64,000 nucleotides of DNA from contig NC_085140.1 of the NCBI RefSeq assembly GCF_024139115.2, positions 464,473,506 through 464,537,505 on the forward strand. Direction: 5' to 3'. The position numbers and the translations under genes are program-made. This DNA comes from Armigeres subalbatus (Eukaryota > Arthropoda > Insecta > Diptera > Culicidae). The notes under the pieces were generated by a model. That model worked only from the letters and a program-made list of their open reading frames with translations, did not search any database and had not been told where the DNA came from. This document shows, piece after piece, positions 1-64,000 of the stretch (position 1 is the first letter of the stretch; each line of letters begins with the position of its first letter).

Positions 1-2
1 TT

Positions 3-1403
3 TACACAGACGCATCGGCGTTAACTTACATAATGCGAAGCAGTTGGAGAACATCCTCGCGCCTGTGCCGCTGGAGCATAGAGCTTCAGAAGTTTGAAAT
101 GACTATCATACATCGCCGAGGGGTCGACAACATCGTCGCCGACGCCCTGTCCAGGTCCGTGGAGGAAATAAAAGTCTCCGAGGAGGATAACGGCTGGTAT
201 GCGAATCTCAAAAGAAACGTTCAGAAAGATCCGGAGAGATTTAAAGATTACCGAATAGATCGGGGGATTTTGAAAAAATTGGTGTCGACCCAAGAAGAAT
301 TTTTAGACTACAAGTTCTCATGGAAGACCTGTGTCCCTGAGTCTCTTCGAGAGACGGTTCTCGTAGAAGAACATGACGACAAATTGCATCTGGGGACAGA
401 GAAAACACTTGCGCTGATTAAAAAAAAGTATTTCTGGCCTAAAATGCAGATGGATGTAAAAAAATATGTAAGAAAATGTTCCCTATGTCGGCAAAATAAG
501 GCTGCAAACAGGTCACAAATACCACAGCCAGGGCAACAGAGGCTAACCAATAAACCCTTCCAAATCGTGGCATTAGATTTCATCCAATCCCTCCCCCGCA
601 CTAAAAGTGGCAATACTCACCTCCTGGTCATCATGGACCTTTTTTCCAAGTGGTGTCTACTTACACCGGTACGAAAGATCTCTGCTCCGCTGGTTACCAA
701 AACTCTGGAGGAATCCTGGTTTAGGAGGTATTCCGTACCAGAGTTTATTATTACGGACAATGCTTCCACCTTCCTATCTTCGGAATTTAAGGCATTGTTA
801 AGTAAATACAAAATACAACACTGGAGAAATGCCCGGTATCACAGCCAGGCAAATCCCGTCGAACGTCTGAACCGGACAATTAATCAGTGTATTAGGTCAT
901 ATGTAAAAAACAATCAAAAAATTTGGGATACTCGGGTGTCCGAGATTGAACACTGTCTAAACTGTACACCCCATACCTCTACGGGATTTTCTCCCTATAG
1001 AGTACTATTCGGGCATGAAATAATTGTATCCGGAGAGGAACACAGGATGGACAGGGAAGAGGAGGAAGTATCGGAGGATGGAAGGTTGGAAAGAAAGGGA
1101 AGAATTGACGATCATATTTATTCAACTATTCAAAAAAATCTGAGAAAATGCCATGAAAAGAACCTTAACACGTACAACCTAAGAACGAAACATTCGGCTC
1201 CGGTCTACGCAGTCGGCCAGAGGGTGTTCCGTCGGAACTTTCGTCTGTCTTCCGCAGCGAACTCGTATAACGCTAAATTAGACGCTCTATACGTTCCCTG
1301 TACCGTTCTTGCTCGCATTGGGACGAGCTCTTATGAGCTGGCAGACGAGTCGGGAAAGTCAATCGGAGTATTTTCCGTCTGTGATCTGAAACCCGAAGCC
1401 TAA
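3..1403 (+). CDS. pol: gypsy pol, partial: end of RNase H plus integrase
   Basis: The frame is open from base 3. It starts in the end of the RNase H domain (YTDASALTYIM, then the tether motif HRRGVDNIVADALSRS near 111-155) and runs into integrase. Visible integrase parts are the HHCC zinc-binding region (HDD..HLG near 372-400, then CSLC near 480) and the DDE catalytic core: D in ALDFIQSLP near 573, D in IITDNASTF near 750, E in NPVERLNRT near 858. The C-terminal part ends with ELADESGKSIGVF..CDLKPEA and TAA at 1401-1403, as is usual for the Ty3/gypsy integrase tail. No frameshift is seen in this part. No envelope ORF follows. The protein would act in the nucleus to join element cDNA to the chromosome. 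Confidence 0.9.
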   Translation, partial: YTDASALTYIMRSSWRTSSRLCRWSIELQKFEMTIIHRRGVDNIVADALSRSVEEIKVSEEDNGWYANLKRNVQKDPERFKDYRIDRGILKKLVSTQEEFLDYKFSWKTCVPESLRETVLVEEHDDKLHLGTEKTLALIKKKYFWPKMQMDVKKYVRKCSLCRQNKAANRSQIPQPGQQRLTNKPFQIVALDFIQSLPRTKSGNTHLLVIMDLFSKWCLLTPVRKISAPLVTKTLEESWFRRYSVPEFIITDNASTFLSSEFKALLSKYKIQHWRNARYHSQANPVERLNRTINQCIRSYVKNNQKIWDTRVSEIEHCLNCTPHTSTGFSPYRVLFGHEIIVSGEEHRMDREEEEVSEDGRLERKGRIDDHIYSTIQKNLRKCHEKNLNTYNLRTKHSAPVYAVGQRVFRRNFRLSSAANSYNAKLDALYVPCTVLARIGTSSYELADESGKSIGVFSVCDLKPEA

Positions 1404-2085
1404 AACCAGTCCCTATTAATTATAAATCTTCAGGTGGGTCGTTTGATAAACACTTACCAGTCACAAAATCGTTCGGACGTTAATGAAGCATACTTCGCCT
1501 CGGATTGATCACCGGGAGCTAAAAATAAAAAAAAACACAATCAATTCGTATTTCAAGGTCAAGGTCGCCGTCGACTTTATTCGCTCGATAACAGAAATAA
1601 TAGTAAAAACTTACCGGCAAATCAGCAAATTATCTTCTCCAATAGCACGCTCTCTCCATCAGTTGATCCCCCAAAACATTCAGTGATATATCGACCGGTA
1701 AAAGCATTCCCGATCGCTGATCCTTGCGCACCTCGAGATCCTGCTCCTGGAGGACACGATTTGAACAAAAACAATCGCCGGAAAACTCGCGAAAACCGTG
1801 AATAAATCGCATTACAGTTCGTCGTCTCGCATGCACCGTCGTTCGTAATTGCGGAGAGTGGTAAATAAAGTTGACGATTTGACAGTTCTCAACACAGGAT
1901 TGTGTTAGTATTTTGAGCCACAAATAAAATGAGTGCCTTTTCTTCATCGTGAGAGCGATGAAGGTAAATGGTTTTTCAGTGGGCCTCAACATAGAAAATA
2001 TTCATCATAAATCGAAAAATGATTAATGTTAAAATTAATTTCCAAGAAATTTATATGCTAAAACAGATGAAAGTTTCTCACTTTC
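1404..2085 (+). other. gypsy 3' non-coding stretch
   Basis: No coding potential on either strand that resembles a known protein. It is AT-rich and lies between the pol stop and the polypurine tract, where some gypsy elements carry env. No env-like ORF is present here. Confidence 0.5.
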
Positions 2086-2094
2086 AGAGGGGGA
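2086..2094 (+). promoter_or_regulatory. polypurine tract
   Basis: AGAGGGGGA directly precedes a TG dinucleotide (TGATAGGGTAATG). This is the expected plus-strand primer site next to a 3' LTR. Confidence 0.65.
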
Positions 2095-3753
2095 TGATAG
2101 GGTAATGTAACCAGTGGTCCCATTTTTGTTGCTTGTCGGCTCCACCGCAAGTGCATATTCCCTCCACCATCAAACCCACCGTGTACTCCGACACTGAGTA
2201 ACAAGCTTACAGCGGTTTGAGCGTGAGCCAAAAAGAGTGCCCACCATACTTTTTTCATGTGCCAATAGATGGTGCACGGAAGGGTTGCCAGATCGACAAG
2301 CCTGTCAATGTTCGGCAATGTTCGTGCTTTGTCGTATCTTAAAATTAATCGAACAACTCAGCTTTCAGCCGGAGGAAGATTATTAAGTTCCATGACCGCG
2401 AAAAGAGTGGAAGTGCGCGTCGGAACATATAAATATAACGTAGTTAAAAAAGTATTATATATATATAAATACTGTGTAAGATTCTTTAAACGGATTGCCG
2501 GTGTTCGCAAGTGTGATTACCGAGAAGGGCGAGTTAGAAAACGGAGAAAAAGGTCCAGAGCGGCCTTTTTCTTTTTTCCCCATCGCTTGGTGGCACAAGC
2601 GGTGGATTGTATTCCCCAGGATTAACGTCGGACGATTCGGACAGGGCTCTGGATACAGCAACGGTCTTTCGTGGAAGAATTCCGCCATCTTGGACATCGT
2701 TCTCGTCGAAGCGTGCGTGGCCATCTTGGCGAGAGTGCCATTCCTATTTGTGTTCCGTCAGCGGCCATTCCGGCATCACGGTATCCACGTGGCCGGGGCG
2801 TCACCATCGACATCTTGGGACAGCTTTCGGCGTCACCCATCGCATCACGCCGGTCGCCAGTGAACGCGACCATTTTGTTGGCGCATCGCCAAGCTCTCGT
2901 GCTGTGGATCGCCAAGCCAGATCGCCAAGCCCGTGCTGTGGATCGCCAAGCCCGTGCCCATCGTCAAGCCGTCGTCCGGCGGATCGCCAAGCCGGATCGC
3001 CAAGCCAGATCGCCAAGCTCTCATCCGGCGCATCGTCAAGCCCTCGTGCTGTGGATCGCCAAGCCCTTGCCCATCGTCAAGCCGTCGTCCGGTGGATCGA
3101 CAAACCTCGCCCGGCGCCTCGTCAAGCCTCCATCCTGTACGTCGCCAAGCCCTCGCCCGGCGCCTCATCAAGCCTTCACCCGGCGCCTCGTCAAGCCTCC
3201 ATCCTGTACGTCGCCAAGCCCTCGCCCGGCGCCTCATCAAGCCTTCACCCGGTGCGTCGTCAAGCCTCCATACCGTACGCCACCCCGGCCTTCGCCCGGT
3301 TCATCCTCCAGCCTTGATCATCGTCCAGCTAGCGTACAGGCGCATCGTTCAACCTCCATCCGTTACACTACCAAGCCTCCGTCCGGTGCAAAACCCGGCC
3401 TGCGTCAACGTCAACCTACCTGCCTCCTGCCACCCATTCGCCACCGGATGCCGGTGATCATCAACAACCGCAAGTACCCCCCCACAATGTTTTGTGACGT
3501 CACTCAATTAAACAACCCCATGCAGAGGGGAATAAATCGCATGTAAAAATGTACATCAGGTAGCACTTTTTCCACACAAGCAATCCCTAAGGTTTTTTAA
3601 TACAGTTTTCTCTTTGTGCTCGTTCTCGGACTCAAAAAGGAGTCACCAGGCCTCGCTTTCCGCGGGCGGATATTTGATTATTTTCCTTGGCAGCTTTTGA
3701 GTCCCTCTTGGTGCGACACGGTCTGCCGGCTCTTTCGCATTGTAACATTTATT
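2095..3753 (+). repeat. putative 3' LTR with internal minisatellite
   Basis: It starts with TG right after the polypurine tract. It holds a TATA-like TATAAATA at 2428-2435 and AATAAA at 3531-3536, consistent with LTR promoter and polyadenylation signals. The end is unresolved because no second LTR is in the window. TGTAACA at 3747-3753 is a candidate. If right, the LTR is ~1.66 kb, long for the family, and the excess is the minisatellite at ~2878-3300. Confidence 0.45.
2878..3300. repeat. minisatellite of GCCAAGCC/GTCAAGCC units
   Basis: Short units of the type ATCGCCAAGCC and GTCGTCAAGCC repeat about every 11-24 bases. From 3114 to 3246 two near-identical ~66-bp higher-order units follow each other. 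All frames stay open here, giving low-complexity ORFs on both strands that are by-products of the repeat, not genes. Confidence 0.85.
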
Positions 3754-3916
3754 GGTACGTGTCGCGTAACACCAAGAAGGTGTGTTTGCTCCTGCTGAGG
3801 GGAGTTTCCGGTGCGTGGTAGGTACTACGGTTATCGACCCTATAATTTTCTCCTCTCCTAGGTGTGGGGGAGGTAGTGGGCAAAAATCGGTAAAAAAAAA
3901 AAACACAGAAATAAAG

Positions 3917-3951
<35 letters not shown>
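3754..3951 (+). mobile_element. non-LTR copy 0: 3' stub with poly(A)
   Basis: About 160 bases of unassigned sequence end in AATAAA (3910-3915), GATT and a run of 32 A (3920-3951). The tail matches the AATAAAGAT-poly(A) ends of the other copies, so this is the 3' end of a non-LTR element. No coding part remains, and its left limit against the gypsy LTR is not certain. Confidence 0.55.
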
Positions 3952-3957
<6 letters not shown>

Positions 3958-5338
3958 GAGTCCGCCGTCGATATCACTATGGCCTCGAGCGGCGTCTTGG
4001 GTCGGCTTCTCTGGTCCACTGATGGGGACCCAAGAGGTAGTGATCACTCGCCCATCCTCGTGGCCCTGGACAGCACTCCCACAAACATCACCCGCCGACC
4101 ACGATGGAAATATGGAGAGGCGGACTGGGGCAGTTTTCAGCGGGAGATCGAACGCGAGCTGCCCCTACGTCCCGACCAGTCAATCTCCGAGATCTCCAAC
4201 ATCATCCTCCAAGCGGCAGAAGGTACCATCCCCAGGACTAGTCCCAACCCGGGTCGCAAGGCCGTCCATTGGTGGAGCGACACCACCAAAAAGGCGGTGA
4301 AAGCCAGGCGCAAGGCGCTCCGAGCGCTGAAAAAAGCCAAGGCACGGCTTCCAGCTAACGACCAGCGCCTCGTCGAGATCCGTTCCAAGTACCAAACAGC
4401 CCGGAACGATTGCCGCCAAACACTACGCGACACGAAAGACAAAGCCTGGGTCGACTTTCTAGACGGGATCAATCCGGATCAGTCCTCGACCGAACTCTGG
4501 AGGCGAATCAACGCATTCCAAGGTAAGCGACGAGCAAACGGAATTACCCTGAGCGTTAACGGCGTTACCCACCGGGACCCGGAGGTCGTGGCTGACGCAC
4601 TAGCCGACCATTTCCACCGACAATCATCCTTCCTGGAGTATCCCGAAGACTTCCGCAAAAAACATCCTGCTCCCACGGCGGAAATCGCTTCCTTCCAAGT
4701 TCCACCGGACAATGGCAACGATATAAACCGACCCTTCACCATGGCCGAACTGGATTTCGCCCTCCAAAAAGGCAGCGGTAAGTCAGCCGGCCCGGACGGC
4801 ACCGGCTACCAAATGTACCGAAACCTCCCACCGTGTGGCAAGGCGGCCTTCCTGAAGGCTATCAACCAGGAGTGGATCAACGGCACTTTCCCTGCAGAGT
4901 GGAGAACCAGCTTGGTAGTCCCGATACCTAAAAGCCAGGGCCCAGCGAATGAAGCCGGAAGCTACCGACCCATCGCCCTCACCAATGTTGGCTCCAAAAT
5001 TATGGAGCGAATGGTCAACCGTCGCCTAACGCATTTCTTGGAGACCTCAGGTAAGATCAACCACCGCCAACACGCTTTCCGTTCCGGCCGTGGTACCGGA
5101 ACATATCTCGCTTCTCTCGGCCAAATCCTGGAAGAGGCTAAGACACAAGACAAACACGTCGAGCTCGTGTCCCTCGACATCTCCCGTGCGTACAACCGCG
5201 CATGGACCCCCGGCGTCCTCAAGAAACTGGCACTCTGGGGTGTCTCCGGTAATCTCCTCACCTTTATCAAAAATTTTTTAATCGACCGCTCGTTCCGAGT
5301 CTTACTCGGCAACCATACATCAAAATCGATGAAGGAGG
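3952..5338 (+). mobile_element. non-LTR copy 1, left part (5'-truncated)
   Basis: It begins directly after the poly(A) of copy 0, inside the endonuclease coding region, and is cut at 5338 by copy 2. The rest of copy 1 resumes at 17345. The two halves share GATGAAGGAGG at the break, so they are one element split by an insertion. Confidence 0.92.
3952..5338 (+). pseudogene. copy 1 ORF2 fragment: EN end and RT fingers/palm
   Basis: In frame from 3952 (reads SAVDITMASS). It holds the last EN motif SDHSPILVALD near 4040, the linker region, and the first part of RT with KGSGKSAGPDGTGYQM near 4780 and SLDISRAYNRAWTPG near 5175. It stops being retrotransposon-coded at 5338, within the codons just before the EETGVPQGS motif. 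The open frame then runs by chance into copy 2 until 5412. The EN N-terminal half is missing because of 5' truncation, so the copy is dead irrespective of the insertion. Confidence 0.9.
5328..5338 (+). repeat. target-site duplication of copy 2, left
   Basis: GATGAAGGAGG, 11 bases, identical to 17345-17355. The length fits the 10-14 bp duplications made by I-type elements. Confidence 0.9.
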
Positions 5339-6218
5339 CCAGCAAATCGTTTGCAGTCGAGCTGAACAGACGCGTTTTTCTGTTAGCTCTCGCTCGGTTG
5401 ATAGCTTTTTAATTTGTTCACTGTGTGTCCTGTGTAACAAATTTTAAATCTTGTTTTGTCCGTTATTTTAAATCGTGGTGTCGTAAATCGTTACGTGTTA
5501 CGTGTCCGCGACGAACCGTGGGTGTACTCCGACCGGATTCCGGTTTTTACCGGCCCTAATCGGCCGGATTGTCCCTGCCTAACCGGCAGTGAAGTGCCAG
5601 GACAAAGGACGGTTATCCGATAAAAGTGTGGTAGTTTTCGCGTGAAGCCTTCGGAGGCTTGAGCCCCCTACCGAACTGGGTCGGAGGGGGCCCAGAAGTG
5701 CTAAAAGAACTGGCCACAAACATTGCCAGCCATCCTAGTGACAATAGCAATAAGTGAAGCCAAGCCAAAATCTAAACCCAAGCGTGACCGGCGTCCAGGT
5801 CATTGCCCACCAGTTGACCTGACCTGACCCGATACAGAAGTGCGAAGAGAACATTAGTGCATACTCACCGTATACTCACCTCCACCGGTGGGGCGGTTGC
5901 CCGGAAAGTGTACCAGTGTTGAAAGCGGGAGTGAAATCGGCGCTCAGAGCGGACACATCGAGAAGTGAAGAGACAAGTTTCGGTTACCGGGTTGACAGTT
6001 TCTATCGCGGCGGAGTGAACCTTTAGTGCGACGAGCGGAAGATCCGCACAAAGTGGACTGCAAAGAGAGTCCGATCTCACAATCGGCTCTCCGAAGAGCG
6101 GACAAGAAGACCTAAAGTGAGTGGGGACTTTCGGTGAAATATTTCAAAACCTAGTGAGTGCGAGTAACTGCTCCCCCCGCGCGGTGAGCTTCTCGCTGCT
6201 GCTGCCAACCCGGCAGCA
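5339..6218 (+). promoter_or_regulatory. copy 2 5'UTR and presumed internal promoter
   Basis: 880 bases from the 5' junction to the ORF1 start. A GCAGTCG near 5356 resembles an insect initiator, and GACGCG follows some 14 bases later; this fits the downstream promoters of non-LTR elements but is only suggestive. GC-rich inverted repeats (for example CCGGATTCCGG and CGGCCGG at 5540-5580) could fold in the RNA. Confidence 0.5.
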
Positions 6219-7703
6219 ATGAACGGGGGAGATTCCCCTTGGTGGAATGATCCACCGCCCGGTGGATCAAGATTGATTGATGGAAGTCATACGGGTCCGA
6301 CTCTCCCTCCATTTATGGACGGAGAAAATATGCATGGGTCCCTTCATATTCTCCGGTTATCGGCGGTAAGTGGGTCTCTTCCTAAAATTCCTTTTACTAT
6401 CAGGAAGTCCGTCCAACAACACGTCCACGGCAAGATCGATGGCGCCTTCCCCGAGGCACAAGGCACGACGTACGCCCTGAAGGTGAGAAACATGCGTCAG
6501 GTCAAAGCCTTGCTCTCGATGACCGCACTAATCGATGGAACTCCAGTCACCGTTACCGAACATCCGAACCTTAACACCACCAGATGCGTTGTAAGCTGTC
6601 GTGACGTCATCACCATGTCCGATGCCGAGCTTCTCGAGGAGCTGAAAGACCAAGGAGTAAGGGAGGTTAGACGCATCACTCGCAAAAACGGAGAAGGAAG
6701 AGAGAATACGCCGACGATGATAGTTACCGTTAGTGGTACAACGATGCCGAGTTTCATCGATTTCGGTTACATCCGGTGTCGAACTCGGCCATATTATCCG
6801 TCGCCCATGCAGTGCTTTACCTGCTGGGCCTTCGGTCACACCGCAAAGCGCTGCCAGGCCAAATCCCCCGTCTGCGGCAAATGCTCGGGCAATCACGATA
6901 TTGCAGAGGACAGAAGTTGCTCCAACAACAAATTTTGCTCCCGCTGTCAGTCCGATGAGCATGCGCTGTCGGAGCGCTCATGCCCGGCCTACAAAAGAGA
7001 AAACGAGATTCAAAGAATTAAAGTCGACCTTGGATTATCTTACCCTGCCGCCAGGAGAGCTTACGACTCGAGACACAGTAACAACGCTTATGCTAACATC
7101 CTCCCCCGCAACGACAACAACAACGAAGACAACATAAGGCAGATCATGGCACAAAAAGACGCGGAAATAGCTGAGCTCCGTGCGGCACTTTCTTCCCGTG
7201 CCCAACCAACCACCCCCAAGGATGACACGACCATCGCAGATCTCAGAACAATAATAGCCCAACAAGCAGAACAAATATCCCAGCTAACCACACAGTTGAA
7301 TAGCTTCCTCAGAACCGTTATGCCAGCCAATTACATCACCCCCCCCTCAGCAGAAACCCCCCCTACACAAAAAGCCACCCGAAAAACCACCATCGAAAGC
7401 AACCCCGAAACCGACCCGTTCGAAGGCATCTTCACCGACTCTAACGATTCGGTGAACATTAGTGACACGGAAGTCACACCGACACCAGCTACTCAAATGG
7501 AAACAACAAGATCATCGGGCGCAGTCCCAAAGTCTCTATTCCAAAAGGACAACGGACCAAAGGCTGCACCCAAAGCCCAAAGAAGCAACCAACCATTACC
7601 TCCCTCTAGCACCCCCGCGAAGCGCTCCCTCTCGAGCGTTTCTCCAGCCGACCCAGCAAATCCGCAGCAGCAGAAGAGGACCAAACAGAAAGCAAACCGG
7701 TAA
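6219..7703 (+). CDS. copy 2 ORF1: gag-like RNA-binding protein
   Basis: Intact 494-residue protein. Three zinc knuckles follow each other at about residues 201-260: CFTCWAFGHTAKRC, CGKCSGNHDIAEDRSC and CSRCQSDEHALSERSC. They are followed by the conserved ENEIQRIKVDLGLSYPAARR stretch. The region after residue ~300 is Gln/Glu-rich with heptads (QIMAQKDAEIAELRAAL) and probably a coiled coil; the C-terminus is Pro/Ser/Thr-rich and basic. By family knowledge it binds element RNA and forms the ribonucleoprotein. The start ATG at 6219 is the first in frame and precedes the conserved N-terminal region. The stop lies 21 bases before the ORF2 ATG. Confidence 0.92.
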   Translation: MNGGDSPWWNDPPPGGSRLIDGSHTGPTLPPFMDGENMHGSLHILRLSAVSGSLPKIPFTIRKSVQQHVHGKIDGAFPEAQGTTYALKVRNMRQVKALLSMTALIDGTPVTVTEHPNLNTTRCVVSCRDVITMSDAELLEELKDQGVREVRRITRKNGEGRENTPTMIVTVSGTTMPSFIDFGYIRCRTRPYYPSPMQCFTCWAFGHTAKRCQAKSPVCGKCSGNHDIAEDRSCSNNKFCSRCQSDEHALSERSCPAYKRENEIQRIKVDLGLSYPAARRAYDSRHSNNAYANILPRNDNNNEDNIRQIMAQKDAEIAELRAALSSRAQPTTPKDDTTIADLRTIIAQQAEQISQLTTQLNSFLRTVMPANYITPPSAETPPTQKATRKTTIESNPETDPFEGIFTDSNDSVNISDTEVTPTPATQMETTRSSGAVPKSLFQKDNGPKAAPKAQRSNQPLPPSSTPAKRSLSSVSPADPANPQQQKRTKQKANR

Positions 7704-7724
7704 CGCATCACGCTTTAAACAACA

Positions 7725-10700
7725 ATGTCAATCCCCTATCAAAAAGGAACTGAGTCACCATCGGCAACGAATTCCACAGTAGCAAATGCCCCATTAACCG
7801 GTAAAAGAACCCACTACTCGTTACCCAAAGCTGCTTTTTCTGACTCAACGATCTATGACCGGATTCTCAGTCAAGCCTTCGGCCCCAACCTCAAAATTGG
7901 AGCCCAATCGACATCTACAAGCCATCTTTTTTCTGCCGTCGGGGCGGCCCTGCCCGTGGTTGGTCAACCCGCGGTACCGATCACGGGTGGTAAACCGCCT
8001 TGTTCGTGCCCGTCCAGCCCGCTATCACCGCTTGCTAAGCCTTTCATCCCTCGGCAAACACGAAGTAACCAGTCTTTCCTCCCACTGGAGGAGCTTGGGC
8101 AGCCCAAGTTCCGCAGCCCGGTCTTGGGTCGTAAGTCCCACCCTTGCAATCGTCGCAATCTTGATGGAATAACGCCGCCACTATACGTTCTACCGTTATC
8201 TGCGCTAACGAGTTCGCTGATTTATGACCAATTTTTAACCGATGTCTTTGGTCCCATACCAGGATTAGGAGTCGCCTCCTTCTCAAACAAACATTTTTTT
8301 CCTGCCGTCGGGGTTGCCCTGCCCGTGGTCGGTCAACCAACGGTACCGGTCACGGGTAGTAAGTCACCTTGTTCGTGCCCACCGGGTCGACTTTCACCAT
8401 ACGCTGAACCGTTCCTCCCATCCAGCTATTCCCAAAGAATAAATAGCACCGGTACCAGTGAGCTTGGGCAGCCCAAGTTCCGCAGCCCGGTCTTGGGTCG
8501 TAAGTCCCACCACGTTCGCCGTAGCAACTCATACCAAGAAATAGCCGATAGCTCGATGTCCACTCCACCCGCCTCTGTGCCTGATGTCGGGACGACTCTG
8601 TCCACGAGGGGTTGTCTCCCGCCTGGTCCTCATCCGGATAACTCTTCTCTCTCTTCGATTCCGGGATACTCATCCCAGAACCCAAATCAACAAGGCTGCA
8701 ACGCATCTATCGACTTATCAGCGCCAGTTTTCCCACGTCCAACCCAGCCGGCTGCAACAAACTTCTGTTTGCAATGGAACCTAAATGGCTATTGGAATAA
8801 TCTTCCCAATCTTGAGCTGCTGACCAACCATAGCCAACCCTGGACAATTGCGTTGCAGGAAGTGAACAAAGTCTCTGACGACAGACTGTCGAAAACTCTT
8901 AACGGAAAATATCGGTGGCACCACAAAATCGGCGCTAACTTTCGACATTCGGTGGCGATAGGAGTTCTAGAAAGAATACCCCACGACTTTCTGGAACTCG
9001 ACACCGATTTACCAGCGATCGGGGTTAGGATTAAAGGTTCCATTAACATTACGCTACTCAATCTATACCTGCCTTGCGGTCCGCTAAAGACCTCAAAAGG
9101 AAATTGGACAAGCTTATCAAATCCACTCCTGGTCCATATATGGTTGTAGGAGACATGAACGCGCACCACCCCCAATGGGGTGGAGGTCGTGCCGACCCTA
9201 GAGGAAGAATCATCCTGGACTGGCTAGAGAGCAACGATATAGCCCTACTAAATGACGGCAGTCCAACCTTTTTCAACGGGCACGTTCACACGTCAATCGA
9301 CATCACCGCAATCAGCCAACAACGGGTACCCAACTTTCAATGGTCCGCCTGTACGGATTTGTATGGTAGCAACCATTTCCCGCTACAAATAACGAGTAAC
9401 GTTATCATCGCAGAACCCAGCTGTAGACCTCGCTGGCGGTATGATAAAGCCGATTGGCGGCTTTTCCAAGACAACGTTAGCTTAGAAATCGAAAGAGACA
9501 CACCTACGAACATCCAACAGTTGACCAAGATCATCCACAACTCAGCGCTCCAATCGATACCTAGAACAAACCCCCGGCAGGGCCGCCGAGCCTTGCGTTG
9601 GTGGACAGCTGAGACTCGCCAAGCAGTCAAAGCTCGCAGAAAGGCACTTCGAAAACTTAGAAAGCTGCTACCCACCGATCCAGACCATGAAATCTACGCA
9701 GAAAACTACCGAAAAAAACACGCCGAATGCCGGTCAATCATCCAAGAGGCCAAGAGAACATCCTGGGAAAATTTCCTAGATTCCATCAACCCAGCGCAAT
9801 CCACAACCGAACTGTGGAACAAGGTGAACGCAGTTAGCGGGAAAAGGAAAACTACCGGCATCACACTGGATCTAGGAAACTCAACGATATCAGAACCTAC
9901 AGAAGTTGCTAACACACTGGGAGACTACTTCGCATCACTAGTCACAATGGGCTCCTATCCACAGCAATTCCAGAAGAAAGCACGCAGAGAACTACCCCTT
10001 ATCGAGAAACTAACCGCACACGCCGAAACATTACCATCACCATTAGATCGTCCTTTTTCCATGGAGGAACTCACCTTCGCCCTGACCAAAAGCCAGGGGA
10101 AGTCAGCGGGCCCCGATGGCGTCGGCTACCCGCTCATAAAGCAGCTGCCAACCCATGCAAAATACATTATGTTAGAACTGCTAAACAAAGTATGGACCGA
10201 ACAAACCTTCCCGGATGAATGGAGAGAAAGTACAGTCATTCCTATTCCAAAAAGCAAAGTACCCTCCAGAGATGTATCAAAATTTCGCCCAATATCACTC
10301 ACGTCCTGTCTATCCAAAGTACTCGAAAGACTAGTTAACAGAAGACTACGAGAAAAACTGGAACACGAAGGGCGGATCGACCAGAGACAACACGCCTTTC
10401 GAGCGGGATATGGAACCAACACATATTTTGCCGCCCTCGGAGAAGTCCTACAAGACGCCTACTCTCGAGGAAAGCATGTGGAGTTAATTTCGCTAGACCT
10501 CGCCAAAGCTTACAATAGAACTTGGACTCCATTAGTTCTGAAGCAATTGGCGAAATGGGATATCAACGGAAACACTCTTGCGTTCTGTCGTAACTTTATG
10601 GCCAACCGGTCCTTTAAAGTTTTCATCGGGAATAGTTCCTCCAAAAGCTTCAACGAAGAGACTGGGGTGCCGCAAGGGTCAGTGTTGGCGGTTACACTAT

Positions 10701-12364
10701 TTTTGATAGCAATGAACAGCGTGTTCGAGTCGCTGCCTGCCAATATACATATATTTGTATACGCTGACGATATTCTCCTGGTAGTTATCGGGGACACACC
10801 AGGAAGGAACCGAATAAGAGCGCAAACGGCAGTCACCGCAGTACATCAATGGGCTATGTCAATGGGATTCACAATGTCAGCAACCAAATCGGTTAGAGGC
10901 CACGTGTGCCAATATAAACACCGACTCTCCGGCCCGGCAATCAAAATCGATGGCCAAATAATCCCGAATAAAAAGACGGTGAGAACACTTGGGGTCCAAA
11001 TCGATCGGAACTTATCTTTCCAACAACATTTCGACGGGGTTAAAGCAAGCTGCCAAACCAGGGTAAACCTAATGAAAACCATCAGCAGGCCGCTCAAAAC
11101 CAACAACAGGAAAATCCGTCTTCAAGTGGGGAAAGCTATTATTGACAGTCGACTGTTATATGGAATCGAACTCACGTGTATCGGAGGGGACAGAATCATC
11201 AAGACCTTGGCTCCCACATACAACAGCTATATTCGGATCATATCTGGCCTCTTACCATCAACCCCTGCGGAGTCGGCATGCGCCGAACTAGGAGTATTAC
11301 CCTTCAGACTCAGGGTACAATCTTCCATCACGAGTAAAGCGGCGAGCATTGCAGCCAAAACAGCAGGAGAAGAAAGAACCTTTTTACTCAGAAAGGGAAA
11401 CAGCTTCCTACGGGTAATCTGCAACAAAACGCTACCGTTAATCTCCAAAGTTCATTGGCACGGCGCTACACCATGGGAACGACCACCTATCAAGGTGGAA
11501 AACAAAATTAAAAACAATTTTAAAAAAGGGGATAATTCGGTAAAACTAAGACAAGCAGTAACCGAACTTATCCAAACTCGATACGCCAATTATGAGCATC
11601 GGTACACCGACGGATCGATATCAGCCCGAGGAGCAGGCATTGGAATAAAAGGAAGAAACATGACAGCCTCCTACAGCCTAAATCAGAATGTGTCGATCTT
11701 TTCGGCAGAAGCGGCGGCTATATTCTTTGCTATATCACAACCAGCTGAGAAACCAATACTGATCCTGTCAGATTCAGCTAGTGTGATTTCGGCACTAGAG
11801 TCGTCGTCACCCAACCATCCATGGATCCAATCGATTATTGCCAACTCTCCAACATCTACAGTTTTCGCATGGGTTCCAGGACACTGTGGCATCCCAGGCA
11901 ATGTGGACGCCGACATCCTAGCGGCGACAGGACACGGGGAAGAACGTCTCACCGAAACGGTTCCCCTCGGGGACAGTAAAAAATGGATTGTTAAATCTTT
12001 CCAAGAAGCGTGGGAGGCACAATGGTCCCAAACTCGTGTACCCCAGCTTCGAAAAATTAAAGGCACTACAACGGCTTGGGAAGATCTGCCCTCTACGAGG
12101 AATCAACAAATACTATCAAGACTTAGAACCGGTCACGTAAGATTTGCTTATTCCTATGAGAAAAGCCCTTTTAGAATAACATGCAGCTCCTGTGACGTCC
12201 ACAACTCAGTAGAACACGTTCTATGCAACTGTCCGCAATACGAGTTCCCGAGGAACCTGTATGGACTAACAAACAGCATCAGAGAAACCCTAGGCAGAGA
12301 CAGCATTAACATTGGAGCACTTTTCGATTTTCTCAAAGATGCCCAACTCTTACATCAAATCTGA
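7725..12364 (+). pseudogene. copy 2 ORF2: EN-RT-RNase H polyprotein, one frameshift
   Basis: The ATG at 7725 opens a frame that runs through a ~340-residue N-terminal extension into EN (LQWNLNGYWNNLPNLELL near 8770, ALQEVNKVS near 8850). Near 9078-9090 the frame shifts by one base. The second frame continues to 12364 with GDMNAHHPQWGG, EN end GSNHFPLQI, RT (GKSAGPDGVGYP, ETGVPQGSVLAVTLFLIAM, VYADDILLVVIG near 10760), RNase H (RYTDGSISARGAG, FSAEAAAIFFA, LSDSASVISAL, WVPGHCGIPGNVDADILA) and the C-terminal finger CSSC..H..C near 12185. Everything except the single frameshift is intact. It is either a very recent loss or a sequence error. Confidence 0.9.
7835..8572 (+). repeat. in-frame 123-codon duplication in ORF2 N-terminus
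   Basis: Two copies with a period of 369 bases. Both encode IYDxxLxxxFGP, then (A)VALPVVGQP.VP.TG.K.PCSCP, and end in ELGQPKFRSPVLGRKSH. Each contains a 12-bp stem, 7953-7964 with 7976-7987 and 8322-8333 with 8345-8356, which keeps pairing despite base changes between the copies. Confidence 0.85.
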
Positions 12365-12498
12365 GCGATAGAGCCAGTCGGCTTTTTTGGATTCGAGTAG
12401 TTTGTAACAACCTATTGCCTCATAACCCGACAGAAGAAGAAACCAGACATCGTACAAAACCGTGAAGCACAAAACCAGCAGCCTGGGTCGGTGACGGC

Positions 12499-12571
12499 CC
12501 TGGAACCGCCGGGGCGCCCCCAACCGGAAGCTATCGGGACCGGAATGGGGATCCCCCCTGGCGTGCCCAGG
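12499..12571 (+). ncRNA. four-helix hairpin motif, instance 1
   Basis: Outer P1 CCTGG/CCAGG, P2 GCCGGGG/CCCCTGGC, P3 CCCCA/TGGGG, P4 CCGG/CCGG. It lies in non-coding 3'UTR. Confidence 0.75.
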
Positions 12572-12767
12572 AGCGATACGCCCTCCCCAGCTTACACAAC
12601 ACGGACACCAAACTCGGGGTCGAACTTTGAAATGCTGAAGCAGTAACATCCTGCTTTACAACACCGCACCCTCCTGCCTTCCGTTGCTATTTCATGGCCT
12701 CCACAAAGCCACATTCTACACCAAACATGCGAGAACAGAATATCTCCTTGCTCGGGACGATGACGGC

Positions 12768-12842
12768 CCTGGGACTGCCGGGTCGCCCCCAACCGGAAGC
12801 ATTTTCGGGACCGGAATGGGGATCCCTCTCGGCTTTCTCGGG
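12768..12842 (+). ncRNA. four-helix hairpin motif, instance 2
   Basis: P1 CCTGGGA/TCTCGGG (two wobbles), P2 GCCGGG/TCTCGGC with a wobble, P3 CCCCA/TGGGG, P4 CCGG/CCGG. Non-coding. Confidence 0.75.
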
Positions 12843-13062
12843 AGCGATGCGTCCTCCCCAGCGCGACAAGGACCAACGTCAATCCAGCGAGATAAATTCG
12901 ACAATTCCACGAACGGTTGACTTACTGCGACAATTCAACGGTTAACTAGTTCACCGCCAAGGCTCCCATGTGATGTCCCATGTGACGTCTTCACCGATGC
13001 AGCATCCAGCACCAAACACAGCGACATCTGAATCTCCGAATTTGCTTGGGACGACGACGGCC

Positions 13063-13133
13063 CCTGGACTGTCGGGTCGCCCCCAACCGGAAGCTCTTTG
13101 GGACCGGAATGGGGATCCCTCCCGGCTTTCCAG
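13063..13133 (+). ncRNA. four-helix hairpin motif, instance 3
   Basis: P1 CCTGG with CCAG at the junction of the two 0.7-kb units, P2 GTCGGG/CCCGGC, P3 CCCCA/TGGGG, P4 CCGG/CCGG. Non-coding. Confidence 0.7.
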
Positions 13134-13198
13134 AAGAAGAAACCAGACATCGTACAAAACCGTGAAGCACAAAACCAGCAGCCTGGGTCGGTGACGGC

Positions 13199-13271
13199 CC
13201 TGGAACCGCCGGGGCGCCCCCAACCGGAAGCTATCGGGACCGGAATGGGGATCCCCCCTGGCGTGCCCAGG
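13199..13271 (+). ncRNA. four-helix hairpin motif, instance 4
   Basis: Second-unit copy of instance 1, same pairing. Confidence 0.75.
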
Positions 13272-13467
13272 AGCGATACGCCCTCCCCAGCTTACACAAC
13301 ATGGACACCGAACTCGGGGTCGAACTTGGAAATGCTGAAGCAGTAACATCCTGCTTTACAACACCGCACCCTCCTGCTTTCCGTTGCTATTTCATGGCCT
13401 CCACAAAGCCACATTCTACACCAAACATGCGAGAACAGAATATCTCCTTGCTCGGGACGATGACGGC

Positions 13468-13542
13468 CCTGGGACTGCCGGGTCGCCCCCAACCGGAAGC
13501 ATTTTCGGGACCGGAATGGGGATCCCTCTCGGCTTTCTCGGG
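13468..13542 (+). ncRNA. four-helix hairpin motif, instance 5
   Basis: Second-unit copy of instance 2, same pairing. Confidence 0.75.
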
Positions 13543-13753
13543 AGCGATGCGTCCTCCCCAGCGCGACAAGGACCAACGTCAATTCAGCGAGATAAATTCG
13601 ACAATTCCACGGACGTTGCGACATTTCAACGGTTAATTAGTTCACCGCCAAGGCTCCCATGTGATGTCCCATGTGACGTCTTCACCGATGCAGCATCCAG
13701 CACCAAACACAGCGACATCTGAATCTCCGAATTTGCTTGGGACGACGACGGCC

Positions 13754-13825
13754 CCTGGACTGTCGGGTCGCCCCCAACCGGAAGCTCTTTGGGACCGGAA
13801 TGGGGATCCCTCCCGGCTTTCCAGG
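13754..13825 (+). ncRNA. four-helix hairpin motif, instance 6
   Basis: Second-unit copy of instance 3, with full P1 CCTGG/CCAGG. Confidence 0.75.
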
Positions 13826-14155
13826 GAGCGAAACGTCCTCTCCAGCACTCAAAGGAATCCTCCAGTACAGCAAAACACACGGTGGAAACTAGTTTCGGTT
13901 GGCCTACTGCCGACATCATTGACCTCAACCACACTGACGTAATTCCCGCAAATCCAGAATTTAAACCTGGTGGACAACTGGGAAATTATTTGCCGAATTT
14001 CCACGACTAGTTCTTTTCGCTCGCCGGATTACTGCCAACCTTCTTTTTGAAAACAGCATTAAGCTTTGACGATCTTAACCCACAAATCCAGCAACCTGGC
14101 GCTGGTGGACAACTGGGCTTTTCTCTAAGCAGCTCCTCTCGCTCGACGGCAATGC

Positions 14156-14230
14156 GCGACTAGTCGGGGCGCTCCTGAACCGGAAATCCTGCTTCAACCG
14201 GAATCGGGGGATCGACTCCGGCACTTGACG
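14156..14230 (+). ncRNA. four-helix hairpin motif, instance 7
   Basis: P2 GTCGGGG/CTCCGGC, P3 CCTGA/TCGGG, P4 CCGG/CCGG; P1 is weak here. Non-coding. Confidence 0.65.
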
Positions 14231-14304
14231 CCTTCTTCAGCAATCCACCGCTCTCTCGAGCGCCTCATCACCAACGTCAAATGGAAGATAATCTCCGGCT
14301 ACAG

Positions 14305-14357
14305 TGTTAGTTGGAGCGGCCTCAACCGAAAGTCAGTAGGAATCGGCATGAGTGCAC
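14305..14357 (+). ncRNA. four-helix hairpin motif, instance 8 (partial)
   Basis: Only the inner part is clear: P3 CTCA/TGAG and P4 CCGA/TCGG, both changed on the two sides together compared with the common CCCCA/TGGGG and CCGG/CCGG. Confidence 0.55.
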
Positions 14358-14931
14358 CCCTCTGACTACACCGCAGACCGGGCTAGGCCTGAAGTCTTTG
14401 TACTCCACTACAGTCGGAATTTACGCCATTATCTTGTTCCAGTAACAACAAACCAACCAAAAATCAATAGACAAACTTGTTTAGGGGGACCTGGCAACGT
14501 TGTAGGTCAGGATCCCACCTAGATAAGAAAACCGTAAAATTTCATGCCAAACACTGCCCACAAATCCAGATAATTTTGGACATCTGGTGGACAACTGGGT
14601 TTAGGCCTGAATCCTTTAGAACTATACTCTACTCGGTAACACCTAAATTGGTTACCGTCTGTCTACTGATGAAGATTCGCACTACTATGGCATGAACTAC
14701 TTTGACCTAAAAGTTTAGGATTACACTCTTGGGATCAAGAACAGCAGGAACCACCAGGTGCTCAGCTGCTATTGAGCCCCGTAAGAGTCAGACCCACAAA
14801 TCCAGATTTTCGGACATCTGGTGGAAAACTGGGTTACGCTTTGACATCACAAAAGCAAAATATTGGAGGAACATCGACAGCGACCTTTGGCTTCACCACA
14901 GCACTCAGGAAGGGCAACTAAGGGGAGCGAC

Positions 14932-15004
14932 ACTGGAACGGCTGGGGCGCCCCCAACCGGACGCTGGGAAAACCGGAATGGGGTTTCCCCCCTGGCCACC
15001 CAGT
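14932..15004 (+). ncRNA. four-helix hairpin motif, instance 9
   Basis: P1 ACTGG/CCAGT, P2 GGCTGGGG/CCCTGGCC region, P3 CCCCA/TGGGG, P4 CCGG/CCGG. Non-coding. Confidence 0.75.
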
Positions 15005-15142
15005 CCAAACTCTCCCCCATCAATTGGTTAATCGTGGCAATCAAGAATAAGCAGTTCATCAACCAAAAATTTAGTTAATCAGCAAATGTCTCAACATGGA
15101 TTCCCTATTCTCGGGAATAAAACAATCGGGCATGGGAACATA

Positions 15143-15213
15143 CGAGTAGTCGGGGCGCCCCCGAACTGGAAGTCCTGGCCAAACCAGAATCGGGGAAGCG
15201 ACCTCGGCACTTG
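15143..15213 (+). ncRNA. four-helix hairpin motif, instance 10
   Basis: P1 CGAGT/ACTTG, P2 GTCGGGG/CCTCGGC, P3 CCCCGA/TCGGGG, P4 CTGG/CCAG, a compensated change. Non-coding, yet the nearest match to the coding instances of copy 7. Confidence 0.75.
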
Positions 15214-15335
15214 ATGTCTCCCTAAAACAACAATTCCCTGATAATCGGAACCAAAAACGTCAACAACTGGACCTTCTTCCAAAAAAACCACAGGGCTTTG
15301 ACAATCAACTTATGAGCGATGGGGATGACGACGGC

Positions 15336-15410
15336 CTCGGGAATGCCGACACGGCCCCAACCGAAAGCAGGATGGAATCGGCATGGGTGTCCCTGTTGGC
15401 ACATCCCGAG
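15336..15410 (+). ncRNA. four-helix hairpin motif, instance 11
   Basis: The strongest covariation: P1 CTCGGGA/TCCCGAG, P2 TGCCGACA/TGTTGGCA, P3 CCCA/TGGG, P4 CCGA/TCGG. Non-coding. Confidence 0.8.
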
Positions 15411-17344
15411 AGCGATACGCCTCCCCACACGAAAACGGACTCAACTTGGATAGCGAATAAACACCTCGAATCAGCGCATGCTCGATAAAGAATAATGGTC
15501 AATCGCCTAAACTAAAACTTATTGAAACTAATGATAAAGCTAAGCTCACCGATGATTACATCCGTCCTCTGACCAATACGAGCAAGGAACCTCCATCTTC
15601 AAGCACTTCGACCTAAAAAAGAAAACAAGCGATGAAAGATCCACCTTACAAATTAGACCCACCGGAACTCAACCTACCTATTTCCGTCCATTCGGGGATG
15701 GAACCGAACGGGAGCTTTCATCGATCCTGCCGGCTGCCAATGTCAATGCCCAAACCAATATAATTGATGAAAGGCCCCCCCGGTTGGTCGATGCGGCCAC
15801 ACCACTTGGCGATCTGCGGGATTTTTCATCGTCAGCGCCGCATCGCCGAGGGGAACTTGACATTGTTGGCCTACGCCAACGATGGTCCAGCCCCCAGAAG
15901 GGTCAAGACAGGATCGACAGATGTTGACCACCACTCGTACACCATCATGTTGTTGTGGCATTTCTGCCATGCACTCCCGTCGTTTTTGCCACAGTTTTCC
16001 TCAGCTCCCGAAAATTAGGATCGGCTCCAGTTACCACGGACCGGTTAGATAGTCCACCACCCAAGAAAGATTACCTGTAAACAAAGGAAAAAAACGATTA
16101 AAACTGACGCAAATGGGAAATAAAACCTGTCTTGATACACATAGCAACCTAAACAACACCAACCAAATGAAATAACCTAGGACCAACCAACATCAACAAG
16201 CCACCCAATCCAAAATACATCCGCCAGACCACCCTGAAACATCCAGACCAGCCAGACCGAAATTAGAAATCCCTCAATACTACGACTCCAAAGTTCAACG
16301 CAACAACTCACATCTCGACCAAGCAACCATACCGTCCCCACCCGCCGTGGGATTACCGCCTAAACCCTCAGTTCCCGAACGTTCAATTAAAAGCATCTGG
16401 AAAACTGGTCATCAACCAAAACCAACTCAATACATCACACCATCGGCTCCACTACTTCTTCAAGGCACAACCACCACCATCTTCAAGAACAGCATTGCTC
16501 TAATCAACCACAACCACGTCATCAACAAGATCCTACAGAATATCGCATGACCACCCCCAGTTGGAACAATAAAAGCACATTATCTGCGTTGCCCCGGCCG
16601 TTGTCCGCCGACAGTTACACTCACAAATCTGTCAAACCACCACACTAAACACACTGCCTACTTTATTTTCCCTTCAATCGTTCTCCACCCACACCAATCG
16701 TCATAGAACTTTTGAAACAGTCCAAATCAAACCGAAAATAACTATGGAGCTATAATACCCAATGCAAAGAAACATAACCTCCTCCTGGCACGAGGAATTT
16801 CCTTCAAGCAAAAAGGTCTTCCAAAAGCACCATCCAGCTTTCTTACCGGTTGAACGGCTACTCGCACAATCTCTCTTCAGGAAGCCTCACTTCCTCGGAA
16901 TCCACTTAAACTTTGAACTAAAAACGCAAATTAAAATACAATCCTTTTACAAGCGATCTCATCACACGAAAAGGAAAACTACCTTGATCGCCGCGCACTT
17001 TGACAGCTGGCACATCAGGACTGCAATGTCACACGATAAACCAGAATTCCTTATATGATAGTTTCTACCCTTAATATGTCTTCCAAATAGCCACCTCGCG
17101 GACAATAGCGTAATCCATTACCCAGTAAAATTTGTCAGACTTATCGTTCGTCTTACGTCAGATACACATCAAAGAAACATTAGTACTAAGCTTTTAAATA
17201 CTATGTAATCAAACCAAATTTAGGCGAGACCCCCAGGTTGGGCTCGAATGAAAAGCCCTTCTGGCTTTTCTTTATCTTAAGTGATGAACTCTATATTTCC
17301 CTGAAAAATCACTATAATAAAGAAATTAATAATATAATAATAAA

Positions 17345-17355
17345 GATGAAGGAGG
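17345..17355 (+). repeat. target-site duplication of copy 2, right
   Basis: GATGAAGGAGG, the same 11 bases as 5328-5338. Copy 1 coding resumes within it. Confidence 0.9.
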
Positions 17356-19058
17356 AAACCGGAGTACCCCAAGGCTCGGTGATTGCGGTGACACTGTTCC
17401 TGGTCGCGATGGAGGAGGTGTTCGCGGGCCTTCCTAAGGACATACACATCCTTGTGTACGCCGACGATATACTCCTCATCGCCGTCGGCAAGCATCCCAG
17501 GAAAACACAGAGGAAAGTCCAAGCCGCAGTCAACAAGGTCGCCAAATGGAGTCAATCGGTAGGCTTCACTATGTCCGCTGGCAAGTGCGTAAGGACGCAC
17601 ATCTGCCAGGTCAACCATCGGCCCCCCGGCCGGCCAATCGTGCTGAATGGGTCAACCATCCCCACCAAAACTCCGTTCGTCTCCTGGGAATAACAGTGGA
17701 CCGCCGACTGACCTTCGTCGAGCACTGTAGAACAACCAAAGAAGCTTGCAAGGTAAGGTCCAACATGATAAAGTTAGTTTCCAGGAGAAGAAGCCGAAGC
17801 GATCGTGCCTTGCTCCTTCGCGTTGTGGATGCGGTCATCACGAGCCGCCTGACCTACGGGCTCGAATTAACGTCCATCAACCTACCCGAAGTCACCAGCT
17901 CTCTGGCCCCGGTCTACAACAGGGCAGTTCGGTTAGTATCCGGCCACCTGCCATCAACACCTGCGGACATCGCATGCGCCGAAGCCGGAGCAATGCCCTT
18001 CCGCCATAAGATCGTCGCCACACTAAGCTCTAAAACGATTGGGTACCTGGAGAAGAGCAAAGTATCCGACGGCTCCTGCCACCTCCTCGACAGGGCCAAC
18101 GAAAGTTTTCAAAAAACCACCCAACAGCAGCTTCCGAAAATCACCGGCCTCCACCGCCTCGGCCCTAGGAACTGGTCCTCCACCAGGCCAAAAATCGACC
18201 ACTTCCTGAAGGCGCAGCTTCGCAGGGGTGCCGATAAACACCTGGCACAAGCACTCTTCGCACAGCGGATCAGCGAGAAATACCCGGATCACCTGATCCG
18301 ATACACCGACGGTTCAAAGGCCGCAGGCAAGGTTGGCCTCGGCATCGAGTCCAGCGACGGCTTTTCAGAATCCCATCGGCTACCGGACGCGAGCTCTGTC
18401 TTCTCGGCGGAGGCCGCGGCAATATTTCGAGCTGTTACTTTGCCATCCGACAAACCCATCCTCATCGTAACGGACTCGGCGAGCGTACTCGCCGCGCTCA
18501 ACTCCGACAACAACCGCCACCCATACGTCCAGGCCATCCAAGAAAACCTAAGCCCCAACATCACCCTGATGTGGGTACCTGGCCACTCGGGCATAAGTGG
18601 TAACGAAAGCGCCGACGTCCAAGCGAACACCGGGAGATACAGCCCCTTCCTGGTCCGCTGCATACCCGCCGCCGACGCAAAGTTATGGACCAAACAGCAA
18701 GTCACCGCAACATGGGCAGGTGAGTGGAAAAGGCAGCGTAACATCTGCAGAATGGCCAAAAATTCCATCCTTCCTGGTGAGGATCTGCCAAACCGGCGGG
18801 AACAGGTCGTGCTGTCAAGAATGCGCACCGGCCACACAAAGGTCACACAATTTTGGACCCGGTGATTTCCACACGCACTGCACGACCTGTAACTGCAGAA
18901 TCACAATCCAGCACATCCTCAACTCCTGCCCACTGTACCACGAGCCAAGAATCACGTACCAAATCACCAACGCAGCAACTGCTCTGCAGAACGATAGAGT
19001 TAGCGAGCAGCTGCTAATAAATTTCCTCAAGGACTGTCGACTATACGACAAAATCTGA
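17346..19058 (+). pseudogene. copy 1 ORF2 fragment: RT palm, RNase H, Cys/His end
   Basis: It reads EETGVPQGSVIAVTLFLV and VYADDILLIAVG (near 17455), shifts frame near 17665-17690, and continues with LLGITVDRRLTF and the thumb. RNase H motifs are RYTDGSKAAGK, FSAEAAAIFRA, VTDSASVLAAL and WVPGHSGISGNESAD. A second shift near 18840 (after RTGHTKVT) leads to the final frame with CTTCNCRITIQHILNSC and the end FLKDCRLYDKI at 19058. With the missing 5' end and the copy 2 insertion it cannot be functional. Confidence 0.9.
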
Positions 19059-19392
19059 AGACCCAGCAATGCACCCGGACATCTCTAAGGACACACTAAA
19101 CAAACTCCAACCCCATCGGAACTACCCTGACCCCGCAATGAAACTTGACTTCCCCCTCGGAAACGGAATACAACTGACCAAACCGCCACGGAAACCCCAA
19201 CCAACCACTGCAACGAAAAAGGACACTCTGGAATCTCGAACCCTACAGCTAGCAACAAAAACAACAATCTTTTCTTTTTACGGCACTCTCGCCGGTTATC
19301 ACCCTAGAATATCAAATTTATAATGGTACCCATCTGGACCGTTTTCTCTTTCACTAGAATAACAAATTGAAATGTATTTTTATCCTTTGCAA

Positions 19393-19436
19393 AAGAGGTG
19401 AGCCAGCCAAGGGCTGAAAACCTCTATAATAAAGAC
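19393..19436 (+). promoter_or_regulatory. 3'-terminal hairpin of copy 1
   Basis: Outer stem AGAGGT/ACCTCT, inner stem CAGCC/GGCTG, then ATAATAAAGAC and poly(A). It is probably the structure recognised by the element's RT, by analogy with other non-LTR 3'UTRs. Confidence 0.7.
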
Positions 19437-19461
19437 AAAAAAAAAAAAAAAAAAAAAAAAA

Positions 19462-20658
19462 GAGCTCACCTCGGTGAACCTGCCGGAAATCACCCGCTCC
19501 CTAGCCCCGGTGTACAACCGCGCGGTTAGGTTGGTTTCAGGGCACCTCCCATCAACGCCCGCAGACATCGCTTGCGCCGAGGCCGGCGTAATACCGTTCC
19601 GCCACAAAGTCATCGCCTCCCTCAGCACCAAAACCGTCAGTTTTCTTGAGAAAACCAAGGCCTCCAACAGCACTTGCCACCTTCTCGGCAGGGCCGACGA
19701 AGCGTTTCACCGTACCACCCAGCAACCACTCCCCAAGATCGCTGGACTTCACCGCCTCGGTCCAAGGGACTGGGCCTCCAAGGCTCCGAAAATCGACTGG
19801 TCTCTAAAAGCCCAGCTACGCAGAAACCCCAACCAGCAGCTGGCTCAACGACTCTTCGGTGAACGGATTAACGCCAAGTACAGGACACACACGGTCAGAT
19901 ACACCGATGGATCCAGAGCTGCCGGCAAAGTGGGTATCGGAGTCGACTCTACCGACGGTTCGACTCAGTCCCACAGGCTACCGAACACCTGCTCCGTCTT
20001 CTCGGCGGAAGCCGCTGCTATCTTTCAAGCGGTGTCCCAGCCGTGCAGCGGACCCATGCTGATCGTGTCCGACTCGGCTAGCGCCCTCTCCGCCCTGCCC
20101 TCCGCAGCAAATCGCCATCCATTCATCCAGGCCATCCAGGAGAACAACGATGAAAACACCACCCTGATGTGGGTCCCTGGCCACGCTGGCATCGCTGGCA
20201 ACGAAAGCGCCGACATCTTGGCTAACATCGGCAGAGCCAGTCCATTGATTACCCGTAGCGTCCCGGCCGACGATGCGAAGCGCTGGATTAAACAGCAGGT
20301 GAGCAATGCCTGGGCTAACGAGTGGCACAAGGAGCGGAACCTATGCAGAATGGTTAAGGGCTCCACCCTTCCCGGAACAGACCTGCCCAACCGCCGTGAG
20401 CAGATGGTGCTGTCCCGACTGCGTACGGGGCACACCAATCTAACGCATAACCTGGGCTCCGGGGATTTCCACCATCGCTGCACCACCTGCCAATGTAGAA
20501 ACACCATCAGTCACATCATCAACAACTGCCCTGAATACGAAGGAGCACGGCAAGCCAACAACATCGGCAATGCGGTCGAGGCACTCAACAACAATCCCAT
20601 CAACGAACGACTGCTCATCAACTTTTTAAAGGATAGCAAACTATACTACCGGATTTGA
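19462..20658 (+). pseudogene. copy 3 ORF2 fragment: thumb, RNase H, Cys/His end
   Basis: Open throughout from the truncation point to TGA at 20658. It shows LTSVNLPEITRSLAPVYN, then RNase H (RYTDGSRAAGK, FSAEAAAIFQA, VSDSASALSAL, WVPGHAGIAGNESADILA) and the finger CTTCQCRNTISHIINNC, ending FLKDSKLYYRI. EN and the catalytic RT are absent, so the fragment is inert, although its frame has no lesions. This fits a young insertion. Confidence 0.9.
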
Positions 20659-20945
20659 CAACACCCCCAAATGATACTGACCCTGCAAACCCACCCTGAC
20701 AACTCTATGGAACACGGAACACAAATTACCACGCCAGATCACCACCGGAAAAACGCTAAACACTACGGACATGACATGGACAATGCACCAACCTCGTTGG
20801 AAACTGAAATTTAGAATAACCAATTATTACGGCTCCCCTCAGGACCAACATTATTTTTGCCACGGCACCCTTCCGGGGCGAAATTGATCCTAGGTTAACA
20901 AATTTCTATGTAAAATATTATGTATTATACCCCTTTTCCCTCGCC
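20659..20945 (+). other. copy 3 3'UTR
   Basis: Non-coding, nearly the same as the 3'UTRs of copies 13 and 14, including the ACGGCTCCCCTCAGGACC and GGCACCCTTCCGGG stretches. No gene seen. Confidence 0.8.
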
Positions 20946-20990
20946 GGAGACGAGCCAGCCTCGGGCTGAAAGTCTCTTTAATAAAGACAC
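20946..20990 (+). promoter_or_regulatory. 3'-terminal hairpin of copy 3
   Basis: GAGAC/GTCTC outer stem, CAGCC/GGCTG inner stem, then TTTAATAAAGACAC and poly(A). Confidence 0.7.
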
Positions 20991-21005
20991 AAAAAAAAAA
21001 AAAAA

Positions 21006-24000
21006 GATCCATCGCGCCTCGACAACAGCAATGAATCGCTCCCTAGGTGGCCGGTACAAGTGGTACTCCGACGTGAATAGCAACGTCTACCAGTCCGCCG
21101 CAATCGGAATCCTCGAGGAAGTTCCCGCATCCGAGATCCCCGAGGATGTGGATTTCCCATGGTGGCGGTGAGAATTCAATGGCCTTTCCCACTGACCATC
21201 GGATCCATCTACATTCCCAACGGAAAAATTCCCAACCTGCAAGACAAGCTCCTCAAGGCCTTCGAGCAGTTGCCATCGCCAGCCATCATACTGGGAGATG
21301 TAAACGGGCACCATCGCGCTTGGGGCAGTCGTTCAAGCAATGCAAGAGGCAGAATGATACTTAACGCGGCATCCGATGCCGGCCTGACCGTGCTGAACGA
21401 CGGCTCCCCGACCTTCCGACGTGGAAGGGTCGAGTCAGCCATCGATGTTACACTAGCCTCGAACTCGGTGGTTGGCCGACTACTCTGGTCCACGGATGGT
21501 GACCCACGAGGGAGCGACCACTCGCCGATCGTCGTGGCGCTGGACAGCAGACCTACCGAAATCTCCCGGAGACCACGTTGGCTGTACGAGAAAGCGGACT
21601 GGGGCAGTTTTCAGCGGGAGATCGAACGCGAGCTGTCCCAGTTTCCGACTTCTTCCATCTCCGACCTCACCAACACCATCCTACAAGCCGCAGGTAAAGC
21701 CATCCCGAAGACAAGCCCTAACCCGGGAAGGAAAGCCGTGCACTGGTGGAGCGAAACCGCCAAAGCAGCCGTCAAGAAAAGGCGCAAATGTCTCCGTGCG
21801 TATAAGAAGGCCCAGAAGCGTTACCCACCGGATAGTCCTCTGCTAGAGCGCATCCACACCGATTACCAGGAAGCAAGGAACGACTGCAGGCAGACCATAA
21901 GAGAGGCGAAAGAAAAATCCTGGACAGAATTCCTCGACGGGATTAACGACGAGCAATCGACCACCGAACTCTGGAGGCGCATTAACTGCTTCAACGGTAA
22001 GCGCAGATCGAAGGGCATCGCACTATCCGTAAACGGATCGATCCAGCGGGATCCAGCAATGGTAGCGGACGCCTTAGCGGATCACTTCGGCCGACAATCC
22101 TCTTTCGGTGAGTACCCGGAAGCTTTCAGAAAGAAGCACACAGATCCTTCCTCAAAGATCCTTGCGTTCCAGGTCCCACCCGACAAAAACGACTGCTTCA
22201 ACAAACCATTTTCGATGGCGGAACTGGAGTTTGCACTGAGAAAGGGTAAAGGCAAATCGGCTGGTCCAGACGAGATGGGCTACCCATGATCAAAAACCTC
22301 CCTCCAAGCGGGAAAATCGCCCTCCTAGCGGCAATCAATAAGGAGTTCGCGGATGGTACCTTCCCTGCTGAATGGCGATCCAGCCTGGTGGTTCCCATTC
22401 CCAAGCAAAATGGTCAAGCAAATGATGCAAGCGGTTATCGCCCAATCGCATTAACCAACGTCGGGTCGAAAGTGATGGAACGACTGGTCAACAGGCGGCT
22501 GGTCGAGTACCTTGAAAGTACTGGCCGCTTAGACAACCGACAGCACGCCTTCCGTCCGGGTCGTGGAACAAACACCTACCTAGCGTCGCTCACCCAAATT
22601 CTGGAGGATGCAAAGGGTAAGCATACGGAATTAATCTCCCTCGATATCTCTAAAGCTTACAGCCGCACGTGGACCCCCGGCGTACTCGAAAAGCTGGCAC
22701 ACTGGGGCCTATCCGGAAACATGTTGAGTTTCATCAAAAACTTCCTGCTCGAGCGAACATTCCAAGTTCAGCTAGGTGCCACTACTTCGAAAACCACCAA
22801 AGAAGAAACCGGGGTCCCTCAGGGCTCGGTGATCGCCGTTACCCTCTTCCTCGTCGCCATGGAGGAAGTTTTCGTTGATCTACCAAAAGAAATCTTTATT
22901 CTTGTCTACGCCGACGATATTCTGCTCGTCGCCGTCGGCAAGCACCCGAAGGTGGTAAGAAGGAAGGCCCAGGCGGCGGTCAACCGTGTCGCAAAGTGGG
23001 CACAATCCGTCGGCTTCCAGATGGCAGCTGGCAAATGCATCCGCATGCACGCATGCCAAAGTAACCACCGACTACCCAAGCAACCAATCACCCTCGACGG
23101 CAGCATCATCCCGACTAAAAACAGCGTCAAACTATTGGGCATCACCTTCGACCGGAAGCTCACCTTCAAGCAGCACTTCGCCGCTGTCCGGAAAGCTTGC
23201 CAAGCCAGGACCAATATGGTGAAGTTAATTTCCAAAAAACGAACCCGCAGTGACCGTCCCACCCGCTTCCGCGTCGCTGACGCCGTTATCACCAGCAGGC
23301 TTCTGTACGGAATAGAAGCCACCTCAGGTAACTTCGATGACCTTATTTCCAACCTCGCCCCAGTTTATAACCGTTCTATTCGTCTGGTTTCCGGTCTGCT
23401 GCCTTCAACACCCGCGGACATGGCGTGCGCCGAAGCTGGCGTACTCCCTTTCCGCCACAAGGCTACGGCGGCGCTATGTACAAGAACAATCGGTTACCTG
23501 GAAAGGACCACCAACGACAACCGACCCTGTTGCCTTCTCGACCGTGCCAACGAAGTACTTCATCGATCCACCCAGCAACGACTGCCAAAAATTGCCGGCC
23601 TGCACCGCCTAGGAGCAGCAAGCTGGAACAAGGCAAAACCAAAAATCGAGCTATCTCTGAAGTCCAAACTGCAAAAAAATCCAAACGCGAGCCTAGCGCA
23701 GGGTCTCTTCCAAGAGCTGTTGGACAACAAGCACCCGACATCGACAATCCGATACACCGACGGGTCGAAAGCGGCCGGTACAGTTGGGGTAGGTATCCAC
23801 TCTTATGATGGTCCCTGCTCTTCCCACCGCCTTCCCGATCTGTGTTCCGTCTTTTCAGCTGAAGCGGCGGCGATCTTCCAGGCCGTAATACAGCCAAGCA
23901 CCGACCCCGTCCTGGTAGTGACTGATTCCGCCAGCGTTCTCTCGGCAGTGGCCTCTGACAGCAACCGCCATCCCTTCGTTCAGGCGATCCAGGCAGCACT

Positions 24001-24510
24001 GGACACCAACACTACCCTAACCTGGGTCCCCGGACACGCAGGAATCAGGGAAACGAGGAAGCAGACATCCTCGCCAATACTGGACGGTTCAGCCCCTTCC
24101 TTAGCCGGGTGGTCCCGGCGGACGATGCCAAGCTCTGGGTGAAGCAATCCATTTCGCTTACCTGGGCAAACGAATGGAGGAGACAGAGAAACATTTGTAG
24201 AATGATCAAGAACTCCATCCTTCCTGGCGATGACTTGCCCAATCGACGGGAACAGGTGGTGCTCTCTCGGCTGCGCACCGGCCACACCATGCTGACCCAC
24301 AACTTCGGCTCCGGAGATTTTCACCACACATGCGACACTTGCCACACCCGCATGACCGTCAACCACGTGTTCAACACCTGCCCGCTGTTTCAAGAACCAC
24401 GCACCACAAACGACGTTCCCAACACGATCACGGCCCTGCAAAACGATGCAATCAGGGAAAGACAAACGATCAATTTTTTGAAAGACTGCGGACTTTTCAA
24501 CCGAATTTGA
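21006..24510 (+). pseudogene. copy 4 ORF2: EN (partial)-RT-RNase H, three frameshifts
   Basis: It starts inside EN (IHRASTTAMNRSLGGRYKW) and shifts frame near 21163. It continues through GDVNGHHRAWGS, SDHSPIVVALD and KGKSAGPDEMGYP to a second shift near 22288. RT then reads SLDISKAYSRTWTPG, EETGVPQGSVIAVTLFLV and VYADDILLVAVG (near 22910). RNase H follows with RYTDGSKAAGT, FSAEAAAIFQA, VTDSASVLSAV and WVPGHAGIR, where a third shift falls near 24048. The end has CDTCHTRMTVNHVFNTC and FLKDCGLFNRI. All lesions are single-base; catalytic motifs are retained. Confidence 0.88.
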
Positions 24511-24770
24511 CGAACCCTGCTATGAACACGGACAATCACAACGGATTACGAACTACCCACAAAACACCCTGCAATTACTGATGACACCCGCAATGTAAAT
24601 GGACATCCCACGGACTTCGCACCTGCTAAAAATAGATTCCCCACCGGGTTTAATACCAACTACAATAATAAAATTTTTGTCGGAACCCTTCTGGTCCGAA
24701 CTATCAACCAATTAACTAGAATATCAAATCAAATTGTTAAATGAAATGTAATTTATTTCTTTTTGCTACA
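24511..24770 (+). other. copy 4 3'UTR
   Basis: AT-rich non-coding sequence before the terminal hairpin. No gene seen. Confidence 0.75.
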
Positions 24771-24815
24771 CGAGAGGAGCCGGCCAAGGGCCGAAAATCT
24801 CGTTAATAAAGATAT
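24771..24815 (+). promoter_or_regulatory. 3'-terminal hairpin of copy 4
   Basis: Outer stem CGAGA/TCTCG and inner stem CGGCC/GGCCG, both changed on the two sides together relative to copies 1 and 3. Then TTAATAAAGATAT and poly(A). Confidence 0.75.
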
Positions 24816-24839
24816 AAAAAAAAAAAAAAAAAAAAAAAA

Positions 24840-24984
24840 CCTCCTAAACAACTGCCCACAATACGACGAGGCAAGAAGGGCGAATAACATCAACAACGCA
24901 GTCGACGCCCTAAAAAATGACCCGATCAGCGAGCGGCTGCTCATCAATTTTTTGAAGGACAGCAAGCTTTTTTACCGAATCTAA
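24840..24984 (+). pseudogene. copy 5 ORF2 remnant
   Basis: It begins at the last zinc-finger residues (LLNNCPQYDEARRANN) and runs to FLKDSKLFYRI and TAA at 24984. It is too short to have any function. Confidence 0.9.
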
Positions 24985-25264
24985 CGACCTGGTAACCCGA
25001 ATCGACAAACCCCCGAAGAAATTATACCGACCCCCGCAAACCCACCCTGACACTTCTACGGACACCTCTACACAAACTGCCCCACGCTGGAACTATCACC
25101 GGAAAATCGCAACATACCACGGACATCCAAACGGAAAATGCACCAACCCTGTTGGAAAGCGAAAATAGAATAGTTAATTTGCTACGGCACCCTTCCGGGC
25201 CGATAACCAACATAGAATAACAAATTTTGTATTATAAAATGTAATCTTTCCCCTTTCTTTTGCC

Positions 25265-25310
25265 GGAGACGAGCCAGCCTCGGGCTGAAAGTCTCCTTAA
25301 TAAAGTCAAT
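25265..25310 (+). promoter_or_regulatory. 3'-terminal hairpin of copy 5
   Basis: GGAGAC/GTCTCC and CAGCC/GGCTG, then TTAATAAAGTCAAT and poly(A). Confidence 0.7.
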
Positions 25311-25324
25311 AAAAAAAAAAAATA

Positions 25325-25922
25325 AATTGTGTCTGACTCGGCAAGCGCACTCTCTGCCTTGCCCTCCGCATCCAACCGCCACCCGTTCATCCAAGCGATC
25401 CAGGAATACATCGACGACAACACCACCCTGATGTGGGTCCCCGGCCACGCAGGAATAGCTGGCAACGAAAGTGCCGACATTCTGGCTAACATCGGCCGAG
25501 CAAGCCCCTATATCACCCGCAGCGTCCCTGCCGACGATGTGAAGCGATGGCTGAAGCAGCAAATCAGCACGGCTTGGGCCAACGAATGGCGGAAACAAAG
25601 AAACCTCTGTAGGATGGTTAAAAACTCCACCCTTCCCGGAACCGACCTGCCCAATCGCCGTGAGCAGATGGTGCTGTCTCGCATGCGTACGGGGCACACC
25701 AATCTGACGCACAACCTGGGCCCAGGAGAGTTCCACCATAAATGCATCATCTGTCACTGCAGGAACACCATTTGCCACCTCCTAAACAACTGCCCACAAT
25801 ACGACGAGGCAAGAAGGGCGAATAACATCAACAACGCAGTCGACGCCCTAAAAAATGACCCGATCAGCGAGCGGCTGCTCATCAATTTTTTGAAGGACAG
25901 CAAGCTTTTTTACCGAATCTAA
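25325..25922 (+). pseudogene. copy 6 ORF2 fragment: half RNase H and Cys/His end
   Basis: Open from SDSASALSALPSASNRHPF through WVPGHAGIAGNESADILA and CIICHCRNTICHLLNNC to FLKDSKLFYRI. It lacks the first two RNase H catalytic residues because of truncation. Confidence 0.9.
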
Positions 25923-26202
25923 CGACCTGGTAACCCGAATCGACAAACCCCCGAAGAAATTATACCGACCCCCGCAAACCCACCCTGACACTTCTACGGA
26001 CACCTCTACACAAACTGCCCCACGCTGGAACTATCACCGGAAAATCGCAACATACCACGGACATCCAAACGGAAAATGCACCAACCCTGTTGGAAAGCGA
26101 AAATAGAATAATTAATTTGCTACGGCACCCTTCCGGGCCGATAACCAACATAGAATAACAAATTTTGTATTATGAAATGTAATCTTTCCCCTTTCTTTTG
26201 CC

Positions 26203-26248
26203 GGAGACGAGCCAGCCTCGGGCTGAAAGTCTCCTTAATAAAGTCAAT
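26203..26248 (+). promoter_or_regulatory. 3'-terminal hairpin of copy 6
   Basis: Same as copy 5: GGAGAC/GTCTCC, CAGCC/GGCTG, TTAATAAAGTCAAT. Confidence 0.7.
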
Positions 26249-26268
26249 AAAAAAAAAAAAAAAAAAAA

Positions 26269-27516
26269 TTAAACAACGGAACCCCTGTCAAGGTAATCCC
26301 CCACCCGGTCCATAACACCGTAAAATGTATAGTTTACTGTCGAGACGTGATTGACCTACCTGAGGAAGAGTTACTGGAAGAACTGAAAGATCAAAATGTG
26401 ATCCAGATCCACCGGATCACAAGGAATGCTGGCCAGCAAAGAGAGAACACTCCTCTCCTCGTCATCACGCTTAGCGGGACCTCAAGACCGGAACACATCT
26501 TTTTCGGTTTCTTGAGGTGCCCCACTCGACCCTACTATCCGTCTCCCATGCAGTGCTTCAACTGTTGGGATTTCGGTCACACAAAGACTAGATGTAAAGC
26601 CTCTAAAGCCACGTGTGGGAACTGCTCGGGTTTCCACCCGATCGCAGAGGACAAAAGGTGCGACCTGTCGCCCTTTTGCTCCAAGTGTAGCAGTGGCCAG
26701 CACCCCCGCAAAAGCAGAGCCTGCCCAGCGTATAGATTGGAGAACGATGTCCAGCGGATAAAGGTCGACCGGGACTGTACCTACCCCGAAGCGCGACGCA
26801 TCCTGCAGCTGGAAAAGAGTGGAGAGCCAACGTACGCTGAAGTCGCCAATGCAGGTCAAACCTCTAGGAGGAACTCTGCGCGGCGGGTGCCCGAAGAGAG
26901 CTATCAGCAAAGTGGACCAATTCAACCGACTATGGCTACACTACTTGCCGCCCTCGCCGAAAAGGACGAGAGAATCCGAAAACTGGAAGCCATGATGGAG
27001 GAAAGCCTCCGAAGGAATGCCGAGCTCCAAGATAAACTGGACAAAATTATAAACAGCCAGCTCCTTCAAACAGCAGCAACTCCCCAAGCAATCGGAATTG
27101 ATGAAATCGACTTGATGGACGACACACTCACGTCCGTCGAGAAACCGGAAGGGCCCAGCCCTGCCCTTAACAGCTCCTTTACCGAAGTCGAACCCACCCC
27201 TCAGACCCTATCCAAAGCTGACTCCCAAGATACTTCTCGGATCTCCCCTGACCCTGTTTTCCTCTCACCCCTCCCCATCAAGGAGAGAGTGAACTCAGGT
27301 GACGTTACGCCGAAACGATCGGCAACAGCAGAACGATCTGCACACTCGACACCCACCAGTGTCACTAAAGCGCGGGTATCTCCTCAAACTTCCGGCCCCA
27401 GGATCGCCGGGAAGAGGAATATCGCTAGCACGTCGCCAGATCCAACCACCGAGCCCAAGAGTATCCCAAAAACCCAACGGCTTAACGCCAAGAACAGCGG
27501 TTCTACCGCTAAATAA
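26269..27516 (+). pseudogene. copy 7 ORF1, N-terminus missing
   Basis: The frame is open from the truncation point (NNGTPVKVIPHPVHN) to TAA at 27516. Zinc knuckles are CFNCWDFGHTKTRC, CGNCSGFHPIAEDKRC and CSKCSSGQHPRKSRAC, then LENDVQRIKVDRDCTYPEARR. A heptad region follows (LAALAEKDERIRKLEAMMEE) and then a Ser/Pro/Thr-rich basic tail. About the first 100 residues found in copies 2 and 16 are missing. No lesion in the remaining part. The stop is ~35 bases before the ORF2 frame. Confidence 0.88.
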
Positions 27517-27599
27517 TTGGAACCTTCAACTCCAATATTACAGCCTCCAACGTGCCACAAATCTCGAACACCACCAACACCAATGAGCCGACGTCGGAC

Positions 27600-27672
27600 C
27601 CAGGTAGCCGAGGCACCATTGGACCGGACGCTATACCCCAACCGGAACCTTTGGAACGACCCCGGCGCCTGG
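27600..27672 (+). ncRNA. four-helix hairpin motif, instance 12
   Basis: P1 CCAGG/CCTGG, P2 GCCGAGG/CCCCGGC with one mismatch, P3 weak, P4 CCGG/CCGG. It lies ~50 bases into the ORF2 frame of copy 7. Confidence 0.65.
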
Positions 27673-27707
27673 TAAAGGCCGAGGACGAAGAACTACAATG
27701 TGGAGCC

Positions 27708-27780
27708 CTGGATCGTCGGGGCGCCGGTAGACCGGACGTCAAGACCCAACCGGAACGACCGGACCGACCTCGGCATCCAG
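27708..27780 (+). ncRNA. four-helix hairpin motif, instance 13
   Basis: P1 CTGGAT/ATCCAG, P2 GTCGGGG/CCTCGGC, P3 CCGGT/ACCGG, P4 CCGG/CCGG. Confidence 0.78.
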
Positions 27781-27813
27781 AGGACGAAGAAATAAAGAAG
27801 AGCCTGTCCAGAT

Positions 27814-27890
27814 CCTTTGGTAGTCGGGGCCCCCCCAGTGCGGACGTCATTCCCACACCGGAACTGGGGAACAACCTCCGGCACCATTGG
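27814..27890 (+). ncRNA. four-helix hairpin motif, instance 14
   Basis: P2 GTCGGGG/CTCCGGC, P3 CCCCAGT/ACTGGGG, P4 CGG/CCG; P1 only TGG/CCA. Confidence 0.72.
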
Positions 27891-30800
27891 ATAGACGGAA
27901 GAGGGACGCATCATCCCCCTGCAAGCATAGCAAGCGCAAGGTATCAAGCCGCTGTTTCTCCGGTGGACTCCGAGGGAAGCAAGAGTTTTCCTGTTGGCGT
28001 TCTCGGGACGCTTTTTTACTCCCCGACGGACGACGTGGGATGCAAGCTGCAAGCGCAAAGCAAACATCTTCAAGTCACTGCAAACCTCTCCCTCTTTCCA
28101 AGGCCGCGTTCCGGGCAACCCGGGGACCTCCACCCGGGCCATAAGTCCCAACAGTTTCAGCGTCCTGGGCTCCCCGGGCACTCCAACCCGGGTGATAAGT
28201 CCCACCTCCGTGGCTCCTCTCCCACTTCAAGCGGTACTAGCCGAGCCGACTCCCCCCGGCCGCACAATGTATCGTCCAGTGGTTCCAGTTCTTCCTCGTC
28301 GTCACCCCTTGACGCATCGAGCTCCGGGCCAGCCAGTGGATCATCCTCTTCCATCGGCTCCGGCCTGTCCAGGATTCCTCCAGGTACGGTAAGAAACACT
28401 CCCCCTTCTTTATCGTCCTCTTTCCCAACCCCGGCCCTCCCGCTGGAAGTTAAGTACTGCCTCCAATGGAACATCAACGGGTACTGGAACAACCTTCCGA
28501 ACCTTGAGCTGCTGGTGCACCACAGCTCACCATGGACCATCGCTCTCCAAGAGGTGAACCGAGTTTCCGACGCCCTCATGGACCGAACGCTCGGAGGCAA
28601 GTACCGTTGGACCAGCAAGGTTGGGAACAATTTTAGGCACTCCGTAGCTATCGGGGTGCTGGTGGACATCCCCTTCGATGTCCTCGATATCGACGAGGAC
28701 CTGCCGGCTGTCGGTGTCCGGCTACATGGAGCTTTGCCTATCACGATCATCAATTTGTACATCCCCTGCGGCGCCTTCCCCGCCGTCAGAAGTAAGGTAA
28801 GAAATTTGATCGAAAATGCTACACCTCCCCTACTCCTCCTCGGGGACATGAACGCCCACCACCCCATGTGGGGAGGGTCAAGGGCCGACCCTCGCGGCTC
28901 CGTCCTAGCCGATGCGTTCCAAGAAGGCGACCTCGTCACCCTCAATGACGGGGCTCCTACATTTTTCAACGGGCACTCCGCAACTGCCATCGACGTATCA
29001 GCGGTAAGTAGGTCCGTTCTGTCGCGTTTCTCCTGGGAAGCCAGCACCGACCTATACGGTAGTAACCACTACCCGATCCAGATCTCCACCAACGCATCCC
29101 CTCCTGTGGAAGTTAAGCGACCCCGTTGGAAATACGATGAAGCGGACTGGGAGGAGTACGAGCGCGCCACGTCAACGGCCTGCGCGGACCAACCTCCATC
29201 GTCCATTTCCGACTTCACCAACATGGTCCTTGTCGCAGCACAGCATGCCATCCCACGGTCTAGCGGCCGTCCCGGCCGTCGCGCCCTTAGATGGTGGTCC
29301 GAGGAAACTCGGCGTGCGGTTAAGGCCAGGCGAAAAGCCCTTCGGGCTTTGAGAAAGTTAAGTCCCAACCACCCTCTCAGGCCTGACGCCCTAGATCTGT
29401 ATAAGGAGAAACACCGACAGTGTAAGATCATTATCAGGGAAGCAAAATCCAAGCAATGGGAGGATTTCATCGATAGCATCAACCCGTCCCAAACCTCCGC
29501 CGAACTTTGGAGGCGGGTAAACGCGATTAGTGGGAAATCGAGGGGTTCTCCAATCCACCTCGATCAGGGCAACCGCACAATCTCTGACCCTGCACAAGTC
29601 GCGAATGCTCTCGGCGACTATTTTGCTTCCCTGGTAGCTGTTTCCCAGTACCCAGCAGACTTCCAGAGAAACATCACTTCCCATAATCTTCACCTCAACA
29701 CCACTCTTATTCCCGCGGACCCCCCCGGCTGCCTGCTGAACCACCCCTTCTCAGCAGGAGAGTTGGCCCACGCGCTTGACAAAGGCAAGGGGTACTCATT
29801 CGGGCCGGGTGAGTTGGGGCAACCCGTGATCAAACAGCTCTCTCCGGCCGCGAAGGCCCTTTTTCTGAACCTCGTCAACAACATTTGGGAAAACCGCACT
29901 TTTCCTGACGAGTGGAGGAAAAGCTATGTCATCCCCATCCCGAAGAGTAGTGTTAACAGCCGCGACGCTTCCAAATTTAGGCCAATTTCCCTGACCTCGT
30001 GCGCGTCCAAAACTGTCGAAAGGATGGTCAATCGGCGGCTTAGGGAAAAACTGGAAGCGGACGGAAGGTTAGGCCATCGTCAACACGCTTTCCGCCCAGG
30101 ATATGGCACCAGCACCTATTTTGCCAACCTGGGTAGTGTGCTCCAAGAGGCGTACGAGGAAGGCAAGCATGTTGACCTAGTGTCACTTGACATCGCCAAA
30201 GCTTTCAGCCGGACCTGGACCCCATTGGTCCTCAGAAAGCTACAAGACTGGGGGATCACTGGCAACATGCTTGCATTCATCAAAAACTTCCTCTCTCGAC
30301 GAACCTTCCAGGTGCTCATCGGGGGCACTGCATCCAACGAGTATCCCGAAGAAACCGGCGTCCCCCAAGGGTCGGTCCTAGCGGTAACATTATTCCTTAT
30401 CGCTATGGACGGGGTTTTCAACTCTCTGCCTGCAAATGTCTACGTATTTGTATACGCAGACGACATCCTGTTGGTTGTCGTTGGAAGTACACCCGGAAGA
30501 ACCAGAATTAGAACCCAAGCGGCAGTTACCACCATTCTTCGGTGGGCTTCTTCCGTCGGTTTTGTACTCAACGCCGGTAAATGTGTCCGGGGACACGTGT
30601 GCAGCGGGCGGCACCAGCTAGCGGGGCCTTCCATTAAACTCGGCTCGGAGGCCATCCCCAACCGGAAGATCGTCCGTGTTCTTGGTGTTGACATCGACCG
30701 GAAGCTTTCCTTTTTACCGCATTTCCGAGCGGTTAAGGAAGCCTGCAAACCCCGCGTTAACCTAATCAAAACCCTCTCCAAAAAGCACCGCACCAACAAC

Positions 30801-32056
30801 AGGAGCACGAGGCTTAACGTCGGGCAAGCCATCATTGACAGCCGCCTGCTCTATGGCCTAGAGCTTACATGCCCTGCCTACAGAAGCCTAATCAACATCC
30901 TATCGCCTGTTTTTAACAGCTACGTCCGGACAGCTTCTGGTTTACTTCCGTCCACCCCTGCTGAAGCTTCATGTGTTGACGCTGGCATCCTCCCTTTCCG
31001 GCACCGTATCTTAATGGCCATCTGCCGCAAAGCCGCCTCTTTCGCTGCCTCTACCTCAGGTGATGTCAGGATCCCTCTCCTCGATGAGGCTGACCGGATC
31101 CTGAGAAGTGTAGCCGGTACCAGTCTCCCCCCAGTGGCGCGGGTTCACTGGCACGGAGCGAAGGGCTGGCTGACGCCCTCAGTAAAATCGACCGCACCAT
31201 CGCCTCGCGGTTCAAAAGGGGAGACAACACTGAGGAACTCCGACGGTCCGTTTCAGAACTGCTCGCAACACGTTTCCGGAACAGCGAAATCCGGTACACT
31301 GATGGCTCTGTATCCAGCCGAGGAGTCGGCTTCGGAGTCTACGGACCCAATCTGGCCAGGTCTGAGAGCCTGCCACGCCAGTGCAACATCTTTTCCGCTG
31401 AAGCAGCCGCTGTCTTTGTTGCGGCCACCACCCCAGCAAATAAACCAATCGTGGTCCTCACCGATTCTGCAAGCGTGGTTTCTGCTCTCCAAAGCGAGAC
31501 TCCCAAGCACCCCTGGATCCAGGGAATTCTATCTGGAATGATACCAGGTACCACCTTTGCCTGGATCCCCGGCCATTGCGGTATCAGGGGAAACAACGAA
31601 GCTGACGCCCTGGCTTGTGTCGGACATGAAGGCCTGTTATACACGCGTTCCGTCCCGCTGGCCGACGTTAAGAAATGGACGAAGAGCGTCGTCGGCCAGG
31701 ACTGGGCTCGGATATGGAACAGCAACAGGTGGCTCTTCCTCAGGAAAATCAAGGGAACCACCGACTCCTGGAATGAACCAGCCACCCAGAAAGAACAGCA
31801 GGTCATCTCTAGACTCCGAACAGGCCACACAAGGGTTTCTCACAATTTTGGCGGGGGCCCTTTCCGGTCCACTTGTGAACTATGCGACACGGAAAACAGC
31901 GTAGAGCACTTCATCTGTCGGTGCCCCAAATATGACTACCCCCGAAACCTCTACGGAATTCCAGGTAGCATTCGGGACGCACTGGCGGATGACGAAGCTG
32001 CAATGGCCGCCATATTTTGCTTCCTGAAGGATGCCCGTTTATTCCACGAAGTTTAG

Positions 32057-32953
32057 CATCCCGACAGCTCCCAACATGAAGCCTCGGGAATGAGGCCTTT
32101 TATATCAGGCGAACGGGCATTTCCTAAATATAAGACCCACCCCCCCCAGCGATCATTGTTCCGTTTCGGCTGGGGGGGCTTCGACCTTCCCTATCTGTAA
32201 CTGTACCTCGCCAAACCAACATACATGCCATGCCAATTCGCATTCGAATTTTTTTCCACTCCTTTATTGAAGGACATCGATAAAAAGCCTTCGAGCATTT
32301 TTCAGGCTCCCTCCGAATTTTTCGGATTCCGAATATCGTCACACCCAACAAGTGGCGTTCTGATCCTTTCATCGAAGAAAGGTCGAAAAATAAAAGGATC
32401 TCTGTCAAATTGGCAAACATTGGCGAGGACTAAACGGATAAGGCCTCAACTGCAACTTCAACCCTTCAGGGGCAAAACATTACCACCGGAGAACAGCGCA
32501 TCAGTAACATCACAGCAGAACATCACAACACGGATCTACAGGAACCAGGGGAATGCATATTTAAGGAAGGCAAAGTAGGGAGTCAACCCCCACAGGACTG
32601 ACCAGGACCAAAATGACCCTACCCACGTCGATCACCCGTATCCAACTCGGATTGTGTACCATCGTCTTAAGTGTTTCTGTTTTATTTTAATTGTTTTCAT
32701 CTGTGCATACGTTTTTATTATTTCACTTTACGACAAAATTTTAAAATGTTAGGATTAAATAGTTTAATAACAAATGGCGATGCCCTTGGCTGGCACGCAG
32801 GGCGGCCCCTCCGGTCGACCCTCTCTTATATTCTGCACTATTAAATCACCATCGGCGGGACCCAAGGTTGGCCCGCAAAGGGAACTCCTCCAGTTCCCTT
32901 TCATCCCTGTGTTGAACTTAATCCTAGAATTAAAAAAACACATTAATAAAGTT
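32057..32953 (+). other. copy 7 3'UTR with C/G-rich stem
   Basis: Non-coding. After AGGCGAACGGGC and ATAAGACCCACC a stem CCCCCCCAGC (32141-32150) with GCTGGGGGGG (32169-32178) is obvious. Near the end are CCAAGGTTGGCCCGC and GGGAACT/AGTTCCC before ATTAATAAAGTT and poly(A). The same arrangement is seen in copies 8 and 11. Confidence 0.75.
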
Positions 32954-32978
32954 AAAAAAAAAAAAAAAAAAAAAAACT

Positions 32979-35930
32979 GTGAACATCAAGCGACGCCGCT
33001 GGAAATACGACGAAGCGGACTGGGAGGAGTACGAGCGCGCCATGTCGACTGCCTGCGTGAACCAACCTCCCTCGTCCTTCTCCGATTTTACCAGCATGAT
33101 CCTCGATGCTGCCCAGCAAACCATTCCCCGGTCCAGCGGCTATCCCGGCCGTCGCGCACTCAGATGGTGGTCCGAGGAAACTCGGCGCGCGGTCAAAGCC
33201 AGACGCAAAGCTTTGCGGGCTCTGAGGAAGCTCAGCCCCAACCACCCTCTCAGGCCAGACGCCCTGGACTGTTACAAGGAGAAGCATCGACAGTGCAAAA
33301 TCATTATCAGGGAGGCGAAATCCAAGCAGTGGGAAGACTTTGTCGACAGCATCAACCCCTCCCAATCAATCGCCGATCTGTGGAGACGGGTAAATGCCAT
33401 AAGTGGTAAGTCGAGGGCGACGCCCATCCACCTCGACCAAGGCAACCAAACGATTTCAGAACCCGCACAAGTTGCCAACACCCTCGGGGAATACTTCGCC
33501 TCCCTGGTAGCAACAGCTCAGTACCCAGCTGACTTCCGAAGCACTATTTCCGCTCGAAACTTGACTCTCAGCGCCACCTTTATTCCCGCGGACCCCCCCA
33601 ACTGCCTGTTGAACCTACCCTTCTCAGCAGGTGAGTTGGCCCACGCGCTCTCCAAGTGCAATGGGAACTCATCCGGCCCGGATGAGTTGGGGTATCCCAT
33701 GCTGAAACGGCTTCCTCCAGACGCCAAAACCCATCTTCTCAAACTCGTCAACGACACTTGGGAGAACCGCACTTTCCCAGACGAGTGGAGGAAGAGCCAC
33801 GTGATTCCCATTCCCAAAAACCACACCACGGGTCGGGATCCCTCCAAGTTTCGTCCGATCTCCCTCACCTCCTGCGCGTGTAAGACCATGGAGAGGATGG
33901 TCAACCGCCGGCTCCGTGAAAAACTGGAAGCAGATGGAAGATTTGGCTTCCAACAGCACGCCTTTCGCCCAGGGTATGGCACCAGCACATACTTTGCCAA
34001 CCTGGGCAGTGTGCTACAGAGCGCGTACAACGAAGGCAAGCATGTTGACCTGGTTTCGCTGGACATTGCCAAAGCTTTCAGCAGGACCTGGACACCCCTG
34101 GTCCTCAACAAACTACTAGAATGGGGCATCACCGGCAACATGCTTGCCTTTATCAAAAATTTCTTGACCGGTAGGACTTTCACGGTCCTCATCGGCGGCT
34201 CTGCATCCGGAGAATATGCCGAGGAAACTGGGGTCCCCCAAGGGTCGGTTCTTGCGGTCACCCTTTTCCTGATCGCAATGAACGGGGTCTTCGGCATACT
34301 ACCGGCCAACGTCCACCTATTCGTCTACGCTGATGACATCCTTCTAGTTGTCGTAGGCGGAACCCCCGGACGAACCAGAATCAAAGCGCAGGCGGCTGTC
34401 AGCGCAATCCATCGATGGGCCACTTCCGTTGGTTTCACCATGAACGCGGGCAAGTGCATCCGAGGCCACGTTTGCCATGGCCGCCATCAAATTGGAGGCC
34501 CGCCCATTAAGCTTGGCCACGACCCCATTCCCAACCGGAAAATCGTCCGTGTTCTTGGTGTCGATATCGACCGACGGCTCACCTTCCTACCACACTTCCG
34601 GGCTGTGAAGGTGGCCTGCAAACCACGAATCAGCCTAATGAAAACTCTGGCCGCTAAACACCGGACCAACAACCGGTACACCAGGCTAAACATAGGCCAA
34701 GCCACCATCGATAGTCGCCTGCTATACGGATTAGAGCTAACCTGCTCTGCTCGAAGGGACCTCGTTAGCGTGCTGTCCCCAGTTTTCAACACGTACGTCC
34801 GACTGGCTTCCGGTCTCCTCCCTTCCACGCCAGCTGAAGCAGCCTGCGCCGAAGCCGGAATCATCCCCTTCCGGCACAGAGTCCTCACGGCCATCTGCTG
34901 CAAGGCAGCCTCCTATGCAGCTGTCACATCTGGAGAGTACGGGATCCCTCTCCTCGACGAGGCTGACCGGATCCTCAGAAGCGTGGCCGGCACCGGCCTC
35001 CCCCCAGTGGCGCGGGTCCACTGGCACGGAGCAAGAAGCTGGTCAATGCCTCCCGTCAGAACCGAAAACTCCATCGCCTCGCGCTTCCGGAGAGGCGACA
35101 ACTCCGAGGAGCTTAGGAGGTCGGTTTTTAAGCTCGTGGGCACTCGCTTCCGGAATCATACCGTACGGTATACCGATGGTTCCGTATCCAGCAGAGGGGT
35201 AGGTTTCGGTGTTTCTGGTAACAATCTAGCCAGGTCCGAGAGCCTACCGTCGCAATGCAGTATCTTTTCCGCTGAAGCTGCAGCCATCTTCGTCGCCGCC
35301 ACCCTCCCAGCAGATAAACCGATCGCGATCCTTACGGACTCGGCGAGTGTGGTGGCCGCACTCCAAAGCCACACACCAAAACACCCGTGGATCCAAGGAA
35401 TCCTGGCAGGTATGGCACCAGATACCTGCTTCGCTTGGATTCCTGGTCATTGCGGCATTAGGGGGAATGTAGAAGCGGATGCCCTCGCCTGCGTTGGGCA
35501 TGAAGGCTTGCCCTATACCCGTTCCGTCCCGCTGGCCGACGTTAAAAAATGGACAAAAAGTGTCGTTGGCCAGGACTGGGCCCGGGCTTGGAATAACAAC
35601 AATGTCCTACCCCTAAGGAAGGTGAAAGGCACCACTGGTCCCTGGCACGACCTGACCTCGCAAAAACAGCAAACCACCTTATCCAGACTCCGGACCGGGC
35701 ATACCAGGATCTCCCACAATTTCGGTGGGGGCCCTTTCCGGTCGGAATGTGATTATTGCGGGGTTAGGAACAGCGTCGAGCATTTCGTATGTTGGTGCCC
35801 GAAATTCGATCACCCCAGGAACCATTATGGCATACCAGCTAGCATCCGGGATGCGCTAGCTGACGATGAAGCTATGACAGCTGCACTCTTCTGTTTCCTG
35901 AAGGATGCAGGCCTGTACTACACAATCTAG
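32979..35930 (+). CDS. copy 8 ORF2 fragment: intact RT and RNase H
   Basis: 983 codons without a lesion. The frame opens at the truncation point; the GTG at 32979 is only the first codon, not a real start. The EN C-terminal linker (RRWKYDEADWEEYERAM) is followed by RT (FRPISLTSCACKTMERMVNR, SLDIAKAFSRTWTP, EETGVPQGSVLAVTLFLIAM, VYADDILLVVVG near 34325). RNase H has RYTDGSVSSRGVG, FSAEAAAIFVA, LTDSASVVAAL and WIPGHCGIRGNVEADALA. The C-terminal finger is CDYCGVRNSVEHFVCWC, ending DAGLYYTI. All RT and RNase H catalytic residues are in place, but without EN, ORF1 or a promoter this copy cannot move on its own. Confidence 0.9.
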   Translation: MNIKRRRWKYDEADWEEYERAMSTACVNQPPSSFSDFTSMILDAAQQTIPRSSGYPGRRALRWWSEETRRAVKARRKALRALRKLSPNHPLRPDALDCYKEKHRQCKIIIREAKSKQWEDFVDSINPSQSIADLWRRVNAISGKSRATPIHLDQGNQTISEPAQVANTLGEYFASLVATAQYPADFRSTISARNLTLSATFIPADPPNCLLNLPFSAGELAHALSKCNGNSSGPDELGYPMLKRLPPDAKTHLLKLVNDTWENRTFPDEWRKSHVIPIPKNHTTGRDPSKFRPISLTSCACKTMERMVNRRLREKLEADGRFGFQQHAFRPGYGTSTYFANLGSVLQSAYNEGKHVDLVSLDIAKAFSRTWTPLVLNKLLEWGITGNMLAFIKNFLTGRTFTVLIGGSASGEYAEETGVPQGSVLAVTLFLIAMNGVFGILPANVHLFVYADDILLVVVGGTPGRTRIKAQAAVSAIHRWATSVGFTMNAGKCIRGHVCHGRHQIGGPPIKLGHDPIPNRKIVRVLGVDIDRRLTFLPHFRAVKVACKPRISLMKTLAAKHRTNNRYTRLNIGQATIDSRLLYGLELTCSARRDLVSVLSPVFNTYVRLASGLLPSTPAEAACAEAGIIPFRHRVLTAICCKAASYAAVTSGEYGIPLLDEADRILRSVAGTGLPPVARVHWHGARSWSMPPVRTENSIASRFRRGDNSEELRRSVFKLVGTRFRNHTVRYTDGSVSSRGVGFGVSGNNLARSESLPSQCSIFSAEAAAIFVAATLPADKPIAILTDSASVVAALQSHTPKHPWIQGILAGMAPDTCFAWIPGHCGIRGNVEADALACVGHEGLPYTRSVPLADVKKWTKSVVGQDWARAWNNNNVLPLRKVKGTTGPWHDLTSQKQQTTLSRLRTGHTRISHNFGGGPFRSECDYCGVRNSVEHFVCWCPKFDHPRNHYGIPASIRDALADDEAMTAALFCFLKDAGLYYTI

Positions 35931-36774
35931 ATTTGGACCCCTGCCTAAGGCGAACGGGCCTTCTTCGGATATAAGTCCCACCCCCTCAGTGAACCCCCCT
36001 TTTTAGTTCAGCTGAGGGGGCTTCAGCCTCCTTTGTTCCCAGCCATTTTTCCATCAACGACATCTGCCATGTTTTCGAACCACCTTTTCCACCTTGTTAC
36101 CAAGGTCTCCCAAAAGTCACCCACGTTCGGGAAAAATAAGATCCCTTCCGAAAAATTCGGACTCTGAAATTTTGCCAAATTTCCAAATGGCATTCGAACC
36201 TTTCAAACGAAAGGGCTGAATTTAATTAAAGGATCGAAGGCAGAAAATGGCTGATAAAATGGGAACTTACATGGCAGTCCAATCTATACCCCCATCCCTC
36301 AGCCAAATAGGCATCACCGGAGAACAGCGCACACAGGATCTAAAACCCACAAGGAACCACCGGAAAGCAGCATTCGGAGGAAAGCAGAGCAGGACATCAA
36401 TCATCCAGGAGTACCTACACCGGGAAAAGACCCTATCCTCTTCGGAAACCCCGCTTTTAACTTGTTTTTGTGTAGTGTCATCATTTTGTTTTTAATTGTC
36501 TTAACTGTGAACCTTTTATTTTTATCTTACCATTATTCAAAGTTTTTTTTAAAGTGTTAGATTTAATTAGACTAGAAATATTAAAATGTCAACTGGCGAT
36601 GCCCTCGGTTGGCACGCAGGGCGGGCCCCTCCGGCCGGCCCTTTCTTTAATGAAGCCCCGCTTTATCACCATCGGCGGGACCCAAGGTTGGCCCGCAAAG
36701 GGATCTCCTCAAGCTCCCTTTCATCCGGTGTTGAACTTAATCTGTAGATTAAAAAAACACATTAATAAAGAAAT
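35931..36774 (+). other. copy 8 3'UTR with C/G-rich stem
   Basis: Same order of elements as copy 7: GGCGAACGGGCC, ATATAAGTCCCACC, then the stem CCCCCTCAG (from 35980) with CTGAGGGGG (to 36020). Near the end are GGCGGGACCCAAGGTTGGCC and a short stem before ATTAATAAAGAAAT. Confidence 0.75.
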
Positions 36775-36788
36775 AAAAAAAAAAAAAT

Positions 36789-37352
36789 CAAACCTCCGAC
36801 AACAACCAACACCCATTCATACAAGCCATCCAACAATCACTCGACCCCAACCTCACGATGATGTGGGTACCCGGACACGCCGGAATCAAAGGCAATGAAG
36901 ATGCTGACATCCTCGCCAACATGGGGCGAAGCAGCCCGCACCTGATCCGCTGCGTACCAGCCGCGGACGCCAAACTATGGGTCAAATCGAGAATAGCAGC
37001 AGCGTGGGCAGGAGAATGGCAGAATCAGCGCAATCCGTGCAGAATGATAAAGCGATCAACCCTTCCTGGCGAGGACCTACCGAACCGACGGGAACAGGTG
37101 ATCCTCTCCAGAATGAGAACAGGCCACACGAACATAACGCACAATCTTGGCCCTGGTGATTTTCACAAACGCTGCACGGTATGCAAATGCAAAAACACAA
37201 TTAGCCACATTCTGAACCACTGCCCTCTATACCACGAACCCCGTATAACATATAACATCAGTAACGCTGCAACCGCCCTACAAAACGACAGGTTAAGTGA
37301 ACAACTAATGATGAACTTCCTGAAAGACTGCAATCTCTACAACAAGATCTAA
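36789..37352 (+). pseudogene. copy 9 ORF2 fragment: RNase H end and Cys/His finger
   Basis: Open from SDNNQHPFIQAIQQSL through WVPGHAGIKGNEDADILA and CTVCKCKNTISHILNHC to FLKDCNLYNKI at 37352. The first RNase H motifs are lost. Confidence 0.9.
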
Positions 37353-37360
37353 AAAACACC

Positions 37361-37622
37361 AAAAATCTACAATGACCCCAGCAAAGTACCCGAACCACTC
37401 TATACACAACGAAACACAAGCCAAACCCCCAGCCAAATCGACCAAGCAACGAAACAGGACACCCTATCCGGAAAACACACCACCCATTGACCAAAAACCT
37501 ACGATGACCTCAGCAAAGTACCCGGACCACTCTCTACACAACGGAACACAATCCAAACCCCCAGCCAAATCGACCAAGCAACGAAATAGGACACCACACC
37601 CGGAAAACGCACCACCCACTGG
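37361..37622 (+). repeat. 132-bp tandem repeat in copy 9 3'UTR
   Basis: Two similar units (37361-37492 and 37493-~37622), each with CAGCAAAGTACCCG, CCAAACCCCCAGCCAAATCG and CCGGAAAAC. They differ by scattered substitutions, so the duplication is older than this insertion or belongs to the family. Confidence 0.85.
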
Positions 37623-37702
37623 AACCAGAAAGCTTCTGCATCAAAACAAATAACAACAAATAACTTTGTAAAATGTCATGTAATTATATTCATTTTTCGA
37701 TA

Positions 37703-37740
37703 AGAGGTGAGCCAACCCAGAGCTGCAAACCTCTATAATA
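37703..37740 (+). promoter_or_regulatory. 3'-terminal hairpin of copy 9
   Basis: AGAGGT/ACCTCT outer stem, a weaker inner stem (AGCCAACCCAGAGCTG), then ATAATAAAAATAAA. Confidence 0.6.
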
Positions 37741-37772
37741 AAAATAAAAAAAAAAAAAAATAAAAAAAAAAA

Positions 37773-40455
37773 GCCGACAGCCCTCTCCTGGAGGATATAC
37801 GTGCCGAGTACCAGATCAAACGGAACGAATGCAGACAAACTCTGCGCGAGGCAAAGGAAACGTCTTGGACGGAGTTCCTTGACGGCATTAACAGCGAGCA
37901 AACGGCGACGGAACTATGGCGTAGGATAAACTGCTTCCAGGGTAAGCGAAGGTCAAAGGGCATCACACTTATTATTAACGGCACAGCCCAACGTGATCCG
38001 GCCACCGTTGCGGACGCATTAGCCGACTATTTCGGCCAGCAGTGCTCCTACCGGGAGTACCCGGACCAATTCCGAAGAAAACACGGCGACCCAGCAACGG
38101 AAATCCGGAAATTCAAGGTACCGACGAACAACGGAGAGTCATACAACCAGCTCTTCTCGTTGCCTGAGCTGGAGCATGCTCTAAGGAAGGGAAAAGGCAA
38201 ATCGGCGGGCCCCGATGGACTCGGGTACGCCATGTACAAAAACCTTCCCCTAATCGGAAAAATCGCCCTCCTGGACTCCATCAACCAAGAGTGGACTAAA
38301 GGCACTTTCCCCACCGAGTGGAAATCAACCCTCGTAGTCCCGGTCCCGAAGAATAACGGCCCATCGAACGAAGCGTCAGGATATCGGCCCATTGCTCTGG
38401 CGAATGTTGGATCGAAGATTATGGAGCGCATGGTCAACAGGCGGCTGATCGAACTTCTGGAAAGCGCCGGGAAACTCGACAACCGGCAGCACGCCTTCAG
38501 GGCGGGGCGAGGCACCAGCACCTACCTTGCGGCCCTGGCGGAAATTTTGAACAGCAACAAGGGTAAGCATGCTGAGATTATCTCCCTCGACCTATCAAAG
38601 GCGTACAACAGGACGTGGACCCCCGGTATCCTAAAGAAGCTGGCTCTTTGGGGGATCTCCGGCAATCTTCTCCTCTTCGTGAAAAACTATCTGCTAGACC
38701 GCTCATTCCGGGTTCAACTCGGAGCAACATCGTCGAAGGCAGTAAAGGAAGAAACCGGAGTCCCCCAAGGATCTGTCATCGCGGTCACCCTGTTTTTGGT
38801 GGCCATGGAGGGCGTATTTGCAGATCTCCCGAAAGAAATCTTCATCGTCGTGTACGCGGATGATATCGTGCTAATAGCTGTTGGCAAACGGCTAAAGGCA
38901 CTCAGGCGTAAGGCGCAAGCGGCGGTCAACAAGGTCGCACTGTGGGCCCAGAACTCCGGCTACCGAATAGCGGCGGATAAATGCGCTAGAATCCACATCT
39001 GCGAATCGCTTCATCGGCTCCCAAGCGAAGCCATCACAACCGGCGGTAACACCATCCCAGTCAAGAACAGCGCGAAGCTAATCGGTGTCACCATTGACCG
39101 CCGACTAACTTTCAAGCAGCACTTTCAAGCCACCCGGAACGCCTGTAGAACCAGGCTCAACATGATGAAGCTTATCTCCAGGAAGCGAACGAGAAGCGAT
39201 CGGGCCACCAGGATTAGAGTAGCAGATGCGGTCATAACCAGTAGGCTCGTATACGGCATCGAGATGACGTCGTGCAACCTGCCGGAACTGATCAAAAACC
39301 TTGCCCCGGTATACAACCGGTCTATCCGGTACATCTCCGGGTTGTTACCTTCCACGCCGGCGGACGCGGCATGCGCCGAGGCTGGTGTACTGCCATTCCG
39401 GTACAAGGCCACGTCAGCACTGTGTACCAGAACCGTCGGATACCTGGAAAAAACGAGAACAACCGATGATTCCTGCAGTATTCTAGCCCGGGCGAACGAT
39501 GCACTCCTGAAACAGTGCCAACAGCGCCTCCCAAAATCGCCGGACTGCACCGCCTAGGGGCAAGGCCATGGAGCGAAGCAAGACCAAAGATTGATCTCTC
39601 CTAAAAGCGCTGCTGAGGAAAGGACCCAACCGCGCCCAAGCCCAAGCCCTCTTCAATCAACGAATAGAAGACAAATATTCATCGTACACCATCCGGTACA
39701 CTGACGGTTCGAAGGCAGAAGGGAAAGTTGGCATTGGCATCGAAACCGGCGACTGTACTTCGGCATCGTACCGATTACCGAACATCTGTTCGGTATTTTC
39801 CGCAGAAGCAGCCGCGATATTCAAGGCAGCCATCCTCCCTAGCCAAGGCCCTACGGTCATAATCACCGATTCCGCAAGTGCTCTCGCGGCACTGGCCGCT
39901 GAATCAAACCGGCACCCGTACATCCAAGCGATCCAGATGGCACTAAACGAAAACATCAGCCTGATGTGGGTCCCCGGACACTCCGGGATAGCCGGAAACG
40001 AGAATGCGGATCTTCTAGCTAACATCGGTCGGAGCAGCCAACTGCTGAACAACGTCGTCCCCGCAGCAGACGCAAAGCTGTGGATTAAGCAGCAGATCTC
40101 AGCAGCATGGGCCACGGAGTGGCATAAAGTGAGATCGTTCTGCCGGATGCTTAAGAGCACCACCCTCCCTGGTGAAGACCAACACAACCGACGAGAGCAG
40201 GTGGTATTGTCTAGGCTCCGCACAGGACATACGAACATCACCCACGTCCTGGGGTCTGACAATTACCATCGGCAATGCGAAATTTGCCAATGCAGAATGA
40301 CAATCCAGCACCTGTTCAACACCTGCCCAGTATTTGAAGAAGCACGTAACAACAACAACATCCAGAATGCATACACGGCTTTACGTAACAACACGGTTGA
40401 CGAACGGTGCACCATTAATTTTCTGAAGGACGTCCAACTATTTAACCGAATATGA
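37773..40455 (+). pseudogene. copy 10 ORF2: RT-RNase H, two frameshifts
   Basis: Open from ADSPLLEDIRAEYQ. RT motifs are KGKSAGPDGLGYAM, SLDLSKAYNRTWTPG, EETGVPQGSVIAVTLFLV and VYADDIVLIAVG (near 38850). A one-base loss near 39536 shifts the frame in QRLPK, and a second near 39600 shifts it again. RNase H then reads RYTDGSKAEGK, FSAEAAAIFKA, ITDSASALAAL and WVPGHSGIAGNENADLLA; the finger is CEICQCRMTIQHLFNTC and the end FLKDVQLFNRI. Confidence 0.88.
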
Positions 40456-40795
40456 CAAGCCCCAAACCTGATAATGACCCAGCAACGAACTCGGAAACCC
40501 CCTCGAAACGGAACACAAAACACCCTCCCGAAACAATCAAGACCCTGCCACGAAAAGGACAAACCACCGGACTACGAAACACCCACTGAAAACGAAAATT
40601 GATACCAAACACGCAACGACCCTGGACTGCTCTGATACACCCCACCAAGCTATTGGAACCGGAAACACCTAGAATAACAAATTTTCATATCAATCCTAGA
40701 ACGGCCCCTTCCGGACCGATAGTAAAATCGTAGAATATTAAATTGATAATGCAATGTAATCATATATTTTGTAAAACCATTTCAAAACTTTCGCG
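40456..40795 (+). other. copy 10 3'UTR
   Basis: Non-coding. Contains GGCCCCTTCCGGACCG and stretches resembling the 3'UTRs of copies 3 and 12. No gene seen. Confidence 0.7.
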
Positions 40796-40838
40796 GAGGT
40801 GAACTAGCCTTGGGCTAAAAACCTCTTTAATAAAGATT
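40796..40838 (+). promoter_or_regulatory. 3'-terminal hairpin of copy 10
   Basis: GAGGT/ACCTC outer stem, TAGCC/GGCTA inner stem (a compensated pair change), then TTTAATAAAGAT. Confidence 0.72.
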
Positions 40839-40852
40839 TTAATAATAATAAT

Positions 40853-43530
40853 AAAGTTAAGTCCCAACCACCCTCTCAGGCCTGACGCCCTAGATCTGTA
40901 TAAGGAGAAACACCGACAGTGTAAGATCATTATCAGGGAAGCAAAATCCAAGCAATGGGAGGATTTCATCGATAGCATCAACCCGTCCCAAACCTCCGCC
41001 GAACTTTGGAGGCGGGTAAACGCGATTAGTGGGAAATCGAGGGTTCTCCAATCCACCTCGATCAGGGCAACCGCACAATCTCTGACCCTGCACAAGTCGC
41101 GAATGCTCTCGGCGACTATTTTGCTTCCCTGGTAGCTGTTTCCCAGTACCCAGCAGACTTCCAGAGAAACATCACTTCCCATAATCTTCACCTCAACACC
41201 ACTCTTATTCCCGCGGACCCCCCCGGCTGCCTGCTGAACCACCCCTTCTCAGCAGGAGAGTTGGCCCACGCGCTCGCCAAGTGCAAAGGGAACTCATCCG
41301 GGCCGGATGAGTTGGGGTATCCCATGATCAAACGGCTCTCTCCGGCCGCGAAGGCCCTTTTCTGAACCTCGTCAACAACATTTGGGAAAACCGCACTTTT
41401 CCTGACGAGTGGAGGAAAAGCTATGTCATCCCATCCCGAAGAGTAGTGTTAACAGCCGCGACGCTTCCAAATTTAGGCCAATTTCCCTGACCTCGTGCGC
41501 GTCCAAAACTGTCGAAAGGATGGTCAATCGGCGGCTTAGGGAAAACTGGAAGCGGACGGAAGGTTAGGCCATCGTCAACACGCTTTCCGCCCAGGATATG
41601 GCACCAGCACCTATTTTGCCAACCTGGGTAGTGTGCTCCAAGAGGCGTACGAGGAAGGCAAGCATGTTGACCTAGTGTCACTTGACATCGCCAAAGCTTT
41701 CAGCCGGACCTGGACCCCATTGGTCCTCAGAAAGCTACAAGACTGGGGGATCACTGGCAACATGCTTGCATTCATCAAAAACTTCCTCTCTCGACGAACC
41801 TTCCAGGTGCTCATCAGGGCACTGCATCCAACGAGTATCCCGAAGAAACCGGCGTCCCCCAAGGGTCGGTCCTAGCGGTAACATTATTCCTTATCGCTAT
41901 GGACGGGGTTTTCAACTCTCTGCCTGCAAATGTCTACGTATTTGTATACGCAGACGACATCCTGTTGGTTGTCGTTGGAAGTACACCCGGAAGAACCAGA
42001 ATTAGAACCCAAGCGGCAGTTACCACCATTCTTCGGTGGGCTTCTTCCGTCGGTTTTGTACTCAACGCCGGTAAATGTGTCCGGGGACACGTGTGCAGCG
42101 GGCGGCACCAGCTAGCGGGGCCTTCCATTAAACTCGGCTCGGAGGCCATCCCCAACCGGAAGATCGTCCGTGTTCTTGGTGTTGACATCGACCGGAAGCT
42201 TTCCTTTTTACCGCATTTCCGAGCGGTTAAGGAAGCCTGCAAACCCCGCGTTAACCTCATCAAAACCCTCTCCAAAAAGCACCGCACCAACAACAGGAGC
42301 ACGAGGCTTAACGTCGGGCAAGCCATCATTGACAGCCGTCTGCTATATGGCCTAGAGCTTACATGCCCTGCCTACAGAAGCCTAATCAACATCCTATCGT
42401 CAGGACAGCTTCAGGTTTACTCCCGTCCACCCCTGCTGAAGCTTCATGTGTTGACGCTGGCATCCTCCCTTTCCGGCATCGTATCCTAATGGCCATCTGC
42501 CACAAAGCCGCCTCTTTCGCTGCTTCCACCTCAGGACATGCCAGGATCCCTCTCCTCGATGTGGCTGACCGGATCCTGAGAAGTGTAGCCGGTACCGTTC
42601 TCCCCCAGTGGCGAGGATCCACGGGCACGGTGCAAAGGGCTGGCTGATGCCTCCCGTTAACATCGACCACACCATCGCCTCGCGGTTCAAAAAGGGAGAC
42701 AACACTGAGGAACTCCGGCGGTCCGTTTCAGAACTGCTCGCAACACGTTTCCGGAACAGCGAAATCCGGTACACTGATGGCTCTGTATCCAGCCGAGGAG
42801 TCGGCTTCGGAGTCTACGGACCCAATCTGGCCAGGTCGGAGAGCCTGCCACGCCAGTGCAACATCTTTTCCGCTGAAGCCGCCGCTGTCTTTGTTGCGGC
42901 CACTACCCCAGCAAATAAACCAATCGTGGTCCTCACCGACTCTGCAAGCGTGGTTTCTGCTCTCAAAGCGAGACACCCAAGCACCCCTGGATCCAGGGAA
43001 TTCTATCTGGAATGATACCAGGTACCACCTTTGCCTGGATCCCCGGCCATTGCGGTATCAGGGGAAACAACGAAGCTGACGCCCTGGCTTGTGTCGGACA
43101 TGAAGGCCTGTTATACACGCGTTCCGTCCCGCTGGCCGACGTTAAGAAATGGACGAAGAGCGTCGTCGGCCAGGACTGGGCTCGGATATGGAACAGCAAC
43201 AGGTGGCTCTTCCTCAGGAAAATCAAGGGAACCACCGACTCCTGGAATGAACCAGCCACCCAGAAAGAACAGCAGGTCATCTCTAGACTCCGAACAGGCC
43301 ACACAAGGGTTTCTCACAATTTTGGCGGGGGCCCTTTCCGGTCCACTTGTGAACTATGCGACACGGAAAACAGCGTAGAGCACTTCATCTGTCGGTGCCC
43401 CAAATATGACTACCCCCGAAACCTCTACGGAATTCCAGGTAGCATTCGGGACGCACTGGCGGATGACGAAGCTGCAATGGCCGCCATATTTTGCTTCCTG
43501 AAGGATGCCCGTTTATTCCACGAAGTTTAG
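40853..43530 (+). pseudogene. copy 11 ORF2: RT-RNase H, many one-base lesions
   Basis: The reading frame is broken near 41043, 41360, 41432, 41543, 41815 and 42965, and there is a small deletion near 42400 where copy 7 has about 20 more bases. Between breaks all motifs are recognisable (EETGVPQGSVLAV spans ~41850, VYADDILLVVVG near 41950, RYTDGSVSSRGVG near 42770, WIPGHCGIRGN near 43040, end DARLFHEV). In copy 7 most of these sites have one more base of the same run. Confidence 0.9.
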
Positions 43531-44426
43531 CATCCCGACAGCTCCCAACATGAAGCCTCGGGAATGAGGCCTTTTATATCAGGCGAACGGGCATTTCCTA
43601 AATATAAGACCCACCCCCCCCAGCGATCATTGTTCCGTTTCGGCTGGGGGGGCTTCGACCTTCCCTATCTGTAACTGTACCTCGCCAAACCAACATACAT
43701 GCCATGCCAATTCGCATTCGAATTTTTTTCCACTCCTTTATTGAAGGACATCGATAAAAAGCCTTCGAGCATTTTTCAGGCTCCCTCCGAATTTTTCGGA
43801 TTCCGAATATCGTCACACCCAACAAGTGGCGTTCTGATCCTTTCATCGAAGAAAGGTCGAAAAATAAAAGGATCTCTGTCAAATTGGCAAACATTGGCGA
43901 GGACTAAACGGATAAGGCCTCAACTGCAACTTCAACCCTTCAGGGGCAAAACATTACCACCGGAGAACAGCGCATCAGTAACATCACAGCAGAACATCAC
44001 AACACGGATCTACAGGAACCAGGGAATGTATATTTAAGGAAGGCAAAGTAGGGAGTCAACCCCCACAGGACTGACCAGGACCAAAATGACCCTACCCACG
44101 TCGATCACCCGTATCCAACTCGGATTGTGTACCATCGTCTTAAGTGTTTCTGTTTTATTTTAATTGTTTTCATCTGTGCATACGTTTTTATTATTTCACT
44201 TTACGACAAAATTTTAAAATGTTAGGATTAAATAGTTTAATAACAAATGGCGATGCCCTTGGCTGGCACGCAGGGCGGCCCTCCGGTCGACCCTCTCTTA
44301 TATTCTGCACTATTAAATCACCATCGGCGGGACCCAAGGTTGGCCCGCAAAGGGAACTCCTCCAGTTCCCTTTCATCCCTGTGTTGAACTTAATCCTAGA
44401 ATTAAAAAAACACATTAATAAAGTTT
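43531..44426 (+). other. copy 11 3'UTR
   Basis: Essentially the copy 7 3'UTR, with the C/G-rich stem at ~43614-43652 and two shortened G and C runs. Confidence 0.8.
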
Positions 44427-44444
44427 AAAAAAAAAAAAAAAAAA

Positions 44445-45279
44445 TCCAAGCGTTTTCTTTCCGTGATTCGGCTGACAGTCAGCCAAAAGTACCCGTTCCG
44501 CGTGTGAAGTGGTGAAAAGTGTTCGGCCATTTTTGGCAAAAAACCGGTCCCGGACCCAATCCGTGCGTGTTTCCGAATTCCTCCGTTTCGCGTGTGACGT
44601 CATTCGGCGGTGACGCTGCCAATTCGGCTGGCAGAACGCGAAAAATCGAAAAATACCGTCCAAAAAAAGTGCGCCATTTTTTGAGAGGTATCGGAGTGAA
44701 ACTCGGTCGGGGCGTAGGGGGAGGCTGATCCGGACCACAGCCTTGGACCCGACCCGATCCGGCCACCGGTTCCGGAGAAATCGCGTTTTTCGTTTTGGCG
44801 TGACGTCATTCGGCGGGTGACGCTCCCATTCGGCTGGTGGGACGCGTGTTTTCAAGTGATTTTCAGTGCGGTGAAAAAACACTTTTCCGTCGCCGGCGGC
44901 AGCTGAAACTCGGTCAGCGCGCTAAGGGCGAAGTGCATAACCGTCCAAAACCGACTCCGGCCCAATCGGACTGTGGCCACCGGAGATATCCGTGTTCCGG
45001 TGAGTACCAATCTCCCCATACATTTTCTCGCCCCGTGGTGGAGACGCGTGGTATTTTGTGTGACCGCTTTCGTTTTTCGTACCGCGACATCGCACACACG
45101 CCGCGGATCGTCGTTTCAGCGTGTTTCAACCGCCCGTGCCGGTTCGGCGGCGCGAGTGCGGTTACTCGGAGAGGGGCTCGGGCCGCTCCTTCGGCCTAGG
45201 GACCAGGGGCCCCGATAATGGCAATCATGTAACGAATCGCCTCGACGGCGAATATACGGGACGCAGGCTCCCAGTATAT
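44445..45279 (+). promoter_or_regulatory. copy 12 5'UTR with repeated promoter-like units
   Basis: Three related segments begin near 44468, 44588 and 44795. The last two share GTGACGTCATTCGGCGG, then a GGCTGG..GACGCG part, and all three share forms of ATTCGGCTG. TGACGTCA is a CREB/ATF-type site. The bases ~45130-45226 before ORF1 are conserved in copy 16. Confidence 0.6.
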
Positions 45280-46525
45280 ATGGACACAACAAATAGTGCG
45301 GGTCAGCTCCAGGTGCTGAGATTACAAGGCGCAAATGGCCAACCGCTACCAGCGAACCCCTTCCTCCGTCGAAAGTCTGTGGAAGCCTTCCTCGGAGGGA
45401 TTATCGATGGCGCTAGTAAGGAAAACCGCGGTGCATCGTACGTGCTCAAGGTAAGAAGCAAGGCACAGTTCTCCAAGTTGCTCACCATGAAGCAGCTCGT
45501 CGATGGCACTCCGTGACAGTCGTAGAACACCCGCACCTCAATGTCGTTAAGTGCGTGGTCTCCTGTTTCGATGCCATCGACCTGCCCGACGACTATCTGC
45601 TGGAAGAACTCCGCAGTCAAGGGATCCGTGAGATTTACAGAATCAAAAGCGGACGCAGGACGGTAAGCTGGCCAATACTCCCGCCATCGTACTGACGATT
45701 GCTGGCACAGTCATCCCAGAATTCGTCACATTCGGATGGACTCGCTGTCAGACAAGGAACTATTATCCGAATCCCATGCGGTGCTTCAAATGCTGGGATT
45801 TCGGACATACAAGCAAGAGGTGCCCCAGTCCCGAACAAGTTTGCGGCAACTGTTCGAAGCAGCACCAAGCCAGTTCCAACATCGACGACAACAACCGCCC
45901 ACAGTGCACAGAGCAGCAGTACTGCAAGTTCTGCCGCACAAATGACCACCAGACGTCAAGCAGAAGATGCCCGGCCTACAAGCTGGAGACCGAAGTTCAA
46001 CGATTGAAGGTGGACCGAGGGCTATCCTACCCCCAAGCCCGACGGGAGGTAGAAGCTCTACATGGATCAAGTCAAGCCGGTTCGTATGCAAAAACAACTG
46101 CATCCAGCAAGGACTCCGAGATCGAAGAACTTCAAAAGAAGGTGAGTGAACTGAAGATGGCTAACAGTGGTGTCTCCGCCCGCTTGGCGTCAGTCCAGAA
46201 AAACGGCACCATTGAAGACCTGGTACTCCAAGTCGCCAAGCTTACGGAGCAAGTTACCAAGCTGCAAGACAACCTGAACGTGAAGGACCAAATCATCGAA
46301 AGGTTAAGGACCCAGATTAAGCAAGATCAAGAAACACCCAAAGCCAAGGTCAAGCCAACCAAAAGTGAAGTGTACGACATTTTCTCGAGCGACTCTGACA
46401 TCACGGACGCACCGGCAAAGCAAACACCAAAGCGAGACCGGTCGTCGCGCGGCTCCGGGGAAAGCAGTGACAACGCAGCCAACCCTAAGGCCAAGCGTGG
46501 CGCAATACCTAAGGGAACTAAGTAA
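45280..46525 (+). pseudogene. copy 12 ORF1: gag-like protein, two frameshifts
   Basis: The ATG at 45280 opens MDTTNSAGQLQVLRLQG, alignable with copy 16 ORF1. One-base losses near 45513 (in DGTP) and near 45655 (in the RIKSGRR region) break the frame. From 45776 it is open again with CFKCWDFGHTSKRC, CGNCSKQHQASSN.. and CKFCRTNDHQTSSRRC. The ETEVQRLKVDRGLSYPQARR stretch, a heptad-rich segment (EIEELQKKVSELKMAN) and a charged tail ending RGAIPKGTK follow. The ORF2 start is 109 bases downstream, as in copy 16. Confidence 0.88.
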
Positions 46526-46633
46526 GTAACTTACAGGCTCAGTTTTGCCATTGATTTCCTTTACCAAACCGACAAGACCCTTCCCATTACCCTCTTCAAT
46601 CCCCACCTTACCAATATCCCCAGTAAAGGAAAT

Positions 46634-49600
46634 ATGCAAACTGAGCCTTACACAAGGGTACTTGTTACTCAAGTTGCAAACCGAACAACCTTACCGCCCA
46701 CCATCACTACCCCACGACCACCAACACCCACCACAAACATTACAATGGCCGCAGTTGAGCATCCGAGTAGCCGGGGCCCCGTCAGTGCGGACGCTACACC
46801 CCCACCGGAACTGGCGGACAACCTCCGGCGCTCGGACGCTGACCCTGCCAGCCAGGATAGTCCAAGATCTGCGAGGGACTTCGAGGGAGTGAAGCGTAAA
46901 GCAGATGGCGCACTCGGGACGCAAAACAATTCCCCGACGGACGACGAGGGAGCCAAGCTTAACATCTGTCAAGTACCAAGCCCAAGCTCTGCGTGGGACA
47001 TCGACGGAGTCAAGCGTTATCCAGTTGGCGTGCTCGGGACGCAGTCCATTTCCCCGACGGACGACGAGGGAAGTCAAACGCAAGCGCAAAGCCCCAGTGC
47101 CGCACTAGCGGACGAAGCCCAAGCATTCCCTCCATTAGAAGCTGATATAACCGCCGACCTCTATGACATGCTCCACAAAAAACGGTATGGCCCCAACGCT
47201 GTCATCCTGCCCGGTACCTCCCATGTGAGTATCACCACCACAACCACAGTTGTCTGCGGCGAGGGACCTGCCTCCGGAAGAGCTCTGGGGGGGAGCACAC
47301 CTCCGCCACAATCCTGGTCCAACACCACTTTTTTCCCGTCGCCTCCCCCATCTCTGCCGGTTGTGGGTTCCGGACCCTCAACCTCGTCCACAATACTAGC
47401 CCTCCAGTGGAACATAAACGGGTTCCACAATAACCTGTGTGACCTGGAGCTGCTAGTCTCAAACACGGAGCCGATAGCCATAGCGCTTCAAGAAGTCCAT
47501 CGAGTCACGCCTGTAGCCATGGACCGTACCCTTGGCGGGCGCTACAAGTGGTTCGCCAAGATAAAGCAGAATGTCTACCAATCCGCCGCGGTTGGTGTTC
47601 TGCAGGACATCCCAGCAAGCGAAATATCCGTCGTCGCCGATTTCCCAGCCGTAGCCGTGAGAATCGAGTGGCCGTTCCCGATAACGGTCGTCTCGGTGTA
47701 CATCCCCAGTAGCAAGATACCTAACCTGAGGAACAAACTGGTGAGTATCCTGGATGAGCTACCGTCTCCAGCAATCATACTGGGTGATGTAAACGGCCAC
47801 CATCGATCCTGGGGCAGTAATCGAAACAACGCCAGAGGAAACACCATCTTTAACGCCGCCGCCGACGCCAATTTCACGGTCCTTAACGACGGCTCTCCTA
47901 CCTTCCGCCGAGGGTCAACGGAGACAGCCATCGACGTTTCCATGGCCTCGAGTGACGTTGTGCGGAGACTTCTCTGGTCCACCGATGGGGACCCTAGAGG
48001 AAGTGACCACACGCCGATCCTCCTGGCTCTCGACACTGCACCCACAAACATCAGCTACCGGCCGCGGTGGCAATACGGAGTGGCAGACTGGGGCAGTTTT
48101 CAGCGGGAGATCGAACGCGAGCTGTCCCAACTGCCACCTCCATCGATCTCCGAAATGTCAGAAATCATCTTGCGCGCAGCCGAACAGACCATCCCGAAGA
48201 CCAGCCCCAACCCGGGTCGAAAAGCAGTCCACTGGTGGAGCGACGGTACAAAGGCGGCTGTCAAAGCCCGCCGCAAGACACTTCGAGCCCTCAAGAAAGC
48301 GAAGGAACGCCTCCCAGCCAACCATCCGCGGATCGAGGAACTCCGAGTCAGCTACCAGGCCGCAAGGAATGACTGCCGTCAAACCTTGCGCGAGGCCAAA
48401 GAAAAGTCCTGGGCTGACTTCCTCGACGGAATAAATCCGGATCAATCGGCAACGGAGCTTTGGAGGCGAATAAATTGCTTCCAGGGCAAAAGACGTGGAA
48501 AAGGCATCACTCTATCCATCAATGGAGTCACCGAGCGAGACCCAACGGTGATTGCTGACGCGCTTGCTGACCACTTCCAGCAACAGTCTTCCTACGACAG
48601 CTACCCGGAAGCCTTTCGAAAGAAAAATCGAGCACCCGCTTCGGAGATCGCCGCTTTCCAAATTCCACCGGATGACGGAAACCCCTTCAACCGCCCCTTT
48701 ACGATGGCCGAGCTGAATTTCGCGCTCGAAAAGGGAAAGGGTAAGTCTGCAGGCCCGGACTCCACCGGGTACCCTATGTTTAAAAACCTCCCCCCGAGTG
48801 GAAAATCAGCCTTCCTGGAGGCGATAAATAAGGAATGGTCGGACGGTACGCTTCCCTCCGAGTGGAAATCCAGCTTCGTCGTTCCCATCCCGAAGAGTCA
48901 AGGTCCAGCAAACGAGGCAGGAAGTTACCGCCCGATCGCGCTCACCAATGTCGGGTCGAAGATAATGGAGCGAATGGTCAACCGGCGATTGACCCAGTAC
49001 CTGGAGGCTACCGGCAGGCTGGACGATCGGCAACACGCGTTCCGGTCCGGACGTGGCACGGGAACACATCTCGCATCCCTGAGCCAGATATTGGAGGACG
49101 CCAGGATACAAGGTATGCATACTGAGATTGCTTCGCTGGACATATCTTCAGCATACAGTCGGGCTTGGACCCCAGGAGTTCTAAAAAAGCTGGCCCTCTG
49201 GGGTGTCACCGGTAACCTCCTACACTTTATCAAAAACTTCTTGCTGGACCGCTCTTTCCGAGTTTTACTCGGAAACCAGCCATCAAAGACCGTGAAAGAG
49301 GAAACCGGTGTACCCCAGGGATCAGTGATAGCTGTCACATTATTCCTGGTGGCGATGGAGGGCGTCTTTGCCGACCTCCCTAAGGAGATCTTCATACTGG
49401 TCTACGCCGACGACATTTTGTTGCTCGCCGTCGGAAAGCACATCAGGACAATCAAGAGAAAGCTTCAAGCGGCCGTGAACCGCGTCTCCAAGTGGTGCCA
49501 GGCTGCCGGCTTCACCATGTCGGCCACCAAGTGCGTCCGCACCCACATCTGCCAATCTGGCCACCGACTTCAGCCCATCAAGTTGAACGACTCCCCCATC

Positions 49601-51001
49601 CCGACCAAAAACGCCGTCAGAATCCTGGGTGTTACCGTGGACCGCCGCCTCACCTTCGGTGAACATTGCAAGAAGACCCGAGAGGCTTGTAAGGTACGTA
49701 TCAACATGCTGAAAACGATCTCCAGGCGACGAACACGAAGCGACCGAGCGTTGCGACTCCAGGTGGCCGATGCCGTTATCACTAGCCGCCTAACGTACGG
49801 GCTAGAAGCCACCTCGATGAACGCCGACGAGATCACGCGATCCCTGGCCCCGATCTACAATCGCGCGGTCAGAATCGTCTCGGGTCATCTCCCTTCCACA
49901 CCAGCGGATGTCGCATGCGCCGAAGCGGGAGTGCTCCCCTTCCGATTCAGAGTGGCTGCCGCGCTAAGCTCCAAAACAGTCGGCTATCTTGAAAAAACGA
50001 AGGATTCCAACAGCACCTGCCACCTCCTCGGCAGAGCCGACGAACTCTTCCACCGTACAACCCAACAAGCTCTTCCCAAAGTCGCCGGACTTCACCGCCT
50101 CGGTCCAAGGGACTGGGCCTCCAAGTCTCCAAAAGTCGACCTTTTCCTAAAGTCCCAGCTACGCAGAGCCCCCAATCGGCAGTTGGCACAAAACCTCTTC
50201 ACTGAGCGGATCAACACCAGGTACCGAACACACACCATCAGGTACACCGACGGATCCATGGCCGCCGGAAGAGTAGGAATCGGAGTTGACTCCAGCGACG
50301 GACAGTCCCAATCCCACAGGCTGCCTAACATGTGCTCGGTCTTCTCGGCGGAGGCCGCAGCCATCTTTCAGGCAATCTCCCAACCGAACAGCGGACCCAC
50401 ACTAATTGTGTCTGACTCGGCAAGCGCACTCTCTGCCTTGCCCTCCGCATCCAACCGCCACCCGTTCATCCAAGCGATCCAGGAATACATCGACGACAAC
50501 ACCACCCTGATGTGGGTCCCCGGCCACGCAGGAATAGCTGGCAACGAAAGTGCCGACATTCTGGCTAACATCGGCCGAGCAAGCCCCTATATCACCCGCA
50601 GCGTCCCTGCCGACGATGTGAAGCGATGGCTGAAGCAGCAAATCAGCACGGCTTGGGCCAACGAATGGCGGAAACAAAGAAACCTCTGCAGGATGGTAAA
50701 AAACTCCACCCTTCCCGGAACCGACCTGCCCAATCGCCGTGAGCAGATGGTGCTGTCTCGCATGCGTACGGGGCACACCAATCTGACGCACAACCTGGGC
50801 CCAGGAGAGTTCCACCATAAATGCATCATCTGTCACTGCAGGAACACCATTTGCCACCTGCTAAACAACTGCCCACAATACGACGAGGCAAGAAGGGCGA
50901 ATAACATCAACAACGCAGTCGACGCCCTAAAAAATGACCCGATCAGCGAGCGGCTGCTCATCAATTTTTTGAAGGACAGCAAGCTTTTTTACCGAATCTA
51001 A
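46634..51001 (+). CDS. copy 12 ORF2: intact EN-RT-RNase H protein, 1455 aa
   Basis: The only complete ORF2 in the window. Residues 1-250 are a low-complexity extension with the SRGPVSADATPPPE peptide, two VLGTQ..SPTDDEG repeats and LYDMLHKKRYGPN. EN runs from about 254 (LALQWNINGFHNNLCDLELL) through ALQEVHR, GDVNGHHRSWGS and SDHTPILLALD. RT: KGKSAGPDSTGYPM near 703, EETGVPQGSVIAVTLFLV, VYADDILLLAVG near 922. RNase H: RYTDGSMAAGR near 1202, FSAEAAAIFQA, VSDSASALSAL, WVPGHAGIAGNESADILA near 1292. C-terminal finger CIICHCRNTICHLLNNC near 1396, ending FLKDSKLFYRI. By family knowledge it nicks DNA and reverse-transcribes the element RNA at the nick. The ATG at 46634 is the first in frame. Confidence 0.93.
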   Translation: MQTEPYTRVLVTQVANRTTLPPTITTPRPPTPTTNITMAAVEHPSSRGPVSADATPPPELADNLRRSDADPASQDSPRSARDFEGVKRKADGALGTQNNSPTDDEGAKLNICQVPSPSSAWDIDGVKRYPVGVLGTQSISPTDDEGSQTQAQSPSAALADEAQAFPPLEADITADLYDMLHKKRYGPNAVILPGTSHVSITTTTTVVCGEGPASGRALGGSTPPPQSWSNTTFFPSPPPSLPVVGSGPSTSSTILALQWNINGFHNNLCDLELLVSNTEPIAIALQEVHRVTPVAMDRTLGGRYKWFAKIKQNVYQSAAVGVLQDIPASEISVVADFPAVAVRIEWPFPITVVSVYIPSSKIPNLRNKLVSILDELPSPAIILGDVNGHHRSWGSNRNNARGNTIFNAAADANFTVLNDGSPTFRRGSTETAIDVSMASSDVVRRLLWSTDGDPRGSDHTPILLALDTAPTNISYRPRWQYGVADWGSFQREIERELSQLPPPSISEMSEIILRAAEQTIPKTSPNPGRKAVHWWSDGTKAAVKARRKTLRALKKAKERLPANHPRIEELRVSYQAARNDCRQTLREAKEKSWADFLDGINPDQSATELWRRINCFQGKRRGKGITLSINGVTERDPTVIADALADHFQQQSSYDSYPEAFRKKNRAPASEIAAFQIPPDDGNPFNRPFTMAELNFALEKGKGKSAGPDSTGYPMFKNLPPSGKSAFLEAINKEWSDGTLPSEWKSSFVVPIPKSQGPANEAGSYRPIALTNVGSKIMERMVNRRLTQYLEATGRLDDRQHAFRSGRGTGTHLASLSQILEDARIQGMHTEIASLDISSAYSRAWTPGVLKKLALWGVTGNLLHFIKNFLLDRSFRVLLGNQPSKTVKEETGVPQGSVIAVTLFLVAMEGVFADLPKEIFILVYADDILLLAVGKHIRTIKRKLQAAVNRVSKWCQAAGFTMSATKCVRTHICQSGHRLQPIKLNDSPIPTKNAVRILGVTVDRRLTFGEHCKKTREACKVRINMLKTISRRRTRSDRALRLQVADAVITSRLTYGLEATSMNADEITRSLAPIYNRAVRIVSGHLPSTPADVACAEAGVLPFRFRVAAALSSKTVGYLEKTKDSNSTCHLLGRADELFHRTTQQALPKVAGLHRLGPRDWASKSPKVDLFLKSQLRRAPNRQLAQNLFTERINTRYRTHTIRYTDGSMAAGRVGIGVDSSDGQSQSHRLPNMCSVFSAEAAAIFQAISQPNSGPTLIVSDSASALSALPSASNRHPFIQAIQEYIDDNTTLMWVPGHAGIAGNESADILANIGRASPYITRSVPADDVKRWLKQQISTAWANEWRKQRNLCRMVKNSTLPGTDLPNRREQMVLSRMRTGHTNLTHNLGPGEFHHKCIICHCRNTICHLLNNCPQYDEARRANNINNAVDALKNDPISERLLINFLKDSKLFYRI
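46763..46835 (+). ncRNA. four-helix hairpin motif, instance 15
   Basis: P1 CCGAG/CTCGG, P2 GCCGGGG/CTCCGGC, P3 GTCAGT/ACTGGC, P4 CGG/CCG. It lies 130 bases into ORF2 of copy 12. Confidence 0.78.
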
Positions 51002-51281
51002 CGACCTGGTAACCCGAATCGACAAACCCCCGAAGAAATTATACCGACCCCCGCAAACCCACCCTGACACTTCTACGGACACCTCTACACAAACTGCCCC
51101 ACGCTGGAACTATCACCGGAAAATCACAACATACCACGGACATCCAAACGGAAAATGCACCAACCCTGTTGGAAAGCGAAAATAGAATAGTTAATTTGCT
51201 ACGGCACCCTTCCGGGCCGATAACCAACATAGAATAACAAATTTTGTATTATAAAATGTAATCTTTCCCCTTTCTCTTGCC
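51002..51281 (+). other. copy 12 3'UTR
   Basis: Non-coding, nearly identical to those of copies 5 and 6. Confidence 0.8.
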
Positions 51282-51320
51282 GGAGACGAGCCAGCCTCGG
51301 GCTGAAAGTCTCCTTAATAA

Positions 51321-51327
<7 letters not shown>
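51282..51327 (+). promoter_or_regulatory. 3'-terminal hairpin of copy 12
   Basis: GGAGAC/GTCTCC and CAGCC/GGCTG, then TTAATAAAGTCAAT and poly(A). Confidence 0.7.
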
Positions 51328-51351
<24 letters not shown>

Positions 51352-51354
51352 AAA

Positions 51355-54300
51355 GCTCTGGGGGGGAGCACACCACCGCCACAATCCTGGTCCAACACCT
51401 CCTTTTTTCCGTCGCCTCCCCCATCTCTGCCGGTTGCGGGTTCCGGACCCACAACGTCATCCACGACGCTGGCTCTCCAGTGGAACATTAATGGTTACTA
51501 CAATAACCTATGTGACCTGGAGCTGCTAGTATCGAGCTCGAGCCCGGTGACCATCGCACTCCAGGAAATCCACCGAGCGACGCCTGCCGCCCTAGACCGG
51601 ACACTCGGTGGCCGGTATAAATGGTTTGCGTCAATCGAGCCGAACGTTTATCGGTCAGCTGCAGTGGGAGTCCTGAAAGAAGTACCCGCCACGGAAATCC
51701 CAATAGTCGCAGACTTCCCCATCGTTGCGGTGAGGATAGAATGGCCGCTCCCAGTAACGGTTGTCTCGATCTACATCCCCAGCGGCAAACGGCCGAATCT
51801 CAAGAACACCCTGGTGAGTATGATCGAAAACCTCCCATCCCCCGTAATCATCCTGGGCGATGTCAACGGACACCACCAATCCTGGGGTGGCCGCACGAAC
51901 AATGCTAGAGGGATCGCCATATCCAATGCCGCGGCCGAAGCCGGCCTCATCCTGCTTAACGACGGCACCCCGACCTTCCGCCGAGGGTCCACGGAGTCCG
52001 CTGTCGACGTCTCGATGGCCTCGAGCGGCTTAATGAGTAGGCTTCTCTGGTCCACCGACGGGGACCCCAGAGGTAGCGACCACATGCCGATACTCCTGGC
52101 CCTGGACAGCGCCCCCACCGACATCACTCGCAGACCACGATGGCTATACGGAGACGCGGACTGGGACAGTTTTCAGCGGGAGATCGAACGCGAGCTGTCC
52201 CAGTTCCCGCAACCATCCACGACCGACATCTCCGACGCCATTCTGCACGCCGCGGAGCGCGCTATCCCCAGAACCAGCCCCAACCCGGGCCGTAAAGCCG
52301 TCCACTGGTGGTGTGACGACACCAAAAAAGCGGTTAAAGCCCGACGGAAGACCCTCCGCGCGCTGCAGAAGGCTAAAAAGCGACACCCCGCTGACAACCA
52401 GCTCCTCGAAGAGATAAAGTCCAGCTACCAGGCCGCCAGGAACAACTGCCGACAAACCCTGCGCGAGGCCAAGGACAAGGCATGGACTACCTTCCTGGAC
52501 GGGATAAATCCGGAGCAGTCCTCGACCGAGCTCTGGAGGCGGATAAACTGCTTCCAGGGGAAACGACGTGCCAATGGAATCGCCCTCTCCGTCGACGGCG
52601 TCACGCATCGTGACCCCACGATCGTGGCCGATACACTAGCCGACCATTTCTATCGGCAATCGTCGTACGCCGAGTACCCAGAAGCATTCCGGAAGAAGCA
52701 TCCGCCCCCTGCGTCGGATATAGCCGCCTTCGTAGTACCACCCGACAACGGCGACGCCATGAACCGGCCATTCTCCATGGCTGAACTAGAATTCGCTCTT
52801 CAGAAAGGTAAGGGCAAATCCGCCGGCCCGGACTCCACCGGGTACCCCATGTACCAGAAACTACCCCCAAGCGGAAAGTCCGCCTTTCTGGAGGCGATTA
52901 ACAGGGAGTGGACTAGTGGCACCCTCCCAGCGGATTGGAAAGAGAGTCTCGTGGTCCCGATTCCAAAAACGGAGGCCCAGCAAACGAGGCGGGAAGCTAT
53001 CGGCCAATAGCTTTGACAAATGTCGGCTCCAAAATTATGGAGCGAATGGTAAACCGGCGGCTGACCCACTACCTCGAGTCTACAGGTAAACTAGATGACC
53101 GACAACACGCCTTCAGACCCGGACGCGGTACAGGAACGTACCTTGCCTCCCTGGGGGAGATCCTCGATGAAGCCAAGTCCCAAGGTAAGCACGCCGAGCT
53201 GGTGTCCCTGGATATATCGCGCGCCTACAACCGCGCGTGGACCCCCGGTGTTTTGAAGAAGCTGGCACTCTGGGGTGTCTCCGGCAACCTCCTCCACTTC
53301 ATTAAGAATTTTTTGTCGGACCGCTCCTTCCGAGTGCTCCTCGGAAACTGCGTATCCAAGCCCGTGAGGGAGGAAACCGGAGTGCCCCAGGGCTCGGTTA
53401 TCGCCGTGACGCTATTCCTTGTCGCCATGGAAGAAGTGTTCGCCGACCTGCCAAGAGACGTGTACATCTTAGTATACGCAGACGACATCCTCCTAGTGGC
53501 AGTGGGCGAGCACCCCAAGAAGCTCCGGAGGAAGATCCAGTCCGCCGTCAGCAGGGTAGGCAGATGGTGCCTCTCAGCTGGCTTTGTTATGTCTGCCGGT
53601 AAGTGCGTGAGAACGCACGTTTGCCAGAGTAATCACCGACCCCCCGGCCAGCCCATCGTACTTAACGGTGCAACCGTTCCCACCAAATCATCGGTCAAAC
53701 TCCTGGGAGTTACAGTGGATCGTCACCTGACCTTCGCAGAGCACTGCAAAAGGACCAAAGAAGCCTGCAAGGTAAGAAATAATATGATGAAACTGATTTC
53801 CAGGAGGAGGACCCGCAGCGACCGAGGCCTACGCCTTCGTGTAGCGGACGCAGTGATCACGAGCCGCCTGCTCTATGGCTTGGAGCTCACCTCGGTGAAC
53901 CTGCCGGAAATCACCCGCTCCCTAGCCCCGGTGTACAACCGCGCGGTTAGGTTGGTTTCAGGGCACCTTCCATCAACACCCGCAGACATCGCTTGCGCCG
54001 AGGCCGGCGTAATACCGTTCCGCCACAAAGTTACTGCCTCCCTCAGCACCAAAACCGTCAGTTTTCTCGAGAAAACCAAGGCCTCCAACAGCACTTGCCA
54101 CCTTCTCGGCAGGGCCGATGAAGCGTTTCACCATACCACCCAACAACCACTCCCCAAGATCGCTGGACTTCACCGCCTCGGTCCAAGGGACTGGGCCTCC
54201 AGGGCCCCGAAAATCGATTGGTCTCTAAAAGCCCAGCTACGCAGAAACCCCAACCAGCAGCTGGCTCAGCGACTTTTCGGTGAGCGGATTAACGCCAGGT

Positions 54301-55079
54301 ACAGGACACACACGGTCAGATACACCGATGGATCCAGAGCCGCCGGCAAAGTGGGTATCGGAGTCGACTCTACCGACGGTTCGACTCAGTCCCACAGGCT
54401 ACCGAACACCTGCTCCGTCTTCTCGGCGGAAGCCGCTGCCATCTTTCAAGCGGTGTCCCAGCCGTGCAGCGGACCCATGCTGATCGTGTCCGACTCGGCT
54501 AGCGCCCTCTCCGCCCTGCCCTCCGCAGCAAATCGCCATCCATTCATCCAGGCCATCCAGGAGAACATCGATGAAAAGACCACCCTGATGTGGGTCCCTG
54601 GCCACGCTGGCATCGCTGGCAACGAAAGCGCCGACATCTTGGCCAACATCGGCAGAGCCAGTCCACTGATTACCCGCAGCGTCCCGGCCGACGATGCGAA
54701 GCGCTGGATTAAACAGCAGGTGAGCAATGCCTGGGCTAACGAGTGGCACAAGGAGCGGAACCTATGCAGAATGGTTAAGGGCTCCACCCTTCCCGGAACA
54801 GACCTGCCCAACCGCCGTGAGCAGATGGTGCTGTCCCGACTGCGTACGGGGCACACCAATCTAACGCATAACCTGGGCTCTGGGGATTTCCACCATCGCT
54901 GCACCACCTGCCAATGTAGAAACACCATCAGTCACATCATCAACAACTGCCCTGAATACGAAGGAGCACGGCAAGCCAACAACATCGGCAACGCGGTCGA
55001 GGCACTCAACAACAATCCCATCAACGAACGACTGCTTATCAACTTTTTAAAGGATAGCAAACTATACTACCGGATTTGA
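51355..55079 (+). pseudogene. copy 13 ORF2: EN-RT-RNase H, one frameshift
   Basis: Complete EN (LALQWNINGYYNNLCDLELL, ALQEIHR, GDVNGHHQSWGG, SDHMPILLALD), then RT from KGKSAGPDSTGYPM. A single base is missing from the A run near 52970 (VPIPK), where copy 14 keeps it. The next frame has SLDISRAYNRAWTPG, EETGVPQGSVIAVTLFLV, VYADDILLVAVG (near 53473), RNase H motifs, CTTCQCRNTISHIINNC and the end FLKDSKLYYRI. Apart from that base and the lost N-terminus the protein is intact. Confidence 0.9.
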
Positions 55080-55370
55080 CAACACCCCCCCAAATGATAC
55101 TGACCCCTGCAAACCAACCCTGACAACTCTATGGAATACGGAACACAAACTACCACGCCAGATCACCACCGGAAAAACGCTATGCACTACGGACATGACA
55201 TGGACAATGCACCAACCTCGTTGGAAACCGAAATCTAGAATAACCAATTATTACGGCTCCCCTCAGGACCAACATTATTTTTTGCCACGGCACCCTTCCG
55301 GGCCGAAATCGATCCTAGGTTATCAAATTTTTCTGTAAAACACTATGTATTATACTCTCTTTTTCTCGCC
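55080..55370 (+). other. copy 13 3'UTR
   Basis: Non-coding; the same as in copy 14 apart from a few bases. Confidence 0.8.
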
Positions 55371-55415
55371 GGAGACGAGCCAGCCTCGGGCTGAAAGTCT
55401 CCTTAATAAAGACAC
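55371..55415 (+). promoter_or_regulatory. 3'-terminal hairpin of copy 13
   Basis: GGAGAC/GTCTCC and CAGCC/GGCTG, then TTAATAAAGACAC and poly(A). Confidence 0.7.
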
Positions 55416-55428
55416 AAAAAAAAAAAAA

Positions 55429-58400
55429 CATCCCCAGCGGCAAACGGCCGAATCTCAAGAACACCCTGGTGAGTATGATCGAAAACCTCCCATCCCCCGT
55501 AATCATCCTGGGCGATGTCAACGGACACCACCAATCCTGGGGTGGCCGCACGAACAATGCTAGAGGGATCGCCATATCCAATGCCGCGGCCGAAGCCGGC
55601 CTCATCCTGCTTAACGACGGCACCCCGACCTTCCGCCGAGGGTCCACGGAGTCCGCTGTCGACGTCTCGATGGCCTCGAGCGGCTTAATGAGTAGGCTTC
55701 TCTGGTCCACCGACGGGGACCCCAGAGGTAGCGACCACATGCCGATACTCCTGGCCCTGGACAGCGCCCCCACCGACATCACTCGCAGACCACGATGGCT
55801 ATACGGAGACGCGGACTGGGACAGTTTTCAGCGGGAGATCGAACGCGAGCTGTCCCAGTTCCCGCAACCATCCACGACCGACATCTCCGACGCTATTCTG
55901 CACGCCGCGGAGCGCGCTATCCCCAGAACCAGCCCCAACCCGGGCCGTAAAGCCGTCCACTGGTGGTGTGACGACACCAAAAAGCGGTTAAAGCCCGACG
56001 GAAGACCCTCCGCGCGCTGCAGAAGGCTAAAAAGCGACACCCGCTGACAACCAGCTCCTCGAAGAGATAAAGTCCAGCTACCAGGCCGCCAGGAACAACT
56101 GCCGACAAACCCTGCGCGAGGCCAAGGACAAGGCATGGACTACCTTCCTGGACGGGATAAATCCGGAGCAGTCCTCGACCGAGCTCTGGAGGCGGATAAA
56201 CTGCTTCCAGGGGAAACGACGTGCCAATGGAATCGCCCTCTCCGTCGACGGCGTCACGCATCGTGACCCCACGATCGTGGCCGATACACTAGCCGACCAT
56301 TTCTATCGGCAATCGTCGTACGCCGAGTACCCAGAAGCATTCCGGAAGAAGCATCCGCCCCTGCGTCGGATATAGCCGCCTTCGTAGTACCACCCGACAA
56401 CGGCGACGCCATGAACCGGCCATTCTCCATGGCTGAACTAGAATTCGCTCTTCAGAAAGGTAAGGGCAAATCCGCCGGCCCGGACTCCACCGGGTACCCC
56501 ATGTACCAGAAACTACCCCCAAGCGGAAAGTCCGCCTTTCTGGAGGCGATTAACAGGGAGTGGACTAGTGGCACCCTCCCAGCGGATTGGAAAGAGAGTC
56601 TCGTGGTCCCGATTCCGAAAAACGGCGGCCCAGCAAACGAGGCGGGAAGCTATCGGCCAATAGCTTTGACAAATGTCGGCTCCAAAATTATGGAGCGAAT
56701 GGTAAACCGGCGGCTGACCCACTACCTCGAGTCTACAGGTAAACTAGATGACCGACAACACGCCTTCAGACCCGGACGCGGTACAGGAACGTACCTTGCC
56801 TCCCTGGGGGAGATCCTCGATGAAGCCAAGTCCCAAGGTAAGCACGCCGAGCTGGTGTCCCTGGATATATCGCGCGCCTACAACCGCGCGTGGACCCCCG
56901 GTGTTTTGAAGAAGCTGGCACTCTGGGGTGTCTCCGGCAACCTCCTCCACTTCATTAAGAATTTTTTGTCGGACCGCTCCTTCCGAGTGCTCCTCGGAAA
57001 CTGCGTATCCAAGCCCGTGAGGGAGGAAACCGGAGTGCCCCAGGGCTCGGTTATCGCCGTGACGCTATTCCTTGTCGCCATGGAAGAAGTGTTCGCCGAC
57101 CTGCCAAGAGACGTGTACATCTTAGTATACGCAGACGACATCCTCCTAGTGGCAGTGGGCGAGCACCCCAAGAAGCTCCGGAGGAAGATCCAGTCCGCCG
57201 TCAGCAGGGTAGGCAGATGGTGCCTCTCAGCTGGCTTTGTTATGTCTGCCGGTAAGTGCGTGAGAACGCACGTTTGCCAGAGTAATCACCGACCCCCCGG
57301 CCAGCCCATCGTACTTAACGGTGCAACCGTTCCCACCAAATCATCGGTCAAACTCCTGGGAGTTACAGTGGATCGTCACCTGACCTTCGCAGAGCACTGC
57401 AAAAGGACCAAAGAAGCCTGCAAGGTAAGAAGTAATATGATGAAACTGATTTCCAGGAGGAGGACCCGCAGCGACCGAGGCCTACGCCTTCGTGTAGCGG
57501 ACGCAGTGATCACGAGCCGCCTGCTCTATGGCTTGGAGCTCACCTCGGTGAACCTGCCGGAAATCACCCGCTCCCTAGCCCCGGTGTACAACCGCGCGGT
57601 TAGGTTGGTTTCAGGGCACCTTCCATCAACACCCGCAGACATCGCTTGCGCCGAGGCCGGCGTAATACCGTTCCGCCACAAAGTTACTGCCTCCCTCAGC
57701 ACCAAAACCGTCAGTTTTCTCGAGAAAACCAAGGCCTCCAACAGCACTTGCCACCTTCTCGGCAGGGCCGATGAAGCGTTTCACCATACCACCCAACAAC
57801 CACTCCCCAAGATCGCTGGACTTCACCGCCTCGGTCCAAGGGACTGGGCCTCCAGGGCCCCGAAAATCGATTGGTCTCTAAAGCCCAGCTACGCAGAAAC
57901 CCCAACCAGCAGCTGGCTCAGCGACTTTTCGGTGAGCGGATTAACGCCAGGTACAGGACACACACGGTCAGATACACCGATGGATCCAGAGCCGCCGGCA
58001 AAGTGGGTATCGGAGTCGACTCTACCGACGGTTCGACTCAGTCCCACAGGCTACCGAACACCTGCTCCGTCTTCTCGGCGGAAGCCGCTGCCATCTTTCA
58101 AGCGGTGTCCCAGCCGTGCAGCGGACCCATGCTGATCGTGTCCGACTCGGCTAGCGCCCTCTCCGCCCTGCCCTCCGCAGCAAATCGCCATCCATTCATC
58201 CAGGCCATCCAGGAGAACATCGATGAAAAGACCACCCTGATGTGGGTCCCTGGCCACGCTGGCATCGCTGGCAACGAAAGCGCCGACATCTTGGCCAACA
58301 TCGGCAGAGCCAGTCCACTGATTACCCGCAGCGTCCCGGCCGACGATGCGAAGCGCTGGATTAAACAGCAGGTGAGCAATGCCTGGGCTAACGAGTGGCA

Positions 58401-58731
58401 CAAGGAGCGGAACCTATGCAGAATGGTTAAGGGCTCCACCTTCCCGGAACAGACCTGCCCAACCGCCGTGAGCAGATGGTGCTGTCCCTGACTGCGTACA
58501 GGGCACACCAATCTAACGCATAACCTGGGCTCTGGGGATTTCCACCATCGCTGCACCACCTGCCAATGTAGAAACACCATCAGTCACATCATCAACAACT
58601 GCCCTGAATACGAAGGAGCACGGCAAGCCAACAACATCGGCAACGCGGTCGAGGCACTCAACAACAATCCCATCAACGAACGACTGCTTATCAACTTTTT
58701 AAAGGATAGCAAACTATACTACCGGATTTGA
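55429..58731 (+). pseudogene. copy 14 ORF2: EN(partial)-RT-RNase H, several frameshifts
   Basis: The frame is broken near 55983, 56040, 56360, 57882, 58440 and 58487. At the first five sites copy 13 has one more base of an A or C run; at the last, copy 14 has an extra base. All catalytic motifs are present in the pieces (EETGVPQGSVIAV near 57028, VYADDILLVAVG near 57126, RYTDGSRAAGK near 57972, WVPGHAGIAGNESADILA near 58245). Confidence 0.9.
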
Positions 58732-59022
58732 CAACACCCCCCCAAATGATACTGACCCCTGCAAACCAACCCTGACAACTCTATGGAATACGGAACACAA
58801 ACTACCACGCCAGATCACCACCGGAAAAGCGCTATGCACTACGGACATGACATGGACAATGCACCAACCTCGTTGGAAACCGAAATCTAGAATAACCAAT
58901 TATTACGGCTCCCCTCAGGACCAACATTATTTTTTGCCACGGCACCCTTCCGGGCCGAAATCGATCCTAGGTTATCAAATTTTTCTGTAAAACACTATGT
59001 ATTATACTCTCTTTTTCTCGCC
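58732..59022 (+). other. copy 14 3'UTR
   Basis: Non-coding; matches copy 13. Confidence 0.8.
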
Positions 59023-59067
59023 GGAGACGAGCCAGCCTCGGGCTGAAAGTCTCCTTAATAAAGACAC
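59023..59067 (+). promoter_or_regulatory. 3'-terminal hairpin of copy 14
   Basis: GGAGAC/GTCTCC and CAGCC/GGCTG, then TTAATAAAGACAC and poly(A). Confidence 0.7.
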
Positions 59068-59091
59068 AAAAAAAAAAAAAAAAAAAAAAAA

Positions 59092-60267
59092 TCCTGGAAT
59101 TTCCCGGATTTAGTTCTCTCCCTCGCTCCGGTGTACAACCGATCCATCCGGCTAATCTCCGGACTATTGCCATCGACGCCCGCCGACATAGCCTGCGCGG
59201 AAACCGGCGTTCTGCCCTTCCGCTTCAAGGCTGCCTCAGCGCTGTGCACCAAAGCGGCAAGCTATTCAGAAAAAACCAAAGCAAACTCAGTTTCTTGCAG
59301 CCTCCTTGATCGCGCGGATGAAATTTTCCACCAAACCTGCCACCTAAGGATGCCCAAGGTGGTTGGCCTCCATCATCTTGGCCCCAAAAGCTGGAACGAA
59401 CCGAAGCCAAACATTGACCTCACCCTCAAGAAACAGCTCCGTCGAGAACCGAATAAGTTGGTCGCCCAAAGGCTCTTCCAACAGCGGATCCACGAAAAGT
59501 ACTCAGCATCCATCATCCGGTACACCGACGGGTCCAAAGCTGCGGGAAGAGTCGGCCTCGGTGTCGATTCCAGCGACGGCTCCACCGAAACACATCGCCT
59601 ACCAAACATGACCTCCGTTTTCTCGGCTGAAGCTGCGGCGATTTTCCGCGCCGTTGCCCGTCCAACTGATGGCCACACCTTAGTTGTCACCGATTCAGCC
59701 AGCGTGCTGGCTGCGCTCTCGTCCGATTCAAGTCGCCATCCATACATCCAGGCCATCCAACTGGCACTGAAAAGCAACATTACCTTGATGTGGGTTCCCG
59801 GCCACTCCGGCATTCAAGGGAATGAAAGCGCTGATATCCTGGCGAACATCGGGCGCAGCAGCCCGTACCTTTGCCGAGCAGTCCCAAACGATGACGCAAA
59901 GAAATGGATCCGGCAGCAAATGGCTGCTGCATGGGCCGGCGAATGGCGAAGTCAACGAAATTTCTGTAGAATGGTTAAGAATTCCACTCTCCCCGGCGAA
60001 GACCTGTTGAATCGCCGGGAACAGGTGGTACTTTCCCGTCTACGAACCGGCCATACAAATATTACGCACAATCTCGGCTCTACTGAATTTCATCGACACT
60101 GCAACGCGTGCAACTGCCGAATAACGGTTGCCCACATCCTGAACCACTGTCCAATCTACGAACTGCCAAGAACAACATACGACATCACCAACGCCGCCGC
60201 TGCTCTGCAGAACGATCGAGTTGGCGAGCAGCAGCTGATCTCCTTTTTGAAGGACTGCCGCCTCTTC
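59092..60267 (+). mobile_element. non-LTR copy 15, left part
   Basis: It starts in the RT thumb after the tail of copy 14. It is cut at its last few codons by copy 16. The remainder (end of ORF2, 3'UTR, tail) is expected beyond the window, after copy 16. Confidence 0.85.
59092..60267 (+). pseudogene. copy 15 ORF2 fragment: thumb, RNase H, Cys/His finger
   Basis: Open from the truncation point. LSLAPVYNRSIRLISGLLPS is followed by RNase H (RYTDGSKAAGR, FSAEAAAIFRA, VTDSASVLAAL, WVPGHSGIQGNESADILA) and CNACNCRITVAHILNHC. The family ending FLKDCRL(Y/F) is interrupted after FLKDCRLF, and the frame runs by chance into copy 16 to a stop at 60292-60294. Confidence 0.88.
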
Positions 60268-61365
60268 TTTTTTAGCTCGAACACGCAAACGTGACGGTCG
60301 TTTTGATACCAACGGGTGCTTCTAGAGCTATTTTTCCGGTGAAAACCTTAAGCGATTTTTCCGACATTTGGTGGACTGGATTCTGTTAGTGCGTTTTAGA
60401 ACCACACCAATTCGCGAGCCGATCCGACTACGGAGTCCGGAGATACGGTGGTGTCGTTTTTCCCTTGGCCATTCAGGCCGGTTCTTCCCCTCACAGAGAG
60501 GTGGAATTGAACCGTGGCTGGACCCTCCCCGTGCGGTGGGGAGGTCCCAGGACAATCTCGTGTGCGCGAAGCGGAACGTGAAGAAGGGCTGGACAGTTCG
60601 TCCCGTCCAGCTAGTGTGAACACAAGGCGGTAAAAAAAGGGGTGAAGTTCGGGTGTTTTAGCCTTTTCACCCACAAGTGCGAATGCACCGAAAGTTTTGA
60701 TTTTCGGTTCAATTTAACTGCTTTTAAGGTGCACTCCCGGTGGGAAGGCACAGAAACGAACTCGCGTGAACTTGCGTCGTGTTGTTGTGCTATTTTTTCT
60801 GCCCAGTGACGCGTTTCGTAGCCACTCGGCCGGGACCAAGCAGTGGAGGCGCACGGTGGTCCACCTCGTGTGGTCAGGTGGAGACGCACGGTGGTGGAGA
60901 CGCACGGTGGTGATTTCGGGAGTGAGTGTGAAGGGTGAAAACCACCCCCCATCGGCGCGGTGGAGACGCTTAGTCGATAGTGTGATACACTAGTGACTTG
61001 CGCGAAGGGAGTGTTACGAACCAAGGGTGGTCGTCATAGTGACTTGCGCGGTGGTAGTGTGACGAACATTTCTACTGGAGGCGTGGTGACTTCAACGATA
61101 GGAGCGAGGCTAACGTTTTTCAAAAGGCCGGCGAACACACACGGTAGTGAGACTTACTTCTAACCGAACAAACCGCGAGTGTTTTTCTCGATTTTTTTCA
61201 CGAAACGAATCCCGCCCGTGCCGGTTGGCGGTGCGCGCGGGACCTCGGAGATGGCCACGAGCCTCTCCTTCGGCCTAGGGACCCAGGGGCCCCAATAATG
61301 GCACAGTAAACAACCGCCAAGACGGCCAGTTTACCGGTCGTAGGCTACCATCTTGGTTGGACCCG
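60268..61365 (+). promoter_or_regulatory. copy 16 5'UTR and presumed internal promoter
   Basis: Non-coding. It has a strong stem CTCCCC/GGGGAG near 60515-60542 extended by GGACC/GGTCC, short direct repeats GGTGGAGACGCACGGTGGT near 60880-60912, and two copies of TAGTGACTTGCGCG near 60991 and 61040. The part ~61207-61300 matches the leader of copy 12. Confidence 0.55.
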
Positions 61366-62676
61366 ATGGACACATCCGGCCCACTACAAAACCTTCGGTT
61401 GCAAGGAGTAAACAAGCCACTGCCAGCGAACCCGTTCCTAATCCGCCGCTCCGTCGAGGCCTTCCTCGGAGGAACCATCGATGGCGCATCGAAGGAGAAC
61501 CGTGGCGACTCTTACGTCCTGAAAGTGCGCAGCAAGGCTCAATTTGATCGGCTACTACAAATGAGCAAACTCAGTGACGAGACCCCGGTATCCGTAATCG
61601 AGCACCCGCACCTGAACACCGTCCGATGCGTCGTCTCATGCATCGACGCAATCGATCTCCCGGACGAATACATCCTGCGTGAACTCCAAGACCAGGGCGT
61701 CAAGGAGATTCACAGGATTAAACGGCGAAACCCCGAAGGTAAGTTGGAGAACACTCCAACGATTGTGCTTACCATTACAGGCACAGTGATCCCCCAGCAC
61801 GTCCATTTCGGATGGACCCGATGCCCGACACGGAATTATTATCCGAATCCGATGCGGTGCTATCAGTGCTGGGACTTTGGGCACACGGCAAAGAGGTGCC
61901 CCAGCGTGGAGCAAATCTGTGGCAACTGCTCTAAGCACCACCCGATAGATGCAGCCATGGCTACTGACGACGACGCAAGACCCAACCGTCCACCATGCAA
62001 GGAACAGCAGTTTTGCAAATTCTGCAAGAACAGCTCACACCCTACGTCGAGCCGGAAATGCCCAGTTTACCTCAAGGAGGTCGAGGTAAATCGCTTGAAG
62101 GTCGACCAAGGCATACCGTACCCGCAAGCCCGCAGGGAGATCGAACTGCGTTGCGCTTCCGGCCAAACGGGATCATTTGCCAAGGTCACAGGCCCCAGCA
62201 CAACCAGTCAAAGCAAGGACCAGGAGATCGCAGACCTGCGGAAAATGGTCAAGGACCTGCAAGCTGCCAAGAACAACCAGACATCGGCAGTTGGCAACCG
62301 CATGGAGGCCATCAAACAAAATGGCACGATTGAAGATCTGATTCGCAAAGTGTCGGAGCTGACTCAAACCATTGGTAAGCTGCAAGCTAACCTCGATGTG
62401 AAGGACAAGGTCATCGAGAAGCTGCGCACCATGGTCCAAAACAGCGACGGCAAGGACACCAGAAAGGCCAAGCAAACCAGCAAAACAAGCTCAAGCAAGG
62501 CGAACGTGACAACCACTCCAAACATTTATGATATCTTCAGTGACAGCGAAGAAATGGAAGTCGCACCAACACAAACTCCCAAGCGCGATCGTATTCCGAG
62601 AGACTCCAGTGAGAGCGGTAACTCCTCAACCAGAGCTCCACGGACGAAGCGTGTGACAAGTAGATTAGCTAAGTAA
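61366..62676 (+). CDS. copy 16 ORF1: intact gag-like RNA-binding protein
   Basis: 436 residues from the first ATG in frame (61366, MDTSGPLQNLRLQG), which aligns with the start in copy 12; codons further upstream are open but have no ATG. Zinc knuckles lie at about residues 165-230: CYQCWDFGHTAKRC, CGNCSKHHPID..C with a long insert, and CKFCKNSSHPTSSRKC. They are followed by VEVNRLKVDQGIPYPQARR. A coiled-coil-like segment starts near 285 (DQEIADLRKMVKDLQAAKN) and the tail is Ser/Thr/Lys-rich, ending TKRVTSRLAK. No lesion. It is the intact counterpart of the broken ORF1 in copy 12. Confidence 0.92.
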   Translation: MDTSGPLQNLRLQGVNKPLPANPFLIRRSVEAFLGGTIDGASKENRGDSYVLKVRSKAQFDRLLQMSKLSDETPVSVIEHPHLNTVRCVVSCIDAIDLPDEYILRELQDQGVKEIHRIKRRNPEGKLENTPTIVLTITGTVIPQHVHFGWTRCPTRNYYPNPMRCYQCWDFGHTAKRCPSVEQICGNCSKHHPIDAAMATDDDARPNRPPCKEQQFCKFCKNSSHPTSSRKCPVYLKEVEVNRLKVDQGIPYPQARREIELRCASGQTGSFAKVTGPSTTSQSKDQEIADLRKMVKDLQAAKNNQTSAVGNRMEAIKQNGTIEDLIRKVSELTQTIGKLQANLDVKDKVIEKLRTMVQNSDGKDTRKAKQTSKTSSSKANVTTTPNIYDIFSDSEEMEVAPTQTPKRDRIPRDSSESGNSSTRAPRTKRVTSRLAK

Positions 62677-62789
62677 GTAGTTTAATAGGCTCTGTTTGCC
62701 TCTATTGGATCCTAAAAGTTCTTCGCCTACCCCAACCCCCTCCCACCCTTTTCAATCCCTACTTTAATATAAAAACCTCCCACAATGAT

Positions 62790-64000
62790 GTGCAAGCCGA
62801 GCCTCCCAGACGAGTACCAGTTACTCAAACTACACCAACTACTACCCTACCACCACACGACTACAACACGACCAACAGCCAAGCCATACGAAACACCCAA
62901 ACAGCAGATGAGCATCCGAGTAGTCGGGGCCCCACCAGTGCGGACGTTACACCCCAACCGGAACTGGTGGACAACCCTCGGCGCTCGGACGCTGACCCTG
63001 CCAGCCAGGACCAGCCAAGATCGTCGAAGGACAACGTGGGAAGCGAAATCTACACCTTTGGCGTACTCGGGCCGCAAAGTGCACCCCCGACGGACAACGA
63101 GGGAAGTCAAATGCAAGCGCAAAACACAAGCGCCGCACTCGCGGACGAAGCCGAAACATTCCCTCCATTAGAAGCTGGTATAACCGCCGACCTCTACGAC
63201 GTACTCCACAAAAAACGGTACGGCCCCAACGCCGTCATCCTACCTGGTACGTCCCACGTGAGTATCGCCACCACAACCACAGTTGACCGCGGCGAGGGAC
63301 CTGCCTCCGGAAGAGCTCTGGGGGGGAGCACACCTTCGCCACATACGCGGTCCAACACCTCTTTTTGCTCGTCGCCTCCCCCATCTCTGCCGGTTGCGGG
63401 TTCCAGACCAGTGACCCCAGCCAACCGCTTTCCAACTCCAAGCAACCCACCACCGCAAGCCCAACTACAGTCAAGACCACCGAACTCTCGCAAAACGACC
63501 CTAGCACTTCAATGGAACACAAATGGCTTTTACAACAACATCGCTGACCTGGAGCTGCTGGTAGCCAATGCCGAACCTGTGGTTATCGCCCTCCAAGAGA
63601 TCCATAGAGTGACGCCCGATGCCATGAACCGGTCACTAGGTGGCCGATATAAATGGAAAACGGAGGTAAGTCAGAACGTGTACCGATCCGTTGCTATTGG
63701 AGTGTTAGAAGATGTTCCCGCCTCTGTAATCCCCGTTGATGCGGAATTCCCCATGGTGGCGGTCAGGATAGAATGGCCGTTCCCAGTAACTATCGCTTCC
63801 GTCTACATTCCCAACGGCAAGATCGACAACCTGCTAAACAAATTGGCGAAGATCCTCGAAAAGTTGCCGGCGCCAATGTTGATCCTCGGTGACGTCAACG
63901 GCTACCACTCCTCTTGGGGTAGCCGCTCTGACAACACGCGCGGAAACATCATCTTCAACGCAGCCACCGACGCAGGTCTGATCGTCCTCAACGATGGCAC
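62790..64000 (+). CDS. copy 16 ORF2, N-terminal part, no AUG at the start
   Basis: One open frame from about 62790 to the window end. Alignment with copy 12 puts GTG (62790) where copy 12 has the ORF2 ATG; the ATGs at 62785 and 62788 are in another frame. The N-terminal extension has SSRGPTSADVTPQPE, VLGPQ..PPTDNEG, LYDVLHKKRYGPN and ALGGSTPSP. EN starts at LALQWNTNGFYNNIADLELL (63501), then ALQEIHR and GDVNGYHSSWGS. RT and RNase H lie beyond the window. The first in-frame ATG I find is inside the extension near 63108, so either translation starts there or it uses a non-AUG or reinitiation mechanism. Confidence 0.85.
   Translation, partial: MQAEPPRRVPVTQTTPTTTLPPHDYNTTNSQAIRNTQTADEHPSSRGPTSADVTPQPELVDNPRRSDADPASQDQPRSSKDNVGSEIYTFGVLGPQSAPPTDNEGSQMQAQNTSAALADEAETFPPLEAGITADLYDVLHKKRYGPNAVILPGTSHVSIATTTTVDRGEGPASGRALGGSTPSPHTRSNTSFCSSPPPSLPVAGSRPVTPANRFPTPSNPPPQAQLQSRPPNSRKTTLALQWNTNGFYNNIADLELLVANAEPVVIALQEIHRVTPDAMNRSLGGRYKWKTEVSQNVYRSVAIGVLEDVPASVIPVDAEFPMVAVRIEWPFPVTIASVYIPNGKIDNLLNKLAKILEKLPAPMLILGDVNGYHSSWGSRSDNTRGNIIFNAATDAGLIVLNDG
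62916..62988 (+). ncRNA. four-helix hairpin motif, instance 16
   Basis: P1 CCGAG/CTCGG, P2 GTCGGGG/CCTCGGC, P3 ACCAGT/ACTGGT, P4 CGG/CCG. It lies 126 bases into the ORF2 frame of copy 16, the same place as in copy 12. Confidence 0.8.

What the first reader, a model, noticed from the sequence alone, without database searches (positions are those of the whole stretch)
3920..59092. Telomere-like head-to-tail array of I-type retrotransposons
Seen: fourteen joints (3951, 19461, 21005, 24839, ~25324, 26268, 32976, 36787, 37772, ~40852, 44444, 51354, 55428, 59091) where the A- or TAA-rich tail of one copy touches the 5' end of the next, always on the + strand, with no unique spacer. Truncation points differ (EN, linker, RT thumb, RNase H, last codons, ORF1), and one copy keeps its 5'UTR. 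Random insertion would give both strands and leave the left part of each host copy upstream; neither is seen except for copies 2 and 16. Known: Drosophila HeT-A, TART and TAHRE (Jockey clade) build telomeres exactly this way, with the poly(A) toward the centromere. Inference: here I-superfamily elements carrying their own RNase H extend chromosome ends by reverse transcription onto the terminus. The left side would be distal. An alternative is preference of each new insertion for the poly(A) tail of an older one.
Basis: partly seen in the sequence, partly recalled or inferred. Interest (0 to 1): 0.9.

Follow-up and report, generated by a model that had tools for sequence, protein, structure and literature searches.

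The report
Mosquito chromosome tips of jumping genes
In the mosquito Armigeres subalbatus, several families of jumping genes lie tail-to-head in one direction in long arrays near scaffold ends, where they likely rebuild chromosome tips without telomerase, much as a different set of jumping genes does in fruit flies.

Summary
In detail: all 14 joints are real, LINE matches in the window are on + only, and the next copy begins at the end of the tail. The genome is Armigeres subalbatus GZ_Asu_2; the window lies 0.5 Mb from the end of scaffold C2. Its array spans about 139 kb (12 kb unread), from an N run to rDNA. Related clusters lie at the left ends of C1 and C3 and near both ends of C2. Young F2 copies (16 of 70 rows) were listed only there or on an unplaced contig; F1 has one interior exception; F3 is also dispersed. 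No TTAGG hit lies at an end. Four clusters point as Drosophila HeT-A does; three, the window's included, face them head-to-head, which I read as misplaced end pieces. I favour a telomere built by autonomous I-type LINEs with RNase H and, in one group, a shared covarying 3' hairpin. Rivals: insertion aimed at poly(A) tails, and an rDNA-linked array. The telomerase test was uninformative.

The parts
1..3889 (+). 3' part of an LTR retrotransposon (integrase within 18-1403, 3' LTR about 2106-3889) inserted in the 3' UTR of an array LINE
   Evidence: Pfam Integrase_H2C2 and rve; LTR pair with L010:4425-6190 at 98.4%
3890..3951 (+). last ~60 nt and poly(A) tail of the LINE copy (F3/c8 type) that hosts the LTR element; joint 1
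   Evidence: same tail as an L012 copy; joint
3952..5338 (+). copy c2, left half (5'-truncated), ends in duplication GATGAAGGAGG 5328-5338
   Evidence: 75% to 51993-53348; uninterrupted relative at C1:1-2565 at 99.4-99.6%
5339..17344 (+). complete 12-kb I-type element ('ins'): long upstream ORFs, EN-RT-RNase H, ~5-kb 3' UTR, TAATAA tail, 11-bp target duplication
17345..19461 (+). copy c2, right half, hairpin and A25 tail; joint 2
19462..21005 (+). copy c3, family F2, 5'-truncated, tail; joint 3
   Evidence: 96.8% to 53883-55428
21006..24839 (+). copy c4, own family, 5'-truncated, tail; joint 4
24840..25324 (+). copy c5, family F1, last ~490 bp only; joint 5
   Evidence: 99.2% to 50856-51343
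25325..26268 (+). copy c6, family F1, last ~940 bp only; joint 6
   Evidence: 99.3% to 50404-51347
26269..32976 (+). copy c7, family F3, 5'-truncated (a relative in L036 has about 1.5 kb more at its 5' side); EN-RT ORF 27513-31541; joint 7
32977..36787 (+). copy c8, F3-related family, 5'-truncated, open RT-RNase H frame; joint 8
36788..37772 (+). copy c9, last ~1 kb of an element; joint 9
37773..40852 (+). copy c10, 5'-truncated, TAA-type tail; joint 10
   Evidence: 99.3% copy at window coordinates 69558-72642
40853..44444 (+). copy c11, family F3, 5'-truncated; joint 11
   Evidence: 97.8% to 29354-32972
44445..51354 (+). copy c12, family F1, nearly complete (lacks ~60 nt of 5' end); zinc-knuckle ORF 45632-46525, EN-RT-RNase H ORF 46526-51001; joint 12
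51355..55428 (+). copy c13, family F2, 5'-truncated; joint 13
55429..59091 (+). copy c14, family F2, 5'-truncated, 99.67% to c13; joint 14
59023..59054 (+). example of the shared 3' hairpin (stem GGAGAC/GTCTCC, inner stem CAGCC/GGCTG) just before AATAAAG and the tail
   Evidence: covariation over 9 copies
59092..60267 (+). copy c15, left half (5'-truncated), ends in duplication CTGCCGCCTCTTC 60255-60267
60268..64000 (+). copy c16, complete element with 5' UTR, runs on to about window coordinate 67463 in L009, (TAA)n tail

Best explanation
The window is part of a one-way, tail-to-head array of I-type LINEs in the mosquito Armigeres subalbatus that is likely a retrotransposon-built telomere: element RNA would be reverse-transcribed onto a free chromosome end starting at its poly(A) tail, each new copy landing on the eroded 5' end of the last one. 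Shown: tail-to-head joints without spacer, one strand, many truncation points, at least eight families, related clusters near scaffold ends, F2 young copies listed only in them or on an unplaced contig, and a covarying 3' hairpin next to the tail in one group of families. Inferred: that the left side is distal, that the window's piece is an end piece wrongly placed or turned in the scaffold, that the RT binds the hairpin, and that truncation is end erosion or incomplete copying. Two side processes are also seen: ordinary endonuclease insertion of complete copies inside older ones, with target duplications, and a repeated block (window 19314-32524 recurs just left of the window).
For: 14 of 14 joints; 21 of 21 translated stretches on +. 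Position 0.5 Mb from the end of C2. Further copies at C1:1-30,000 and 33,001-38,000 and C3:1-6868 (read) and at C2:1.05-1.16 Mb and C2:464.35-464.41 Mb (sampled stretches and search rows). In one search, 16 of 70 F2 rows are at 93% or more: 13 in C2 and 1 in C1 within 1.2 Mb of an end, 2 on unplaced contig C1949; the six 1.2-Mb end zones are about 0.5% of the assembly. Orientation fits (poly(A) side toward the body) for C3 left, C1 left from 10.84 kb, C2 1.128-1.155 Mb (F3 rows only) and most of C2 464.35-464.406 Mb. C3 starts inside LINE sequence whose tail at 6838-6868 is followed by AT-rich DNA and, from 9.0 kb, a 24-bp satellite. At C2 right an N run of 643 bp lies where the - cluster meets the + array; if it is an assembly gap and not a withheld stretch, the order there rests on scaffolding. 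TTAGG x4: 11 exact hits, all interior, against 1360 for the reversed control word. The 14 copies that begin at window joints are 5'-truncated, while four copies with target duplications look complete.
Against: The window's array points its poly(A) side toward the near scaffold end, opposite to the model if the scaffold is right. About 4 kb beyond its right border lies rDNA (5.8S at L017:2723-2874, 18S pieces at L019:2490-3217), not a plain chromosome arm. F3 copies at 87-98% occur in scaffold interiors, yet F3 and 'ins' copies also stand at tail-to-head joints. One F1 copy (94-98%) lies at C1:223.42 Mb. Two + stretches (464,371,360-464,373,990 and a 71% piece at 464,405,952-464,406,238) lie within the - cluster at C2 right. 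The last ~10 kb of C1 right, C3 right, C2 right and C2 left hold no copies. The - to + junction at C1:10,841 has no N run. One joint in the left flank (-33156) leads, after about 27 nt, into what looks like a complete F2 start. Only 39 or 40 candidates per search were scored (of 551, 668 and 1533), and one search did not list the query's own place, so the maps are incomplete.
Confidence: 0.6

Rival explanations
1. Poly(A)-targeted insertion: the element endonuclease would nick the T-rich strand of an older copy's tail, so each new copy is primed there and lands in the same direction behind the old one. No chromosome end is needed; a chain would grow anywhere, and best in silent heterochromatin.
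For: It gives the same joints, the same strand and no visible target duplication. F3, which takes part in the joints, is also dispersed, and complete copies insert inside the array by the ordinary route. One joint tail is TAA-type like that of ordinary insertions.
Against: Such chains should then occur in interiors, yet F2 at 93% or more was listed only near ends or on an unplaced contig, and 7 of 9 F1 rows at 93% or more lie near ends; both lists are capped. The C3 and C1 scaffolds begin inside LINE copies. The four complete copies sit in non-tail targets, while the 14 copies at window tails are 5'-truncated, a split this idea does not predict; a left-flank F2 copy at a tail that looks complete blurs it.
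Confidence: 0.2
2. The window's array is part of the nucleolus organiser: a heterochromatic LINE cluster beside or inside the rDNA, kept by unequal exchange, and not a telomere.
For: 5.8S and 18S pieces flank the 17.5-kb N run right of the array. A 13-kb block of the window is repeated to its left at 96%. The genome paper uses a 28S rDNA probe to mark chromosome 3 (PMC12333114, passages), so the piece may not belong to C2.
Against: The C3-left copies are followed by AT-rich DNA and a 24-bp satellite, and C1-left and C2-left hold the same families. rDNA at a subterminal position would fit both ideas. The genome-wide rDNA search was sent and never answered.
Confidence: 0.15
3. Assembly artefact: repeat copies falsely strung together or haplotype copies placed in tandem.
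For: 3D-DNA scaffolding with haplotig purging; head-to-head pairs at scaffold ends; the repeated block left of the window could be the other haplotype.
Against: 14 joints with different partners and truncation points lie in one stretch without N, and joints of the same kind occur on scaffold C1. False joins would not respect strand and tail end each time.
Confidence: 0.05

Closest known systems
Drosophila telomeric retrotransposons HeT-A, TART, TAHRE (features recalled)
   Same: Head-to-tail arrays of mixed families on one strand, 5'-truncated copies, poly(A) joined directly to the next copy's 5' end, no simple telomere repeats.
   Different: Those are Jockey-clade elements; here the elements carry RNase H and some have TAA tails (I type), at least eight families take part, some also insert with target duplications, and F3 is dispersed. 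Chromosome-end position is by assembly only.
Arrays of retrotransposon-related sequence at fungus gnat (Bradysia coprophila) scaffold ends, PMC12051294 (passages read)
   Same: A lower dipteran in which no TERT or TTAGG ends were found, with retrotransposon-related arrays at scaffold ends.
   Different: There the units are 1.7-3.3 kb repeats sharing about 1.2 kb; here they are separate copies of several LINE families joined at tails, some with long open frames.
Anopheles telomeres: 820-bp satellite (An. gambiae), 30-32-bp repeats (An. albimanus), PMC7534423 (passages read)
   Same: Mosquito chromosome ends without TTAGG.
   Different: Tandem satellites; that paper finds its repeats unlike the Drosophila telomeric retrotransposons.
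I factor-type LINEs of insects (features recalled)
   Same: Endonuclease, RT and RNase H in one ORF, an upstream zinc-knuckle ORF, TAA-type tails in some copies, 9-13-bp target duplications for inserted copies.
   Different: Most copies here form tail-to-head chains; F1 and F2 young copies were listed almost only near scaffold ends.
SART/TRAS of silkworm and Zepp of green algae (recalled, not tested)
   Same: LINEs that gather at or near chromosome ends.
   Different: SART/TRAS insert into TTAGG repeats; no TTAGG run is seen at the 14 window joints. Zepp forms nested LINE clusters.

Membership tests
I-type LINE | endonuclease, reverse transcriptase and RNase H in one ORF | tested here: met
   c12 and 'ins' (EN, RT, RNase H) and truncated c8 (RT, RNase H); c7's frame 27513-31541 shows EN and RT but no RNase H match
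I-type LINE | TAA-type tail and target duplication of about 10-14 bp | tested here: met
   'ins' and c16 have both; most array copies have plain poly(A)
I-type LINE | groups with the I clade in a tree with named reference elements | not tested
   no named reference elements in the tree; the window families fall in one clade of 44 rows whose named rows are all mosquitoes
Drosophila-type telomere retrotransposons | tail-to-head array on one strand without spacer | tested here: met
Drosophila-type telomere retrotransposons | array is the physical chromosome end | tested here: inconclusive
   C3 and C1 scaffolds begin inside LINE copies, but both ends of C2 and the right ends of C1 and C3 do not
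Drosophila-type telomere retrotransposons | poly(A) side toward the centromere | tested here: inconclusive
   four clusters fit, three that face them head-to-head do not, among them the window's
Drosophila-type telomere retrotransposons | family confined to ends | tested here: inconclusive
   F2 yes at 93% or more in the 40 of 551 candidates scored; F1 with one exception; F3 no
Drosophila-type telomere retrotransposons | Jockey clade | tested here: inconclusive
   RNase H domain present, which Jockey-clade elements are recalled to lack; no Jockey reference was in the tree
Telomerase telomere | TTAGG arrays at chromosome ends | tested here: not met
   11 exact 20-mer hits, all interior; ends missing from the assembly cannot be judged
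Telomerase telomere | TERT gene | tested here: inconclusive
   0 matches to PF12009, but it rang in 0 of 14 control genomes too

The most novel reading that the evidence does not exclude
Culicine mosquitoes replaced telomerase with a guild of autonomous I-type LINE families, independently of Drosophila, which recognise a shared 3' hairpin and extend chromosome ends, while keeping an endonuclease and RNase H and still inserting normally inside the array.
Probability: 0.5. Interest if true: 0.85.

Novelty: new variant of a known kind. Interest (0 to 1): 0.74.

Why it matters
In my ten library searches I saw no account of how Armigeres or Aedes mosquitoes keep their chromosome ends beyond the statement that dipterans lack simple repeats and use retrotransposons. 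If true, this is a second route by which LINEs became telomeres in flies, from another type of LINE and with long open enzyme frames, so the change from parasite to telomere could be studied at a looser stage than in Drosophila. It makes clear tests possible: tip FISH, BAL31 and long-read ends in a laboratory mosquito.

Tried and rejected
Viral contigs for the 3' hairpin word and for the F1 ORF2: no relatives. Rfam and tRNA scans of the window: nothing. Chance or mixed-strand nested insertion: rejected by strand and joints. Head-to-head junction at C1 as a palindromic fold-back: rejected, the two sides are different elements. Telomerase search: no match, but the control was empty, so it says nothing. 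rDNA map (RF00002) and the c4-family map: not completed. A paper on Aedes genomes was not held. The rows at C2:464,404,738-464,405,896 (-) and 464,405,952-464,406,238 (+) may be one twin-primed copy at about 70%; not pursued.
Full report
WHAT WAS CHECKED. The window holds 64,000 bases without N. Its best named protein matches are mosquito LINE proteins (154 matches, 120 listed). The genome tool places it at C2:464,473,506-464,537,505 of a 1,335,692,571-base assembly. C1, C2 and C3 are 318,640,189, 465,049,604 and 430,149,658 bases long, exactly the three scaffolds of Armigeres subalbatus GZ_Asu_2 in PMC12333114 (passages). That paper's main text holds no word beginning with 'telomer'.

THE ARRAY. 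At all 14 joints a poly(A) or TAA tail is followed at once by the inside of another LINE copy. All translated LINE matches are on +. Families are distinct: c2, c4, c10, F1 (c5, c6, c12), F2 (c3, c13, c14), F3 (c7, c11), c8 and 'ins' are mostly 64-77% alike in DNA; members of one family 96.4-99.7%. The + array goes on at both sides: left to an N run at C2:464,406,258-464,406,900, right to a c10-like tail at C2:464,546,147, followed after about 4 kb by rDNA. That is about 139 kb, of which C2:464,411,477-464,423,505 was not read; F3 rows there are on +. In the left flank 9 further tail-to-head joints have no spacer (one of them read). Five of these repeat window joints, because 13 kb of the window (19314-32524) recurs there at 96%.

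TWO KINDS OF COPY. Four copies that look complete sit inside other copies with target duplications: 'ins' in c2, c16 in c15, an F1 in an F2 copy left of the window and an F1-like copy in an 'ins' copy at C1:18,206-25,352 (its duplication has one mismatch). All four lie in the same direction as their host. The 14 copies that begin at window joints are 5'-truncated; the longest, c12, lacks about 60 nt. An exception stands in the left flank: the joint at -33156 has about 27 nt of unassigned DNA and then what looks like a complete F2 start. I infer two modes: ordinary target-primed insertion, and tail-first addition at an end.

THE 3' HAIRPIN. Nine copies (c3 and c14 of one family, the others of different families or loci) share two stems just before AATAAA and the tail. 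96.7% of 90 cells pair; 4 of 10 pairs change on both sides (5 of 500 shuffles reach that); sliding the partner by 1 to 3 columns drops pairing to 44.4% or less. One measure, further pair types, does not exceed the shuffles (5 against a mean of 5.9). The stems were chosen by eye and the copies are related. F3, c8 and 'ins' have a different sequence at that place. That the reverse transcriptase binds it is inference.

WHERE ELSE. F2 search: 70 rows from 40 of 551 candidates; 16 rows at 93% or more, at C2:464.371-464.533 Mb, C2:1.050-1.062 Mb, C1:16.1 kb and contig C1949; the interior rows are at 88% or less. F1 search: 79 rows from 39 of 668; 9 rows at 93% or more, 5 at C2:464.4-464.5 Mb, 1 at C1:21 kb, 1 piece of 75 bp at C3:27.7 kb and 2 rows that are one copy at C1:223.42 Mb; the query's own place was not listed, so the list is incomplete. 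F3 search: 82 rows from 40 of 1533; F3 is widely dispersed as well, e.g. C1:62.77 Mb at 98%. So end restriction holds for F2 as far as listed, nearly for F1, not for F3. The other families were not mapped.

ORIENTATION. With the 5' side outward, as in Drosophila, these fit: C3:1-6868 (+), C1:10,842-38,000 (+; 30,001-33,000 not read), C2:1.128-1.155 Mb (+, four F3 rows) and C2:464.35-464.406 Mb (-, with + pieces at 464.371-464.374 and 464.406). C1:1-10,841 (-), C2:1.050-1.099 Mb (-) and C2:464.407-464.546 Mb (+, the window) do not; each faces a fitting cluster head-to-head, though about 29 kb between the two at C2 left were not read. Two of the three carry large outer pieces, and two scaffold ends, C1 right and C3 right, show no copies in their last 10 kb. 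My reading, untested, is that the outer pieces are those missing ends, or other haplotypes, joined by contacts between clustered tips. The rDNA beside the window's array, with the paper's use of a 28S probe to mark chromosome 3, fits a piece that does not belong to C2. The C1 junction has no N run, which speaks against a simple scaffolding error there. N runs in this genome may be gaps or withheld stretches; I could not tell which.

TELOMERASE. TTAGG x4 gives 11 hits, all interior; the reversed control word gives 1360. PF12009 gives none, but rang in 0 of 14 control genomes, so this is no evidence. [quoted passage not shown] PMC8977481 reports no simple repeat motif in 16 dipterans including Aedes albopictus (passages).

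TREE. 121 rows, quick method, with warnings about long branches and letter make-up. Window families fall in a clade of 44 rows (SH-aLRT 100) whose named members are all mosquitoes; c2, c4, c10, c12, c13, c14 group together with one Armigeres protein (98), and c7, c8, c11 with 'ins' and one unnamed protein (99, open fork). No reference I or Jockey element was in it.

NOVELTY. Ten searches of the open-access library listed no title or abstract start that describes LINE-built telomeres in a culicine mosquito; one search listed 25 of 385 papers, and I opened passages of five papers only (PMC7534423, PMC12333114, PMC12051294, PMC8977481, PMC10809549). PMC9962485, a review of piRNAs in insects that several searches listed, was not opened. 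PMC8977481 says in passing that dipterans including mosquitoes use retrotransposons as telomeres, and the fungus gnat paper describes retrotransposon-related arrays. Most subscription papers and all preprints are not held. I therefore call it a new variant of a known kind.

Noticed in passing
L017:2723-2874 and L019:2490-3217: rDNA (5.8S, start of 28S by eye, pieces of 18S) lies about 4 kb right of the array on scaffold C2, around a 17.5-kb N run.
   Followed up: partly
C1:10841: A - cluster and a + array meet head-to-head with no N run and no palindrome.
   Followed up: partly
window 19314-32524 and window coordinates -19222 to -6018: A 13-kb block with five joints recurs at 96% (c3-c6 about 99%, c7 about 90-96%): unequal exchange or the other haplotype.
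   Followed up: partly
window 19462, 59092 and window coordinate -34675: Three copies at joints begin within about 30 bp of the same point of ORF2: a possible pause site or microhomology.
   Followed up: no
window 12431-13846: The 12-kb element has a ~5-kb 3' UTR with internal repeats (a 703-bp pair at 97%).
   Followed up: no
L015 (C1 right end): The whole last 10 kb of C1 is an 11-bp AT satellite TAATTTTAATT (906 copies, 98%).
   Followed up: no
L014:8996-9999 and L034:1-4137: A 24-bp satellite (CAGGAATTCCTCCGGAAGTTCCTC) lies about 2 kb inside the terminal LINE of C3.
   Followed up: no
C1:223,424,970-223,428,698: The only interior F1 copy listed at 94-98%; its match stops before the 3' end.
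   Followed up: no
L028:2267-2579: A c2-type fragment without tail precedes an 'ins'-like element whose right side is a different family: a lost host half or a chimeric 5' end.
   Followed up: no
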